DNA of 54,536 bases. Origin: Prevotella sp. (GTDB lineage: Bacteria > Bacteroidota > Bacteroidia > Bacteroidales > Bacteroidaceae). The position numbers and the translations under genes were made by a program. Position 1 is the first letter of the stretch, and every line of letters begins with the position of its first letter. The notes under the pieces are model-generated. The model was not told the DNA's origin and made no database searches. It was given only the letters and a program-made list of their open reading frames with translations. The stretch covers positions 1 to 54,536 of the forward strand of contig JAFSYY010000094.1 in NCBI GenBank assembly GCA_017455845.1, given 5' to 3'. This document shows positions 1 through 54,536 of this stretch, in pieces.

Positions 1-328
1 CCTTGGAAGTATAGAAGCCAGTGCACTCCAGGACGACGTCAACATCAAGTTTGCCCCAAGGCAGTTCAGCAGCGTTAGGAATAGCATAGATAGTGATCTT
101 CTTGCCATCAACAACGATGAAGTCCTCACCAGCCTCAACGGTGTGCTTGTTCTCACCGAACTTGCCACAGAAACCACCCTGAGCGGTGTCATACTTCAGG
201 AGGTGAGCCAGCATCTTCGGGCTGGTCAAGTCATTGATTGCTACTACTTCATAACCTTCAGCCTCGAACATCTGACGGAAAGCGAGGCGACCGATACGGC
301 CAAAGCCGTTAATTGCAACTTTTGTCAT
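1..328 (-). CDS. gap: Type I glyceraldehyde-3-phosphate dehydrogenase, N-terminal part
   Basis: Reverse-strand reading starts [14 protein letters not shown], the Rossmann NAD-binding start of GAPDH, followed by [20 protein letters not shown] and a later LECTGFY, all typical of the NAD-binding half. About 109 codons are present; the catalytic Cys region lies beyond the window edge, so the gene is partial at its 3' end only because of the cut. It performs the NAD-linked oxidation of glyceraldehyde 3-phosphate in cytoplasmic glycolysis. The ATG at 326-328 is preceded by an A/T-rich leader and a Bacteroidetes -7 box at 377-384, so it probably has its own promoter. Identification is firm. Confidence 0.95.
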
Positions 329-376
329 TTCTTTTTAATTAAAAGGGTTATTTAAACAATTATCTATTTTCGACTG

Positions 377-384
377 CAAAATTA
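377..384 (-). promoter_or_regulatory. Promoter -7 box of gap
   Basis: On the minus strand this reads TAATTTTG, a match to the Bacteroidetes TAnnTTTG box, about 49 bases upstream of the gap ATG. I see no clear -33 TTG at the right distance. The rest of the 329-552 gap is A/T rich and holds no gene I can support. Confidence 0.55.
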
Positions 385-552
385 CTAAAAAAATCTCATT
401 TCTCCATGCAGAATCATTCTTAATAAAAGATAAAATAGTCTGTTATCTTTAAAAAAAACTAGTCGTCAATTATTCTAAAGCCAGATTGCAAAATACAGAT
501 AGCAAAAATGCTCAGGCATAATTGTCTTTACGGGGAAATACCTTTGTTTCGG

Positions 553-3500
553 TTATTGCATGCGCTGCAGATTCTCCCATCGTACATTCCACGTGCCGTC
601 CTGCGGGAAGCCAGGATTGTTGGGGATGGTGCAACCATCCCATCCGGCACACATCATAGCCACGGCCGAGAGCAGGGCACCATTACCAGGAAGGTAGAGA
701 CGCAGGCGGTCGGCAGTCTGGAAGTTGTGGCCGTTCTTTAAATAGGTGTTCTTCTGGGTATCAATGAGCAAGGCCTGGAGAGCAATATCAGTCTGTCCGA
801 GTCGGGCGGCAGTCATTGCCACCATGCCATAGTCCCAGCCCCAGGTGGTCGCCCAGTTCCAGTGTTGCATCACATCGGCAAGAGTGGCCTTCATCACCTC
901 CTGTGAATAGAGGGGATGAGATGTAGAAACAGGCAATAATCCGCAAGCACCTAAGACAGCGGGATGGTCGTTGCGGCATTTCTCTGCGAAGGTCTCTTGG
1001 GAAGCGCGGGTGTCCCGCCCGCTTCTCTTTGCGGTCGAGGTTACTATGCCCCCAACGGTGTCGAAGGGGTCGAAGGCTTCAAGGCCGGAGGTCTTGCCAA
1101 AGGGCTGACCGGCGGTGTAGATGCCCTCGTTCGTCATGGGCAGAGGGGAGAGATTCTTGATAATGTCGTCCCATTCTGGGTGAGGGGGCAGCCCCTGTCG
1201 TTCCCGCCACTGGTTGGCAACGTTAAGACCATATTGCCAGTAGGCCAGTTCGAAAGGATGGTTGTAGGAAAAGTCTTTCGACATGGACTCTTGCATGGCC
1301 GTGGAGCCTTGAAGGTAGTATTGCTGCTTGGCAGCGGGCGAACCGCTGCCCACGGACACAAAGTCGGCCATGAATGTAGCAGTCTCTTCCACCTGTTCGC
1401 CATACTGCTTCAAAGTCTCGGCAGTGGGCTTTGCCCTATACATCTCCTCAGCCAGATAGATATAATGCGGCTGCTGCCAGATGAGGAACGAGCCGGTGTT
1501 AGAAGGAGCCTCGCCTGCCCAGGGGTCGGTCATCTTCATCCAGCGGGCACCTTTGAAGCCTTGTCGCTGGGCTATCTTCCTGGCCTCGGGATAGGCAACG
1601 CGGTTGTACCAGTCCATAATGGTGGCAATGGCCTGCGGACGGTTCCACAGGGCGAAGTCTACCATGTGCCACCACGTCATCTCCAGATGTGGACGGCCGA
1701 ACCAGGAGTTGTAGGTCAGTCCCGTTTCCTGAGGTGGCATATTATTGGCGCAGTTCACCTGCGTGAGGTACTGCGACAGCACCACGCGGCGCTCCAGTTC
1801 CTTGGCACGCGGGTCTGTACACTGGCTGAAGTCTACGATGGCACCGTCCTGCCACCAACGGTTCCAGGACTTGATGATGGCCTTAAGAGATTGGTCGAAA
1901 GCCATACCGCCAACCCCAAGGGAAGCCTCACCCCCAGCCCCTCCCGCAGGGGGGATGGGAGTATATAGAACCTCCAAATCAAGCACATCGGTGGTGGCAG
2001 AAAGTTCGAAGTGATGGGGGGCACGCTCTGTGAGGGTGGCGTCGCCCTGCCAGCGAAGCGTCAGGTAGTAGCGGGTGCTGTCTAGACGGTGCTCAATGAC
2101 GGCATAATGGCTGTCGGCGGGAAAACCGCCGACCACGGGACTCTTGTCGTTGTTGCTGGCGGGAAAACCGCCGACCACGGGACTCTTGTCGTTGTTGCTG
2201 GCGGAGACCACAAACGAGGTGTGACAGTCGGCCTTGGTCCAGTCGGCGGCATCGTCGGCGTGCTTGCCTGTAGGGTAGGGGAGGCGGATGGCAACGCGGG
2301 CACGGCCGTCCTTTAGCAGCGGGCTCTTGATACGGTAGATCACCGCGTCGCGGTCCTGAAGGGCGGCGGTGGTGACGCTGACGGGTAAACCGTCAGCCAC
2401 GAACGCCGACTCAATAATGCCGTCATAGAGTTTCAGTTCCTGACGGATGTCGGTGAGGGCTTTCAAGGGAACGTCTTGCCCTGTGGCATCCTTCAGGTCG
2501 AGCCCGATGACACCAAGGTTCAGACGATGAGGGTTCACCCGGAAATACTCCGTGGCTGCCACGTTGCGGGGAGCGTCACCCTTCGAGGCTTTATACTCCA
2601 CGGCGTAGACTTCTGTATGGCCGTGACCGAGGTCGAAAGCCTTCTGGCTGTCCTCGGGTGTCAGCCCATCGGTGTTTTCGAACTTATGCCATCCCCAGTC
2701 GGACATGGCTGTCAGGGGAACACCACCCCTGTACTCAAAAGGGAACGACTGCATGCCGGTGACATCGACGGTGGTGGCGAAGTGGCCGTTACCCACCGTG
2801 AGCGAGGCCAACGAGTCGGCCTTGGTGATAACGGGATTATTACGGGTGACCACGGCTTGACGGTTGATAGGCTGTAATACGTTATCAGTGGTAAACCCCA
2901 TCTGTTCCATCTCCAGTGATGCCCAGATAAACGGGCCTATGCCTTTGGCATCGTTGTCGCGGATTTCCTCAGAGAGATAGTAGGCGTAAGAGCCGTCGCG
3001 CCGTTTGTTCTCTTTGACGCTGCCCTTCGGGTTGACACGTTTCATAGCCTCTATAACCTGGGGTGTGGCTGCCGGCCCGAGTCCTGCCACGGCACAGCAT
3101 TGTGTCAGTGAGATGGTCTTGTCGTCGTTCACGCGGATAAAGTTGTTGATGATACCTCTGTAGGCACGTATGCCTGCATCGCGGTATTTGGCTCCCACAT
3201 AGCCTTTACGGTAGGCCTTGAGAAGGGCGTATGTAAACATGGCTGAGCAGGTGCTCTCCAGGTAATTCTCGCCTTGCGAGCGTCCTTCGGCCGATCGTCC
3301 TTCACGTTTGGGAGAGTCCATCACCTGATACCACACGCCGCTCTGCTTGTCCTGCCATTTCAGGATAGCGTCAAAGTCCTTCTGCAGAAGGTCGATCACC
3401 TCTGAGCGGCGGGCGTAGTCCTCAGGCAGGGCGTCAAGCACCTCTATGAGGGCCATGGTGTACCACCCTTGGGCACGGCCCCAGCAGTGCTGCGACAGAC

Positions 3501-5577
3501 CAGTATTCTTGTCTGCCCAGAAAGCATTGCGTGTCTCGTCGTAGGCATGGCGGTTGAGTCCGGTTGTCGGGTCGAGGGTGCGCTGGTAGGTAATCTTCAG
3601 TTGGTCTACGGCATCGTCGTAGATGGCAGTGATGGCAGCCTCCGCCTTCTTTGACTTTTGTGTTTTCTTGTTTTTTGAATTCTCGGTGATTGGCGCGGTG
3701 AGCACACGGAAGGGCAGCCCCATGAAAATACCGTCGAGCCACACCTGATAGGCATAGATGGCCTTGTGCCAGTACACCTTGTCGGCCTCGGTACGTGGCT
3801 GCTCTTGCAGTTGTTTCATCATTGTCTTCATTGCCAGCAGGTTCTTGGCTTCTGGCCATTGCTGGTACATGCGTGTGACGAAATGGCCCGTACGGATATT
3901 GTCAAGGTTATAGTCCAGGATGTTGTAGCCGCGAATGTCGCCCTGCTGGTTTATCATCGTGTCGGTATACATCTGACAGTAATCCTTGATTTTGTCTCCA
4001 CCGTAGCGCAGATAGGTGTCTAGCATGCCTTCCAGTTCAATGCCCATGACATAACTCCACTTGGGTTTTTTGGCAAAGTCCAGCATGTAACTCTCCGGCA
4101 CCCGTTGCATCTCAGAGTATGTCATCCACTCAGAGTAGTGTTTGTAGGGTTTCTGCTGCAGGGCCAGTCCGTTGTTGATATACAGTTTGTCGAAGTTGAC
4201 GTTGCGCACCTTCCCGCTTTGGAAGTTACCCTGTTGTACACCATTGAAATGGCAGTTGCGTACATCGATGTCGTACACGTATGTGTCTTCGTCGAGTCCT
4301 ATAATCTGCACACCATACTTGGATTTCTGGCTGGTGACATTCTCCATATACACATTGCGCACGGTGGGATAGTTGCCGCGGCAGCAAATCTCATTGTGCT
4401 CGTAGTCGAGGTTGATTTTCAGTATAGACTCTTTGCATACGCCCACTTTCACATCTTTCATGAAGATATTCTCAATAACACCTCCGCGACAAGAATTTGT
4501 CTTGATGCGCAGCACGCGCTCCAGTTCCGGGGAGTCCATGACACAGTCATGGGCAAAGATATTCTTGGCGCCGCCACTGATCTCCGAGCCAATGACCACG
4601 CCGCCATGGCCGTTCTTCATCTCGCAGTTACGGATGATGATATTCTGTGAGGGCATGTTACGCTCACGACCGTCACGGTTCCTACCGCTCTTGATGGCTA
4701 TACAGTCATCGCCAGTATTAAAGAAACAGTCCTCTATCAGTACACGGTTACAGCACTCCGGGTCACAGCCGTCACCATTGGGTCCGTCGTTTACCATCTT
4801 CACACGACGCAGAGTGATGTCGGTGGAGTGGAGAGGATGGATGACCCAGAAAGGAGAGCGCAGCAGCGTGACATCCTCGATGAGTATGCGTTCACATTTG
4901 TTGAAGTTGACCAACTGCGGGCGCAGACCGTCCTGCGTACTGAAGACACGCTCCGGTGAACGCTGTCCCTGTTCGTCGTACATGGGGATGCCGTCCTCGC
5001 CGGCACGCAGCAGGCGGGCACGCGCACCTTTGTTCTGGGCGATGCCGCCCTCCTTGGCACCAAAACGGCCACTACCGCACCAAGGCCACCATGTCTCGTT
5101 GCTGCCACCGCCATCAATGGTGCCCTTGCCTGTCAGCGCAATGTCGTGGGCCTTGAAGGCATAGACACAGGGCGACAGATTAAAACATTCCAAGCCCTCC
5201 CATGAGGTCTCCACGATAGGATATAATTCTGGCAGGAAGGCGAATTCCAGCACGGCCCCCTCCTCGACAACGAGGTTTACGCCGCTTTTTATCTCGATGG
5301 CACCGGTAAGGAATCGCTGCCCGGCAGGTACGATGACCTTCCCTCCACCCTTCTTCGAGCATTTGTCTATGGCCTTCTGGATGGCTTTCTGGTTGTCGGC
5401 AGCCGATGCCTCTGACTTTGCGCCATACTTGGTAATCAGCATAGTGGCTTTGCCAAATTGCGGCTGTAGAATACTCTTCTCAATCTCATGGTACTTCTGC
5501 CCGTTCCATTCGATAGCCATACACAATGCTGGCATCAGGAAACAGAACAATACGGTAAAAAGACTCTTTTTGTTCAT
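553..5577 (-). CDS. Giant GH28-GH105 pectin hydrolase with a third C-terminal domain
   Basis: 1674 residues with a signal peptide (about 1-21, ending CMA), so exported. Residues about 40-500 are a GH28 polygalacturonase-like beta-helix: the motifs NGDGCDP (267-273), GDD (289-291), NGHGG (322-326) and RIK (357-359) match the GH28 catalytic set. Residues about 520-910 are GH105-like (unsaturated rhamnogalacturonyl hydrolase): HAYDETRN and HCWGRAQGW near 696 are typical. Residues from about 915 to the end start SLASLTVGNGHF and look like a separate (alpha/alpha)-barrel glycosidase-type domain that I cannot assign. Both named domains act on pectin. It lies 30 bases downstream of tatC in the same direction. 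Odd: several GC-rich palindromic segments are carried in frame in the third domain, including a 42-bp tandem duplication. Whether all three domains are active is not shown. Confidence 0.88.
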   Translation of the reverse strand: MNKKSLFTVLFCFLMPALCMAIEWNGQKYHEIEKSILQPQFGKATMLITKYGAKSEASAADNQKAIQKAIDKCSKKGGGKVIVPAGQRFLTGAIEIKSGVNLVVEEGAVLEFAFLPELYPIVETSWEGLECFNLSPCVYAFKAHDIALTGKGTIDGGGSNETWWPWCGSGRFGAKEGGIAQNKGARARLLRAGEDGIPMYDEQGQRSPERVFSTQDGLRPQLVNFNKCERILIEDVTLLRSPFWVIHPLHSTDITLRRVKMVNDGPNGDGCDPECCNRVLIEDCFFNTGDDCIAIKSGRNRDGRERNMPSQNIIIRNCEMKNGHGGVVIGSEISGGAKNIFAHDCVMDSPELERVLRIKTNSCRGGVIENIFMKDVKVGVCKESILKINLDYEHNEICCRGNYPTVRNVYMENVTSQKSKYGVQIIGLDEDTYVYDIDVRNCHFNGVQQGNFQSGKVRNVNFDKLYINNGLALQQKPYKHYSEWMTYSEMQRVPESYMLDFAKKPKWSYVMGIELEGMLDTYLRYGGDKIKDYCQMYTDTMINQQGDIRGYNILDYNLDNIRTGHFVTRMYQQWPEAKNLLAMKTMMKQLQEQPRTEADKVYWHKAIYAYQVWLDGIFMGLPFRVLTAPITENSKNKKTQKSKKAEAAITAIYDDAVDQLKITYQRTLDPTTGLNRHAYDETRNAFWADKNTGLSQHCWGRAQGWYTMALIEVLDALPEDYARRSEVIDLLQKDFDAILKWQDKQSGVWYQVMDSPKREGRSAEGRSQGENYLESTCSAMFTYALLKAYRKGYVGAKYRDAGIRAYRGIINNFIRVNDDKTISLTQCCAVAGLGPAATPQVIEAMKRVNPKGSVKENKRRDGSYAYYLSEEIRDNDAKGIGPFIWASLEMEQMGFTTDNVLQPINRQAVVTRNNPVITKADSLASLTVGNGHFATTVDVTGMQSFPFEYRGGVPLTAMSDWGWHKFENTDGLTPEDSQKAFDLGHGHTEVYAVEYKASKGDAPRNVAATEYFRVNPHRLNLGVIGLDLKDATGQDVPLKALTDIRQELKLYDGIIESAFVADGLPVSVTTAALQDRDAVIYRIKSPLLKDGRARVAIRLPYPTGKHADDAADWTKADCHTSFVVSASNNDKSPVVGGFPASNNDKSPVVGGFPADSHYAVIEHRLDSTRYYLTLRWQGDATLTERAPHHFELSATTDVLDLEVLYTPIPPAGGAGGEASLGVGGMAFDQSLKAIIKSWNRWWQDGAIVDFSQCTDPRAKELERRVVLSQYLTQVNCANNMPPQETGLTYNSWFGRPHLEMTWWHMVDFALWNRPQAIATIMDWYNRVAYPEARKIAQRQGFKGARWMKMTDPWAGEAPSNTGSFLIWQQPHYIYLAEEMYRAKPTAETLKQYGEQVEETATFMADFVSVGSGSPAAKQQYYLQGSTAMQESMSKDFSYNHPFELAYWQYGLNVANQWRERQGLPPHPEWDDIIKNLSPLPMTNEGIYTAGQPFGKTSGLEAFDPFDTVGGIVTSTAKRSGRDTRASQETFAEKCRNDHPAVLGACGLLPVSTSHPLYSQEVMKATLADVMQHWNWATTWGWDYGMVAMTAARLGQTDIALQALLIDTQKNTYLKNGHNFQTADRLRLYLPGNGALLSAVAMMCAGWDGCTIPNNPGFPQDGTWNVRWENLQRMQ
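994..1040. repeat. GC-rich palindromic segment inside the pectinase ORF
   Basis: The core is the inverted repeat gcggg-tgt-cccgc. It is read in frame as SGRDTRAS in the pectinase. The opposite-strand frame gives SAGVPPAS, a peptide string I recall as typical of translated REP-like repeats. Looks like a repeat element absorbed into the coding sequence (inference). Confidence 0.6.
1910..1975. repeat. G/C-tract repeat segment inside the pectinase ORF
   Basis: A run of C-tracts followed by G-tracts (acccccagcccctcccgc, then aggggggatgggag) is translated in frame as IPPAGGAGGEASLGVGG. Its composition is unlike the flanking coding sequence and it resembles intergenic repeat DNA of Bacteroidetes. 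It reads through without a stop. Confidence 0.5.
2116..2199. repeat. Exact 42-bp tandem duplication in the pectinase ORF
   Basis: Two identical 42-bp copies (2116-2157 and 2158-2199), each starting with the inverted repeat ggcgg-gaaaa-ccgcc. Translated, the 14-residue unit SNNDKSPVVGGFPA occurs twice in succession near residues 1127-1154. Because 42 is a multiple of 3, copy number can change without a frameshift. Identity of the copies suggests recent duplication. Confidence 0.95.
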
Positions 5578-5607
5578 TTAGTTTTAGTTATTAATTTGTT
5601 GTTTTTG

Positions 5608-6372
5608 TTATAGTTTGTCAGGTCGTAATACTTTCACTACAAGAATACTTATTTCGTAGAGCAGCCAGATAGGCAGTGATACGATGCAGAGTGTGAAGAT
5701 GTCGGTGGTGGGGGTGATGATAGCAGCCACGATAAGGATGGCAACGACGGCGTGTCGACGGTAGTGGCTCATGAAATGGTTGCTCAGGATGCCCATCCAC
5801 CCAAGGATGGCACAGACCACAGGTAGTTCAAAGATAACGCCCATCACCAGGCTCATAGAGATAAGCGTGTCGATATACGACTGGAGGGTCAGCATATTGG
5901 CCACGTCGGCACTCACCTGATAGGTTCCCAGGAAACGCACGGTCAAGGGGAATATAAGCAGATAGTTCAGGGCCGTGCCCAGCATGAACATCACGTAGCC
6001 GGAGGTCACAATCCAGAAGCCTGCCTGCCGCTCATTGGCATAGAGGCCTGGCGAGACGAAACGGAACAACTCATAGATGATATAGGGTGCAGCGCACAAC
6101 AGCCCGGCATACATCGCCACCCGCATGTGGGTCAGAAACTGTTCTGTCAGACCAATGTTCATCAGATGGACGCTGAACGGCTCTGCGCCCATCAGCCGGA
6201 ATGTGATAAACTCGCTCGTTCTCGGAGCCAGAACCATGCCGAACAGCCAGTCTTTCATGCAGAAGGCTACAACGGCAAAAACCAAGGCCACACCCAGCGA
6301 ACGCAAGATGACCCATCGCAGAGCCTCGAGGTGCTCCCAGAAGGTCATGCCTGTTTTCTGTTCATAGTTCAT
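5608..6372 (-). CDS. tatC: Twin-arginine translocase subunit TatC
   Basis: 254 residues, six predicted membrane helices. MTFWEHLEALRWVILRS near the N-terminus is the TatC signature, and the conserved cytoplasmic and periplasmic loops follow (FVSPGLYANERQ, GVIFELPVV). TatC binds the twin-arginine signal and nucleates the Tat pore in the inner membrane for export of folded proteins. The tatA gene lies 52 bases upstream on the same strand. The first ATG (6370-6372) lies inside a heptamer array (ttcatag units, 6361-6381), so the first eight residues MNYEQKTG are partly repeat-derived. The next ATG at 6348 would give the canonical N-terminus; either start is possible. Confidence 0.95.
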   Translation of the reverse strand: MNYEQKTGMTFWEHLEALRWVILRSLGVALVFAVVAFCMKDWLFGMVLAPRTSEFITFRLMGAEPFSVHLMNIGLTEQFLTHMRVAMYAGLLCAAPYIIYELFRFVSPGLYANERQAGFWIVTSGYVMFMLGTALNYLLIFPLTVRFLGTYQVSADVANMLTLQSYIDTLISMSLVMGVIFELPVVCAILGWMGILSNHFMSHYRRHAVVAILIVAAIITPTTDIFTLCIVSLPIWLLYEISILVVKVLRPDKL

Positions 6373-6383
6373 AGTTCATAGTT
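6361..6383. repeat. Heptamer array, unit ttcatag x3
   Basis: Three exact ttcatag units (GAACTAT on the minus strand). The second and third units span the first tatC ATG, so the repeat forms the 5' edge of tatC. Confidence 0.9.
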
Positions 6384-6417
6384 GGCTGCCCTTAGGATGG
6401 CGGCAGCAAATTTTTCG

Positions 6418-6437
6418 CTTTTCACTATTCACTTTTA
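6418..6437. repeat. Heptamer array at the tatA stop
   Basis: Units ttcacta and ttcactt in succession. Read on the minus strand they give the last codons of tatA (KSE) and its TAG stop at 6425-6427. Confidence 0.75.
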
Positions 6438-6622
6438 CCTGCATCCACCGCATCGTCCACTTCCTTCATGCCCTCCTTGAAACTCTTCACGCCCTTGCCC
6501 ATGCCGCGCATCAGTTCAGGAATCTTGGCTCCACCGAAAAGCAACAGCACCACGAGGGCAATGAGCAGGATCTCCTGTCCACCCAGTCCGAATAATAGTA
6601 ATGTTTTTAGTCCAAGCATCAT
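6425..6622 (-). CDS. tatA: Sec-independent translocase TatA/TatE
   Basis: 65 residues: an N-terminal membrane helix (LLFGLGGQEILLIALVVLLL), the FGG hinge, then the amphipathic helix KIPELMRGMGKGVKSFKEGM and a short acidic tail. This is the full TatA architecture of one helix plus amphipathic helix. It oligomerises to form the Tat conduit. It sits 18 bases downstream of the epimerase gene and 52 upstream of tatC, consistent with cotranscription. Its last codons and stop lie in a heptamer array, so the C-terminal end may be repeat-derived. Confidence 0.93.
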   Translation of the reverse strand: MMLGLKTLLLFGLGGQEILLIALVVLLLFGGAKIPELMRGMGKGVKSFKEGMKEVDDAVDAGKSE

Positions 6623-6640
6623 ATTTGGCTGTTTTAATAA

Positions 6641-7708
6641 TTACTTCAGATAATAGTCTTTATACCACTCTGCGAACTTACGCAATCCCTCGCGCAGCGT
6701 AATCTTTGGCGTAAAGCCAAAGTCACGCTCTAAGGCAGTAGCATCAGCGTAGGTGGTAGGCACATCGCCTGGCTGCATAGGTACCAGTTGTTTATGTGCT
6801 TCAAAGTTATAGTCCAGAGGCAACACGCCGGCACGCAGCAGTTCCTCCTGAAGAATGTTTACGAAGTCGAGCAGGTTCTCCGGCTGGCCGCCACCGATAT
6901 TATATACTGCATACGGCGGAATGGGCAGCCCGTCCTCGCCCTTCTTGCGTTCGGGTGCTCCTGCCATCACACGCACAATGCCCTCTACGATGTCATCCAC
7001 GTAGGTAAAGTCGCGGCGGCAATTGCCATAGTTATATATCTGGATGGTATCGCCCTTCAGTAGTTTGTTGGTGAAGCCGAAGTAAGCCATATCTGGACGG
7101 CCGGCAGGACCATAGACCGTGAAGAAGCGAAGTCCTGTAGAGGGAATGTCATAGAGTTTTGAATAGCAATGAGCCATCAACTCATTGCTTTTTTTGGTTG
7201 CAGCATAGAGGCTGACGGGGTTGTCTACGCGGTCGTCAGTCGAGAACGGCACTTTCTTGTTACCGCCATAGACAGAACTCGACGAGGCATACACCAGATG
7301 CTGTACAGGATAGTGGCGGCAGGCCTCCAGAATATTGTAGAAGCCCATGATGTTGCTCTCCATATAGGCATCGGGATTCTCTATGGAGTAACGTACACCT
7401 GCCTGCGCAGCCAGGTTCACCACGATATCGAAATGATGCTCTGCAAAGAGGCTGTTCACCAGTTCGCGGTCAGCAATATTGCCACGGACGAACAGATACG
7501 AGTGCTCGGGATGCTCTGTTGCCTTGGCATCAATCACCTTCAGACGATAATCCTTGAGTGCCGGGTCGTAATAACTGTTCATATTATCCAGACCCACAAT
7601 CTTCAGCGGCTCGCCCGCCTTTACAAGTCCTGCGCCGCTGTTTTCCAACAGTCGCAGCACGAGGTTTGAACCGATAAATCCGGCAGAGCCGGTTACTAGT
7701 ATTGTCAT
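6641..7708 (-). CDS. NAD-dependent nucleotide-sugar epimerase, UDP-glucuronate 4-epimerase-like
   Basis: 355 residues, extended SDR fold. The N-terminal glycine motif is VTGSAGFIGSNL, the active site has YAATKKSNE (YxxxK), and NLAAQAGVRYSIENPDAY plus GLRFFTVYGPAGRPDMA are typical of the UDP-glucuronate/UDP-galacturonate 4-epimerase group. It would interconvert C4 epimers of a UDP-sugar for capsule or polysaccharide synthesis; the exact sugar cannot be fixed from sequence alone. It stands between a deoxynucleoside kinase gene (60 bases) and tatA (18 bases), all leftward. Confidence 0.85.
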   Translation of the reverse strand: MTILVTGSAGFIGSNLVLRLLENSGAGLVKAGEPLKIVGLDNMNSYYDPALKDYRLKVIDAKATEHPEHSYLFVRGNIADRELVNSLFAEHHFDIVVNLAAQAGVRYSIENPDAYMESNIMGFYNILEACRHYPVQHLVYASSSSVYGGNKKVPFSTDDRVDNPVSLYAATKKSNELMAHCYSKLYDIPSTGLRFFTVYGPAGRPDMAYFGFTNKLLKGDTIQIYNYGNCRRDFTYVDDIVEGIVRVMAGAPERKKGEDGLPIPPYAVYNIGGGQPENLLDFVNILQEELLRAGVLPLDYNFEAHKQLVPMQPGDVPTTYADATALERDFGFTPKITLREGLRKFAEWYKDYYLK

Positions 7709-7730
7709 ATCTTCCTTATTTTATTGTTAT

Positions 7731-7771
7731 TTCAATTCTCTCTACTCTCATCTCTTAACTCTCAACTCTTA
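7731..7771. repeat. Heptamer array at a kinase stop codon
   Basis: On the minus strand the units run approximately taagagt, tgagagt, taagaga, tgagagt. The first TAA is the stop codon of the kinase gene at 7769-7771. The array fills the gap before the epimerase gene. Confidence 0.75.
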
Positions 7772-8392
7772 CGATTCCATGGGGAACAGGCCGTAAAGTT
7801 TGGCATCGATCATATCGGTGACCTGCTTGAAGTGTTCGGGGTTGTCGCCAAACTTGCAGTTGTCGCCGTCGATAACAATCAACTGCCCCTTGTACGTGGC
7901 AATCCACTCCTCGTAGCGACGGCTCAGACCTTCCAGATAGTCCAGTCGCATGGTCTGCTCATAGTCGCGGCCGCGCTTCTGGATCTGGGCCACCAGCGTA
8001 GGGATGCTGGAACGGATATAGATCATGAGGTCGGGCAGTTTGACTAGCGACATCATCAGGTCGAACAGGTCTTTGTAGTTCTGGAAATCACGGTCACTCA
8101 TCATCCCTTGCCCGTGCAGGTTGGGTGCAAAGATGCAGGCATCCTCAAAGATGGTACGGTCTTGGATGATGGTGTCCTTCGACTGCGAGATCTCTACCAC
8201 TTCCTTGAAACGCTTGTTCAGGAAGTAAACTTGCAGATTAAACGACCACCGTTTCATGTCGGCATAGAAGTCGGCCAGATAGGGGTTGTTGTCTACGGGT
8301 TCAAACCTTGGCGTCCAGCCGTAACGGTGGGCAAGCATCTTTGTTAGCGTGGTCTTGCCACTGCCAATGTTTCCTGCTACTGCGATGTGCAT
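7769..8392 (-). CDS. Deoxynucleoside kinase (dAK/dGK family), copy 1
   Basis: 207 residues from the ATG at 8390-8392 giving MHIAVAGNIGSGKTTL; an upstream in-frame Met exists at 8461 but would extend into the neighbouring gene and precede the family's normal start. P-loop GNIGSGKT, the DRTIFED motif and RGRDYEQTMRLDYL lid segment match the deoxyadenosine/deoxyguanosine kinase family. It would phosphorylate deoxynucleosides to dNMPs for salvage in the cytoplasm. It follows a paralogue by 13 bases. The stop codon lies in a heptamer array. Substrate (A, G or C) is not readable from the motifs. Confidence 0.9.
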   Translation of the reverse strand: MHIAVAGNIGSGKTTLTKMLAHRYGWTPRFEPVDNNPYLADFYADMKRWSFNLQVYFLNKRFKEVVEISQSKDTIIQDRTIFEDACIFAPNLHGQGMMSDRDFQNYKDLFDLMMSLVKLPDLMIYIRSSIPTLVAQIQKRGRDYEQTMRLDYLEGLSRRYEEWIATYKGQLIVIDGDNCKFGDNPEHFKQVTDMIDAKLYGLFPMES

Positions 8393-8405
8393 AGTCTTAT
8401 TTTTC

Positions 8406-9026
8406 TTATTCTGAGAATAGTCCGAAGAGGGTACTATCGATGCGGTCAACAATCTTTGCAAAGTCCTTGGGATTGTTCTGGTAGTCCAGGTTGTCCTTCT
8501 CGATGACCATCACTCGGCCTTTGTACATTTTATATATAAACTCGTCATAGCGACGGTTCAGGTTCTCCAGATAATCCAGTTGCATGGTCTGCTCGTAGTC
8601 ACGTCCGCGCCTCTGGATATTGCCGACAAGATGTGGCACTGAAGCCCGCAGGTATATCATCAGGTCAGGATAGTGTACTACCGTCATCATCTGTTCGAAG
8701 AGTTCCATGTAGGTGTCATAGTCACGGTCGGAGAGATTGTCCATGGCTTTATTGTTTTGCATGAACACGTAGACTCCTTCGAAAATTGTGCGGTCTTGGA
8801 TGACGGTATGATCTGCCTTTGAGATGTCTATCAGGTCGCGGAAACGCTCTTTAAGGAAATAGACCTCCATGTTGAACGACCACCGGTGGATGTCACGGTA
8901 GTAGTCCTCGAGATAGGGGTTATGGTCAACGGCCTCAAAGCGTGCCTCCCAACCGTAATGGCGGGCGAGCATGCGTGTCAGCGTCGACTTTCCGCTGCCT
9001 ATGTTTCCTGCAACTGCTATATACAT
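8406..9026 (-). CDS. Deoxynucleoside kinase (dAK/dGK family), copy 2
   Basis: 206 residues, MYIAVAGNIGSGKSTL at the N-terminus, QDRTIFEGVYVF and RGRDYEQTMQLDYLENLNRRYDEFI. It is a clear paralogue of the downstream neighbour, with the same length and motif order. Paired kinases of this family in other bacteria (for example Lactobacillus dAK/dGK) form heterodimers with split specificity, so a heterodimer is a reasonable inference here. It starts 6 bases after the MFS transporter stop, so the two are probably cotranscribed. Confidence 0.9.
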   Translation of the reverse strand: MYIAVAGNIGSGKSTLTRMLARHYGWEARFEAVDHNPYLEDYYRDIHRWSFNMEVYFLKERFRDLIDISKADHTVIQDRTIFEGVYVFMQNNKAMDNLSDRDYDTYMELFEQMMTVVHYPDLMIYLRASVPHLVGNIQRRGRDYEQTMQLDYLENLNRRYDEFIYKMYKGRVMVIEKDNLDYQNNPKDFAKIVDRIDSTLFGLFSE

Positions 9027-9032
9027 ATCATC

Positions 9033-10652
9033 TTACTTGATGTTGGGCTCCTCCAGTCCTATGCCTTTCTTACGGTCTACGACCTTGAGAAGGAGACCGA
9101 GCAGCAAGGCGGCTACGCCAAGCGATGCGAGCATGATCAATGGCCAGGTGTAGTCCTTGTCCGTGGGGTTGGTCACGCCTTCGTTGGTGGCGTCAAGCAC
9201 CTTGCCGATAAGCAGCGGGAACAGCCACAGACCGATGTTCTGAATCCAGAAGATCAAGGCGTAGGCCGATCCGATGACCTTTGGCTCCACCAGTTTGGGC
9301 ACGCTGGGCCACAGTGAGGCGGGCACTAAGGAGAATGAGGCACCAAGGACGAGGATGGTGAGGTAGGCCACGATGATGCCACCCACCTCGTTGCCTCGGA
9401 ATGCAGGCAGTATAAAGGCGAACGTCAGGTGACAGGCGATGAGCAGGATGCTGCCCAACACGAGCATCGAGGCTGCCTTTCCCTTATTGTCAACATAACT
9501 GCCCAGGATGGGGGTGATAAGCACGGCCAGCAGGGGGAATACGGCAAAGATGGTCTCGGCCGACTGGCGCATGTAGCCCATGAAACAATAGGTGATGAGA
9601 GCGAGCACAGAGATGCCCAGCAGAGCGTACTGGCGGCTCTTCACTTTCTGGAAGTTGCTGGCGAAGCCTGCTGCAGCGACCACGAGCATGATGATATACT
9701 GCACGATTGTGACGCTGTCAGATGCCCAGAACGAGTCGGCAGCCGGCGGTGTCAGCGTGAGGTTGCACTGCAGCATGTTCACGGCATACTTCTGGAAGGG
9801 GAAGATAGCCGAATAATAGAGCACGCAGAGCAGGGCTACGAGCCAGAAGCCGCTCGAAGTAAGGATCTGACCCAGGTCGCTGATCTTGAACGGGTCGTCC
9901 TTCTCCTCGGCCTCACCCGTCTGTGCATCGAGTTTCTTGTCCATGAAGAAATAGACGATAAACATAATCAGGGCGATGCACAGCAGCACCACGCCGAAAG
10001 CAACGGAACGGCTCACGCTGATGTCGCCGCCCAGTTTGCAGAAGAAGGGTGAGAAGATCATACAGGTAGCCACACCAAGACGTGCCAGGGCCATCTCAGA
10101 ACCCATGGCCAGTGCCATCTCACGTCCCTTGAACCACTTCACGATACCGCGAGAGACGGTGATGCCGGCCATCTCGCAGCCGCAGCCGAAAATCATGAAG
10201 CCGCAGGCTGCCAGTTTTGCCGACGAGGGCATGCCGTTATAGAAGGGCGATACACCCAGTTCGTCGAAGACGGGGATGTAGTTCAGGTTCTCAGTGAACC
10301 ACGTGTCGAGTCCGCTGCCAATGAAACTGTCGGTCATGGCATACCATTTGACAATGGCTCCCACGAGCATCACGGCTCCGGAGAGGATGGCCGTGAAGCG
10401 GACACCCATCTTGTCAAGGATGATACCGGCGAAGATAAGGAAGAACACGAAAACATTGAGGAACACCTCAGAGCCTTGCATCGTGCCGAAGGCAGTGCCG
10501 TCCCATCCGCGTGTAACCTGTACTTCATCGAAGATGGGTGAGAGGATGTCCATGAAGATGTAACTGCAGAACATGGCGAGCGCCAGTAGCAGCAGTGCGG
10601 TCCACCGCATGGCGGCAGAGTCGCGAAGAGACTTTTGGATTGCTTGTGTCAT
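9033..10652 (-). CDS. MFS transporter of unknown substrate
   Basis: 539 residues with about 12 hydrophobic segments in two halves, joined by a polar loop (LDAQTGEAEEKDDPFKISDLGQ). The first half has DILSPIFDEVQVTRGWDGTAFGTMQG and CEMAGITVSRGIVKWFKGREMALAMG, the latter resembling the helix 4-5 region of organic-anion or nitrate-type MFS proteins. There is an unusually long periplasmic loop between helices 2 and 4 (YAMTDSFIGSGLDTWFTENL). Its position 6 bases upstream of two deoxynucleoside kinases suggests, but does not prove, a nucleoside-related cargo. It lies 16 bases downstream of the 474-residue unknown gene. Confidence 0.8.
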   Translation of the reverse strand: MTQAIQKSLRDSAAMRWTALLLLALAMFCSYIFMDILSPIFDEVQVTRGWDGTAFGTMQGSEVFLNVFVFFLIFAGIILDKMGVRFTAILSGAVMLVGAIVKWYAMTDSFIGSGLDTWFTENLNYIPVFDELGVSPFYNGMPSSAKLAACGFMIFGCGCEMAGITVSRGIVKWFKGREMALAMGSEMALARLGVATCMIFSPFFCKLGGDISVSRSVAFGVVLLCIALIMFIVYFFMDKKLDAQTGEAEEKDDPFKISDLGQILTSSGFWLVALLCVLYYSAIFPFQKYAVNMLQCNLTLTPPAADSFWASDSVTIVQYIIMLVVAAAGFASNFQKVKSRQYALLGISVLALITYCFMGYMRQSAETIFAVFPLLAVLITPILGSYVDNKGKAASMLVLGSILLIACHLTFAFILPAFRGNEVGGIIVAYLTILVLGASFSLVPASLWPSVPKLVEPKVIGSAYALIFWIQNIGLWLFPLLIGKVLDATNEGVTNPTDKDYTWPLIMLASLGVAALLLGLLLKVVDRKKGIGLEEPNIK

Positions 10653-10668
10653 TATTGCTTGTTTATTA

Positions 10669-12093
10669 TTATTTGTTATTCGGAGTTACAGAAGTTTGGG
10701 ATACCACAGGTACAGAAGTGAAGTGGCTGTCAATGTCTTGCAGTTCCTTCTCCAGCACCTTGTCCATCTGCTGTTTGAGAAAGTGGTCTTCCAGATTTGT
10801 CAGGTAGGCCAGGTCCTGAATGGCTCGTGTGCCAGTGACCAGCAGTCCGCCCAGGTCGAGTTTCATCCATTTCTCCGTGGCGGCAGAGAAAGCCATGTTG
10901 GTGCCTGATGCCATCATGTTAGAGAGCAGCAGTATCTTGCGGGTACGTGCGTCGTAGTATTCACGCGGGCCGTCAAGATCGGGATTATACATAAATCCAT
11001 GCAGCAGTGCCACGGCCATGTTAACCACCAGTGGGAATGCCGCCTGCTGGCCTATGAGCGTCAGGTTCTGCATGGTGGCCAACTGCTGTATCTGACTCTG
11101 ATAGAGGTCGCTCATCATGGCTGGTTGCAAGGCTTCCATGGCAGGAGCCAGCACGTCGGTAGTCTCGCCTCGGGCGGCACGGTCCTGGGCATACTGGGCA
11201 TAGACGGCGGCTGTCAGTCGCATGGGGTCGTCCTTGATGCTGCGCATGGCCTCGGCAAGAACCTTATGAGTCTTTACCTTTTCGCCCGTAACAGCATCGA
11301 CCGTCGAGAAGTTGCTGCCAGTCCTTGTGCCGGTAATCTTGTTGACGATGCCGAAGATCCAGTTCATAGCATCGTTATTGAAAGTTTTCACAGGCATACT
11401 GTCTTTCTGCTCCAGAATATCCTGCCACGACTTGCTCTTAGCACCTTGGGTGTTGCCTTCGGTTATCTCCTCAGCCTCCACGTCTTCTATGAATTCCTGA
11501 TTGGCTTCATTAATGAGTGCGATGTCCTTGGTGTCAGGCTTTTGTTCGAGCATAGCCATGGCCGATGGTGACAGGGCGGCAAGCACCTTACCCGACTTTC
11601 CCATCTGGTTGACAATCTTGGGCATCATCACCCACCGTGCCGTCTGTATGCTGGTGGCTGCCGAGAGGAAAGACAGGTCGCGCTTGGTCAGGCCTGTGCG
11701 CTTGGCAAAGGCGTCGTTGATACGCTTCACTTCGTCTATGGCGTAGGTTATTTCCTGGCCTGTGAGCAGGTCCTCCATCACGATGTCGTGGGGTATTCCT
11801 TCGTGGTCGGCCCGTTTCTCAAGAGACTCCCATGAGGGAATGTCCGTCATTTCGCACCTCGTACCTCGTACCTCGCACTTTGAAGAACTATCCTCGCGCC
11901 TCGCACCTCGTACCTCGCACCTCGAATCCAGTGCCTTGGCTCGCTCTTTCAGGTCGTTCAGCCGTTGGTTCATCTGGCTGAGCGACTGGGTGGCATCGGC
12001 AGTCTGCTCCTGCAACCTTTTCAGGTCGCTCTCCTGCATCTTCAACACACGCAGTGTCTTCTGCTCGTAGTCGTTATATTTCTTCTCAGCCAT
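10669..12093 (-). CDS. Uncharacterised 474-residue protein with N-terminal coiled coil
   Basis: No family recognised. Residues 1-55 are heptad-rich and probably a coiled coil (KKYNDYEQKTLRVLKMQESDLK). Residues about 56-81 are encoded by heptamer repeat DNA (CEVRGARRED and KCEVRGTRCEM). The rest is mainly helical, with moderately hydrophobic stretches (AFPLVVNMAVALLHGFMY; KILLLSNMMASGTNMAFSAA) that could be amphipathic or membrane-associated helices. There is no signal peptide. It is the third gene of a tightly spaced cassette (gaps 14 and 6 bases) with a 131-residue coiled-coil protein and a 221-residue secreted protein. The proteins probably work together, but I cannot name a function. Confidence 0.75.
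   Translation of the reverse strand: MAEKKYNDYEQKTLRVLKMQESDLKRLQEQTADATQSLSQMNQRLNDLKERAKALDSRCEVRGARREDSSSKCEVRGTRCEMTDIPSWESLEKRADHEGIPHDIVMEDLLTGQEITYAIDEVKRINDAFAKRTGLTKRDLSFLSAATSIQTARWVMMPKIVNQMGKSGKVLAALSPSAMAMLEQKPDTKDIALINEANQEFIEDVEAEEITEGNTQGAKSKSWQDILEQKDSMPVKTFNNDAMNWIFGIVNKITGTRTGSNFSTVDAVTGEKVKTHKVLAEAMRSIKDDPMRLTAAVYAQYAQDRAARGETTDVLAPAMEALQPAMMSDLYQSQIQQLATMQNLTLIGQQAAFPLVVNMAVALLHGFMYNPDLDGPREYYDARTRKILLLSNMMASGTNMAFSAATEKWMKLDLGGLLVTGTRAIQDLAYLTNLEDHFLKQQMDKVLEKELQDIDSHFTSVPVVSQTSVTPNNK
11852..11879. repeat. Heptamer array inside a coding sequence, first block
   Basis: Units tcgcacc, tcgtacc, tcgtacc, tcgcact on the plus strand (minus-strand unit gaggtac/gaggtgc). Read in frame in the 474-residue protein. 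Confidence 0.85.
11894..11927. repeat. Heptamer array inside a coding sequence, second block
   Basis: Units tcgcgcc, tcgcacc, tcgtacc, tcgcacc, tcgaatc, separated from the first block by 14 bases (two unit lengths). Three units make 21 bp, so the encoded peptide repeats every 7 residues (CEVRGAR / CEVRGTR). Confidence 0.85.
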
Positions 12094-12099
12094 AATGGT

Positions 12100-12495
12100 T
12101 TAATTCTTGTTGCGTTTCGCTTCCTCAATACGGCTCAGCGTCTCTTCCAGGAAATCGATGGTCTCCTGCATGTTGCGGCGCTGTTCCTCGTTCTGGATAT
12201 TCTCTTCCTCCATCTTCTTGATGATAGCCTGCTGCTTGGCAATGATGGTGCGTTTCATCATTTCCATCTCCTGGCGCTGGCGCTCCTTGTTCTTTATATA
12301 TTTATAAAGTACGCGCGAGCCCAGAAATAGAGGCTGCGAAAGGAGCAGCAGGTTCCAAGGATCACTGAAGAATCCTTTGACACCCCGTTCGTAGCCCAAT
12401 TTGCTCTTCAGCACTTCGTTGACATTGTTCTGAGGGTCTTTCAGCACTTGGTCGGCTACCTTGATAGCCATTGCGTAGTATTCCTTGATGTTCAT
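12100..12495 (-). CDS. Uncharacterised 131-residue coiled-coil protein
   Basis: No family recognised. Residues 1-40 are helical, about 41-62 hold a short hydrophobic segment (FFSDPWNLLLLSQPLFLG) that could touch or cross the membrane, and residues 65-131 are a strongly charged heptad-rich coiled coil (KERQRQEMEMMKRTIIAKQQ). Located 6 bases before the 474-residue gene and 14 after the 221-residue gene. It could be a membrane-tethered partner for the coiled coil of its downstream neighbour (inference). Confidence 0.75.
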   Translation of the reverse strand: MNIKEYYAMAIKVADQVLKDPQNNVNEVLKSKLGYERGVKGFFSDPWNLLLLSQPLFLGSRVLYKYIKNKERQRQEMEMMKRTIIAKQQAIIKKMEEENIQNEEQRRNMQETIDFLEETLSRIEEAKRNKN

Positions 12496-12509
12496 AGACG
12501 GGCTGATGA

Positions 12510-13175
12510 TTAAGGTTCCAGACTACTGTTGTACTGATTGCTGATAGTCTTCAGTAGTGTGACCAGGCTTGCCTCGTCCGTCCAACTGAAGTTATCCATA
12601 CCGATAACGGTTTTGTATTTGCGCTTCATTTCCTTGTCCTTGGGCAGCCGGCGGGAAATCTCCCGCTCGTGTGCCTTGACGTATTCGCCATTGTAAAGGA
12701 AGTAATAGTTTGCGAAGACGGGAAACTTATAGTCGTCTTCGTTGTTCAGGTCTACAGTGGTAGAACTCACCATTTCTCCTATCTCCAGATTGGAAATATT
12801 GATATTGTTGCGTATCTGTCCCTGATAGGCCACCATGTCGAAGAGGTCTACGCGATAGACTGCGTTCTTTCCTACCGAGTCGACCAGACTGGCAAGTTGG
12901 TTGTTGATGTTGTAGAACTTGCGGTCTTTGAACTCAACGGAAGCCACATTGTCCATATTGGCCTCCATGGTATATTCGCCCTGAAGGTAGACCAGCGAAC
13001 TGTTCTTGAGAAAGACGTTCGTAAGCGGCTGTTTCAGTTTGCGGCCGTCTTTCAGCGTAATGGTCGACGGCACGAACTGACGGTAGAGGGTAGCCTGTGT
13101 AGTACGTTTCTGTGCAAGGCATGTCAGTGTAAAGACAATTGTTAGCAGTGCTGTTATAACGGTTTTCCTAAACAT
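12510..13175 (-). CDS. Uncharacterised 221-residue secreted protein
   Basis: Signal peptide MFRKTVITALLTIVFTLTCLAQ with probable cleavage after the AQ-type site at 21-22, so periplasmic or outer-membrane associated. The mature part starts with a beta-rich segment (STITLKDGRKLKQPLTNVFLKNSSLVYLQG) resembling small beta-barrel or SH3-like pieces; no catalytic motif is visible. It is first in the three-gene cassette. No promoter is evident upstream; a hairpin (13208-13246) separates it from the tRNA genes. Confidence 0.75.
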   Translation of the reverse strand: MFRKTVITALLTIVFTLTCLAQKRTTQATLYRQFVPSTITLKDGRKLKQPLTNVFLKNSSLVYLQGEYTMEANMDNVASVEFKDRKFYNINNQLASLVDSVGKNAVYRVDLFDMVAYQGQIRNNINISNLEIGEMVSSTTVDLNNEDDYKFPVFANYYFLYNGEYVKAHEREISRRLPKDKEMKRKYKTVIGMDNFSWTDEASLVTLLKTISNQYNSSLEP

Positions 13176-13207
13176 AAGTTTCTTTTTCTCCTTTCTAATT
13201 TAAATTT

Positions 13208-13246
13208 TAAAAGCCCATCGATTCCTGAAAATCAATGAGCCTTTGT
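13208..13246 (-). terminator. Hairpin after the tRNA-Asp genes
   Basis: aaagcccatcgatt and aatcaatgagccttt pair as an imperfect stem with three non-Watson-Crick or mismatched positions around a short loop; on the minus strand it is followed by ctttt. Likely ends the tRNA transcript. Confidence 0.6.
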
Positions 13247-13254
13247 TTTTATTG

Positions 13255-13328
13255 CGGTGCGTACGAGATTCGAACTCGTGACCTCCTGCGTGACAGGCAG
13301 GCATTCTAACCTACTGAACTAACGCACC
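13255..13328 (-). tRNA. tRNA-Asp (GTC), copy 1
   Basis: On the minus strand: acceptor GGTGCGT pairing with ACGCACC, D-arm TAGTTCAGTAGGTTAGAA, anticodon stem CCTGC/GCAGG with loop CTGTCAC (anticodon GTC), T-arm with GTTCGAATC. Discriminator G; CCA is not encoded. All cloverleaf arms close. Confidence 0.96.
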
Positions 13329-13366
13329 TTTCCATATTGTCTTTCGTGCCCTAACTGAATCGAGTG

Positions 13367-13440
13367 CGGTGCGTACGAGATTCGAACTCGTGACCTCCTG
13401 CGTGACAGGCAGGCATTCTAACCTACTGAACTAACGCACC
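13367..13440 (-). tRNA. tRNA-Asp (GTC), copy 2
   Basis: Identical to copy 1 over the whole 74 nt, separated by 38 bases. Same anticodon GTC, no encoded CCA. It is the promoter-proximal copy, about 29 bases from the -7 box at 13469. Confidence 0.96.
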
Positions 13441-13468
13441 AGAGATGCTCTTTTCTGTTTAGCGGGTG

Positions 13469-13497
13469 CAAAGGTAGGATTTTTTTCTTAAATACAA
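13469..13497 (-). promoter_or_regulatory. Promoter of the tRNA-Asp pair
   Basis: Minus-strand -7 box TACCTTTG at 13469-13476 and TTG at 13495-13497, spacer 18. Transcription would start about 20 bases before the first tRNA. Confidence 0.7.
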
Positions 13498-13587
13498 AAA
13501 CATTTCCCAAGAAACTTTTCAAAGATAACATCCTTTAACAGTTCAGATACAGATATTACAACAGTATTCTGAATAATTCTCCTGCGT

Positions 13588-13601
13588 ACATGTATACATG
13601 T
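13588..13601. other. 14-bp perfect palindrome
   Basis: acatgtatacatgt is a perfect palindrome in the 512-bp gap between the tRNA genes and the VTC operon. No function can be assigned. The rest of the gap holds a heptamer array (13674-13728), a 22-bp array (13725-13790) and the operon promoter; I see no ORF there. Confidence 0.5.
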
Positions 13602-13673
13602 GCACATTATTATAAATATGTATGCACGAAACTTTTTAAGAAATCAAGTTTATCATCTGTATGTATGTATTAC

Positions 13674-13728
13674 ATTGAAGATTGATAATTGAAGATTGAT
13701 AATTGAAAAATGAAGATTGAGAATTAAG
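13674..13728. repeat. Heptamer array, attgaag/attgata units
   Basis: Units attgaag, attgata, attgaag, attgata and then degenerate copies ending attaag. The alternation gives a 14-bp higher-order unit. It abuts the 22-bp array directly. Confidence 0.85.
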
Positions 13729-13790
13729 TATGGTGTTTAGGACTTGTAAGTATGATACTTAGACACTGTAAGTATGATACTTAGCCAACG
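13725..13790. repeat. Three 22-bp units with palindromic core upstream of the VTC operon
   Basis: Units start at 13725, 13747 and 13769, exactly 22 bp apart. Copies 2 and 3 contain the perfect palindrome taagtatgatactta; copy 1 has the diverged form taagtatggtgttta. The array ends 104 bp before the -33 element of the operon promoter. It may be an operator array or a mobile palindromic repeat. Confidence 0.85.
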
Positions 13791-13894
13791 AAAACAAATG
13801 ATTGAGGCCACTTTAAAAAGTCCACTATCGCCAGCGAGCAAACCGCGCATGTGTGCCAATAAATTGAAAAAAAACGTAGTTTTGCTGAAAATGT

Positions 13895-13925
13895 TTGTGC
13901 ATGAGAAAAAAAACAACTACTTTTG
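13895..13925 (+). promoter_or_regulatory. Promoter of the VTC-DUF4956 operon
   Basis: -33 TTG at 13895-13897 (within TTTG) and -7 box TACTTTTG at 13918-13925, spacer 20. This predicts a 5' leader of about 20 bases before the ATG at 13953. Confidence 0.8.
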
Positions 13926-13952
13926 CGATACAAATAAACAGAAGGCTTGACT

Positions 13953-14699
13953 ATGAATGAATTGTTGGCATCCTTTGCTCCTATTACACTTGACGAGATG
14001 AGCAGCGTGAAACTCATGAATCGCACAGACACAAAGTTTGTGGCGACGCTTCCTAAGTTGCTGCAACTGCTGGAGATGGCTCATGGCGACTATTTTGCTC
14101 AGGAGATTGACGGTGAACGTAACATGCTTTACGACACCACCTATTTCGATACCGACACCTTTGCCATGTATCGCGAACACCAGCACGGCCATGCTAACCG
14201 CCAGAAGATACGCTTCCGCACCTACGTAAGTAGTCACCTGCAGTTTATGGAGGTGAAGACCAAGAACAACCACGGGCGCACGAAGAAGAAACGCATTGAG
14301 GTTGCCGACATGGACCTGCAAGATGAAGAGAAGCGGCAGTTCCTGGCCAAGCACCTGCGCTTTGATGCCGATACGCTTGTTCCCCACATGCACAACTATT
14401 TCCATCGTATCACATTGGTGAACAAGGGTAAGACAGAACGGCTGACTATTGATACGGATTTGCAGTTTCATAATCTGCTGACAGACAACCATAAAGACAT
14501 GGGGCCTTTAGTGATTATTGAACTGAAGCGTGACGGCTTGGTTTATTCGCCAGTACTTGAGATGCTCAGGCAACTGCATATACATCCACATGGGTTCAGC
14601 AAATACTGCATGGGGGCAGCCATGACCAACGATAGCCTGCCTCTGAACCGCTTCAAGGTGAAACTGGGCGACGTGGAGCGCATACTGAAGAAGATGTAA
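13953..14699 (+). CDS. VTC-domain polyphosphate polymerase family protein
   Basis: 248 residues from the ATG at 13953; an in-frame TTG two codons earlier is less likely. The order of motifs fits the VTC tunnel fold: KLMNRTDTKFVA (basic strand), YDTTYFDTDTFAMYREHQHG, KIRFRTY, FMEVKTKNNHGRTKKKR and a late VIIELKRDG. In yeast VTC proteins, such basic and acidic residues line a tunnel that makes polyphosphate from ATP. There is no membrane helix, so the domain is cytoplasmic. It is first in an operon with a DUF4956 membrane protein 29 bases downstream. Polyphosphate as the product is inferred from family, not shown. Confidence 0.85.
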   Translation: MNELLASFAPITLDEMSSVKLMNRTDTKFVATLPKLLQLLEMAHGDYFAQEIDGERNMLYDTTYFDTDTFAMYREHQHGHANRQKIRFRTYVSSHLQFMEVKTKNNHGRTKKKRIEVADMDLQDEEKRQFLAKHLRFDADTLVPHMHNYFHRITLVNKGKTERLTIDTDLQFHNLLTDNHKDMGPLVIIELKRDGLVYSPVLEMLRQLHIHPHGFSKYCMGAAMTNDSLPLNRFKVKLGDVERILKKM

Positions 14700-14728
14700 T
14701 AATATTAATCATGTAAATAATAGTAATT

Positions 14729-15370
14729 ATGGATGCAATTATCTTTTCTGAGGAATTCCTGAACACGCTGATACGCTTTGCCGTATGCTTCGTGTTTAAC
14801 GGGATTATCATCAACTGGCTCTACTTTAAGAAGAGTCAGCGCCGCGACTTCTATTTCACCTTCATGGTAATGTCGGTGGCCATCTTCTTCCTCGTGTATT
14901 TCATGATGGGCATGGAGCGAGGCAAGGCCACTATGGGAGTAGGACTCGGACTCTTCGGCATTTTCAGCATCATGCGCTACCGTACGGATGCCATGCCTGT
15001 GCGCGAAATGACCTACCTGTTTGTCATCATCTGCCTGTCGGTGGTTCATGCCATGGCCGACAACTACTACGAACTGGCCGTTGTTGACATCATCACCTTC
15101 GTCACCATCCTGCTATGCGAGATAAACCTGAAGGTGAAGCAGACCAAACTGATACAGTATGACCGCGTAGAACTGATAAAACCAGAGCGGCAACAGGAGT
15201 TAATAGCCGACTTAGAGCACCGCACCGGCCTGAAAATAGTCAAGGTAGACGTTGGCGGCATAGACTTCCTGAGAGACTCTGTGGTGCTGCGCGTGACCTA
15301 CGAAGGCGGCATGACTAGCGATGTTAATAATATTTATGAAGTAAGAAAAGCACAATGGAGAGAAGTGTAG
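14729..15370 (+). CDS. DUF4956 membrane protein
   Basis: 213 residues: four to five hydrophobic helices in the first 135 residues (FAVCFVFNGIIINWLYF; FMVMSVAIFFLVYFMMG; MTYLFVIICLSVVHAMA; IITFVTILLCEI), with GLGLFGIFSIMRYRTDAMPVRE between, then a cytoplasmic alpha/beta tail of about 75 residues ending EVRKAQWREV. The GIFSIMRYRT region is the most conserved part of DUF4956 as I recall. DUF4956 genes commonly sit next to VTC-domain genes. A role as membrane partner or channel for the VTC product is inference. It overlaps the next gene by 16 bases, implying translational coupling. Confidence 0.85.
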   Translation: MDAIIFSEEFLNTLIRFAVCFVFNGIIINWLYFKKSQRRDFYFTFMVMSVAIFFLVYFMMGMERGKATMGVGLGLFGIFSIMRYRTDAMPVREMTYLFVIICLSVVHAMADNYYELAVVDIITFVTILLCEINLKVKQTKLIQYDRVELIKPERQQELIADLEHRTGLKIVKVDVGGIDFLRDSVVLRVTYEGGMTSDVNNIYEVRKAQWREV

Positions 15371-16131
15371 TATTTTTGCTGCTGGCAGCCATGCTGCTGG
15401 TTGCACAGCCGGCCAAGTCGCAGAGCGATGACTTCGGTATGTGGTATGAACTGGGAGTAGAGAAGAAACTGTCGAAGAAATGGAGCCTGGGCTTGGAGGG
15501 CGAACTGCGTACGCGCAACAACAGCAAGACCACCGACCGCTGGGCCGCAGGACTGAGTGCCGAATACAAGATCGTAAAGGGCCTGAAGGCATCCGTGGGC
15601 TATGTGTTCCTGAACAATAACAATGAAGAGAAACTGACCTTCAAGTCGGATGGCTATACCCCCAAGAAATGGACACCCGGCTACTGGGGCACACGTCATA
15701 GGTTCAACGTGTCGCTGACAGGCAGTGCTGACTGGAAACGCTTCAGTTTCTCGCTGCGCGAACGATGGCAGTACACCTACCGTCCGGAGGCTGCCGACAA
15801 GAGGTATAAGTTTGTCTATAATGACGATGATGAACTGACAGGCTATAACACGGAAGCCGTCAAGGGAAAGGGTAAGCATGTGTTGCGCAGCAGGCTCCAG
15901 ATAGGGTACGACATCCCTATGTGCAAGTTGGACCCCTTTGTCAACGTGGAGATGTTTAATGCCAAGGGCGGCATCCAGAAGATGCGCTATCAGGCCGGCA
16001 TTGACTATAAGATAAAGAAGCAGCACGTGTTGTCGCTGACATATCGCTACCAGCGTATTAACGATGACGACGACACAGACCCCGAAGTGAACAGTCATCT
16101 GGTGGGACTCAGTTATAAATTTAAATTCTAA
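15355..16131 (+). CDS. DUF2490 outer-membrane beta-barrel protein
   Basis: 258 residues: signal peptide MERSVVFLLLAAMLLVAQPAKSQ, then alternating amphipathic strands (WSLGLEGELRTRNN; LKASVGYVFLNNNN; RFNVSLTGSADW) and a C-terminal strand HLVGLSYKFKF ending in Phe, the usual barrel-assembly signal. DUF2490 proteins are predicted small outer-membrane barrels of unknown role. The start overlaps the DUF4956 stop. Within this operon it would be the outer-membrane component. Confidence 0.85.
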   Translation: MERSVVFLLLAAMLLVAQPAKSQSDDFGMWYELGVEKKLSKKWSLGLEGELRTRNNSKTTDRWAAGLSAEYKIVKGLKASVGYVFLNNNNEEKLTFKSDGYTPKKWTPGYWGTRHRFNVSLTGSADWKRFSFSLRERWQYTYRPEAADKRYKFVYNDDDELTGYNTEAVKGKGKHVLRSRLQIGYDIPMCKLDPFVNVEMFNAKGGIQKMRYQAGIDYKIKKQHVLSLTYRYQRINDDDDTDPEVNSHLVGLSYKFKF

Positions 16132-16138
16132 TTGTATT

Positions 16139-17290
16139 ATGAGAAAGATTTTTGCAATGATGCTGGCGACTGCCTCTATAGTCGCATGCACCGACGACGA
16201 TACTTACTCGTTAGACTATTTTCAGGAGAAATATGGTGCCACGACCGATACCACACAGGTCGTCACAACATCCGACACCCTGTCTGTCAGCATTGTCTAT
16301 AGCGGCAGCACGGCCCAGGTGACAGGCGACGTTGACTCTGTTAGCGTCACACTGAACGGAGCAGATATTACGATCAACTCCACGTCGCAAAAGTTTCTGG
16401 AACTGGCGTTGAGCGGCTCTACCGACGATGGGTCTCTGCTGGTGTATAATACTAGGAGTTGGGGGCTGATACTCAATGGCGTTACCATTACCAACGGTGA
16501 CGGCCCTGCTATCAACAACCAGTGCAGTAAAGCGCTGTATGTGACGCTGAACGACAGTACGGTGCTTACTGACGGCACTTCGTATACAGAAACCTCTTTT
16601 CAGCAAAAAGGCACATTCTTCAGCGAAGGGCAGATATATATTGACGGCACAGGCTCGCTGACTATCAATGGCAACGCTAAGAACGGCCTGGCCTGCGACG
16701 ACTATATCATCATGCAGGGTGGCAAAGTGAATGTCAACGTATCGGATGCCGGCAATCATGGCGTGAAGGTCAACGACGGCTTTACCATGGAGGGAGGCAC
16801 CTTGGCCATTGACGTGAAGGGTGACGGTGCACGCGGCATCAAGTGCGATGCCAGGGTGACTATTGCCGGAGGCGACATTACCATTGCCACCAGCGGTGAC
16901 TGCCTGACAGAGGAAGTTGACGGCGTGGAGGATGTGTCAACATGTGCAGGCGTGAAGTGCGACAGCCTCTTCACCATGACGGCGGGCACCCTGACCATCA
17001 GCAGCAGCGGCGACGGCGGCAAGGGCATCAACTGTGCCGACAGCGTGAAGTTCATGGGTGGCACGCTGGTAGCCAAGACCACGGGTAGCAACGATGAAGG
17101 CAAGCCGAAAGCCGTCAAGGGCGACAAGGGCATCTATGTCAGCGGCGGTTCTTTCACAGCCTCATGCAATAAGAGTTGGGCCCTGGATAATGGCGTGGAC
17201 ACCGATGTGCCTAGCGAGAGGGTGACAATTATCGGTTCGCCTACAGTAAATAGTGTGCAGAAACGAAGCGTTGTCATCAAATATGAATAA
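16139..17290 (+). CDS. Cthe_2159-like carbohydrate-binding beta-helix lipoprotein
   Basis: 383 residues. Lipoprotein signal MRKIFAMMLATASIVAC gives a Cys at 17. From residue about 55 the sequence is a regular parallel beta-helix with repeated turns (GLACDDYIIMQGGKVNVNVS; GVKVNDGFTMEGGTLAIDV; GIKCDARVTIAGGDITI; GINCADSVKFMGGTLVAKT), which is the Cthe_2159 (DUF4353) pattern; the founding protein binds cellulose and polygalacturonate. Likely surface or periplasmic ligand-binding protein. It starts 7 bases after the DUF2490 stop, last gene of the operon. Confidence 0.82.
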   Translation: MRKIFAMMLATASIVACTDDDTYSLDYFQEKYGATTDTTQVVTTSDTLSVSIVYSGSTAQVTGDVDSVSVTLNGADITINSTSQKFLELALSGSTDDGSLLVYNTRSWGLILNGVTITNGDGPAINNQCSKALYVTLNDSTVLTDGTSYTETSFQQKGTFFSEGQIYIDGTGSLTINGNAKNGLACDDYIIMQGGKVNVNVSDAGNHGVKVNDGFTMEGGTLAIDVKGDGARGIKCDARVTIAGGDITIATSGDCLTEEVDGVEDVSTCAGVKCDSLFTMTAGTLTISSSGDGGKGINCADSVKFMGGTLVAKTTGSNDEGKPKAVKGDKGIYVSGGSFTASCNKSWALDNGVDTDVPSERVTIIGSPTVNSVQKRSVVIKYE

Positions 17291-17305
17291 AATCAGCCAA
17301 ACTTT

Positions 17306-17335
17306 TTGTTATTCCGCAAAGTTTTTATACCTTTG
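17306..17335 (+). promoter_or_regulatory. Promoter of the LacI-uxaA unit
   Basis: TTG at 17306-17308 and TACCTTTG at 17328-17335, spacer 19: a near-ideal Bacteroidetes promoter with the ATG 20 bases further on. Confidence 0.8.
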
Positions 17336-17355
17336 CACAGAATTACAAAAAAGTT

Positions 17356-18426
17356 ATGGCAACTGACAAGATTAGAATAAAGGATATTGCAGCGCGGGCG
17401 GGGGTGTCGGTAGGCACCGTCGACCGCGTTTTGCATGAAAGGCCCAACGTGTCGGCATCGGCACGCGAAAAGGTGGAGAAGGCACTGGAGGAGATGGACT
17501 ACCAGCCCAACGTCTATGCCTCGGCCCTGGCCTATAACAAAGACTACACCTTTGTTTGCATCATCCCCATGCACGAGAGCGAGGCCTACTGGGATGAGAT
17601 AGAGGAGGGCGTGAAGACAGCCACCGAGCGCCGGCGTGATTTTCATGTGTCGCTGAAACTGCTCTATTACGAGCGCTTCAACGCGCCAACCTTTGTCAAG
17701 GCAGCCAACGAGAGCCTGGCAATGAATCCCGACGGCGTTATCGTAGTGCCTGCAAAACTCGATGTTACTCGCGACTTTACCGACAAGTTGAGCGGGCGCA
17801 ACATACCGTTCATCCTGCTCGACTCCTATCTGCCCGACCTCAAGCCATTGGCTTTCTATGGTCAGGACTCCTTCCAGAGCGGCTATTTCGCGGCACGGAT
17901 GATGATGCTCATTGCATCGAAGGAGAAGGAAATCATGATGATGAAGCAACTGAAGGACGGACACATAGGCTCCAAACAGCAGTCAAACCGCGAGACAGGA
18001 TTCCGCCACTACATGCGCGACCACTTCCCCGAGATAAACATCACGGAGGTGAACCTGCCCTTGGGAGGTACTAAGGCACAGTTTGAGAAAATCCTTGAAG
18101 AGTTTTTTGTATCGCATCCACAAGTACACCACTGCATCACATTCAATTCAAAGGCTCATCTTGTGGGGGAGTTCCTGTTGCGCACCAACCGCCGTAGCAT
18201 CCAGATTATGGGTTATGACATGGTGCCCAAGAATGCGGAATGTGTGCGCCAGGGCAGTATTTCCTTCCTCATAGCCCAGCATGCCTATATGCAGGGCTAT
18301 GCCTGCGTAGAGACACTCTTTCAGGCCATTGTTCTGAGAAAGGAGGTAACCCCTGTGAACTATATGCCTATCGAGTTGCTTACACGTGAGAACATAGACT
18401 TTTACCGTAGAACGAATATTGGATAA
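17356..18426 (+). CDS. LacI-family transcriptional regulator
   Basis: 356 residues. Residues 6-52 form the LacI helix-turn-helix and hinge (IRIKDIAARAGVSVGTVDRV, then RPNVSASAREKVEKAL). The remainder is a periplasmic-binding-protein-like effector domain (VCIIPMHESEAYWDEIEEG; NPDGVIVVPA; FYGQDSFQSGYFAARMM). It binds DNA as a dimer and responds to a sugar or sugar acid. The altronate dehydratase gene begins 16 bases downstream, so a hexuronate or its metabolite is the likely effector (inference). It has its own promoter just upstream and may autoregulate. Confidence 0.92.
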   Translation: MATDKIRIKDIAARAGVSVGTVDRVLHERPNVSASAREKVEKALEEMDYQPNVYASALAYNKDYTFVCIIPMHESEAYWDEIEEGVKTATERRRDFHVSLKLLYYERFNAPTFVKAANESLAMNPDGVIVVPAKLDVTRDFTDKLSGRNIPFILLDSYLPDLKPLAFYGQDSFQSGYFAARMMMLIASKEKEIMMMKQLKDGHIGSKQQSNRETGFRHYMRDHFPEINITEVNLPLGGTKAQFEKILEEFFVSHPQVHHCITFNSKAHLVGEFLLRTNRRSIQIMGYDMVPKNAECVRQGSISFLIAQHAYMQGYACVETLFQAIVLRKEVTPVNYMPIELLTRENIDFYRRTNIG

Positions 18427-18442
18427 AAACAAACAAATACTT

Positions 18443-19939
18443 ATGGAACTTAAAACTTATCTCAAAATCAATCCTGCCGACTCTGTTGTAGTCTGCTTAG
18501 TAGAAAAGAAAAAAGGTGACATCATCGAGGCCGGAGGCGAGCGTGTGGTGCTTGCAGAAGACGTGCCTGCTGGTCACAAGGTGCTGTTGCGCGACGTGAA
18601 AGAAGGTGAGAACATTATAAAGTACGGCTATCCCATAGGCCATGCCCGTAAGGATCTCAAGGCTGGTGAATGGGTGAATGAGAATAACCTGAAGACTAAT
18701 CTGTCTGGTACGCTGGAGTACACTTATTCTCCTGTCAACGAACAACTTAACATAAAACTGGAGAATCGTACATTTAAGGGATATGTCCGCAAGAACGGTG
18801 ACGTGGGTGTGCGCAATGAGATATGGATTGTGCCCACGGTAGGCTGTGTCAACGGCATTGCAGAGCGTCTGGCCAGACAATTGCGCGAAGAGACGGGGTG
18901 TGAGGGCGTGGACGCTATCTATACCTGGCATCACAACTATGGCTGTTCGCAACTGAGCGGCGACCATGAGAATACACGCAAGGTGCTGCGCGACATCGTA
19001 CTTCATCCCAATGCCGGAGCCGTGCTGGTGTTAGGATTGGGGTGTGAGAATAATCAACCCGATGACTTCATGAAACTTTTGGGCGACTATGATAAGGACC
19101 GCATTCGTCTGCTGGTCACGCAGAAGGTTGATGGCGATGAGGTGGAAGCAGGCATGCAGGTGTTGCGCGAACTCTATGCCATAGCCAAGAAAGACAGACG
19201 GGAGAACGTGCCTGTCAGCAAACTGCGCGTTGGCCTGAAGTGCGGCGGCAGCGACGGCTTCAGCGGCATCACGGCTAATCCGCTCGTGGGAGAGTTCTCC
19301 GACTGGCTGGTGGCTCAGGGTGGTACGTCCGTGCTGACTGAGGTGCCGGAGATGTTTGGTGCCGAGACCATACTGATGAACCGTTGCGAGACACCAGAAC
19401 TCTTCGCCAAGACCGTCTCGATGATCAATAATTTCAAGGAGTATTTCCTGAGCCATGGCGAACCTGTGGGTGAGAACCCAAGTCCAGGCAACAAGGCCGG
19501 AGGCATCTCCACTTTGGAAGACAAGGCACTGGGATGCACGCAGAAATGCGGTCGCGCACCGGTCAGCGGCGTGATGGAATATGGCGACCGTCTGCAGGCT
19601 ACGGGGCTAAACCTCCTCTCCGCTCCCGGCAACGACCTGGTGGCTGCTACCGCCCTTGCCTCCTGCGGCTGTCATCTGGTGCTCTTCACTACTGGTCGTG
19701 GCACGCCTTTCGGAACCTTCGTGCCCACGATGAAGATTGCCACCAATCCTACCTTGGCCGCACGCAAGCCAAACTGGGTGGACTTCAGTGCCGGACAGTT
19801 GGTGGAAGGACGCACCATGGAAGAACTGGTGCCAGAGTTTATTGACAAGGTGCTGGCTGTGGCCAGTGGCGAGAAGGCACGTAACGAAGAAAACGACTAT
19901 CGGGAGATTTCTATCTTCAAGAATGGTGTAACTCTTTGA
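18443..19939 (+). CDS. uxaA: Altronate dehydratase
   Basis: 498 residues from the ATG at 18443, preferred over an in-frame TTG at 18419 that overlaps the regulator gene. The N-terminal SAF-type domain (about 1-95) is followed by GYVRKNGDVGVRNEIWIVPTVGCVN, YGCSQL, LKCGGSDGFSGITANP and CGCHLVLFTTGRGTPFG, the UxaA/GarD signature with metal-binding Cys/His. It dehydrates D-altronate to 2-keto-3-deoxygluconate in galacturonate catabolism. Partner genes uxaB and uxaC are not in the window. The stop codon TGA at 19937-19939 lies at the start of a heptamer array. Confidence 0.93.
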   Translation: MELKTYLKINPADSVVVCLVEKKKGDIIEAGGERVVLAEDVPAGHKVLLRDVKEGENIIKYGYPIGHARKDLKAGEWVNENNLKTNLSGTLEYTYSPVNEQLNIKLENRTFKGYVRKNGDVGVRNEIWIVPTVGCVNGIAERLARQLREETGCEGVDAIYTWHHNYGCSQLSGDHENTRKVLRDIVLHPNAGAVLVLGLGCENNQPDDFMKLLGDYDKDRIRLLVTQKVDGDEVEAGMQVLRELYAIAKKDRRENVPVSKLRVGLKCGGSDGFSGITANPLVGEFSDWLVAQGGTSVLTEVPEMFGAETILMNRCETPELFAKTVSMINNFKEYFLSHGEPVGENPSPGNKAGGISTLEDKALGCTQKCGRAPVSGVMEYGDRLQATGLNLLSAPGNDLVAATALASCGCHLVLFTTGRGTPFGTFVPTMKIATNPTLAARKPNWVDFSAGQLVEGRTMEELVPEFIDKVLAVASGEKARNEENDYREISIFKNGVTL

Positions 19940-19977
19940 AAATTGAAGATAGAAAATCGAAAATCGTAAATCGATAA
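19936..19977. repeat. Heptamer array at the uxaA stop
   Basis: Units ttgaaaa, ttgaaga, tagaaaa, tcgaaaa, tcgtaaa, tcgataa drift gradually along the array. The uxaA TGA stop lies in the first unit. The array fills most of the gap before the sigma factor gene. Confidence 0.85.
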
Positions 19978-19991
19978 TAAAATGTGTTTTC

Positions 19992-20678
19992 ATGGAAGAT
20001 AGTCTGCTGAATAAATACCTTGACGAGATAGGCCGTGAGCGTTTGCTTTCCAATGAAGAGGAGGCACGCCTGTCTGCCCGTATTCTGCAGGGCGACAACC
20101 GCGCATTGAACAAACTCATAGAGGCAAACCTGCGCTTTGTGGTTGTCATAGCACGTCAGTATCAGGGTCGTGGGCTCTCTATGGAGGATTTGGTGAGCGA
20201 GGGCAATATGGGACTGATGAAGGCTGCTCGCAAATATGACGCGGGCAAAGGCCTTCGCTTTGTCAACTATGCCGTGGTGTTCATACGTCAGCAGATAGAA
20301 AAGGCTCTCAAGATTGAGAGTGCCGAACAGCGCGTGGAGAGTGGCAGGGACGGACAGACACGTTCTGTGGATGCACCGTTGGGAAGTAAGCCTAATGTCA
20401 GCCTCTTGTCCGTACTTGTTGATGCCAATTCGCCTCAGGCCGACGAACGAGTCTATAACTCCAGTGTCGAAGCAGCAGTAGAATATGCCTTGCGGTCGCT
20501 TGACGAGCGCGAGGGTAGGGTGGTAAACGCCTTCTTCGGTATCGGGCAGGATCATCTTACCATGGCCGAGATAGCACAGGATATGGGTTTGAAGCGCGAA
20601 CGTGTGCGTCAGATTCGTAACAAAGCCATCCGGCGGCTGAAGAAAAACTTCCGCCGCCGGATGAGTGAACTCAGATAG
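19992..20678 (+). CDS. Small sigma-70 family factor lacking region 3
   Basis: 228 residues. Region 1.2 (LLNKYLDEIGRERLLSNEEE), region 2 (ANLRFVVVIARQYQGRGLSM; EGNMGLMKAARKYDAGKGL; FVNYAVVFIRQQIEKAL) and region 4 (ALRSLDEREGRVVNAFFGIG; MAEIAQDMGLKRERVRQIRN) align well with the primary-type sigma encoded at 29248-30108. The stretch of about 60 residues forming region 3 there is missing here and is replaced by a short linker (ESAEQRVESGRDGQTRSVDA). The tail is very basic (RRLKKNFRRRM). Probably an alternative sigma factor; its promoters are unknown. It stands alone, 52 bases after uxaA. Confidence 0.88.
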   Translation: MEDSLLNKYLDEIGRERLLSNEEEARLSARILQGDNRALNKLIEANLRFVVVIARQYQGRGLSMEDLVSEGNMGLMKAARKYDAGKGLRFVNYAVVFIRQQIEKALKIESAEQRVESGRDGQTRSVDAPLGSKPNVSLLSVLVDANSPQADERVYNSSVEAAVEYALRSLDEREGRVVNAFFGIGQDHLTMAEIAQDMGLKRERVRQIRNKAIRRLKKNFRRRMSELR

Positions 20679-20718
20679 CCCGTCCCTACAGGTCTGTGGC
20701 TTTAATGAATAAGACAAC

Positions 20719-22332
20719 GTGGAAAGAGTATTTTTTTGTATCTTAGTCTTTTTATCAGTACATTTTACAGTAAAGGCACAATCGCCCAAATACGAGGTAA
20801 GAGCCGTATGGCTCACCACTATAGGCGGTATTGACTGGCCACACTCCTATCAGGCAGAGTCACAGAAGAAAGAACTTGTCAAGACCCTTGACCAACTGCA
20901 GCAGGCAGGCATCAACACTGTTTTGCTGCAGACACGTGTGCGTGCCACTACCGTCTTCCCGTCGGCACTTGAGCCGTGGGATGGCTGCATAACGGGCACG
21001 CCCGGCAAACAGCCGTCCTACGATCCGCTGCAATTGTGTATAGAAGAATGTCACAAACGCAGCATGGAGTGTCATGCATGGGTGGTAACCATCCCCGTCG
21101 GGAAATGGAATGGTTTGGGCTGCAGGCAGTTGCGCCAGAAATATCCCAAACTCATCAAGCGCATTGGCGAGGAGGGCTATATGGACCCCGAACAGTCGCA
21201 GACAGGCGACTATCTGGCCAGCGTCTGCAAGGAGATCGTCACCAAATACGACGTTGACGGCATCCATCTTGACTATATCCGCTATCCTGAGACATGGAGA
21301 ATCAAGGTGTCGAGGGTCAGGGGACGTGAGTATATCACAGATATTGTTCGCAAGATTCATCGCGTGGTGAAGAGTCAGAAGCCCTGGGTCAAACTGTCAT
21401 GCTCGCCTATTGGCAAGTATGATGATCTGCGACGCTATCGCGCCGGCGGCTGGAATGCCCGCACGGCGGTCTGCCAGGACGCCCAGGCGTGGCTGCGCGA
21501 CGGATTGATGGATGCGCTCTTTCCAATGATGTATTTCAAGGATAATCAGTTCTTCCCTTTTGCCATCGACTGGCAGGAACAGAGCCACGGCCGCATCGTT
21601 GTGCCTGGTCTCGGTATCTATTTCCTTGACCCGCGTGAAGGCAATTGGACGCTCGGCCAGGTGCAGCGTCAGATGAGCGTCAGCCGACAGTTGGGCATGG
21701 GGCACTGCTTCTTCCGCAGTAAGTTCTTCACGGATAATGTCAAGGGGATTTACGACTATGCCTGCCACTTCGACCAGACGCCTGCTCTTGTACCGCCTAT
21801 GACGTGGGCTGATCAGCATGCACCTTCTGAGCCACTTGTCTTGACGCTCAAAGACAACACCCTGTCGTGGCAGGCCTCTACAGATTCGAGCGATGCTCCT
21901 TACCTCTTTTATAATATATACGCGAGCGAAGATTTTCCTGTCGACATCACCAGGGCAGAGAATATCGTGGCAACACGTCTGACCAAGACCAGCATCCTGG
22001 TGCCTGCCAATGGCAAGAACTATGCCGTTACTGCCATGAACCGCTATGGTCTTGAGAGCACACCAGCCCAACTGTTGCTGAATGTTGGTGTACGTTATGC
22101 TGCATCGATGATTAGTAAGACCGACGGTCGTCCTATAGCCCTGCCTCAGAAGGGCTTTGCCCTCGATGCCGAGTTTGTGGCCATTGAAACGTTCTATGGT
22201 CAGCAGATAGCCGTGCGTCCATATCAAACACTCCTTGATGTTAGCGGCCTGCCCGATGGTATCTATCAACTGCGCTCGTTGGGCCGTAAGGGGCGTAACC
22301 ATCGCATAGGTTTCTTCAGCATCAAGCGATGA
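20719..22332 (+). CDS. GHL10 family (glycosyl hydrolase-like 10) secreted protein
   Basis: 537 residues from a GTG at 20719; no ATG lies in frame nearby and the GTG gives a good signal peptide (MERVFFCILVFLSVHFTVKAQ). The GHL10/DUF187 TIM-barrel part follows: YEVRAVWLTTIGGIDWPHSY, LLQTRVRATTVFPSALEPW, VDGIHLDYIRYP and ALFPMMYFKDNQFF. The C-terminal 200 residues look like small beta-sandwich modules (LVLTLKDNTLSWQASTDSSD). Family members are exported and some act on peptidoglycan-like or glycan substrates; the substrate here is not known. Confidence 0.88.
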   Translation: MERVFFCILVFLSVHFTVKAQSPKYEVRAVWLTTIGGIDWPHSYQAESQKKELVKTLDQLQQAGINTVLLQTRVRATTVFPSALEPWDGCITGTPGKQPSYDPLQLCIEECHKRSMECHAWVVTIPVGKWNGLGCRQLRQKYPKLIKRIGEEGYMDPEQSQTGDYLASVCKEIVTKYDVDGIHLDYIRYPETWRIKVSRVRGREYITDIVRKIHRVVKSQKPWVKLSCSPIGKYDDLRRYRAGGWNARTAVCQDAQAWLRDGLMDALFPMMYFKDNQFFPFAIDWQEQSHGRIVVPGLGIYFLDPREGNWTLGQVQRQMSVSRQLGMGHCFFRSKFFTDNVKGIYDYACHFDQTPALVPPMTWADQHAPSEPLVLTLKDNTLSWQASTDSSDAPYLFYNIYASEDFPVDITRAENIVATRLTKTSILVPANGKNYAVTAMNRYGLESTPAQLLLNVGVRYAASMISKTDGRPIALPQKGFALDAEFVAIETFYGQQIAVRPYQTLLDVSGLPDGIYQLRSLGRKGRNHRIGFFSIKR

Positions 22333-22340
22333 CAGAATAA

Positions 22341-22373
22341 AAAAAGAGAAACCTTCACAGGCTCCTCTTTAAT
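22341..22373. terminator. Hairpin terminator between GHL10 and proS
   Basis: AAAGAG and CC arms pair with GG and CTCTTT arms around ttcaca. The T-run is strongest on the minus strand, but the position just after the GHL10 stop suggests it can work in both directions. Confidence 0.6.
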
Positions 22374-22463
22374 TACCAATTACAATGCGTAATTGATGTT
22401 CTGTGAAAACTTTCTGTCTCACGACAATCGGTTTTCATAACCTTAATAATCTAATACCATGAA

Positions 22464-22506
22464 AAACACTCTGCAAATATACACTTTTTATTTTAATCAG
22501 AGTGCA
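22464..22506 (-). terminator. proS terminator
   Basis: CACTCTG and CAGAGTG form a 7-bp stem around a long A/T-rich loop; on the minus strand the stem is followed by TTTTT. It lies about 40 bases after the proS stop. Confidence 0.55.
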
Positions 22507-22546
22507 TTTGTTTTGATATTTTTTGAGTTTTTATCTCTTTTTAGCA

Positions 22547-24028
22547 TTAATAACTGCGGGCAATGATGACGCGTGCCTTCGAAGGCTTGCCGCTCACCAT
22601 ATCTGTGCCGGGAGTCTGTTCGTAGGCAAAGGGCACGCAGCGGATGGTGGCCTGTGTATCTTCCTTGATCTTGGCCTCGGTCTCGGCAGTGCCGTCCCAG
22701 TGGCAGAGGAAGAATCCGCCGTCCTTGATACGCTCCTTGAACTCTTCGTAGTTGTCGCACTCATAGACACGTTCGTCACGGTACTGACGTGCTTTCTCAA
22801 AGATGTTCTGCTGTATGTCATCAAGCAACTGCTCCACATAGCCTACAATACCCTCCAGCGGACGTGTCTCTTTCTCCAGCGTGTCGCGGCGCATCACCTC
22901 GATGGTGCCGTTCTCAAGGTCACGGGCACCCAGGACGAGACGCACGGGCACACCCTTCAACTCATAGTCGGCAAACTTGAAGCCAGGACGTTTGTTGTCG
23001 GCATCGTCAAACTTCACGCTGATGCCCTTTTGACGTAAGCCATCAATGATGGGCGTCACCGCTTTGCTCACCACTTCCTGCTGTTCGGGCTTGGTGGCGA
23101 TAGGGATGATAACCACCTGGATAGGAGCCAGCCGAGGCGGCAGTACCAGGCCGTTGTCATCGGAGTGGGTCATGATAAGGGCACCGATGAGACGGGTGCT
23201 GACACCCCATGACGTGGCCCAAACATATTCGGGCTTGTTCTCCTTATTAAGATAGGTGACATCGAATGCCTTGGCAAAGTTCTGGCCCAGGAAGTGGCTG
23301 GTGCCGCTCTGCAGTGCCTTGCCGTCCTGCATCATGGCCTCGATGGTATAGGTGTCGAGGGCTCCGGCGAAACGCTCGGTCTCACTCTTCACACCCTGAA
23401 TCACGGGTACGGCCATCCATTCCTCGGCAAACCGGGCATAGACCTTCAGCATCTTCTGGGCCTCTTCTTCGGCTTCTTCGCGGGTTGCATGGGCGGTGTG
23501 GCCCTCCTGCCACAGAAATTCAGAGGTGCGCAGGAATGGACGTGTACGCATCTCCCAGCGCATCACATTGCACCACTGGTTGCACATCAGGGGCAGGTCG
23601 CGCCACGACTGGATCCAGTTTTTATAGGTGTTCCAGATGATGGTCTCAGAGGTGGGACGGATGATCAGTTCCTCTTCCAGTTTGGCGGCAGGGTCTACCA
23701 CCACGCCGCTCTTGTCGTCGGTGGCCTTCAGGCGATAGTGGGTCACCACGGCACACTCCTTGGCGAAACCCTCCACATGTTCGGCCTCACGGCTGAGGAA
23801 TGACTTTGGAATGAGCAGGGGGAAATAGGCGTTTTGGGCACCCGTCTCCTTGAACATACGGTCCAGTTCGTGCTGCATCTTCTCCCAGATGGCGTAGCCG
23901 TAGGGTTTGATGACCATGCATCCTCGCACGGCACTCTGTTCTGCCAGGTCGGCTTTCACCACCAAATCGTTATACCATTGACTGTAATTGTCAGCCCGTT
24001 TTGTTAAATCTTTTAATTCTTTTGCCAT
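22547..24028 (-). CDS. proS: Proline--tRNA ligase (short, archaeal/eukaryote-like type)
   Basis: 493 residues, without the editing insertion of the E. coli type. Class II motifs are visible: [18 protein letters not shown] (motif 1 region), [19 protein letters not shown] and [23 protein letters not shown] (motif 2), [20 protein letters not shown] (motif 3). The anticodon-binding domain ([12 protein letters not shown]) and the C-terminal zinc-binding-like domain ending RVIIARSY follow. It charges tRNA-Pro in the cytoplasm. It has its own promoter (24059-24066) and a hairpin terminator. Stand-alone gene. Confidence 0.96.
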
Positions 24029-24058
24029 GATTTATACAATAAATTCAAATTTTTGGTG

Positions 24059-24066
24059 CAAAGGTA
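24059..24066 (-). promoter_or_regulatory. Promoter -7 box of proS
   Basis: TACCTTTG on the minus strand, 30 bases before the ATG. No clear -33 TTG; a heptamer array occupies that region. Confidence 0.65.
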
Positions 24067-24072
24067 CAAAAT

Positions 24073-24107
24073 AATTCATAATTCATGATTCATAATTCAT
24101 AATTATT
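24073..24107. repeat. Heptamer array, aattcat units
   Basis: aattcat, aattcat, gattcat, aattcat, aattatt in exact register. It lies between the divergent promoters of proS and the OmpA-family lipoprotein gene, where both -33 elements would be expected. Confidence 0.9.
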
Positions 24108-24110
24108 TTC

Positions 24111-24118
24111 TATCTTTG
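24111..24118 (+). promoter_or_regulatory. Promoter -7 box of the OmpA-like gene
   Basis: TATCTTTG, 52 bases before the ATG at 24171. The -33 region falls in a heptamer array. Confidence 0.6.
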
Positions 24119-24170
24119 CATGCGAAAACATGATTGTTTAACATTTTATTAATAAAAACATTTTTAAATT

Positions 24171-24845
24171 ATGAAGAAAATGAAGGTTATTATCCTGACA
24201 CTTTGTGCAGGAATGGTGATGGCAGGTTGTAATAACCTGCAGAAGGGTGCTGCCATTGGTGCTGCCGGTGGCGGTGTACTTGGTGCTATCGTTGGTAAGG
24301 TGGCTGGCAACACAGCCGTAGGTGCTGCCGTAGGTGCAGCCGTAGGTGCTGGTACGGGTGCTATTATCGGTAAGCACATGGATAAGGTGAAGGCTGAGGC
24401 CGAGGCTGTGAAGAATGCCCAGGTGGAGACCGTTACCGATGCCAATGGCTTGGATGCTGTGAAACTGACGTTCGACTCTGGCATCCTGTTCGCTACCAAC
24501 AAGTCTGACTTGAACGCTAACTCTAAGTCTGCCTTGAACCAGTGCGCCACCTTGCTGAAGAACAATGCTGATTGCGATATCGCCATTCTTGGCCATACCG
24601 ACAATACCGGTTCCGACGCTATCAACAATCCTCTTTCTGTAAAGCGTGCTCAGGCTGTGCAGTCCTACCTGTTGGGGCAGGGTGTGAGCGCTGCTCAGAT
24701 CCGCACCGTTGACGGCCAGGGTTCTACCAACCCCGTTGCTGACAATTCTACCGCTGCCGGTCGTCAGCAGAACCGTCGCGTGGAAATTTACATGTATGCT
24801 TCTCAGGCCATGATTCAGGCTGCCGAGGCTGGTACTCTTCAGTAA
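24171..24845 (+). CDS. OmpA-family lipoprotein with glycine-zipper segment
   Basis: 224 residues. Lipobox MAGC puts the lipidated Cys at residue 19. Residues about 25-65 are Gly/Ala-rich with repeated GAAVGA/GAIIG, a glycine-zipper type membrane-interacting segment. Residues about 95-215 are an OmpA C-terminal peptidoglycan-binding domain (FDSGILFATNKSDLN, ILGHTDNTGSDAINNPLSVKRAQAV, GRQQNRRVEIYM). It would anchor the outer membrane to peptidoglycan. The peptidoglycan glycosyltransferase mtgA follows on the same strand, a fitting neighbour. Confidence 0.92.
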   Translation: MKKMKVIILTLCAGMVMAGCNNLQKGAAIGAAGGGVLGAIVGKVAGNTAVGAAVGAAVGAGTGAIIGKHMDKVKAEAEAVKNAQVETVTDANGLDAVKLTFDSGILFATNKSDLNANSKSALNQCATLLKNNADCDIAILGHTDNTGSDAINNPLSVKRAQAVQSYLLGQGVSAAQIRTVDGQGSTNPVADNSTAAGRQQNRRVEIYMYASQAMIQAAEAGTLQ

Positions 24846-24846
24846 G

Positions 24847-24888
24847 ATTGAAAATTGAAGTTTGAAAATTGAAGATTGAGAATTGAAA
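24847..24888. repeat. Heptamer array, attgaaa units, carrying the mtgA start
   Basis: Six units in register: attgaaa, attgaag, tttgaaa, attgaag, attgaga, attgaaa. The TTG in the last unit (24883-24885) is the likely mtgA start codon. The array begins right after the stop of the OmpA-like gene. Confidence 0.9.
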
Positions 24889-25575
24889 AAGTTTTTCAAT
24901 CACTTACGTAGAATAGTCCAATGGACTATGGCATTATTCTTCGGCACTACCATTCTTGCAGTGGTAGTGCTGAAGTTTTTACCCGTCTATTATACCCCAT
25001 TGATGTTTTTCCGGCTGTTTCAGCAGGATGAAATGAAACTAAGTCATACCTGGGTGCCCCTGCGACAGATGTCGCCCAACATGCCACTGGCAGTCATGGC
25101 CAGCGAGGATGCCCGTTTTCAAGAGCACTGGGGCTTTGACTTCGAAGCCATACAGAAAGCAGCCGAGCGTAATGCCAAACATCCCGAGAAAAACAAACTG
25201 GGTGCATCGACCATTTCGCAGCAGACGGCTAAGAACGTGTTCCTGTGGCCCGGCCGGTCATGGGTGCGCAAGGGCTTGGAGGCCTATTTCACGGTGTTGA
25301 TAGAGGTGTTCTGGTCAAAAGAACGCATCATGGAGGTCTATCTCAACTCTATTGAGACGGGGCCTGGAATCTATGGCGTCGAGGCTGTGGCTCAGGAGCA
25401 TTTCGGATGCAGTGCCTATGATCTTACAAGAAACCAGTGTGCCTTGATTGCAGCCACGCTGCCTAACCCCATCCGTTTCAGCAGTAAGGCACCTAGTCCG
25501 TATATGAAAAAACGTCAGCGATGGATTCTTACGAACATGAAATATGTGGAACCGCTAAAAAATACGAAAGAATAG
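24883..25575 (+). CDS. mtgA: Monofunctional peptidoglycan glycosyltransferase
   Basis: 230 residues from TTG 24883: a basic N-terminus (KKFFNHLRR), one membrane helix (ALFFGTTILAVVVLKFL), then the GT51 domain with ASEDARFQEHWGFDFEAIQ (catalytic Glu), KLGASTISQQTAKNVFL, KERIMEVYLNSIETGPGIYG and the late AATLPNPIRF. It polymerises lipid II into glycan strands on the periplasmic face. No ATG precedes the membrane helix, so the TTG, inside a heptamer array, is the best start; the next in-frame ATG would remove the basic anchor. The nth gene begins directly after the stop. Confidence 0.93.
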   Translation: MKKFFNHLRRIVQWTMALFFGTTILAVVVLKFLPVYYTPLMFFRLFQQDEMKLSHTWVPLRQMSPNMPLAVMASEDARFQEHWGFDFEAIQKAAERNAKHPEKNKLGASTISQQTAKNVFLWPGRSWVRKGLEAYFTVLIEVFWSKERIMEVYLNSIETGPGIYGVEAVAQEHFGCSAYDLTRNQCALIAATLPNPIRFSSKAPSPYMKKRQRWILTNMKYVEPLKNTKE

Positions 25576-26214
25576 ATGAGGAAGGAAGAGCGATACAGAC
25601 AAGTGCTGGAACATTTCAGGAAAGAAATGCCCGAGGTGAACACAGAACTGGAGTTTGGCAGTGTGTTTCAGTTGTTGGTGGCTGTCATACTAAGTGCACA
25701 GTGCACGGATAAAAGGGTGAACCAGGTGACACCAGAGTTGTTCAGGCATTTTCCTGATGCCAAGAGTATGGCACAGGCAGAGCCTGACGATGTGCTGGAA
25801 TATATCAGTAGCGTGAGTTACCCTAATTCGAAGGCTGCCCATTTGGTGGCGATGGCGCGCATGCTGATGGAACGTTTCGAGGGTGAGGTGCCTGCTGATA
25901 TGAACCAGTTGCTCGACCTGCCCGGCGTGGGGCGTAAGACGGCGAACGTAATACAGGCGGTAGCCTTCGGACAGTCGGCGATGCCTGTTGATACGCATGT
26001 CTTTCGAGTGAGTCACCGGCTGGGGCTGGTATCGAAACGTGAGAATACACCCTATAAGGTGGAGCAGATGCTCATCAAGAACATCCCTGGTGATGAGGTG
26101 GCACGTGCCCATCACTGGCTGTTGCTGCATGGTCGCTATATCTGCACCTCGCGCAAGCCCCATTGCGAACATTGTCCATTTGCTGCCTTCTGTCCCAATA
26201 GAATTGAGAGTTAA
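25576..26214 (+). CDS. nth: Endonuclease III
   Basis: 212 residues. Helix-hairpin-helix LPGVGRKTANVI with the catalytic Lys, the catalytic Asp in PVDTHVFRV, and the C-terminal [4Fe-4S] ligand set C-x6-C-x2-C-x5-C (CTSRKPHC, EHC, PFAAFC). It removes oxidised pyrimidines and nicks abasic sites. The ATG touches the mtgA TAG, so it is probably cotranscribed. The last residues RIES and the TAA stop are encoded by a heptamer array. Confidence 0.96.
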   Translation: MRKEERYRQVLEHFRKEMPEVNTELEFGSVFQLLVAVILSAQCTDKRVNQVTPELFRHFPDAKSMAQAEPDDVLEYISSVSYPNSKAAHLVAMARMLMERFEGEVPADMNQLLDLPGVGRKTANVIQAVAFGQSAMPVDTHVFRVSHRLGLVSKRENTPYKVEQMLIKNIPGDEVARAHHWLLLHGRYICTSRKPHCEHCPFAAFCPNRIES

Positions 26215-26228
26215 GAATTATGAATTTA
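26201..26228. repeat. Heptamer array at the nth stop
   Basis: gaattga, gagttaa, gaattat, gaattta. The second unit contains the nth TAA stop (26212-26214). Confidence 0.85.
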
Positions 26229-26250
26229 GAGGTGTCGGCTTCGCCGAGTA
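26229..26250. repeat. Small hairpin between two heptamer arrays
   Basis: tcggc-ttc-gccga forms a 5-bp stem with a 3-base loop in the nth-ispE gap. It is flanked by heptamer arrays on both sides, like a cargo between repeats. Confidence 0.65.
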
Positions 26251-26251
26251 G

Positions 26252-26279
26252 GAATTAAGAATTAGGAGTTAAGAAGATG
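26252..26279. repeat. Heptamer array ending in the ispE start codon
   Basis: gaattaa, gaattag, gagttaa, gaagatg. The last three bases are the ispE ATG. Confidence 0.8.
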
Positions 26280-27107
26280 ATTAGTTTTCCTGTTGCAAAG
26301 ATAAACTTGGGGTTGAACGTGGTGGAACGTCGTCAGGACGGGTACCATAACCTGGAAACCGTGTTCTATCCTGTGCCCTTGAAGGATGCGCTGGAGGTGA
26401 CACTGATGGACGAGGCCTTTCCTTCGCCCTACGACTGTGACCTGAAAGTGACGAATATCAATATCGAGGGCGACGAGCAGCGCAATCTGGTGGTGAGGGC
26501 CTATAACCTGCTGAAGCAGGACTTCCCGCTGATGCCTCGTGTGCATGCCCATCTCTATAAGGCCATTCCTACGCAGGCAGGAATGGGGGGCGGATCGAGC
26601 GACTGTGCTGCCATGCTGCTGCTGCTGAACAGGATGTTTGAACTGAAACTGACGAAGCAGCAGTTGATAGACTATGCGGCTAGGTTGGGTGCCGACTGTC
26701 CTATCTTCATCCTCAACCGTTCGGCATACGCCGAGGGTATCGGCGAGCGGCTGCAACCTGTAGACCTGAACATGAGGGGCTATTACCTGGCCGTGGTGCG
26801 CCCAGATATTCCCGTACCCACGAAGGAGGCCTTTTCGCGTATCGTGCCCTGCAAGCCGCAGAAGAACTGTCGCGATATTATCAGCCAGCCTATTGAGACG
26901 TGGCGCGAAGAACTGGTGAACGACTTTGAGGCGAGCGTCTTTGCCCTGCATCCAGAGATAGGGCAAATAAAAAGACGGCTCTACCAGATGGGAGCCGTCT
27001 ATGCTGCGATGAGTGGCAGTGGCAGTGCCGTGTTTGGCATCTTCAAGGAAGAGCCTATCCTGGAAAAACAGTTTGAGGGAATGTTCCTGCGAACACTCCC
27101 CCTGTAA
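26277..27107 (+). CDS. ispE: 4-diphosphocytidyl-2-C-methyl-D-erythritol kinase
   Basis: 276 residues of the GHMP kinase fold. AKINLGLNVVERRQDGYHNLETVFYPV at the N-terminus, the ATP-binding PTQAGMGGGSSDCAAMLLLL, and a late AAMSGSGSAVFGIF are the IspE signatures. It phosphorylates CDP-ME in the non-mevalonate isoprenoid pathway. It follows nth after a 62-base gap made mostly of heptamer repeats, and converges with the PqqD-like gene only 3 bases away. Confidence 0.96.
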   Translation: MISFPVAKINLGLNVVERRQDGYHNLETVFYPVPLKDALEVTLMDEAFPSPYDCDLKVTNINIEGDEQRNLVVRAYNLLKQDFPLMPRVHAHLYKAIPTQAGMGGGSSDCAAMLLLLNRMFELKLTKQQLIDYAARLGADCPIFILNRSAYAEGIGERLQPVDLNMRGYYLAVVRPDIPVPTKEAFSRIVPCKPQKNCRDIISQPIETWREELVNDFEASVFALHPEIGQIKRRLYQMGAVYAAMSGSGSAVFGIFKEEPILEKQFEGMFLRTLPL

Positions 27108-27110
27108 TGC

Positions 27111-27380
27111 TTAATTCTCAATAATCCCTGCCTCATGCCATTTGGCAATGAGCGTCTGGGCATCATTGCTGGCGGTTGCCTCGTCAACCTCATATTCCTC
27201 AAGGAGCAGTTTTACAAGCGTATCGCTGTCAAATTCTGTTCCTTGAATTTTTTTCCACAGGTAGGCCGACGACTCATTCATGCTGATAATGCGGCTGAAG
27301 TCAATGTTCTGGATGCCTTCTGCCACGATGATGTTCTCGCCGCAGATGGTGCGCAAATTAAATCCTTCTTTCGTTCTCAT
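27111..27380 (-). CDS. PqqD-like RiPP recognition element protein
   Basis: 89 residues: GFNLRTICGENIIVAEG, then SRIISMNESSAYLWKKIQGTEFDSDTLVKLLLEEYEVDE. The beta-strand part plus winged-helix part with the SAYLW motif is the PqqD pattern. PqqD-like domains bind leader peptides of ribosomally made, modified peptides. It is last in an operon with an S24/S26 peptidase (20 bases upstream) and an HprK-like ATPase. No precursor peptide, radical SAM enzyme or cyclase is seen nearby, so the substrate is unknown. The terminal IIEN-stop comes from one and a half heptamer-like units. Confidence 0.83.
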   Translation of the reverse strand: MRTKEGFNLRTICGENIIVAEGIQNIDFSRIISMNESSAYLWKKIQGTEFDSDTLVKLLLEEYEVDEATASNDAQTLIAKWHEAGIIEN

Positions 27381-27400
27381 ATATAATAAGTATTAATTAT

Positions 27401-27895
27401 TTAATTTTTATATCTTCTCAGTCTCTCTGGTATATGCGGATGAAACATAAACAGCAGATAGCGGCGGATAGGGAAGAGGCGTGTCCACCACCAGGAGTAG
27501 ATGCGCCATTTACGACCGTCGGTGCTGTCGAGCGTGTTGCGCCCCTTGCGGTAGAAGCCAATGGCCTTGGCCCGGATGTCGGCCAGCGTGCACGACGGGT
27601 CTTTGCTCAGGTTGCCGTCACCACGCAGGGTTACTGTCTGGCCGTCGATGCCGATGATGCGATGAAGCACGAAATGGCCTGGTGATAATTCTGCCAGCAC
27701 GGCATCGCCTACATGAGGGTGGTCTATGGCTTGCAGCAGTGCCTTGTCGCGCCCGTCTTCCAGAAATGGCCGCATGCTGCGTCCGCGCAAGGGTAGGGTG
27801 GCGGTGTGGCCAGCCTTGAGTTGCTCCACGACGAAGGGGAGCAACACATCGTTGCGCATCTGTATGATCTTTATCTCGCTATCGCTTTGTGGCAT
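27401..27895 (-). CDS. S24/S26 family serine peptidase
   Basis: 164 residues. TLPLRGRSMRPFLEDG carries the nucleophile Ser in the SMRP motif, and GDAVLAELSPGHFVLHRIIG plus LRGDGN form the second half. The second-half residue is His (LHR) rather than Lys, as in archaeal/ER-type signal peptidases, so a Ser-His dyad is likely. There is no clear N-terminal membrane anchor; the hydrophobic RRYLLFMFHP is near the C-terminus. The start overlaps the HprK-like gene by 25 bases, indicating coupled translation. It may trim the operon's peptide substrate (inference). Confidence 0.8.
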   Translation of the reverse strand: MPQSDSEIKIIQMRNDVLLPFVVEQLKAGHTATLPLRGRSMRPFLEDGRDKALLQAIDHPHVGDAVLAELSPGHFVLHRIIGIDGQTVTLRGDGNLSKDPSCTLADIRAKAIGFYRKGRNTLDSTDGRKWRIYSWWWTRLFPIRRYLLFMFHPHIPERLRRYKN

Positions 27896-28758
27896 ATCTG
27901 GGCAGCCTCCTCATTGGGCAGACAATATAAGGTGAATACGGGGGTCGTCTCAATGATGCGTGTAATGGCATCGCAGAGGTTATTGTAAATCGTGGAGTCC
28001 CACTTCATGCTGCTGCACGCCGGCAGCAGTATGGCGAACGCCTGTACGGGTGCCTCGCGCTTAATGCTGTTTTCGGGTGCCCGCTCTATAAGCGTGACGG
28101 CTCCCAGTCGGGCACTCACATTGCGGTAGCAGGGTGTCTTGCCGCTCCAGGGCGATCCGAAGATATAAGGAGTGCCGTCGTCCATGATGCGTATGACGGG
28201 GTTGTCGTCGTTCATCAGTTCGCAATGCTCTATGTGTTTCATCCACAGGCTGGTGTGTGTGCTCTTGCCTGTGCCGCTCTTGGCGGTGAAGGGATAGCCG
28301 TAGCCATTCTTCATAATGGTGGAGGCATGGATGAGCATGGTCTGATGAAAAGAACCGGCGAAAGCAAAGACGAGCATCAGCGCATCATTTAGGCCGAAAG
28401 AACGCATCACCCAGTCGCCGTTCAAAGCACAGCGGCAGTCGGAGAAATCCTTGTTGCAGATGAGCAGGCAGCAGTCGCGGTCGTGAATGTCGCGTATGAT
28501 GTATTGGTAGCCGCCGTCAGGCAGTTGATATACCAGTGTGTCACCGTTGCCGGTGTCGAACTTCCTCACCAGTTTCCGTTCCTTCACCGGACGGATGCCG
28601 TCGTCTATGGTAAGTGTGAACAGCAGGTTTTCTGGTCTCTCCTTACATTCAAAGACAGCAAACGATGGCAACAGATCCATTGAGTTGGCTGGATTGTCAC
28701 CGGCAAAATGTAAGCGGATATTGTGTCCTGCTATGCAAAAATAGTTATTCTTTGGCAT
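27871..28758 (-). CDS. HPr kinase-like ATPase
   Basis: 295 residues from the ATG at 28758; a second candidate ATG at 28767 differs by three codons, and a longer reading to 28818 is less likely. Residues about 158-167 hold the P-loop TAKSGTGKST, followed by LMNDDNPVIR, FGSPWSGKTPCYRN and VTLIERAPENSIKR, the order seen in HprK-type serine kinase domains of bacterial peptide-modification clusters. The N-terminal 140 residues look like a substrate-specific domain. Related kinases phosphorylate lasso-peptide precursors in some Firmicutes. Overlaps its upstream neighbour by 14 bases and its downstream one by 25. Confidence 0.8.
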   Translation of the reverse strand: MPKNNYFCIAGHNIRLHFAGDNPANSMDLLPSFAVFECKERPENLLFTLTIDDGIRPVKERKLVRKFDTGNGDTLVYQLPDGGYQYIIRDIHDRDCCLLICNKDFSDCRCALNGDWVMRSFGLNDALMLVFAFAGSFHQTMLIHASTIMKNGYGYPFTAKSGTGKSTHTSLWMKHIEHCELMNDDNPVIRIMDDGTPYIFGSPWSGKTPCYRNVSARLGAVTLIERAPENSIKREAPVQAFAILLPACSSMKWDSTIYNNLCDAITRIIETTPVFTLYCLPNEEAAQICHKAIAR

Positions 28759-29221
28759 TGCCGTCATCGTCGGTGTCGTAGTTGTGAACAGGTTTGAACA
28801 GGAAATCCCTGTCATCAATATATCTTACATCGTAGTGCTGCTTTTTGTCTTTCGACTGTGTGTACAGTTTCAGGAACTTCTTGAATTTTTTCTCAACCTT
28901 CTTCTTGTTCTTATTCGCCACTACGAGGCAGGTGCGATGCTGTAACTGATGATGACTGGCCATGAAGTCGCGCAACTGCATGGAGTACAGTTCACGTGAC
29001 ATCAAAAAACCTGTCTTTTTCTCTATCCACACACTGTCTATCTCCTGAATATTGGTGAAATGCACTATGGTATCATTAAACGATGCCGCCATGCCAAAGA
29101 TATACATTTTTGGTGTCTGCACCTTCTTGGCATTTGCCGTTGTTATCATGCCGGTAAATACGACGGCTATGAAAAAAATAAAAAACCTTTTCAAAACTCT
29201 TATCTTATATATACTATTCAC
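28745..29221 (-). CDS. Uncharacterised 158-residue secreted protein
   Basis: Signal peptide after a basic stretch: RVLKRFFIFFIAVVFTGMITTANA. The mature part (MYIFGMAASFNDTIVHFTNI; HRTCLVVANKNKKKVEKKFKKF) is Lys-rich with no motif I recognise. There is no ATG before the signal peptide; GTG at 29219-29221 inside a heptamer array is the best start, with an in-frame TTG ten codons in as the alternative. It lies 26 bases downstream of the sigma factor gene and overlaps the HprK-like gene, so it may link that operon to the sigma transcript. Confidence 0.72.
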   Translation of the reverse strand: MNSIYKIRVLKRFFIFFIAVVFTGMITTANAKKVQTPKMYIFGMAASFNDTIVHFTNIQEIDSVWIEKKTGFLMSRELYSMQLRDFMASHHQLQHRTCLVVANKNKKKVEKKFKKFLKLYTQSKDKKQHYDVRYIDDRDFLFKPVHNYDTDDDGNAKE

Positions 29222-29238
29222 TTTTCACTATTCACTAT
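29212..29238. repeat. Heptamer array with a GTG start
   Basis: ttcactt, ttcacta, ttcacta in register (minus-strand unit tagtgaa). It supplies the GTG start at 29219-29221 and ends 9 bases from the sigma factor stop. Confidence 0.85.
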
Positions 29239-29247
29239 CGAAGCGAC

Positions 29248-30108
29248 TCATCCCAAATAACCTCTCAGCATTTTGTTCTTGGTATTGGTACGCAGCGTGC
29301 GTATGGCCTTCTCTTTGATTTGCCTGACGCGTTCGCGGGTGAGGTTATATTTACTACCTATCTCTTCTAGAGTCATTTCGGGTTCTCCAATACCATAGAA
29401 AGCCACTATAACATTACGTTCCCGCTCTGAAAGACTGCGCAGGGCATTCTGTATCTCCTGCCTGAGCGACTCCATCACAAGCGACTTGTCGGCAGAGGGC
29501 GAGTTGTCGTTGATAAGCACATCGAGCAGCGAACTTTCTTCACCGTCGGCAAAGGGGGCATCCATGGAAACATGTTTGCCGCTGATGCTGATGGCTTCAT
29601 CAATCTTGTCCTTTGGCAAGTCGGTATGCTCTGAGATCTCGTCTAACGATGGTCGCCGTTCGTTCTCCTGCTCGAAACGGTTGAGTATTCGGCTGATCTT
29701 GTTCACCGATCCCACCTGATTCAGTGGCAGGCGCACTATGCGGCTCTGTTCGGCAATGGCTTGCAGGATGCTCTGCCTAATCCACCATACGGCATACGAG
29801 ATAAACTTAAAGCCGCGTGTCTCGTCATAGCGCTCGGCCGCTTTTATAAGGCCAAGGTTGCCCTCGTTAATAAGGTCGGGCAGTGCCAGGCCCTGGTTCT
29901 GGTATTGCTTTGCAACGCTCACAACAAAGCGTAGATTGGCTCTGGTAAGACGCTCCAGTGCTTTCTCGTCGCCTTTTTTGATGCGAGTGGCCAGTTCCAC
30001 CTCTTCATCTGCCGAGAGGAGTTCCTCTTTGCTGATCTCCTGCAGGTATTTTTCCAGCGCTTCGCCATCCCGATTAGTAATCGATTTTGTTATCTTTAGT
30101 TGTCTCAT
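29248..30108 (-). CDS. rpoD: Primary-type RNA polymerase sigma factor (RpoD/SigA)
   Basis: 286 residues from the ATG at 30108; a longer in-frame reading would run into the promoter at 30137. Regions 1.2 ([20 protein letters not shown]), 2 ([40 protein letters not shown]), 3 ([20 protein letters not shown] through [16 protein letters not shown]) and 4 ([40 protein letters not shown]) are all present, with no region 1.1, as in the compact Bacteroidetes primary sigma. It directs housekeeping transcription at TAnnTTTG promoters. Confidence 0.94.
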
Positions 30109-30136
30109 CGATACCAGTCTTTTTTTAGTCGTTGTG

Positions 30137-30144
30137 CAAAGGTA
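30137..30144 (-). promoter_or_regulatory. Promoter -7 box of the sigma factor gene
   Basis: TACCTTTG on the minus strand, 28 bases before the ATG at 30108. It rules out the longer ORF start at 30222. Confidence 0.7.
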
Positions 30145-30150
30145 GTAATA

Positions 30151-30252
30151 TAAATTGAGAATTGAGAATTGAAGATTGAAAAATGTAATTATCTTTACAT
30201 TTATTAACCAATCAATTCTCAATTCTCAATCTCAATTCTCAATCTCAATTCT
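30151..30252. repeat. Inverted pair of heptamer arrays around a small hairpin
   Basis: Left array attgaga, attgaga, attgaag, attgaaa (30154-30181); right array of caattct units with some 6-bp units (30213-30250), the reverse complement of the left. Between them aaatgtaa and ttacattt form an 8-bp stem. The whole could fold into one long hairpin after the htrA stop and act as its terminator. Confidence 0.85.
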
Positions 30253-31750
30253 ACTCGTTTTGCAGTTGGATAATGAAGTAGCCGCGTTTGCCAGTGGGGA
30301 AGAGGCCCTTGACGATGAGCACGGGTTCTCGTGATGTTGAGGCATTCTTAACAGCATCCTGCAGGTCTTCGATGGTCTTCATCGGTTCATCGTTCACCCG
30401 CTGGATGATGAAGCCCTTAGGTATGCCTGCTTCTTTCATCTTGCCGCCGTTGACCTTGATAACCTCTAGACCGAACTGTATCTCCAATTGTTGCTTCTGC
30501 TCCTTGGTTATTTCGCGGAAGTCGGCTCCCAGCACGTCGAGGTCGGCATTCTTCACAACCTTGGTGTTACCCTGCTCGTTGCGCAGTGTAATCTCCTTTG
30601 AGTGCTTCTTCTTGTTGTGCAAATAGGTCAGTGTCACCTTGTCGCCAGGACGTTTCTGGGCGATAATGCCTGAGAGGTCGCCGAACTTGGTCACCTTCTG
30701 GCCGTCCACCTCAGTGATGATGTCGCCCTTTTCTATACCTGCTTCTGCGGCAGCACTGCTCTCCACCACCTCGGCCACATAGATGCCCTCCATGGTGCCG
30801 TAGTCACTTTCCTTGCCTTCTTCTTTTTCGATGTCAACCTGGGTCTTCACGTCGCGGCCGCTGATACCTATCATGGCACGTTGTACGGTACCATACTGCT
30901 TCAAGTCTTCCACCACCTTGTTCATCATCGTTGTAGGGATGGCGAAGCCGTAACCGCTATACGAGCCTGTCTGCGAGTAGAGCATAGCGTTGATGCCCAC
31001 CAGTTCGCCGTTGGTGTTCACCAGTGCACCGCCCGAGTTGCCGGCATTGATGGCGGCATCGGTCTGGATGAAACTCTCCACGCCGTTGGCACCCAGTGTG
31101 CGTGCCTTGGCTGAGATGATGCCAGCCGTCACGGTGTTGTTCAGTCCCAGAGGATTGCCGATGGCCAGCACCCATTCGCCAATCTTCACGTTGTCGCTGT
31201 TGGCAATGCGGATGGCGGGCAGGTTCTTGCCGTCAATCTTGATGAGGGCAAGGTCTGTCGTTTTGTCAGTGCCGATGATGCGAGCCGAGTATTCCTTGTT
31301 GTCGGTGAGGGTGACAGTCAGTTCGTCGGCGCCGTCGACCACGTGGTTATTGGTTACGATATAGCCGTCGGTAGAGATAATCACACCTGAGCCCGTAGCA
31401 GTTTTCTTGGGGGTTTGTACCTGCTGCTTGCGCGTGCCGCCCTGGCCGCGCTGTCCACGGCCGAAGAAACCGCCGAAGGGGTCGTTGAAGAAGTCCTCAA
31501 AGGGGTCGCTCTGCACCTCTACGGTTTGTATCTTCGAGTTTTGTACATATTTAATATGAACGACCGACGGCAGTGCTTTTTCTGCTGCGTATGTCAAGTC
31601 AACAGGCTGTGCCGCCGTGGCTGTCGACATCTCTTGTACTTCTGGTTCCTGGGGGGCTGCTTTTGTCTCACAGAATGTTGCCACTGAAAACACGATGGCT
31701 GTCACGCTGAGTGCGGACACTGCATAATTTGCAATCTTTTTCATTTTCAT
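30251..31750 (-). CDS. htrA: HtrA/DegP-type periplasmic serine protease
   Basis: 499 residues from the ATG at 31750 (MKMKKIANYAVSALSVTAIV, signal anchor). The longer in-frame reading to 31858 is ruled out by a promoter box at 31795. Trypsin-like domain: GSGVIISTDGYIVTNNHVV (His), TTDLALIKID (Asp) and NAGNSGGALVNTNG (Ser near 240). Two PDZ domains follow (AMIGISGRDVKTQ; then VNGGKMKEAGIPKGFIIQRV). A glycine-rich loop FGGFFGRGQRGQGGTRKQQ is inserted before the first catalytic strand. It degrades or refolds misfolded envelope proteins. Upstream of, and in the same direction as, the sigma gene. Confidence 0.95.
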   Translation of the reverse strand: MKMKKIANYAVSALSVTAIVFSVATFCETKAAPQEPEVQEMSTATAAQPVDLTYAAEKALPSVVHIKYVQNSKIQTVEVQSDPFEDFFNDPFGGFFGRGQRGQGGTRKQQVQTPKKTATGSGVIISTDGYIVTNNHVVDGADELTVTLTDNKEYSARIIGTDKTTDLALIKIDGKNLPAIRIANSDNVKIGEWVLAIGNPLGLNNTVTAGIISAKARTLGANGVESFIQTDAAINAGNSGGALVNTNGELVGINAMLYSQTGSYSGYGFAIPTTMMNKVVEDLKQYGTVQRAMIGISGRDVKTQVDIEKEEGKESDYGTMEGIYVAEVVESSAAAEAGIEKGDIITEVDGQKVTKFGDLSGIIAQKRPGDKVTLTYLHNKKKHSKEITLRNEQGNTKVVKNADLDVLGADFREITKEQKQQLEIQFGLEVIKVNGGKMKEAGIPKGFIIQRVNDEPMKTIEDLQDAVKNASTSREPVLIVKGLFPTGKRGYFIIQLQNE

Positions 31751-31794
31751 ACTTGTTTTGTTAATGATTCTATTTCGTTTTATTTCTTTCGATG

Positions 31795-31827
31795 CAAATA
31801 TAGGTTCAAAGTTTATTAAACTGACAA
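31795..31827 (-). promoter_or_regulatory. Promoter of htrA
   Basis: TATATTTG at 31795-31802 and TTG at 31825-31827 on the minus strand, spacer 22 (slightly long). It fixes the htrA start at 31750. Confidence 0.6.
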
Positions 31828-31941
31828 TTTGGCGCTCATTTTTCTTGCAATTTAACATTTCTGCTCGTCTCTTTAAAATCCGTTTACGGCTCGACAGGAT
31901 TTTTTTGCATTCGTTTAATCAGTTAATTTTAAGTAAAAAAA

Positions 31942-31984
31942 GCCGCCGAAGTAGCAACATGTATACTGCCGCCGAAGTATCAAA
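31942..31984. repeat. 27-bp direct repeat flanking the palindrome array
   Basis: gccgccgaagtagcaa (31942) and gccgccgaagtatcaa (31969) start 27 bp apart, with similar bases following each. The second copy runs into the first 22-bp unit. Between the htrA promoter and here (31828-31941) I see nothing assignable. Confidence 0.7.
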
Positions 31985-32104
31985 ACTGTATACACTTAGT
32001 ATTCCTGCTGTATACAAGTTGTATTCAGCCTGAATACAGTTTGTATTCGGCAGGAATACTTTTTGTATACAGCCTGAATACAAGTTGTATATAGCCTGAA
32101 TACA
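31977..32104. repeat. Six inverted GTAT/ATAC boxes at exact 22-bp period upstream of cstA
   Basis: Centres at 31985, 32007, 32029, 32051, 32073 and 32095, each exactly 22 bp from the next. Every unit has GTAT at -8 to -5 and ATAC at +5 to +8 from its centre. The unit at 32029 is the perfect palindrome TGTATTCAGCCTGAATACA; units at 32073 and 32095 differ in one or two bases. The array ends 40 bp before the -33 element of the cstA promoter, in the divergent htrA-cstA gap. Consistent with a cooperative operator array on one face of the DNA, or with a palindromic repeat element. Confidence 0.92.
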
Positions 32105-32144
32105 AAAACCCTGACTGTAGTTGTAGAAAAAACGAAAGATGGTT

Positions 32145-32174
32145 TTGTTAATTCAAAAGAAATGATTACCTTTG
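32145..32174 (+). promoter_or_regulatory. Promoter of cstA
   Basis: TTG at 32145-32147 and TACCTTTG at 32167-32174, spacer 19. The -7 box overlaps the first possible ATG (32162), so the true start must be the ATG at 32201. Confidence 0.85.
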
Positions 32175-32200
32175 CACCGCCAAAAAAAGAAAAGAGAAAA

Positions 32201-33661
32201 ATGATTACGTTTATAGTGAGCCTCGTGGCTCTTGTGTTGGGTTATTTCCTCTATGGACGCTTTGTAGAGAGAGTGTTTGGCCCTGACAACAGACCGACGC
32301 CGGCCGTTGCCAAGGCCGATGGTGTGGACTTCATGGTGCTGCCGTCGTGGAAGATCTTCATGATTCAGTTCCTCAATATTGCCGGCACAGGCCCTATCTT
32401 CGGTGCCATCATGGGTGCGAAGTTCGGTCCTGCCGCCTATCTGTGGATAGTGCTGGGATGCATCTTCGCCGGTGCTACGCACGACTATATGAGCGGTATG
32501 CTCTCGATGCGCAACGGCGGTGCTAACCTGCCGGAGATCATCGGCAAGTATCTGGGCAACATACCCAAGCAGGTGATGCTGGTATTCTCGGTATTCCTGC
32601 TGATGATGGTAGGTGCGGTGTTCGTATATAGCCCTGCCTCACTGCTGCAGACCCTGTGCATGGGTTCTGGCGTGGAACTGCTTCAAAGCAGCACGTTCTG
32701 GATTATCGTCATCTTCGTTTACTATGTCATTGCCACGATGATGCCCATCGACAAGATTATCGGCAAGATTTATCCGCTCTTTGCCTTCTCGCTGCTGTTC
32801 ATGGCTGTGGCGCTGATGGTGATGCTGTTTACCAAGATGCCCGACATTCCAGAGGTATGGGAGGGCGTTGGTGAGGCCTCGCTGACCACGAAGAACATCT
32901 TCCCCTGTCTGTTTATTACCATCGCCTGTGGAGCCATCAGCGGCTTCCATGCTACGCAGAGCCCCTTGATGGCCCGCTGCGTAAAGAGCGAGAAGACGGG
33001 GCGCCCTATCTTCTATGGTGCCATGATAACCGAGGGACTGGTAGCACTCATCTGGGCTACTGTGGCCATGTATTTCTTCTATAACGAGCCTACGCCCGGC
33101 TATCAGGAGATGGCTGGTGGCGAGCAGATTATCAGCAAGGCTCCTGGCATCGTGAATATGGTCTGTGAGAACTGGCTCGGACTCTTTGGCAGCATCCTGG
33201 CAATCCTCGGCGTGGTGGCAGCACCCATCACCAGTGGTGATACCGCCCTTCGCTCGGCCCGCCTTATCATTGCCGACTTCATCCACCTAGAGCAGCGGAG
33301 CATCAGCAAGCGCCTGTATGTCTGCGTGCCTATGTTTGCTGCTGTCATTGCCCTCCTTATCTGGCAGATGGCCAATCCAGAGGGCTTCGATGTGATATGG
33401 AGTTGGTTCGGATGGAGCAACCAGACGCTGTCGGTCTTCACCCTCTGGGCTATCACCGTCTATCTGGTGCAGCAGCGCAAGAACTATTTCATCACGCTTA
33501 TTCCTGCCCTGTTTATGACGACGGTATGCATGACCTATCTGCTTTCCGAGCAGGTGCTGAGTCTTGACTTCACATACGCCGTATGCATTGCAGTGGTAAC
33601 ATGTGTGGTTGCCTTAGGCTGGTTCCTACTGTGGAAATCAAAAAGGAAGATTGAAAATTGA
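32201..33661 (+). CDS. cstA: Carbon starvation protein A family transporter
   Basis: 486 residues, about 13 hydrophobic segments. MITFIVSLVALVLGYFLYGRF, QFLNIAGTGPIFGAIMGAKFGPAAYLWIVLG, HDYMSGMLSMRNGGANLPEI and AAPITSGDTALRSARLIIAD are CstA/BtsT signatures. Members carry pyruvate or peptides during starvation. It is shorter than E. coli CstA (about 700 residues) but normal for the short class. The promoter fixes the start. The C-terminal KIEN and TGA stop come from a heptamer array. The upstream 22-bp palindrome array is a strong candidate control region. Confidence 0.93.
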   Translation: MITFIVSLVALVLGYFLYGRFVERVFGPDNRPTPAVAKADGVDFMVLPSWKIFMIQFLNIAGTGPIFGAIMGAKFGPAAYLWIVLGCIFAGATHDYMSGMLSMRNGGANLPEIIGKYLGNIPKQVMLVFSVFLLMMVGAVFVYSPASLLQTLCMGSGVELLQSSTFWIIVIFVYYVIATMMPIDKIIGKIYPLFAFSLLFMAVALMVMLFTKMPDIPEVWEGVGEASLTTKNIFPCLFITIACGAISGFHATQSPLMARCVKSEKTGRPIFYGAMITEGLVALIWATVAMYFFYNEPTPGYQEMAGGEQIISKAPGIVNMVCENWLGLFGSILAILGVVAAPITSGDTALRSARLIIADFIHLEQRSISKRLYVCVPMFAAVIALLIWQMANPEGFDVIWSWFGWSNQTLSVFTLWAITVYLVQQRKNYFITLIPALFMTTVCMTYLLSEQVLSLDFTYAVCIAVVTCVVALGWFLLWKSKRKIEN

Positions 33662-33681
33662 AGATTGAAGATTGAAAATTA
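33648..33681. repeat. Heptamer array at the cstA stop
   Basis: attgaaa, attgaag, attgaag, attgaaa, attaaac. It encodes the last residues and TGA stop of cstA and fills the gap to the next gene. Confidence 0.85.
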
Positions 33682-33704
33682 AACTCAAAAATAGTAATAA
33701 GACA

Positions 33705-34205
33705 ATGAAGAAAACAATTGTAGCAGCGCTTTGTGCGCTATTGTTCACGCTCACTGGCAATGCACAGACGCAAGACAGTCTGCCTTTTGCCAAAGACAAG
33801 TTCTATACCGCTGCCAGCCTCTCAAACTTTGACATCAACTGGAATAAGAGTCAGAGTTGGCATGCTGATCTGGCTGCCAAGTGTGGATACCTGTTTGAGG
33901 ATGACTGGATGATAACTGCCAATTTAGGCTATGACTGGTACAAGGTGGGAAGTAATACTTTCAAGGCTGGTGCAGGCCTGCGCTACTATATCGAGCAGAA
34001 CGGCCTCTTCCTGGGTGCCGGTGCCGACTATCTACATTCCGAAGGCTTTGACGACTTTATGCCTACCGTTCAGTTGGGTTATGCGTTCTTCCTGAACCGC
34101 ACTGTGACCATTGAGCCCGAAGTCTACTATAACCTGAGTCTGAAAGATCATAATGAATACAGCGGCTTTGGCTTCCGCATCGGCTTCGGCATCTACTTTG
34201 AGTGA
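33705..34205 (+). CDS. Small outer-membrane beta-barrel-like protein
   Basis: 166 residues from the ATG at 33705 (MKKTIVAALCALLFTLTGNAQ signal peptide); an upstream in-frame reading from 33672 begins in repeat DNA and is not preferred. Mature sequence alternates in strands (KCGYLFEDDWMITANLGYDW; FKAGAGLRYYIEQNGLFLGAGADY; PTVQLGYAFFLNRTVTIEPEVYYNLSL) and ends with FRIGFGIYFE, an outer-membrane barrel pattern of the OmpW/OprF-like size class. Function unknown. Sits between cstA and nadC, separated on both sides by heptamer arrays. Confidence 0.82.
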   Translation: MKKTIVAALCALLFTLTGNAQTQDSLPFAKDKFYTAASLSNFDINWNKSQSWHADLAAKCGYLFEDDWMITANLGYDWYKVGSNTFKAGAGLRYYIEQNGLFLGAGADYLHSEGFDDFMPTVQLGYAFFLNRTVTIEPEVYYNLSLKDHNEYSGFGFRIGFGIYFE

Positions 34206-34235
34206 TTGAAGATTGAAGATTGAAAATTGAAGATT
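34204..34235. repeat. Heptamer array upstream of nadC
   Basis: attgaag, attgaag, attgaaa, attgaag, att, running from the stop of the barrel gene to the base before the nadC ATG. Its gaag segments lie at ribosome-binding distance from the ATG. Confidence 0.9.
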
Positions 34236-35084
34236 ATGCTGAGTGTAGAGGAATTGAATGATAAGTTGATAGACCTCGCTTTTGCCGAGGATATCGGCGA
34301 TGGTGACCATACCACGCTCTGCTGCATCCCCGAGGATGCGATGGGCAAGAGTCACCTGTTGATCAAGGAAGACGGCATCCTGGCAGGTGTAGAGATAGCC
34401 AAGGAGGTGTTCCACCGCTTTGACCCCGACATGCAGGTCGAGGTGCTGATGGGCGACGGCTCGCGTGTAAAGAAAGGTGACATAGCCATGGTGGTGACGG
34501 GTCGCGTTCGCTCGTTGCTGCAGACTGAGCGTCTGATGCTCAACATCATGCAGCGCATGAGTGGCATTGCCACGATGACCGACCGCTATGTGAAGCGCTT
34601 AGAGGGAACAGGTACCCGTGTGCTCGACACCCGTAAGACTACTCCCGGCATGCGCATGCTGGAGAAACAGGCCGTGAAGATTGGTGGTGGGTGCAACCAC
34701 CGTATCGGACTCTTCGACATGATTCTGCTGAAGGACAATCATGTGGACTTTGCCGGCGGCATTGTCAATGCTATTGACCGCTGTCATAAATACCTGGAAG
34801 AAAAGGGATTGAACCTGAAGATTGAAATTGAAGTTAGAAACTTCGACGAACTCCAGCAGGTGCTCAATCATGGTGGTGTTGACCGTGTGATGCTCGACAA
34901 CTTCAGCGTGGCTGACACGAAGAAAGCCGTCGAGATGGTGAACCACCGCTTCGAGACAGAGTCGAGTGGCGGTATTACCTTCGACACCATTCGCGACTAT
35001 GCCGAGCAGGGCGTTGACTTTATCTCCGTGGGTGCCTTGACGCATAGTGTGAAAGGACTCGATATGTCGTTTAAGGCGTGTTGA
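34236..35084 (+). CDS. nadC: Quinolinate phosphoribosyltransferase
   Basis: 282 residues from the ATG at 34236; an in-frame TTG three codons upstream lies in repeat DNA. Motifs: EDIGDGDHTTLCCIP, ERLMLNIMQRMSGIATMT, VLDTRKTTPGMRMLEKQAVKIGGGCNHRIGLFDMILLKDNH (substrate and PRPP site) and EIEVRNFDEL. It converts quinolinate and PRPP to nicotinate mononucleotide in NAD synthesis. Stop TGA at 35082-35084 falls at the first unit of a heptamer array that then supplies the next gene's start. Confidence 0.96.
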   Translation: MLSVEELNDKLIDLAFAEDIGDGDHTTLCCIPEDAMGKSHLLIKEDGILAGVEIAKEVFHRFDPDMQVEVLMGDGSRVKKGDIAMVVTGRVRSLLQTERLMLNIMQRMSGIATMTDRYVKRLEGTGTRVLDTRKTTPGMRMLEKQAVKIGGGCNHRIGLFDMILLKDNHVDFAGGIVNAIDRCHKYLEEKGLNLKIEIEVRNFDELQQVLNHGGVDRVMLDNFSVADTKKAVEMVNHRFETESSGGITFDTIRDYAEQGVDFISVGALTHSVKGLDMSFKAC

Positions 35085-35110
35085 GAAGTGAGAAGTGAGA
35101 AGTGAGAAGA
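35083..35110. repeat. Heptamer array, gagaagt x3 plus gagaaga
   Basis: Four units in exact register. The array overlaps the nadC TGA stop on its left and contains the GTG start of the glucosaminidase gene (35102-35104) on its right, so it joins two genes. Confidence 0.93.
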
Positions 35111-36019
35111 CGTAGATTGTTTCTGCTGGGTGTCCTGTTGCTGAGCGCAGGGATGGCTTGTGCGCAATCCACATGGAATGTGCGCTACCAGAGGTATATT
35201 GACCAGTATAAGGACTGTGCCATTGAGCAGATGCTGAAGTGGAATATTCCTGCCAGCATCACGTTGGCACAGGGACTGCTGGAGAGCGGTGCTGGCGAGA
35301 GCGACCTGGCCCGTCGCGCCAATAATCACTTCGGCATCAAGTGTCACGGCTGGTCGGGAGCCACGGTCTATAAGGACGATGATGCCCGCAATGAGTGTTT
35401 CCGCCGTTATGCTTCCGTCTTCGACTCTTACGAGGACCATTCCTTGTTTCTATCCAGAGGGAAGCGCTATCAAGGGTTGTTTAAACTCAAGAAGACCGAC
35501 TACAAGGGCTGGGCACGCGGCCTGAAGGCGGCTGGCTATGCCACAAACCCGAAGTATGCCGACCGATTGATTGACATCATCCAGTTGTATCGTCTCTATC
35601 AGTACGATAAGGCCCGCTCGTATGACAAGTTCATGACCAGGCATGCCAAAGACCATAATGCTAACGGACAACCTCTGCATGCTATCGGTCAGTATAACAA
35701 GAACTATTTCCTGTATGCCAGAAGGGGCGATACCTTCCGAACTATTGGCGAAGAGATAGGCATATCGTACAGGAAGATTGCCAAATACAACGAGCGTGAC
35801 AAAAACGACCTGCTACAGGAGGGAGAAGTTGTATGGCTGAAGAAGAAGCAGAAGAAGGCGCCGAAGGAATACAAGGATCGTCTACACTACGTGCGTCAGG
35901 GAGAATCCATGTATGCTATTGCCCAGAAATATGGCATCCGTCTGAAGTCACTCTACAAGATGAATAAACTATCACCCGATTACGATATCCGTGTAGGTGA
36001 TGCGCTGAAACTGCGATAG
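35102..36019 (+). CDS. LysM-containing N-acetylglucosaminidase (GH73-like)
   Basis: 305 residues from GTG 35102 (MRRRRLFLLGVLLLSAGMACAQ signal peptide; no ATG is available before the hydrophobic core). Residues about 30-175 form the glucosaminidase domain with ASITLAQGLLESGAGESDLA (catalytic Glu) and NNHFGIKCHGW. Two LysM repeats follow (YFLYARRGDTFRTIGEEIG; LHYVRQGESMYAIAQKYGI). It would cut peptidoglycan glycan chains in the periplasm. The start codon lies in a heptamer array 18 bases after nadC. Confidence 0.92.
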   Translation: MRRRRLFLLGVLLLSAGMACAQSTWNVRYQRYIDQYKDCAIEQMLKWNIPASITLAQGLLESGAGESDLARRANNHFGIKCHGWSGATVYKDDDARNECFRRYASVFDSYEDHSLFLSRGKRYQGLFKLKKTDYKGWARGLKAAGYATNPKYADRLIDIIQLYRLYQYDKARSYDKFMTRHAKDHNANGQPLHAIGQYNKNYFLYARRGDTFRTIGEEIGISYRKIAKYNERDKNDLLQEGEVVWLKKKQKKAPKEYKDRLHYVRQGESMYAIAQKYGIRLKSLYKMNKLSPDYDIRVGDALKLR

Positions 36020-36035
36020 TGTGTATGTTTAAGCG

Positions 36036-36401
36036 TTAAAGATGTGGCAATAGTTGCTGCACGTAGGGGCGTTCCCAGTCGCGCAGGTGATGGCGGGTGT
36101 CATCATACTGTAGTATGTCAAGGTCGATGTTCACGATGCCCTGTTCGCGGTCTTCCTGAGTACGTCCTAATTGTTTCTCAATATCTTTCAGGGCATCTTT
36201 CAGTTGGCTGAAAGTCAGTGTCGTCAGGGCTTCCACCATCTGGTTATGATAAGGGCAGGGGCCTTTGCCTCCGTATGGAGGGCTCTCTATCACCATCGTA
36301 TAATGCTCAAAACAAAGAATCTGCTCGAGGCACTTGCGTGCTTCGGGCAGATTCTTTTCTGCATCGCTGTTCGAGCCTAACAATATGATACAATTATGCA
36401 T
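36036..36401 (-). CDS. folK: HPPK (2-amino-4-hydroxy-6-hydroxymethyldihydropteridine diphosphokinase)
   Basis: 121 residues, short for the family (about 150-160). IILLGSNSDAEKNLPEARKCL opens the fold, SPPYGGKGPCPYHNQMVEALT is the pterin-binding region, and NIDLDIL carries the two metal-binding Asp residues. The usual WGPR before DLDIL is replaced by REQGIVN. It makes the folate precursor pyrophosphate. Its ATG (36399-36401) and the upstream maeB stop lie in the same heptamer array. Confidence 0.85.
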   Translation of the reverse strand: MHNCIILLGSNSDAEKNLPEARKCLEQILCFEHYTMVIESPPYGGKGPCPYHNQMVEALTTLTFSQLKDALKDIEKQLGRTQEDREQGIVNIDLDILQYDDTRHHLRDWERPYVQQLLPHL

Positions 36402-36423
36402 TATGAATTATGCATTATGCATT
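36393..36423. repeat. Heptamer array bridging maeB and folK
   Basis: attatgc, attatga, attatgc, attatgc in register. The minus-strand ATG of folK (36399-36401) and the TAA stop of maeB (36415-36417) both fall in it, so one array makes the end of one gene and the start of the next. Confidence 0.93.
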
Positions 36424-38718
36424 TCTTTGGTTAATGCGTTTCTTCACCTTATCCACGTAAGCATCGATGACTGCCACGGATACGATATTCACCACGTCGC
36501 GCACTGAGGCACCGAAGTCGATAAAGTGGATGGGTTTGTTAAGTCCCATCTGGATAGGACCGATAATCTCCACGTCGGCATCAAGCATCTGTAGCATTTT
36601 GTAACTGGAGCGTGCCGAGGTGAGGTTAGGGAACACCAGCGTGTTCACGTCCTTACCCTGCAAGCGTGTAAACCCATATTGACTGTCACGCAGTTCGCGG
36701 TCTAATGCGAAGCCTATCTGCATCTCGCCGTCAATGGCCAGGTCGGGATATTGTGTCTGCATCTGTTCCACGGCTGCTCTCACCTTCTGTGCACCGTCGC
36801 TTTGGCTTGAGCCGAAGTTGGAGTGCGAGATCATGGAGATGACTGGTTTCTCATTAAAGAAACGTACAGCAGTGGCTGCCAGTTTCGCAATATCCACTAG
36901 CGTGTCGGTATCGGGATTCTCGTTGACCAGGGTGTCGGCGATATAGAGGGTACCCCTTGGTGAGTTGATGATATGCATGGTGCCGAAGTGTTTGTATTCT
37001 GGTCGTATGCCAATCACCTCGTTGACCACCTTGATGGTGTTGGAATACTTCGTGTAAAGACCTGTGATGAAAGCATCGGCATCGCCCGTCTCTACCATCA
37101 TCATGCCGAAGTAGTTGCGCTCGAACATCTTGTCGTTGGCCTCCTGGAAGGTGTAGCCGTCACGCTGGCGTTTCTCGGCCAGGATGCGGGCGTAGCGTTC
37201 GCGTCGTTCCTGTTCGTCGGGATGGCGCAGGTTGACAATCTCGATGCCCTCCAGGTTGAGGTCTAACTCCTTCGCCATCTTTGCAATGACTTCATCGTTG
37301 CCCAGCAGTATAGGCTGGCATATACCCTCGCTCTTGGCCTGCACAGCGGCTTTGAGCATGGTGGGGTGGACGGCTTCGGCAAAGACCACCCGTTGTGGAT
37401 GGGCTGCTGCCGTGGCGTAGAGTTTCTGAGTGAGTTTGGTCTCTTGTCCCAAGAGCACAGACAAAGAATCCTTGTATTGTTCCCAATTCTCAATAGTCTT
37501 ACGAGCCACACCGCTGTCGATGGCAGCCTTGGCCACGGCCGCACTGACCTCGGAGATGAGTCGTGGATCAACAGGTTTGGGAATAAAGTAGTCGCGTCCG
37601 AACTTCAGGTTATTTACCTTGTAAACATCATTAACCACATCGGGCACCGGCTGTTTAGCCAGGTCGGCAATGGCATGTACGGCCGCCAGTTTCATCTCCT
37701 CGTTGATGGCAGTGGCGTGAACGTCGAGGGCACCACGGAAGATATAGGGGAAGCCGATGACGTTGTTGATCTGGTTGGGATAGTCGGTGCGGCCTGTTGA
37801 CATCAGCACGTCAGGGCGTGCGTCCATAGCATCCTCGTAGGAGATCTCCGGCACGGGGTTGGCCAGTGCGAAGATCACGGGATTAGGTGCCATGGAACGT
37901 ACCATATCCTTAGTGAGCACGTTGCCCTTCGACAGTCCCACGAAGACATCGGCACCCTTCACGGCGTCTTCCAGTGTGCGGATGTCGCGGCGTGAGGTAG
38001 CGAAGAAACGCTTCTGCTCATTCAGGTCTTGACGGTCCTGGGAAATGACACCCTTTGAGTCGAGCATCACGATATTCTCTTTGCTGGCACCAATGGCCAT
38101 ATAGAGTTTGGTGCAAGAGATGGCGGCGGCACCGGCGCCGTTGACCACAATCTGCACCTGACTGATATCCTTGCCGCATACCTCCAGGGCATTCTTCAGT
38201 CCGGCGGCACTGATGATGGCCGTGCCGTGCTGGTCGTCGTGCATCACGGGGATGTCGAGTGTCTTTTTCAGTCGTTCCTCTATATAGAAACATTCCGGGG
38301 CCTTGATATCTTCCAGGTTAATGCCGCCGAAGGTGGGGGCAATACGTTCTACGGCCTCGCAGAACTTCTCTGGGTCTTTCTCGTTAACCTCGATGTCAAA
38401 CACATCTATGCCGCCATAGATCTTGAACAGCAGACCTTTACCTTCCATCACGGGCTTACCACTGAGGGCACCGATGTCACCCAGTCCGAGGACGGCCGTG
38501 CCATTGGAGATGACAGCCACCAGGTTGCCTTTGTCCGTATAGCGGTAGGCATCCTCCGGATTATTCTGTATCTCCAGACAGGGATATGCCACGCCAGGCG
38601 AATAAGCCAGGCTAAGGTCGGTTTGTGTACGATAAGCCTTGGTGGGCTTCACTTCGATTTTTCCTGGCCGCCCGCTCTCATGATACTCCAGTGCGGCCTC
38701 TTTTGTTATCTTTGCCAT
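36415..38718 (-). CDS. maeB: NADP-dependent malic enzyme with C-terminal phosphotransacetylase-like domain
   Basis: 767 residues. Residues 1-430 are malic enzyme: [54 protein letters not shown] and [11 protein letters not shown] (NADP site). Residues about 431-767 are phosphotransacetylase-like ([24 protein letters not shown] linker before it), ending [19 protein letters not shown]. This fused form is the MaeB class; the tail usually regulates rather than catalyses. It decarboxylates malate to pyruvate. The last residues and stop codon lie in a heptamer array. Confidence 0.96.
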
Positions 38719-38727
38719 CGTATATAT

Positions 38728-38776
38728 AATTCATAATTAATAATTCACAATTCACAATTCATAATTCACAATTAAA
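38728..38776. repeat. Heptamer array, aattcac/aattcat units
   Basis: Seven units in register: aattcat, aattaat, aattcac, aattcac, aattcat, aattcac, aattaaa. It fills the gap between the putative porin gene and maeB. Confidence 0.92.
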
Positions 38777-38785
38777 GACTCACCT

Positions 38786-40993
38786 CTAATTAAAGAAGTT
38801 CCACGAGATACCCATGTGGAGCACGGAGGCATTCATGGGATAGTGTGGAACAAGAAAATACTGGCTCTTGAAGTTATCGGCCAATGCGTTTTGCATCAGC
38901 AGGAAGAAGCGTGCATGCTTCAGGTGCAAATTGGCATAGGCATCCACGAAGGGGAAATTGCCAATTTCCATGCGTGCGTCTGGGTTCTCCTGCACGGCAT
39001 ACTGATTGAGTGTCGGACAGAAGTCGGGGGCTTTATAGTTGGTAAACCATGTGGCGGCAGCCCCCAGTTCCACGCGCAGCACGCCAGCCACCATAAACTG
39101 GAAGTAGAGGTTGGAGAAGACATTCAGCGAGGGCAGCGGCAGCACGTCGTTGTCCGATGACAACTGATAGGTCACGATGTTGTCCCAGTGCAACGGACCG
39201 AGTTTGAGTTTCTGGTCTAGTTGGGCGGTCATCACATTCAGGTTGCTGCTATGCTGTCGCACGGCGGCAGTGAGCATTGTGTTCTTCTCTCCCACACGTT
39301 GGTAGTTCATGCCGTAGTATGTATAGTTCTGTATTTCTTCTATGGCCACCCTTAGCCTCGTCTTGGTCTTCTCGTACACGAAGTCGCCCTCAATGCGTGT
39401 GCGCATCTCTTTGTCCAGGTCGTTGTCCCACCACAGGTGCTTGGAATGGAACTTACGTTCATAGAACGTGGGGTTGAGGCGGTGCATGTAGGCTTTGGCT
39501 GCCAGTCTGACGGTGTCGCCCATGAAGGCGAAGTTCAGGTCGGTGCTGCCTTCCAGTTTCATTTGTCCGGCATCTTCGCCCGCTATCCATGCCTCTGCCA
39601 GCAGGTTATAGTGCAGCGTTCGTCCCATGGTCTTCTGTAGTTGTCCGCCGATGCTGATACTGTGTTCGCTGAAGCCTTCCCCTTCCAGCCATGCCGTGCT
39701 GTCGGCACCGACGACAGGCAACTGGAAGCGTCGCATCTCATGTGAGGCAAAGACCTTCAATCCTGCCGGCACGTATTTGTTGAATCCCTCAAGCAGTGCC
39801 ACGGCCACGGTGTTGCGCAAGCCGAAATACTTGGTGTCGTCCCTGATGGAGTCGCCACCATAGTCACCATCGTATTTATTATAATAGGTGTTGGCGAAAA
39901 AGTTGTCAGGTGTCTGATAAGCCAGGTATCTCCGCTCGTAACTGCCGAGTTCTGCCGTATGGATGAAACTGGTCACCGGCACATATTCGTCTTTCATGAA
40001 CATGGCTGTCGAGTCCGTTGCCAGTGAGTCTTTCAGTGCAGCGGTCTCTGTCGGCTGGTTTTGATTCTCTGCGTTAAGGCTGTCTTTTTTGTTCTGCTCT
40101 GCCGATGCCATGGCGAATTTCTTGGCCTCTATCTCTTCGTCGGTCATCTTCACCTTGCGGTAGAAGCCCACGTTATAGCGGTGTGTCAGGAAGAAGCGGT
40201 CGTTGTCGTTGCGATTCCAGTGGTACTGCAGGATGGTGGGTATCTCGTTGGACGAATAGGACTCTGAGAAGCGTTCCGAGTGGGTGATATAGTCATCGTT
40301 GGTGATACCGCCGTTTTCTGTTGTTTTCTCGTGGTGTGTGGAGTAAAGGGCATGCATCTGATAGCGGTCGCCCATGTAACTAATATAAAAGGATGCTCCG
40401 AAATGGCTGGTGCTCTGGTTCTGGTAGTAGCCGCGACCATAAGCGTAGTTGAGATCCATGCCTATGCCCAGTTGCTTGTTGGCATTGACTGCAAACTTGG
40501 CATCGATGTGGTCTTCGCCGTTCAACTTGTCGCCACAGTTGTCGTAGGCCAGGTTAGTGATGGGCGACAGGGTATTGGTGAAATGCCACTCATCGGGTTG
40601 TCGGAATATCTGGCTGTAGACATCGGTAAAGGCAAACTGCTGTTTCTCTTTCCTGTCAATGAAGATGCGGTTCTGTCGAGCGGCATAGTTGTTGCCGATG
40701 GTGTTGTATTCCATGTGATGTCCCATGGGCAGGGTTGACTGTGGATAGAGGTGTGGCATGGTGTCTACCTCCGCTTTGATGATGTCGCCGAAGCGTCTGT
40801 CCACCGTCCACACGTAAATACCCTTTGGCACCTCTTTGTTCTTGTTGGTTGTGTCGTTGCGGTGTGGGTTGAACGAGCCGCTACTGCCTTCCTGCATCAG
40901 AGAGGCAGGGTTGAGCGTCTGTGCCTCTGCCTGTTGAACAGGCGTCAGCATGGCAGTGACGATGGAGAGCAGCAGTAGGTAGTAACGTCTCAT
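38786..40993 (-). CDS. Putative porin
   Basis: 735 residues. Signal peptide MRRYYLLLLSIVTAMLTPVQQAEAQ. Long series of amphipathic strands, a polar loop with a Glu/Asn-rich stretch (EQNKKDSLNAENQNQPTETA) and a C-terminal strand SVLHMGISWNFFN ending in an aromatic, matching the Bacteroidetes putative porin family. It would sit in the outer membrane; the cargo is unknown. It overlaps the 86-residue membrane protein by 4 bases and is last of a three-gene unit started at 41857. Confidence 0.86.
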   Translation of the reverse strand: MRRYYLLLLSIVTAMLTPVQQAEAQTLNPASLMQEGSSGSFNPHRNDTTNKNKEVPKGIYVWTVDRRFGDIIKAEVDTMPHLYPQSTLPMGHHMEYNTIGNNYAARQNRIFIDRKEKQQFAFTDVYSQIFRQPDEWHFTNTLSPITNLAYDNCGDKLNGEDHIDAKFAVNANKQLGIGMDLNYAYGRGYYQNQSTSHFGASFYISYMGDRYQMHALYSTHHEKTTENGGITNDDYITHSERFSESYSSNEIPTILQYHWNRNDNDRFFLTHRYNVGFYRKVKMTDEEIEAKKFAMASAEQNKKDSLNAENQNQPTETAALKDSLATDSTAMFMKDEYVPVTSFIHTAELGSYERRYLAYQTPDNFFANTYYNKYDGDYGGDSIRDDTKYFGLRNTVAVALLEGFNKYVPAGLKVFASHEMRRFQLPVVGADSTAWLEGEGFSEHSISIGGQLQKTMGRTLHYNLLAEAWIAGEDAGQMKLEGSTDLNFAFMGDTVRLAAKAYMHRLNPTFYERKFHSKHLWWDNDLDKEMRTRIEGDFVYEKTKTRLRVAIEEIQNYTYYGMNYQRVGEKNTMLTAAVRQHSSNLNVMTAQLDQKLKLGPLHWDNIVTYQLSSDNDVLPLPSLNVFSNLYFQFMVAGVLRVELGAAATWFTNYKAPDFCPTLNQYAVQENPDARMEIGNFPFVDAYANLHLKHARFFLLMQNALADNFKSQYFLVPHYPMNASVLHMGISWNFFN

Positions 40994-41250
40994 ATCTTCA
41001 ATAGGCGTAGTGCAAGTTCCACAAACTTGAATACCGATGCCACGATGAGTATATACTTGGCCAGTTCATGGTCGGCATAGAAATAGACTATGAGGCCGGC
41101 GATGGCACCAGCCATGAAGATGACGTTCAGCCAGAAGCGCAGCGTGCGCGTCTTGCTGGAGTCGCGGAAAGGCTCCAGATTGTGGCGTTTGGGATGGCTG
41201 ACCTGGTCGCGCTCTTCAGGCGACAGCAATGATTCTTCTTGTTGCATCAT
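40990..41250 (-). CDS. Small two-helix membrane protein
   Basis: 86 residues: a polar N-terminal 40 residues (EESLLSPEERDQVSHPKRHN), then two hydrophobic helices (FWLNVIFMAGAIAGLIVYFY; YILIVASVFKFVELALRLL). No family name comes to mind. Start lies 4 bases from the DUF4468 stop and the stop overlaps the porin start, so it is almost certainly translated with them. Confidence 0.8.
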   Translation of the reverse strand: MMQQEESLLSPEERDQVSHPKRHNLEPFRDSSKTRTLRFWLNVIFMAGAIAGLIVYFYADHELAKYILIVASVFKFVELALRLLKI

Positions 41251-41254
41251 CCTA

Positions 41255-41857
41255 CTACTGCAGCAGTTTGGTGAAACGGTTGAAGATATAGTTCACGCGG
41301 TCGATGGTCTTGCGGCGGAACTTTCCGCTGACGCGGGCCAGTTTGGTCTGTTTGCGGTTCAAACCATATTTGTCGGTAATCCATTCTTCTGCCTTGTAAG
41401 TGGTGGGGGTGCGTTCCTCGTCGTAGAGGTAGTAAATACGAATCACCTGTACCTTGGCCTCACCATCGGCACAGTCGACCACCAGGTTGTAAAGGAAACG
41501 GGTGCGGTCGAGCACCAGGGGCTTGTTCTTGAAGACGAGCCATTCCTGGAAGTTGCCAACAATCTGGTGTTTGTTAACATCTTCAAGGGCGATGCGTGTC
41601 TGCTCCAGTTGGTTGGCCTCCTTGGTCATCTTCACCATGTCGGCAAGCACCAGGTCGTAGATCTGCTGGGCGGTCTTGCCGGGGGCCTTGATGGTAGTGG
41701 AGAATACTACACGTCCGTCAACCTCTGGCACGGCCCCTGCCAAATACTTGGCATCGGGGTTGCCGTTCTCCGTGGTCTCTGTCTTTTCCCATGTATTGTC
41801 CTGTGCAGCGGCTGCCATAGGCAGTAGCAAAAAGAGTGCGAATAATAATTGTTTCAT
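41255..41857 (-). CDS. DUF4468 secreted protein
   Basis: 200 residues with signal peptide MKQLLFALFLLLPMAAAAQ. The DUF4468 core is GRVVFSTTIKAPGKTAQQIYDLVLADMVK and LEDVNKHQIVGNFQEWLVFKN, a small alpha/beta fold found in Bacteroidetes envelope proteins. The C-terminal FRRKTIDRVNYIFNRFTKLLQ is helical. First gene of the unit with a small membrane protein and the porin; it has a good promoter at 41901-41931. Confidence 0.85.
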   Translation of the reverse strand: MKQLLFALFLLLPMAAAAQDNTWEKTETTENGNPDAKYLAGAVPEVDGRVVFSTTIKAPGKTAQQIYDLVLADMVKMTKEANQLEQTRIALEDVNKHQIVGNFQEWLVFKNKPLVLDRTRFLYNLVVDCADGEAKVQVIRIYYLYDEERTPTTYKAEEWITDKYGLNRKQTKLARVSGKFRRKTIDRVNYIFNRFTKLLQ

Positions 41858-41900
41858 TGCTCTGATTATAATAATTAATGGTTTCTCTCTATTTTTTCTG

Positions 41901-41931
41901 CAAAGTTACGAAGTTTTTTTCTTTCTGCCAA
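41901..41931 (-). promoter_or_regulatory. Promoter of the DUF4468-porin operon
   Basis: TAACTTTG at 41901-41908 and TTG at 41929-41931 on the minus strand, spacer 20. Confidence 0.75.
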
Positions 41932-42032
41932 TACTTGCACACATGTTTTATATATTTTTCAAGTTTCGCATGTACTCAACTCCTTTTATGCTGTTCTTGT
42001 TTTTGCGTAAAACCAAAAATCGGGGTGAAAGT

Positions 42033-42063
42033 TTGGCGATTAATAATAAAATGTGTAATTTTG
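42033..42063 (+). promoter_or_regulatory. Promoter of the tsaC-like gene
   Basis: TTG at 42033-42035 and TAATTTTG at 42056-42063, spacer 20; 61 bases before the ATG at 42125. Confidence 0.75.
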
Positions 42064-42124
42064 CAAGCCAATAGAGAAGTCCTCTTTTTAGTTTATTTGG
42101 TAGACGATCATCAATAACAGACGT

Positions 42125-42694
42125 ATGACACAGGAACAAGATATAAGAAATGCTGTTGAGGCGATGCGGAAGGGTGGGGTGATACTCTATCCCACTGATA
42201 CTATTTGGGGTATAGGCTGCGATGCCACCAATGCCGAGGCCGTGAGAAAGGTTTACGATATCAAGCAGCGCGACGACTCCAAGGCACTGATCTGCCTTGT
42301 TGACTCCGATGCGCGTCTTCAGCGTTATGTGAGGAATGTGCCCGATGTGGCCTGGCAACTTATCGACTGCGTAGACAAGCCCACCACGCTGATACTCGAC
42401 GGAGCCGTGAACCTGGCGCCCAACCTGATTGCGCCCGATGGCTCTATCGGCATACGCATTACCAAGGAGCCGTTCTCGCATGAACTATGCTTCCGCTTCC
42501 AGAAAGCCATCGTGTCTACCTCGGCAAATATCAGCGGTGAGCCTGCCGCCCAGAACTATGGCGACATTGACCCGCGTATTCTGGAGCAGGTGGACTACGT
42601 TTGCTGGTCTCGCCGACAGGAGCATAAGCCCCATGCACCTTCAAGTATCATTAAACTTGGTTCCGACGGCGAGGTACAGGTCATCAGGAAATAA
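42125..42694 (+). CDS. tsaC: L-threonylcarbamoyladenylate synthase
   Basis: 189 residues of the Sua5/YciO/YrdC fold. GGVILYPTDTIWGIGCDATN, KQRDDSKALICLV, KPTTLILDGAVNLAPNLIAPDGSIGIRI and IVSTSANISGEPA are the typical motifs that bind threonine, bicarbonate and ATP. It makes the precursor for t6A at position 37 of ANN-decoding tRNAs. It lacks a separate Sua5 C-terminal domain. An alanyl-tRNA-editing protein gene follows on the same strand, 43 bases away, giving a translation-fidelity pair. Confidence 0.93.
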   Translation: MTQEQDIRNAVEAMRKGGVILYPTDTIWGIGCDATNAEAVRKVYDIKQRDDSKALICLVDSDARLQRYVRNVPDVAWQLIDCVDKPTTLILDGAVNLAPNLIAPDGSIGIRITKEPFSHELCFRFQKAIVSTSANISGEPAAQNYGDIDPRILEQVDYVCWSRRQEHKPHAPSSIIKLGSDGEVQVIRK

Positions 42695-42711
42695 TAATCC
42701 GCCGTCCTTAA

Positions 42712-42735
42712 TCATTTCTCATTACTCATTTTTAA
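42712..42735. repeat. Weak heptamer-like array
   Basis: atttctc, attactc, attttta: period 7 but poorly conserved. It sits directly before the ATG of the AlaX-like gene. Confidence 0.45.
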
Positions 42736-42737
42736 TA

Positions 42738-43226
42738 ATGGCTTCTAAGTACAACGATAACAATAACATAATGGAAGAGCGTGAGGTATCTTTCCCGCCT
42801 GCCCATACTGCCGAGCATCTGCTCAACCAGACCATGATACGACTGTTTGGCTGTGAGCGCAGTTACAATGCCCATGTGGAGCGGAAGAAAAGCAAGATGA
42901 GTTTTCACCTGAGCCGAAAGCCAACGCGCCAGGAGGAAAAGGAGATAGAGCGGAGGATGAATGAACTCATTGAGGCCGACCTGCCCGTAACGTTTGAGTA
43001 TGTGAGACGCGACAGTTTGCCAGAAGGCATTGATGCCGGCCGTCTGCCTGATGATGCCGGCGACGACATACGCCTGGTGCGTATTGGCGACTATGATGTT
43101 TGTCCCTGCATCGGCAAGCATGTCAGGTCAACAGGTCAGATAGGCCGCTTTGAGATGCTCGGCACCAATTGGGATGAGATGGAACGGTCGTTTCGCGTAC
43201 GCTTTAAGATTATCTCTGCCTATTGA
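42738..43226 (+). CDS. AlaX-like alanyl-tRNA editing domain protein
   Basis: 162 residues from the ATG at 42738; the ATG at 42771 would begin at MEEREVSFPP, closer to the domain start. Zinc-site pair HTAEH and CPCIGKH (HxxxH and CxxxH) is the editing-domain signature of AlaX/ThrRS second-additional-domain proteins. It would hydrolyse mischarged seryl- or glycyl-tRNA-Ala. A much longer overlapping reading upstream lies inside the tsaC gene and is not real. Confidence 0.87.
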   Translation: MASKYNDNNNIMEEREVSFPPAHTAEHLLNQTMIRLFGCERSYNAHVERKKSKMSFHLSRKPTRQEEKEIERRMNELIEADLPVTFEYVRRDSLPEGIDAGRLPDDAGDDIRLVRIGDYDVCPCIGKHVRSTGQIGRFEMLGTNWDEMERSFRVRFKIISAY

Positions 43227-43290
43227 GGATTAAAAAATATTGAATAATTGCTTTGCGATGATGAATTTTGAATAGATAAATACTGATAAT

Positions 43291-44964
43291 ATGAAAAAAC
43301 TGATTGCTATTTCTGCCATGATGCTCGCTACAACGGGGGCTATGGCATGTACTAATTTCATTGTGGGTAAAAACGCTTCGGCCGACGGCTCAGTGATGTG
43401 CTCTTATAGTGCTGACAGTTACGGCATGTTCCAGGGACTGGCCCACTATCCCGCCGCCCGTCATCCCAAGGGCACGATGCGCAAGATCTACGACTGGGAC
43501 ACCAACAAATACTATGGTGAGATACTCGAGGCCGAAGAGACCTACAACGTCATTGGCAACATCAACGAGTGGCAGGTCACCATTGGCGAGACCACCTTTG
43601 GCGGCCGCGAGGAAATGGTTGACACGACAGGCATCATGGACTATGGCTCATTGATTTATATTGCCTTACAACGCTCGAAGACCGCCCGCGAAGCCATTGA
43701 TGTGATGACATCGCTGGTAGAGCAGTATGGCTATAACTCCGAGGGCGAGACCTTTACCATCTGCGACCCCAACGAGGCATGGATTATGGAGATGATGGGC
43801 TGTGCCAGCGACCGCAAGATAGAAAAGGGCCGTACGGTGTGGGTAGCCCTGCGTATTCCTGATGACATGATCTGCGGACATGCCAACCAGAGCCGCATAA
43901 CGACCTTCGACCAGAAGGGAAAGAAGGCAAACGACAAATGGTCGATGGTCAATGGTGCCGGCAATGTGCGCTACTCTAAGAATGTGGTGAGTTATGCCCG
44001 TAAGATGGGTTGGTTCAGCGGCAAGGACGAAGACTTCAGTTACAACGCTGCCTACGCCGCCCCCGACTTCTCAGGCCGTCGTATCTGCGATGCCCGCGTG
44101 TGGTCGTTCTTCAACCGCTATGCTGATGGCATGGACCGCTTTATCCCCTGGGCAGAGGGCCGCGACGCTAATGCCGAGGTGCTGCCGCTGTGGGTGAAGC
44201 CCAACAGGAAACTCACTGTGCATGATGTGGAGACAGCCATGCGCGACCATTTTGAGGACACGCCGTTCTCGCTCGACCAGGACATGGGCGGCGGCCTGTG
44301 GGAGATGCCCTACCGTCCTACGCCGCTCTATTTCAAGTGCGACGGCAAGGAGTATTTCAACGAGCGTCCCGTTTCCACGCAGCAGGCCGGCTTCGTCTAT
44401 GTCAGTCAGATGCGCTCATGGCTGCCGCGCGAGGTGGGTGGCTGCTTCTGGTTTGCCAACGACGACGGCAACATGGTGCCCTTCACGCCCGTCTACTGCT
44501 GTGCCACGGCCTCGCCCCGTCCGTATAACACCCCTGGCGCCGACGACCTGACTTTCTCCATGGACAATGCCTTCTGGGTGCAGAACTGGGTGAGCAACAT
44601 GGTTTATCCTCGCTACTCCATGCTCTTCCCAAGCCTGAAGGAGGTGCGCGACTCGCTTGACAACTCTTATTTCCGCGCCCAGAAAGAGGTGGAGGACAAG
44701 GCTTTGACGCTTGATGAGGCAGCCCGTGTGAAATACCTGACGGCCTATACTGCCGAGAAGGCCGACCAGATGCTGGCCCGCTGGCGCCAGTTGGCCACCT
44801 ATCTGATTGTTAAATACAACGATATGGCCGTGAAGCCTGAGGAGAATGGTCGTTTTACCCGCACTCAATATGGTATGGGCAGTGCCGTGAAACGTCCCGG
44901 CTACTCTGAGAAATTTGCCCGTGAACTGATCAGACAGACTGGCAAGAAGTTTGAGAAGCAATGA
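43291..44964 (+). CDS. C69-family dipeptidase
   Basis: 557 residues. Signal peptide MKKLIAISAMMLATTGAMA, then CTNFIVGKNASADGS: the Cys at 20 is the N-terminal nucleophile after processing, as in Ntn hydrolases of family C69. Further signatures: WQVTIGETTFGGREE, YGSLIYIALQRSKTAREAI, EAWIMEMMG and GHANQSRITTF. It would cleave dipeptides in the periplasm. Stop overlaps the FeoAB start by 4 bases, so this peptidase and the ferrous iron transporter are translated together. Confidence 0.9.
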   Translation: MKKLIAISAMMLATTGAMACTNFIVGKNASADGSVMCSYSADSYGMFQGLAHYPAARHPKGTMRKIYDWDTNKYYGEILEAEETYNVIGNINEWQVTIGETTFGGREEMVDTTGIMDYGSLIYIALQRSKTAREAIDVMTSLVEQYGYNSEGETFTICDPNEAWIMEMMGCASDRKIEKGRTVWVALRIPDDMICGHANQSRITTFDQKGKKANDKWSMVNGAGNVRYSKNVVSYARKMGWFSGKDEDFSYNAAYAAPDFSGRRICDARVWSFFNRYADGMDRFIPWAEGRDANAEVLPLWVKPNRKLTVHDVETAMRDHFEDTPFSLDQDMGGGLWEMPYRPTPLYFKCDGKEYFNERPVSTQQAGFVYVSQMRSWLPREVGGCFWFANDDGNMVPFTPVYCCATASPRPYNTPGADDLTFSMDNAFWVQNWVSNMVYPRYSMLFPSLKEVRDSLDNSYFRAQKEVEDKALTLDEAARVKYLTAYTAEKADQMLARWRQLATYLIVKYNDMAVKPEENGRFTRTQYGMGSAVKRPGYSEKFARELIRQTGKKFEKQ

Positions 44965-47372
44965 AATTATCGGAACTGAAGACGGGCGAGAAAGCCGTCA
45001 TAGTGAAGGTGCTGGGTCACGGAGGCTTCCGTAAGCGCATCATCGAGATGGGATTTATCAAGGGTAAGACCATCGAGGTGCTGCTTAATGCGCCCCTGCA
45101 AGACCCCGTGAAATATCGCGTGATGGGCTATGAGGTGAGCCTGCGTCATCAGGAGGCCGAGCAAATCATCGTGACCCAGGGCGACGAGAGCAAGAGTGGT
45201 GACGAGGTACGAGGTTCGAGATACGAGGTACGAAGTACGTGGTACGAGGATGACACCATGCATGCTGCCTGGCGCGAGCACCGCACCATCACCGTGGCCC
45301 TGGTGGGCAACCCTAATTGCGGCAAGACCTCGCTGTTTAATTTTGCCTCTGGTGCCCATGCCCATGTAGGCAACTACAGCGGTGTCACCGTTGATGCCAC
45401 AGTGGCCCATGCCTCGATGTACGGCTATACCTTCCTGCTCACCGACCTGCCAGGCACCTATTCCCTCTCATGCTATAGTCCTGAAGAACTCTACGTGCGC
45501 AAGCATCTGAGTGAGCAGATGCCCGACGTGGTCATCAACGTCATCGATGCCTCCAACCTGGAGCGCAACCTGTATCTGACCACCCAGTTGATGGATATGA
45601 ACGTGCGTATGGTGTGCGCATTGAATATGTACGACGAGTTTGAGCGTCGCGGCGACTCTGTTGATATCGACACCCTGTCGTCGCTCTTCGGCCTGCCGAT
45701 GGTGCCCACGTCGTTCAAGAGCGGCATGGGACTGAAAGAACTGTTCCGTGCCGTCATCCAGGTCTATGAGGGTGCCAACAAGTCGGTCCGCCACTTGCAT
45801 ATCAACTATGGTCATGAGATAGAAGACGGCATAGCCCAGATACAGAAATTCCTGAAGGCTGACGAGCACATCAGCCAGCATTACAGCACGCGCTACCTGG
45901 CCATCAAACTGCTGGAGCACGACAGCGACGCCTTGCAGTATATTGGTCAGCATCTGGCCGACGAGCACCGCCCTGAAGACCGCAAGCGGCTACTGCTGGC
46001 ACGCGACGTGGCCGATACGCGTGTGAAGGAAGAGACAGGACAGGATGCCGAGACAACCATTATGGATGCGAAATACGGTTTTATCAACGGTGCACTGAAG
46101 GAGGCCTCTTACCAGACAGGCACCAAGACAGACACCTACCGCGTGACCCATCTGATAGACCATGTGTTGTCCAACCGCTTCCTGGGATTGCCCATCTTCT
46201 TCCTCATCCTCTTCGTGATGTTCCAGACCACCTTTGCCCTGGGTCAGTATCCTATGGACTGGATAGAGTGGGGGATAGCGTGGCTGGGCAACCGTCTGTC
46301 GACGATGATGGCCGACGGGCCGCTGCGCTCCATGCTCATCGACGGCGTGATAGGCGGCGTGGGCTCTGTCATCGTGTTCATGCCTCAGATTCTGATACTC
46401 TATTTCTTCATCTCGTTCATGGAAGACTCCGGCTATATGTCGCGTGCCGCCTTTATCATGGACCGCCTGATGCACAAGATGGGTCTTCACGGCAAGTCGT
46501 TCATACCGTTGGTCATGGGCTTTGGCTGTAATGTGCCGGCAGTGATGGCCACCCGCACCATAGAGAGCCGCCGTTCGCGCCTCATCACGATGATGATACT
46601 CCCCTTTATGTCGTGCTCGGCTCGTCTGCCCATCTATATCATGATAGTGGGCACGTTCTTTGCCGTGGAGTATCGTTCGTGGGTCATGATTTCGCTCTAT
46701 GCCGTTGGTATCCTGCTGGCTGTGGTGGTGAGCAAGGTCTTGTCGCGTTTTGTCATCAAGGGCGAGGACACGCCGTTTGTGATGGAACTGCCCCCTTATC
46801 GTTTTCCTACGGCCAAGGCCATCATGCGCCATACGTGGGAGAAATGCAAGGAATACCTGAAGAAGATGGGCGGCATCATCCTTGTGGCCAGCATCATAGT
46901 GTGGGGCTTGGAGTATTTCCCCCATGACGACAGCCTCACGCAGCAGCAACAGCAGGAGCAGTCGTATATAGGGCGCATGGGCAAAGCCATAGAACCCGTG
47001 TTCACACCCCAGGGCTTCGGCTGGAAACTCGATGTCTCGCTGATTGCCGGTGTGGGTGCCAAGGAGATTGTGGCTTCAACCATCGGCGTGCTTTATAGCG
47101 GCGACGACAGTTTTGGCGACGATGACGACTATTCGCAGGACACAACCAAATACACGGTGTTACACCAGGCGATGGCAGCCGACGGCATCACGCCGCTCTC
47201 GGCCTACTGCTTCCTCCTGTTTGTGCTGATTTACTTCCCCTGTATCGCCACTATTGTAGCCATCAAAAACGAAACAGGCTCATGGCGTTGGGCATGTATA
47301 TCGGCCCTTTACACCACAAGCCTGGCTTGGCTCATTTCTGCTATTGTCTATCAGGTTGGCATGCTCTGCTGA
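44961..47372 (+). CDS. feoB: FeoA-FeoB fusion, ferrous iron transporter
   Basis: 803 residues. Residues 1-72 are FeoA (SH3-like, MKLSELKTGEKAVIVKVLGHGGFRKRIIEMGF). Residues about 82-97 are a repeat-encoded linker (DEVRGSRYEVRSTWYED). Residues 112-330 are the G protein: GNPNCGKTS (G1), DLPGTYSLSCYSPEE (G3), ALNMYDE (G4). The membrane part follows with two Gate regions (GFGCNVPAVMATRTIESRRS; GVGAKEIVASTIGVLY). It imports Fe2+ across the inner membrane. The gene starts on the last bases of the C69 peptidase. Confidence 0.95.
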   Translation: MKLSELKTGEKAVIVKVLGHGGFRKRIIEMGFIKGKTIEVLLNAPLQDPVKYRVMGYEVSLRHQEAEQIIVTQGDESKSGDEVRGSRYEVRSTWYEDDTMHAAWREHRTITVALVGNPNCGKTSLFNFASGAHAHVGNYSGVTVDATVAHASMYGYTFLLTDLPGTYSLSCYSPEELYVRKHLSEQMPDVVINVIDASNLERNLYLTTQLMDMNVRMVCALNMYDEFERRGDSVDIDTLSSLFGLPMVPTSFKSGMGLKELFRAVIQVYEGANKSVRHLHINYGHEIEDGIAQIQKFLKADEHISQHYSTRYLAIKLLEHDSDALQYIGQHLADEHRPEDRKRLLLARDVADTRVKEETGQDAETTIMDAKYGFINGALKEASYQTGTKTDTYRVTHLIDHVLSNRFLGLPIFFLILFVMFQTTFALGQYPMDWIEWGIAWLGNRLSTMMADGPLRSMLIDGVIGGVGSVIVFMPQILILYFFISFMEDSGYMSRAAFIMDRLMHKMGLHGKSFIPLVMGFGCNVPAVMATRTIESRRSRLITMMILPFMSCSARLPIYIMIVGTFFAVEYRSWVMISLYAVGILLAVVVSKVLSRFVIKGEDTPFVMELPPYRFPTAKAIMRHTWEKCKEYLKKMGGIILVASIIVWGLEYFPHDDSLTQQQQQEQSYIGRMGKAIEPVFTPQGFGWKLDVSLIAGVGAKEIVASTIGVLYSGDDSFGDDDDYSQDTTKYTVLHQAMAADGITPLSAYCFLLFVLIYFPCIATIVAIKNETGSWRWACISALYTTSLAWLISAIVYQVGMLC
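45204..45250. repeat. Heptamer array inside feoB
   Basis: gaggtac, gaggttc, gagatac, gaggtac, gaagtac, gtggtac in register, translated as the linker between FeoA and the G domain. Same unit as the in-gene array at 11852-11927 on the other strand. Confidence 0.92.
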
Positions 47373-47374
47373 TA

Positions 47375-48997
<1,623 letters not shown>

Positions 48998-49020
48998 TTA
49001 TCCTTTTTAAAAAAACGGTG

Positions 49021-49028
49021 CAAAGGTA
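49021..49028 (-). promoter_or_regulatory. Promoter -7 box of the ABC-F gene
   Basis: TACCTTTG on the minus strand, 32 bases before the ATG at 48988. Confidence 0.65.
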
Positions 49029-49070
49029 CGAAAAAAAAATGATATATGCCAATTGACCGTTGACATTTTT

Positions 49071-49487
49071 TTATTCGCGCTTAAAAAAAAGCGTGGCAGG
49101 CAGTTTCTGCCATTTGCCGTTGTTGGGAACTTTAAGTGTAGAGCCTTTGCCCTGTTTCAACACATAGATGCTGTCGTTCCGGCGCGTCAGTGTGGCTTCC
49201 AAGTCTTCGCTGCCATAGTCGTTCACCATTTCCAGGAAGGCTTTATCGCCCTTCACCTCGGCACTGATGATAGGCCAGCAGAAACTGTTGTGCTCCTTGC
49301 CCAGGTAGCCGGGCAGGGGGCCGAGCAACTCCTGTCCTGGAATCTCTATGCTCTGATGGTGGAAATCTATTCTCAGATACACCTTGTATTCCTTGTTGGA
49401 AAGATAGGCATGAAAGGCCGTGCTGTCTGTCTGCGCGTATGCCATATTGCCCAGAACGGCGAGGAGGCTGATAAGAAGAAATCTCAT
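49071..49487 (-). CDS. Uncharacterised 138-residue secreted protein
   Basis: Signal peptide MRFLLISLLAVLGNMAYAQ, then a small beta-rich protein (YKVYLRIDFHHQSIEIPGQE; EATLTRRNDSIYVLKQGKGS) with no motif I recognise. The start lies opposite the glycogen synthase promoter, so the two genes diverge. It may be cotranscribed into the ABC-F gene, which has its own promoter. Confidence 0.75.
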   Translation of the reverse strand: MRFLLISLLAVLGNMAYAQTDSTAFHAYLSNKEYKVYLRIDFHHQSIEIPGQELLGPLPGYLGKEHNSFCWPIISAEVKGDKAFLEMVNDYGSEDLEATLTRRNDSIYVLKQGKGSTLKVPNNGKWQKLPATLFFKRE

Positions 49488-49566
49488 GATGATGTATTTT
49501 TTGTTTACAAAATTACTAGTTTTATGTCAATTATTTGCTGGAATCGGAAAAAATGTTGGATAATTC

Positions 49567-49598
49567 TTGTAGATTTAAGAATATTTTAAGTATCTTTG
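49567..49598 (+). promoter_or_regulatory. Promoter of the glycogen synthase gene
   Basis: TTG at 49567-49569 and TATCTTTG at 49591-49598, spacer 21; the ATG is 23 bases further. Confidence 0.65.
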
Positions 49599-49620
49599 CA
49601 GCCGTTTATAAACAAAAGCA

Positions 49621-51375
49621 ATGAGTAAAAAGTTATTAACTCCAGATTACATCTTTGAGTCGAGTTGGGAAGTATGCAATAAAGTAGGAGGTATCTATAC
49701 CGTACTTTCAACACGCGCAAAGACGCTACAGGAGAAGTTTCAGGATAGAATCATATTCATTGGTCCTGATTTTAGGAAAGTAAAGGAGGCTGGCGACGAG
49801 CAGCAGGAAATGGTGGATAATCCCTATTTCCGCGAAGAGCCGTCGCTCTTTGCTCAGTGGCAATGGGAGGCCAAGGAGAAAGGCATCAAAGTAAGGGTAG
49901 GGCGGTGGACCATTCCAGGCGAGCCGATAGCCATCCTTGTGGACTTTATGCCCTATTTCGCCCAGAAGGATGCCATCTATACGTGGTTATGGGAGAAGTA
50001 TAAGGTTGACTCGTTGCATGCCTACGGCGACTACGACGAGGCCTCCATGTTCTCGTATGCCGCAGGACTGGTGGTGGAGAGCCTGTACCACTGGATTGAG
50101 AATGAAAAATTGGAAATTGAAAATTCTTCTACGCGCAGCCATTCTTCACTCTTCACTCTTCACTCTTCACTAAAAGCGGTCTACCACGCCAACGAATGGA
50201 TGTGCGGACTGGGTGCCCTATATATTAATAATAAGGTGCCGCAGATAGCCACCATCTTCACTACCCATGCCACCAGCATAGGGCGTTCCATTGCCGGCAA
50301 CCAGAAGCCTCTCTACGACTATCTCTTTGCCTATAACGGCGATCAGATGGCCGAGGAACTGAACATGCAGTCGAAGCACTCTATAGAGAAACAGACCGCC
50401 TGGCATGTGGACTGCTTTACAACGGTGAGCGACATCACTGCACATGAGTGCTTGGAACTGCTCGACAAGCCTGTAGATGTGGTGCTGCCCAACGGCTTCG
50501 ACAATAGTTTCGTACCTAAGGCAGCCGCCTTCACCAAGAAGCGCAGGCAGGCCAGGGAAAAGATGCTCCAGGTGGCTAACGCCCTGCTGGGAGAGAATCT
50601 GGGCGACGATACCATCATCGTTTCCACATCGGGCCGCTATGAGTTCCGCAACAAGGGTATCGATGTCTTTGTTGAGGCCATGAACCGTCTGCTGCGCGAC
50701 CGCAACCTGAAGAAGAAGGTTCTTGCGTTCATCGTGGTGCCCGGCTGGGTGGGCGAGCCCCGCAAGGACCTGCAGTACCGACTTGAAGAGGGCCTGCCCT
50801 ACGATACCCCCTTGGAAGTGCCTCAGGTCACCCATTGGCTGCACAACATGGGTCACGACAATGTGCTCAACATGATGAAGTTCTACGATATGCACAACCG
50901 CCACGAGGACAACGTGAAGGTTGTCTTCCTGCCCTGCTATCTCGACGGCAAGGACGGCATCTTGAATCTGACCTACTACGACGTGGTGGTGGGCAACGAC
51001 CTCTGCATCTATCCCTCATACTACGAGCCCTGGGGCTATACACCCCTTGAGGCCGTGGCTTTCAAGGTGCCCTGCATCACCACCGACCTGGCCGGCTTCG
51101 GCCTCTGGGCCAACAAGGAGTTTGGGCACGAAGGGCAGTTGGACGACGGCGTGAAGGTGATTCACCGCACTGACTACAACTACTCTGAGGTGGCCGACTA
51201 TATCAAGGACACCGTGGCACAGTATTCTGCCATGAACAAGACCCAGGTCGATGCCTGTCGCAAGGCTGCCGAATCGCTGTCGAAGAAGGCTCTCTGGAGC
51301 GAGTTCATCAAGTACTACTACGAGGCCTACGACATTGCTTTGCAGCGCGCCAAGGAGCGCATGAGCCAACTTTGA
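49621..51375 (+). CDS. Glycogen synthase (GT3-like)
   Basis: 584 residues. FESSWEVCNKVGGIYTVLSTRA near the N-terminus is the GT3 (animal/fungal-type) glycogen synthase signature rather than the bacterial GlgA one. Later motifs: YHANEWMCGLGALYINN, TIFTTHATSIGRSIAG, FTTVSDITAHEC, VVLPNGFDNS and YEPWGYTPLEAVAF (donor site). It adds glucose from UDP-glucose or ADP-glucose to glycogen. Residues about 162-184 (KLEIENSSTRSHSSLFTLHS) are encoded by two heptamer arrays, an in-frame insertion in a loop. The next gene overlaps by 4 bases; the phosphorylase lies further downstream. Confidence 0.92.
   Translation: MSKKLLTPDYIFESSWEVCNKVGGIYTVLSTRAKTLQEKFQDRIIFIGPDFRKVKEAGDEQQEMVDNPYFREEPSLFAQWQWEAKEKGIKVRVGRWTIPGEPIAILVDFMPYFAQKDAIYTWLWEKYKVDSLHAYGDYDEASMFSYAAGLVVESLYHWIENEKLEIENSSTRSHSSLFTLHSSLKAVYHANEWMCGLGALYINNKVPQIATIFTTHATSIGRSIAGNQKPLYDYLFAYNGDQMAEELNMQSKHSIEKQTAWHVDCFTTVSDITAHECLELLDKPVDVVLPNGFDNSFVPKAAAFTKKRRQAREKMLQVANALLGENLGDDTIIVSTSGRYEFRNKGIDVFVEAMNRLLRDRNLKKKVLAFIVVPGWVGEPRKDLQYRLEEGLPYDTPLEVPQVTHWLHNMGHDNVLNMMKFYDMHNRHEDNVKVVFLPCYLDGKDGILNLTYYDVVVGNDLCIYPSYYEPWGYTPLEAVAFKVPCITTDLAGFGLWANKEFGHEGQLDDGVKVIHRTDYNYSEVADYIKDTVAQYSAMNKTQVDACRKAAESLSKKALWSEFIKYYYEAYDIALQRAKERMSQL
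50104..50172. repeat. Paired heptamer arrays inside the glycogen synthase gene
   Basis: Left part gaaaaattggaaattgaaaa (50104-50123), right part ttcactc, ttcactc, ttcactc, ttcacta (50145-50172), in opposite orientation around a short unique piece. 69 bases long, no frame change. Confidence 0.9.
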
Positions 51376-51620
51376 AGACACGTTCGATAACACTATTGCT
51401 GTGCTGTCTCCTTTCGTTCACCGCCAGGGGACAGCACATTTGGAAAAAGGGCGATTACATTCGCTCCTTTGTCTATTGCAACGGAAAGAAGGTTGAGGCA
51501 ATCTATCGGGTAAGGAACGGTTCCGAAGTGTTCTTTGGCTATGAGAGTTATTCGAAGACCGCTGTTGACACAACACTTGCCGGCTTTCTTGAGGTGCCTC
51601 GGCATGTAGTGCCTCGATAG
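51372..51620 (+). CDS. Small secreted protein, translationally coupled to glycogen synthase
   Basis: 82 residues from TTG 51372 overlapping the upstream TGA (TTGA). Good signal peptide MKTRSITLLLCCLLSFTARGQ, then HIWKKGDYIRSFVYCNGKKV and a short beta-rich tail ending PRHVVPR. No family recognised. The coupled start and signal peptide favour a real gene; an alternative is the broken remainder of a longer protein. The 190-base gap after it holds only the phosphorylase promoter. Confidence 0.55.
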   Translation: MKTRSITLLLCCLLSFTARGQHIWKKGDYIRSFVYCNGKKVEAIYRVRNGSEVFFGYESYSKTAVDTTLAGFLEVPRHVVPR

Positions 51621-51763
51621 CCTCCCTCATGGAAACCATCAATAGTCGAGGATATGGAGTAATTGCCTCATAGAATAATGTAAATCAAACAATCTAAATC
51701 AATAATTTATAAGGGGGGCGAAACAAAAACTCTCCTTTTTTCTTTTATTTAAGAAATATTGAG

Positions 51764-51771
51764 TACCTTTG
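51764..51771 (+). promoter_or_regulatory. Promoter -7 box of the phosphorylase gene
   Basis: TACCTTTG, 40 bases before the ATG at 51812. The phosphorylase can thus be expressed apart from the synthase. Confidence 0.7.
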
Positions 51772-51811
51772 CAGCCGAATATCAACTAATTTTAAGGTAA
51801 AACAAGTATTT

Positions 51812-54385
51812 ATGAAGATTAAAGCAGACAATGCCAATGCTCCGGTTTGGAAGGAGCTGATTGTAAGGTCGAGCCTCCCTGAGGAACTGAAGTGCCTCGA
51901 CGAGATTGCACACAACTTGTGGTGGGTGTGGAACTACGAAGCCCGCGACCTGTTCCGTGATCTCGACCCCGAGCTTTACCACGACGTGAACCACAACCCT
52001 GTGATGCTGCTGGAACGTCTGAGCCTGCCTCGCAAGGAGAAGATTGTCAAGGACAAGGCCCTGATGAAGCGCATCAAGAGCGTATATGACATGTTCCGTG
52101 CATACGTTGACGTGCAGCCCGACAGCAAGCGCCCCTCTGTGGCCTATTTCTCAATGGAGTATGGTATGCACTCGGCCCTGAAGATCTACAGCGGCGGTCT
52201 GGGCATGCTGGCCGGCGACTACCTTAACGAGGCCAGCGACTCTAACGTCGACATGTGTGCCGTCGGCTTCCTCTATCGTTTCGGCTACTTCACCCAGAGC
52301 CTCTCCATGGACGGCCAGCAGATAGCCAACTACGAGGCCCAGAACTTCAACTCCCTGCCCATTGAGCGCCAACTCGACGCCGACGGACAGCCCATGGTGG
52401 TCGATGTGCCCTATATGAACTACACCGTCCATGCCTACATCTGGCGTGTCAACGTGGGCCGCATCAAACTCTATCTGCTCGACACAGACAATGAGTTGAA
52501 CTCCGAGTTCGACCGTCCTATCACGCACTCACTCTATGGCGGCGACTGGGAAAACCGTCTGAAGCAGGAAATACTGCTGGGCATCGGCGGCGTGCTGACA
52601 CTGAAGAAACTGGGCATCAAGAAAGAGATATACCATTGCAACGAGGGCCACGCAGCACTCTGCAACCTGCAGCGCCTGTGCGACTATATCGAAGAGGGAC
52701 TGACCTTCAACCAGGCCATGGAACTGGTGCGTGCCAGCGGCCTCTACACCGTCCACACACCTGTGCCTGCCGGCCACGACTACTTCGACGAGGGACTCTT
52801 CGGCAAGTACATGGGCGGCTATCCGCAGAAGTTGGGCATCTCGTGGGATGAGTTCATCGGCATGGGCCGCACCAATCCCGACGACCACAACGAGAAGTTC
52901 TGCATGTCGACCTTCGCCTGCAACACATGCCAGGAGGTCAACGGCGTGTCGAAACTCCACGGCTGGGTCAGCCAGAAGATGTTCTCAGGCATCTGGAACG
53001 GCTACTATCCTGAGGAGAACCACGTGGGCTATGTCACCAACGGCGTGCACTTCCCCACATGGGCAGCCAACGAGTGGCGGCAGGTCTATGAGAAGTATTT
53101 CGACGAGAACTTCATGTTCGACCAGTCGAACCAGAAGATATGGGAGGCCATCTACAACGTGTCTGACGAGGTGATCTGGAACACGCGCATGGCCCTGAAG
53201 CAGAAACTCTTCGACTATATCAAGATACAGTTCCGCGACACATGGCTGCGCAACCAGGGCGACCCCTCACGCGTGCTCGAACTGCTGGGCAGCATGAATC
53301 CCAACGCACTCGTCATTGGCTTCTGCCGCCGCTTTGCCACCTACAAGCGTGCCCACCTGCTGTTCACCGACGAGGCCCGGCTGGCCAAGATTGTCAACAA
53401 CCCCGAACATCCCGTCATCTTCCTCTTCGCAGGTAAGGCGCACCCCGCCGACGGCGCCGGACAGGGGCTCATCAAGCGCATCTTCGAGATCTCGCAGCGG
53501 CCAGAGTTCCTGGGCAAGATCATCTTCCTCGAGGACTACGACTTCCTGCTGGCCCGCCGCCTGGTCAGTGGCGTGGATATATGGATGAACACGCCCACAC
53601 GCCCGCTGGAGGCCTCCGGCACCTCGGGCGAGAAAGCAGAGATGAACGGCGTGGTCAACCTCTCCGTGAAGGACGGCTGGTGGCTGGAGGGCTATCGCGA
53701 GGGTGCAGGATGGGCACTCACTGAGAAGCGCACCTACCAGAACCAGGGCTATCAGGACCAACTCGACGCCGCCACCATCTACTCGCTCCTGGAGAACGAG
53801 ATTGTGCCTCTCTACTACAACAGGGACAAGAAGGGCATCTCCAAGGAATGGATCAAGGTTATCAAGAACTCCATCGCACAGATTGCGCCTCACTACACCA
53901 TGAAGCGCCAGTTGGACGACTACTACTCCAAGTTCTACGAGAAAGAAGCCAAGCGCTTCAAGGAAATATCCAAGGACAACAACCGTCTGGCCAAGGAGAT
54001 AGCCTTGTGGAAGGAGAACGTGGCCGAGCGTTGGGACACCATCAGCGTGGTGAAGGCCGAGTGGGACTATCCCGCAGTCGGCATCCAGACGGGCGACAAG
54101 TACACCCTGCGCTATGTCATCAACGAGCAAGGCCTCGACGATGCCATCGCCCTGGAAAAGGTCAATGTCTACGTCGATGCCAACGGCGAGGAGCGCATCT
54201 TCTCCATCGAGCCGCTGAAGAAGGTGGGCAACGACGGCAACAACTATACCTTCGAGGCCGTGCTTACTCCAAAGCAGGCCGGCCAGTACAAGAGTGCCGT
54301 GCGCATGTATCCTAAGAACAAGAACCTGCCCCACCGTCAGGACTTCTGCTACGTGAAGTGGCTTGAACTGCCGCAGAACGCGTAA
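51812..54385 (+). CDS. glgP: Alpha-glucan phosphorylase
   Basis: 857 residues of the short GT35 type. N-terminal DUF3417-like segment [20 protein letters not shown], then [88 protein letters not shown] and [24 protein letters not shown], the last holding the PLP-binding Lys. The C-terminal 100 residues form an extra beta domain ([20 protein letters not shown]). It releases glucose 1-phosphate from glycogen or maltodextrin. Partner of the synthase at 49621. Confidence 0.95.
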
Positions 54386-54388
54386 GCC

Positions 54389-54433
54389 AGGCTTTCGAAA
54401 ATAAACGCCTACCGCAAGCGTCTTATTTGAAAG
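54389..54433. terminator. Imperfect hairpin after the phosphorylase gene
   Basis: gctttcgaaaataaacgc can pair with gcgtcttatttgaaag around ctaccgcaa with small bulges. It starts just after the phosphorylase stop, and its right half is the first copy of the tandem array. Confidence 0.5.
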
Positions 54434-54536
54434 TATATTCCTACCGCAAGCGGTCTTATTTGAAAGTATATTCCTACCGCAAGCGGTCTTATTTGAAAGT
54501 ATATTCCTACCGCAAGCGGTCTTATTTGAAAGTATA
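54408..54536. repeat. 33-bp tandem repeat running off the window end
   Basis: Copy 1 at 54408-54439 (32 bp, one G missing), copies 2 and 3 at 54440-54472 and 54473-54505 (identical), copy 4 from 54506, cut by the window edge. Each later copy holds the inverted repeat accgc-aa-gcggt. No spacers, so not a CRISPR array. Confidence 0.95.

Follow-up and report, generated by a model that had tools for sequence, protein, structure and literature searches.

Period-seven arrays dispersed in a Prevotella-like genome and their possible origin as arms of small palindromic elements

Results

The window (the whole 54,536-nucleotide stretch of DNA that was analysed) carries dispersed arrays with a period of seven nucleotides. 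At 6360..6433 (minus strand), a GAATAGT-like array, the motif TTTGCTGCCGC, a 16-bp middle and an (AACTATG)3 array are found together, and the last of these contains the called start codon of tatC (TatC by Pfam). A GAGAGTT-type array is located between two minus-strand genes (7738..7769, minus strand), and the Porin_10 and malic-enzyme genes have a GAATTAT/GAATTGT array between them (38726..38773, minus strand). The long intergenic stretch past a tRNA-Asp pair contains a ATTGAAGATTGATA array (13674..13725, plus strand). At 24071..24104 (minus strand), a GAATTAT array lies directly upstream of a TAnnTTTG-type sequence, which we take to be a promoter motif; similar flanks occur at L187 5015. A head-to-head hairpin, composed of an (AATTGAG)n arm, a 31-bp middle and an inverted (TCAATTC)n arm, is found at 30153..30252 (no strand assigned).

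Further arrays contain or lie near stop and start codons. The stop codon of the upstream gene lies inside a GAAAATC/GAAAATT array at 19936..19973 (plus strand) and that of the CstA gene inside a GAAGATT/GAAAATT array at 33646..33680 (plus strand). A GAAGATT array spans from the stop codon of a 177-aa ORF to the called start of QRPTase (34204..34235, plus strand), and the first TGA of a (GAGAAGT)4 array at 35082..35109 (plus strand) is the QRPTase stop codon. Directly 3' of a stop codon follows a GAAAATT/GAAGATT array (24847..24889, plus strand), a minus-strand gene is followed, just past its stop, by a GAATAGT-type array (29213..29238, minus strand), and a short GAGTAAT/GAGAAAT array lies shortly 3' of a stop codon (42712..42730, minus strand). 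The junction of malic-enzyme stop and HPPK start is occupied by an (ATGCATA)n array (36393..36423, minus strand), and two GAATTAA/GAGTTAA-type arrays in direct order, with a short GC-rich spacer, end just before a start codon (26200..26275, plus strand).

Other arrays are part of reading frames. Two CGAGGTRC arrays (11852..11924, minus strand) are read in sense and in frame as CEVRGTR-type peptide repeats of a 474-aa ORF, for which no Pfam family was found. A fused protein has a CGAGGTA array in frame between its FeoA and FeoB_N domains (45202..45246, plus strand), with no net insertion relative to two aligned relatives. Two arrays that face each other and differ in unit (AAATTGG-type, then inverted GAAGAGT) lie in frame within the glycogen synthase gene (50107..50171, no strand assigned).

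TRF returned 22 period-7 rows for the window, and a lag-7 scan (scoring +1/-2) gave 16 segments at a score of at least 12 and 22 at a score of at least 9. At score 12, 0 segments were obtained for periods 4-6 and 8-11, and the multiples 14 and 21 gave 13 and 5 segments. Thus, both methods confirmed the preliminary description of a period of exactly 7 at many loci, and a period-7 repeat is present at all ten places quoted there, the lowest TRF score among them being that at 26252 (34; 3.4 copies, 76% match). The arrays often mix variants of a unit, and the statement that each is uniform inside had to be dropped. The window was shuffled three times per period, but by a simple edge-shuffling walk, which may end early; therefore, the other periods serve as the main control.

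The host genome (G000) is a Prevotella-like MAG of a gut bacterium and is 68% complete; the analysis covered 41 stretches, 602 kb or 25% of its 2.43 Mb. Its closest named loci, on which the name Prevotella is based, have 91% and 88% protein identity. The 41 stretches contained 207 period-7 arrays, with at least one in each of the first 21. Periods 4, 5 and 6 gave 1, 0 and 3 segments in the same 602 kb, and periods 8, 9, 10, 11, 12 and 13 gave 10, 15, 15, 5, 6 and 7. This excess over neighbouring periods (207 vs 0-15) is that of bacterial heptamer tandem repeats of the LSSR/STRR type, and it answers the doubt whether period 7 is stronger than periods 6, 8 and 9 (207 vs 3, 10 and 15). Across the genus the excess is less strong, and in the phylum it is slight. 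In small samples, G225, G141 and G073 yielded 4, 5 and 2 period-7 segments, which is not above some other periods, and in G170 period 8 is raised too (13 vs 28 for period 7). Pattern matches per genome range from 0 to 558 across species, and different species have different unit families. The preliminary description knew of no such arrays in Bacteroidetes; they are on record there and in many bacteria (PMC4679880, PMC6344855).

In the host, 42 distinct units occur and six top families make up 105 of the 207 arrays. GAR is present in 196 consensus units (127.2 expected after letter shuffling), TGAR in 147 (43.5 expected) and CGAR in 30 (5.5 expected), so the proposed GARnnnT unit on one strand is an approximation only. 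In several genus genomes, the reversed control exceeded the GARnnnT count (1 vs 292 in G180, 71 vs 223 in G163, 87 vs 230 in G181, 106 vs 233 in G216 and 225 vs 351 in G260). The core is therefore a strong tendency in the host and many others and not a rule of the genus.

Array lengths peak at about 32 bp. The classes of 21-27, 28-34 and 35-41 nt hold 35, 81 and 24 of 219 arrays in the host, 9, 36 and 5 of 56 in the sister pair and 11, 53 and 5 of 98 in other genus members; 35 of the 219 host arrays form a long tail of at least 56 nt. An arm of about 32 bp comprises four to five heptamers, or about three helical turns.

Genes were called by our own codon-score script (440 genes). Although 87% of the DNA is coding, 131 of the 207 arrays lie outside called genes (14 of them at the edges of contigs); like LSSR/STRR repeats, the arrays are thus dispersed and mainly intergenic. 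An orientation driven by translation was considered and rejected; the sense bias is strongest in those arrays in which the stop codon lies. Inside genes, antisense arrays are mostly TGAR (39/46) and sense arrays mostly CGAR (15/25), as predicted by purging of in-frame TGA. Among 15 genes for which a relative spans the array, the array lengthens the protein by at least 3 residues in 10, and arrays were also seen in protein-coding loops. Seeding by stop codons was considered as the whole origin of TGAR and rejected: TAA/TAG precedes 17 of the 21 arrays that do no more than abut a stop (-2 to +3 nt), and the TGAR core is kept in antisense in-gene arrays. A replication-strand bias was considered as well: on a 2.69-Mb contig of G085, both orientations are interspersed, and GC skew in 20 samples gave no clean origin and terminus.

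In rnpB (RNase P RNA, Rfam 195 bits), arrays fill two loops, presumably P3 and P12. P3 was viewed in 45 relatives and P12 was cut out in 22 of those. Presence within RNase P RNA is a feature of cyanobacterial STRRs, and the host arrays share it.

Inverted neighbours within 250 bp carry the same unit within one mismatch in 21 of 25 cases in the host (background 9%) and in 15 of 15 in other genus stretches (background 7%), which gives hairpins. Same-orientation neighbours often match too (8/15 in the host, 14/18 in the genus set). In one family the core is fixed and reads (GAANAGT)n-ATTTGCTACCGC-middle-GCGGTAGCAAAT-inverted arm. The motif AATTTGCTACCGC occurs in 57 copies in the host (reversed control 0) and in 81 of 200 genus genomes, i.e., the host and 80 further ones (reversed control 10 matches in 9 genomes). 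Outside the host, 25 of 28 AATTTGCTACCGC sites adjoin an array (20 loci, 17 other species; seven of the loci were picked for two facing motif copies). In the host sample, TTGCTACCGC adjoins an array at 22 of 27 sites, two other flanks do so at 6/6 and 5/5, and the related motif TTGCTGCCGC at just 3 of 10; all adjacency tests used a lenient array threshold (score 7), and the control motifs (0/2 and 0/0) are too rare to inform. Family flank patterns were read by eye.

As in REP/REPIN elements, part of the arrays form palindromic units in inverted pairs, including facing TTGCTACCGC copies, and, as in MITEs, the paired elements have terminal inverted repeats. In 13 paired elements, three of them from one locus, the variable base agrees between the arms at 73% of 37 positions (shuffled 33%, 0/2000); across species, this agreement may be caused by species-wide variants. 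Arm lengths match weakly in the host (62% within 4 nt vs 43%, 119/5000), and no equality of arm length was found in the genus set. Tail-to-tail pairs exist (4 in the host, 5 in the genus), thus polarity is family-specific. At six loci of G085, a two-hairpin core peculiar to this genome lies beside GAGCGTT-type arrays, and in G587, a genome of another family, all five listed sites are head-to-head pairs.

Among the mappable array clusters, 9 of 10 have a counterpart in G170 and 10 of 13 in G156, and no clean insertion at an empty site was found; 18 clusters were unmappable, and the sole cluster without any counterpart lies in diverged sequence. No target-site duplication was seen by eye at 20 head-to-head pairs, where array edges are imprecise, and the flanks of 187 oriented arrays show no target-site motif beyond being A/T-rich.

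Discussion

In our judgement, there is an even chance that small palindromic elements are dispersed through the genome and that many of the arrays are their arms, in some cases the one arm that is left. A full element consists of a heptamer array, a middle and the array inverted; the array is most often about 32 bp long (four to five units, mostly YGARNNN), and the middle, of some 12-200 bp, is specific to the family or species. Only 59 of the 207 host arrays are directly tied to a core motif or an inverted partner, and for the rest we infer the same structure. Paired elements recur in related species. Potentially, these elements spread as non-autonomous copies, REPIN- or MITE-like. One arm might anneal with, or be copied from, its partner in any 7-bp register, by which whole heptamers would be added or removed and the arms would stay complementary. 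Selection would then retain copies where harm is slight, such as at stop codons, in protein loops and in RNA hairpin loops.

Doubtful, and yet the most serious alternative, is slippage in situ with a 7-nt step. The units would be the local sequence that was first duplicated, and composition bias and selection would make them alike. Mrazek et al. (2007; cited via PMC4679880 and PMC4692102) related the seven-nt step to the length of DNA that is in contact with the polymerase. That bacteria carry 7-bp tandem repeats in excess has been on record since 2007 (via PMC4692102). Across a wide range of prokaryotes, no intergenic repeat is more abundant than heptamers, and a later survey of 7006 genomes reported no clear clue to their function (PMC6344855). 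Slippage accounts for a period of 7 with little at 6, 8 and 9, and for same-orientation neighbours that match. It also agrees with the junction of malic-enzyme and HPPK genes (36393), where 20 of 24 readable relatives lack an array and 4 have arrays of other units; at the one orthologous junction examined, arrays are thus not conserved, and the refuting case named in the preliminary description, unchanged arrays at orthologous sites, does not apply there. At the HPPK start, where the host has (ATGCATA)n, a single ATGCAT is seen in several of the array-free relatives, which fits a local seed. The named genome loci around the malic-enzyme gene have too little synteny for array comparison. Sites shared by sister species differ in unit and copy number; however, some of their common arrays are unchanged or nearly so. 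Furthermore, slippage alone gives no sharp 28-34-nt hump: numbers do not fall steadily with length, as for slipped-strand microsatellites, in any of the three sets, and only one of nine slippage simulations had a mild broad maximum near 27-32 nt, none a comparable hump. Nor does it give few unit families, a fixed core or unit-matched inverted partners. The preliminary description had proposed one process that amplifies whatever heptamer is present. Its view of many different units, not copies of one element, stands, but "whatever heptamer" does not agree with the few families, the fixed flanking motifs in some, the unit-matched inverted neighbours and the length peak at about 32 bp.

It is highly improbable that the arrays are kept as multi-site mRNA or DNA binding platforms, e.g., for a translation regulator, as proposed for TAACTGA repeats (PMC4679880). 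The recurrent TGAR core and the orientation of arrays between codirectional genes (59 sense vs 21 antisense) favour such a role. However, the sense bias is strongest where the stop codon lies inside the array (26/31 oriented; 20/31 beyond 3 nt from the stop), and 53 of 89 arrays contain or abut the upstream stop. Both orientations also occur inside genes, and further arrays lie in divergent regions and in the loops of RNase P RNA; most relatives lack an array at the malic-enzyme/HPPK junction.

Least probable of all are REP/REPIN elements moved by a Y1 (RAYT-type) transposase. They are favoured by the paired, palindromic layout and by Y1 matches, present in 73 of 120 genus genomes; array counts are higher with a Y1 match (median 70 vs 24, one-sided p 6e-4) or a long-frame match (84 vs 26, p 4e-4), statistics that ignore kinship and completeness. 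However, no association was seen for strong short Y1 genes (median 16 vs 56, p 0.22), array-rich genomes without a Y1 match exist (G125, G008 and G019 with 492, 226 and 177 hits) and arrays are not concentrated at Y1 genes (6/25 within 1.5 kb at 20 loci, five of the six at one locus; 0 in the 12 kb around the G085 Y1 gene). The only Y1 match in G000 is weak (23.3 bits, or 21.8, below the cut-off, in a second search) and no element copy was seen beside it; a cognate Y1 gene flanked by an element was found neither in this 68% complete genome nor in the 99%-complete G085. The Y1/RAYT link was thus tested and not supported, and the search for a mobilising gene, which covered Y1 transposases, found none.

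Returning to palindromic elements with heptamer arms, it is tempting to speculate, as a long shot, that bacterial heptamer repeats are for the most part no free microsatellites and instead arms of a widespread non-autonomous hairpin class with an arm of about 32 bp, in which arm pairing in 7-bp registers sets the period of seven. If true, this class would explain the global heptamer excess in prokaryotes, from Bacteroidota to the P6b hairpins of Nostoc. Hairpin arms offer a handle on why seven-base repeats abound in bacteria, and slippage as usually understood is an incomplete account if arms truly have a preferred length and occur in matched pairs. In this genus, a genome can hold up to hundreds of natural copies, the number differs widely between species, and pairs of close species are at hand. 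In addition, one family is tagged by its core motif, and some copies lie in RNase P RNA and in enzyme genes. Together, these features make the origin of heptamer repeats testable.

Several known systems resemble the host elements in part. Rickettsia palindromic elements are palindromic repeats that lie in frame in protein genes and also in RNA genes; unlike the host elements, they are not known to have heptamer arms. Cyanobacterial STRRs in RNase P RNA belong to another phylum and have other units, whereas the host arrays fill two loops and include inverted partners that share a fixed core. REP and REPIN sequences are likewise small, palindromic and dispersed, occur as singletons and inverted dimers and lie in part in genes (PMC3116915, PMC3733652, PMC6006769), but the host elements have heptamer-array arms and no RAYT link was found. 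The TAACTGA repeats of Beggiatoaceae, Cyanobacteria and five Bacteroidetes are a single heptamer, mostly just upstream of start codons (PMC4679880), whereas the host arrays have many units, cluster at stops and often form inverted pairs. The GGGAATC and GGGGATT repeats of Xanthomonas and Nostoc are also largely intergenic heptamers; those of Xanthomonas most often have four units, and some inverted pairs are seen among them. The G-tracts of these repeats form G-quadruplexes (PMC4692102), and most host units lack G-tracts. In the P6b hairpin of the Nostoc trnL intron, the stem is built on seven-nucleotide motifs (TDNGATT or NNTGAGT) and whole repeats are gained or lost (PMC4476775). As in the host elements, a hairpin stem is made from heptamers; however, P6b is one locus in one intron, and the host set is dispersed and found in multiple species.

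Extent and composition of the heptamer arrays

The period-7 arrays reported for the window in the preliminary description are real: TRF lists 22 period-7 rows there, and a lag-7 match scan returned 16 segments at a score of at least 12, against none at periods 4-6 and 8-11. The period also stood out genome-wide. In 602 kb of the 2.43-Mb host genome (41 stretches) we observed 207 period-7 segments versus 3, 10 and 15 at periods 6, 8 and 9, with 1 and 0 at periods 4 and 5 and 15, 5, 6 and 7 at periods 10, 11, 12 and 13; high counts at periods 14 and 21 are multiples of 7. Each of the first 21 host stretches carries at least one array. Other members of the genus (916 kb) held 57 period-7 segments versus at most 19 for any of periods 4-6 and 8-13, and a phylum-wide sample (1.47 Mb) gave 24 at period 7, 20 at period 9 and at most 10 at each remaining period in this range. 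Small samples of three other genomes (G225, G141, G073) showed no period-7 excess.

Units had been described as often fitting GARnnnT. The GAR part held, being present in 196 of 207 host consensus units (127.2 expected with shuffled letters), with TGAR in 147 (43.5 expected) and CGAR in 30 (5.5 expected). Hits to the pattern (GARNNNT)4 were obtained in 222 of 249 genomes of the genus (range 0 to 558 per genome, the host ranking highest) and in 111 of 198 genomes of the phylum sample. In some species of the genus its reversed control is more numerous. TGAR is found in 30 of 57 units from other genus stretches (expected 11.4, maximum 19 in 200 shuffles). The host has 42 distinct units; the top six comprise 105 arrays and 15 were seen once.

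Other repeats were also seen in the window. A 33-bp unit, CCTACCGCAAGCGGTCTTATTTGAAAGTATATT, runs for about 3.9 copies at 54408-54536 up to the contig end and includes the palindrome ACCGCAAGCGGT (7 occurrences in the first 324 kb sampled). A separate family of the CTGTATACAATTTGTATTCAGC type, with an 11/22-bp period, lies at 31942-32105, and similar sequence occurs in an intergenic stretch, L005 (14161-15150). At 2116-2204 a 42-bp sequence is tandemly duplicated without mismatch (2.1 copies); its GGCGGGAAAACCGCC part matches some of the most frequent 12-mers in the genome sample. Two tRNA-Asp (GTC) genes lie in tandem at 13254-13440.

Inverted pairs, a fixed core and array length

Host arrays at most 250 bp apart form 21 head-to-head pairs (GAR inward) and 4 tail-to-tail pairs, of which 19 and 2 are unit-matched within one mismatch, compared with 9% of random pairs. 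In other genus stretches, 10 head-to-head and 5 tail-to-tail pairs were all matched (background 7%), and same-orientation neighbours matched in 8 of 15 host and 14 of 18 other cases. In another genome, G085, the listed positions (all 85 plus-strand and 100 of 103 minus-strand hits) include 8 head-to-head and no tail-to-tail pairs with arrays at most 250 bp apart; a two-hairpin core is present at six loci, one of them partial. In G587, from another family, all five listed sites are head-to-head with differing loops.

Host GAAGART arrays often terminate in AAT-TTGCTACCGC, which has 69 genomic copies versus 10 for its reversed control; arrays adjoin 22 of 27 sampled TTGCTACCGC sites and only 3 of 10 TTGCTGCCGC sites. 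The 13-mer AATTTGCTACCGC is present in 81 of 200 genus genomes, with 57 host copies versus 0 for its control, which has 10 hits in 9 of the 200 genomes. Seventeen other species contributed 20 loci with 28 motif sites; 25 of the sites adjoin an array, with GAAGAGT, GAAAAGT, GAATAGT or GAACAGT units. Paired elements from other species (13, three of them from one locus) carry the same variable base in both arms at 73% of 37 positions, compared with 33% when partners are shuffled (0 of 2000 shuffles); variants common across a species could account for part of this. GAATTAT arrays of G170 and G156 (loci L242-L261) are flanked by CGGTAATCAT, GAR strand outward. GTAATCAT/ATGATTACC-like sequence also lies beside host GAGTAAT arrays (stretches L007, 10987, and L190, 15497), possibly a second core common to more than one species.

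Pure 7-nt slippage is the main rival explanation. Array lengths do not form a falling ladder of copy numbers: the classes 21-27, 28-34 and 35-41 nt hold 35, 81 and 24 of 219 host arrays (35 reach at least 56 nt, a long tail), 9, 36 and 5 of 56 in the sister pair G156 and G170 (18 at exactly 32 nt), and 11, 53 and 5 of 98 in other genus stretches. With the same detector, none of nine simulated geometric-slippage settings gave a comparable hump; one of them (growth 0.8, 10% mutation) produced a shallow, wide peak around 27-32 nt. The hump is weaker but present in arrays without core or partner (19, 46 and 19 of 148). Taken together, our results indicate that a substantial share of the arrays form the arms of dispersed palindromic elements. 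Core or inverted partner ties 59 of 207 host arrays directly to such elements; the others are assigned by family and length. How the elements spread is something we infer. A Y1 transposase, the obvious candidate mobiliser, failed to hold up on testing. A 368-aa ORF in stretch L011 (4047-5153) has a sub-threshold Y1_Tnp match (21.8 bits) and an internal direct repeat containing all or part of the palindrome TGTTGTGACTGAGTCACAACA.

Placement in genes and RNAs

Gene prediction with a simple caller marked 87% of the DNA as coding. On that map, the host arrays divide into 89 in codirectional gaps, 76 within called genes, 20 in divergent gaps, 8 in convergent gaps and 14 at the edges of contigs. In codirectional gaps they cluster at the stop codon of the upstream gene: 32 of 89 include that codon, and another 21 are found at -2 to +3 nt. 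Orientation there is 59 sense versus 21 antisense (9 ambiguous), the bias being strongest in stop-containing arrays (26 versus 5) and milder more than 3 nt beyond the stop (20 versus 11). Inside genes, TGAR predominates in antisense arrays (39 of 46) and CGAR in sense arrays (15 of 25), the pattern that purging of in-frame TGA would give. Stop codons are thus a filter on which arrays survive. The core of the units, though, occurs on either strand and appears to be a property at the DNA level.

Internal arrays occur in 51 genes, 15 of which could be compared with a relative that spans a site. At that site the host protein is at least 3 residues longer in 10, among them two ABC ATPases (in a similar loop), a SpoIID-domain protein and a DUF3109 protein, and not longer in 5. 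In the window, an in-frame array between FeoA and FeoB domains brings no net insertion versus two aligned relatives, and arrays lie in frame within the glycogen synthase gene. A HemW-like gene, named by eye and missed by the gene caller, has two. A leader cassette recurs in three stretches (L181, 3147-3307 and 1-197; L186, 16301-16466; L191, 3041-3219): a TTGCTACC-type element precedes a start that, by eye, reads MKMT(V/M)KWLGAA, and the hydrophobic signal-peptide segment is an antisense heptamer array (FFILHSS repeats).

Two loops of the host RNase P RNA, which we take to be P3 and P12, contain GAAGATT arrays, both starting with TTTTTAGATTG by eye; the RNA itself was identified with Rfam (195 bits). 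No array is seen in P3 in rnpB of any of the 45 relatives viewed, or in P12 in any of the 22 from which P12 could be cut out.

Lineage specificity and known heptamer repeats

The same array was not kept at an orthologous site: at the malic-enzyme/HPPK junction, 20 of 24 readable relatives have no array and 4 carry other units. Among named loci, those closest to the malic-enzyme protein come from a Prevotella MAG from sheep abomasum (91%) and from Prevotellaceae MAG RUG12212 (88%); we refer to the host as Prevotella-like. At the HPPK start, where the host has (ATGCATA)n, one copy of ATGCAT is present in several of the relatives that lack an array. For the sister species G170 and G156, whose blocks are 81-98% identical (at least 94% in 26 of 37), a counterpart was located for 9 of 10 and for 10 of 13 mappable clusters, 8 and 10 further clusters being unmappable; variants are often changed or hairpins duplicated, and a few are unaltered.

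In search listings of open-licence literature we came across no account of palindromes with heptamer arms from Prevotella. An excess of heptamer repeats was already known (Mrazek 2007, as cited in PMC4679880 and PMC4692102), and a survey of 7006 genomes saw it once more and judged it to offer no clear functional clue (PMC6344855). Published examples are TAACTGA repeats from five Bacteroidetes (PMC4679880) and a Nostoc trnL P6b hairpin built from heptamer motifs (PMC4476775). In Xanthomonas heptamer repeats, four units are likewise the commonest size (PMC4692102).
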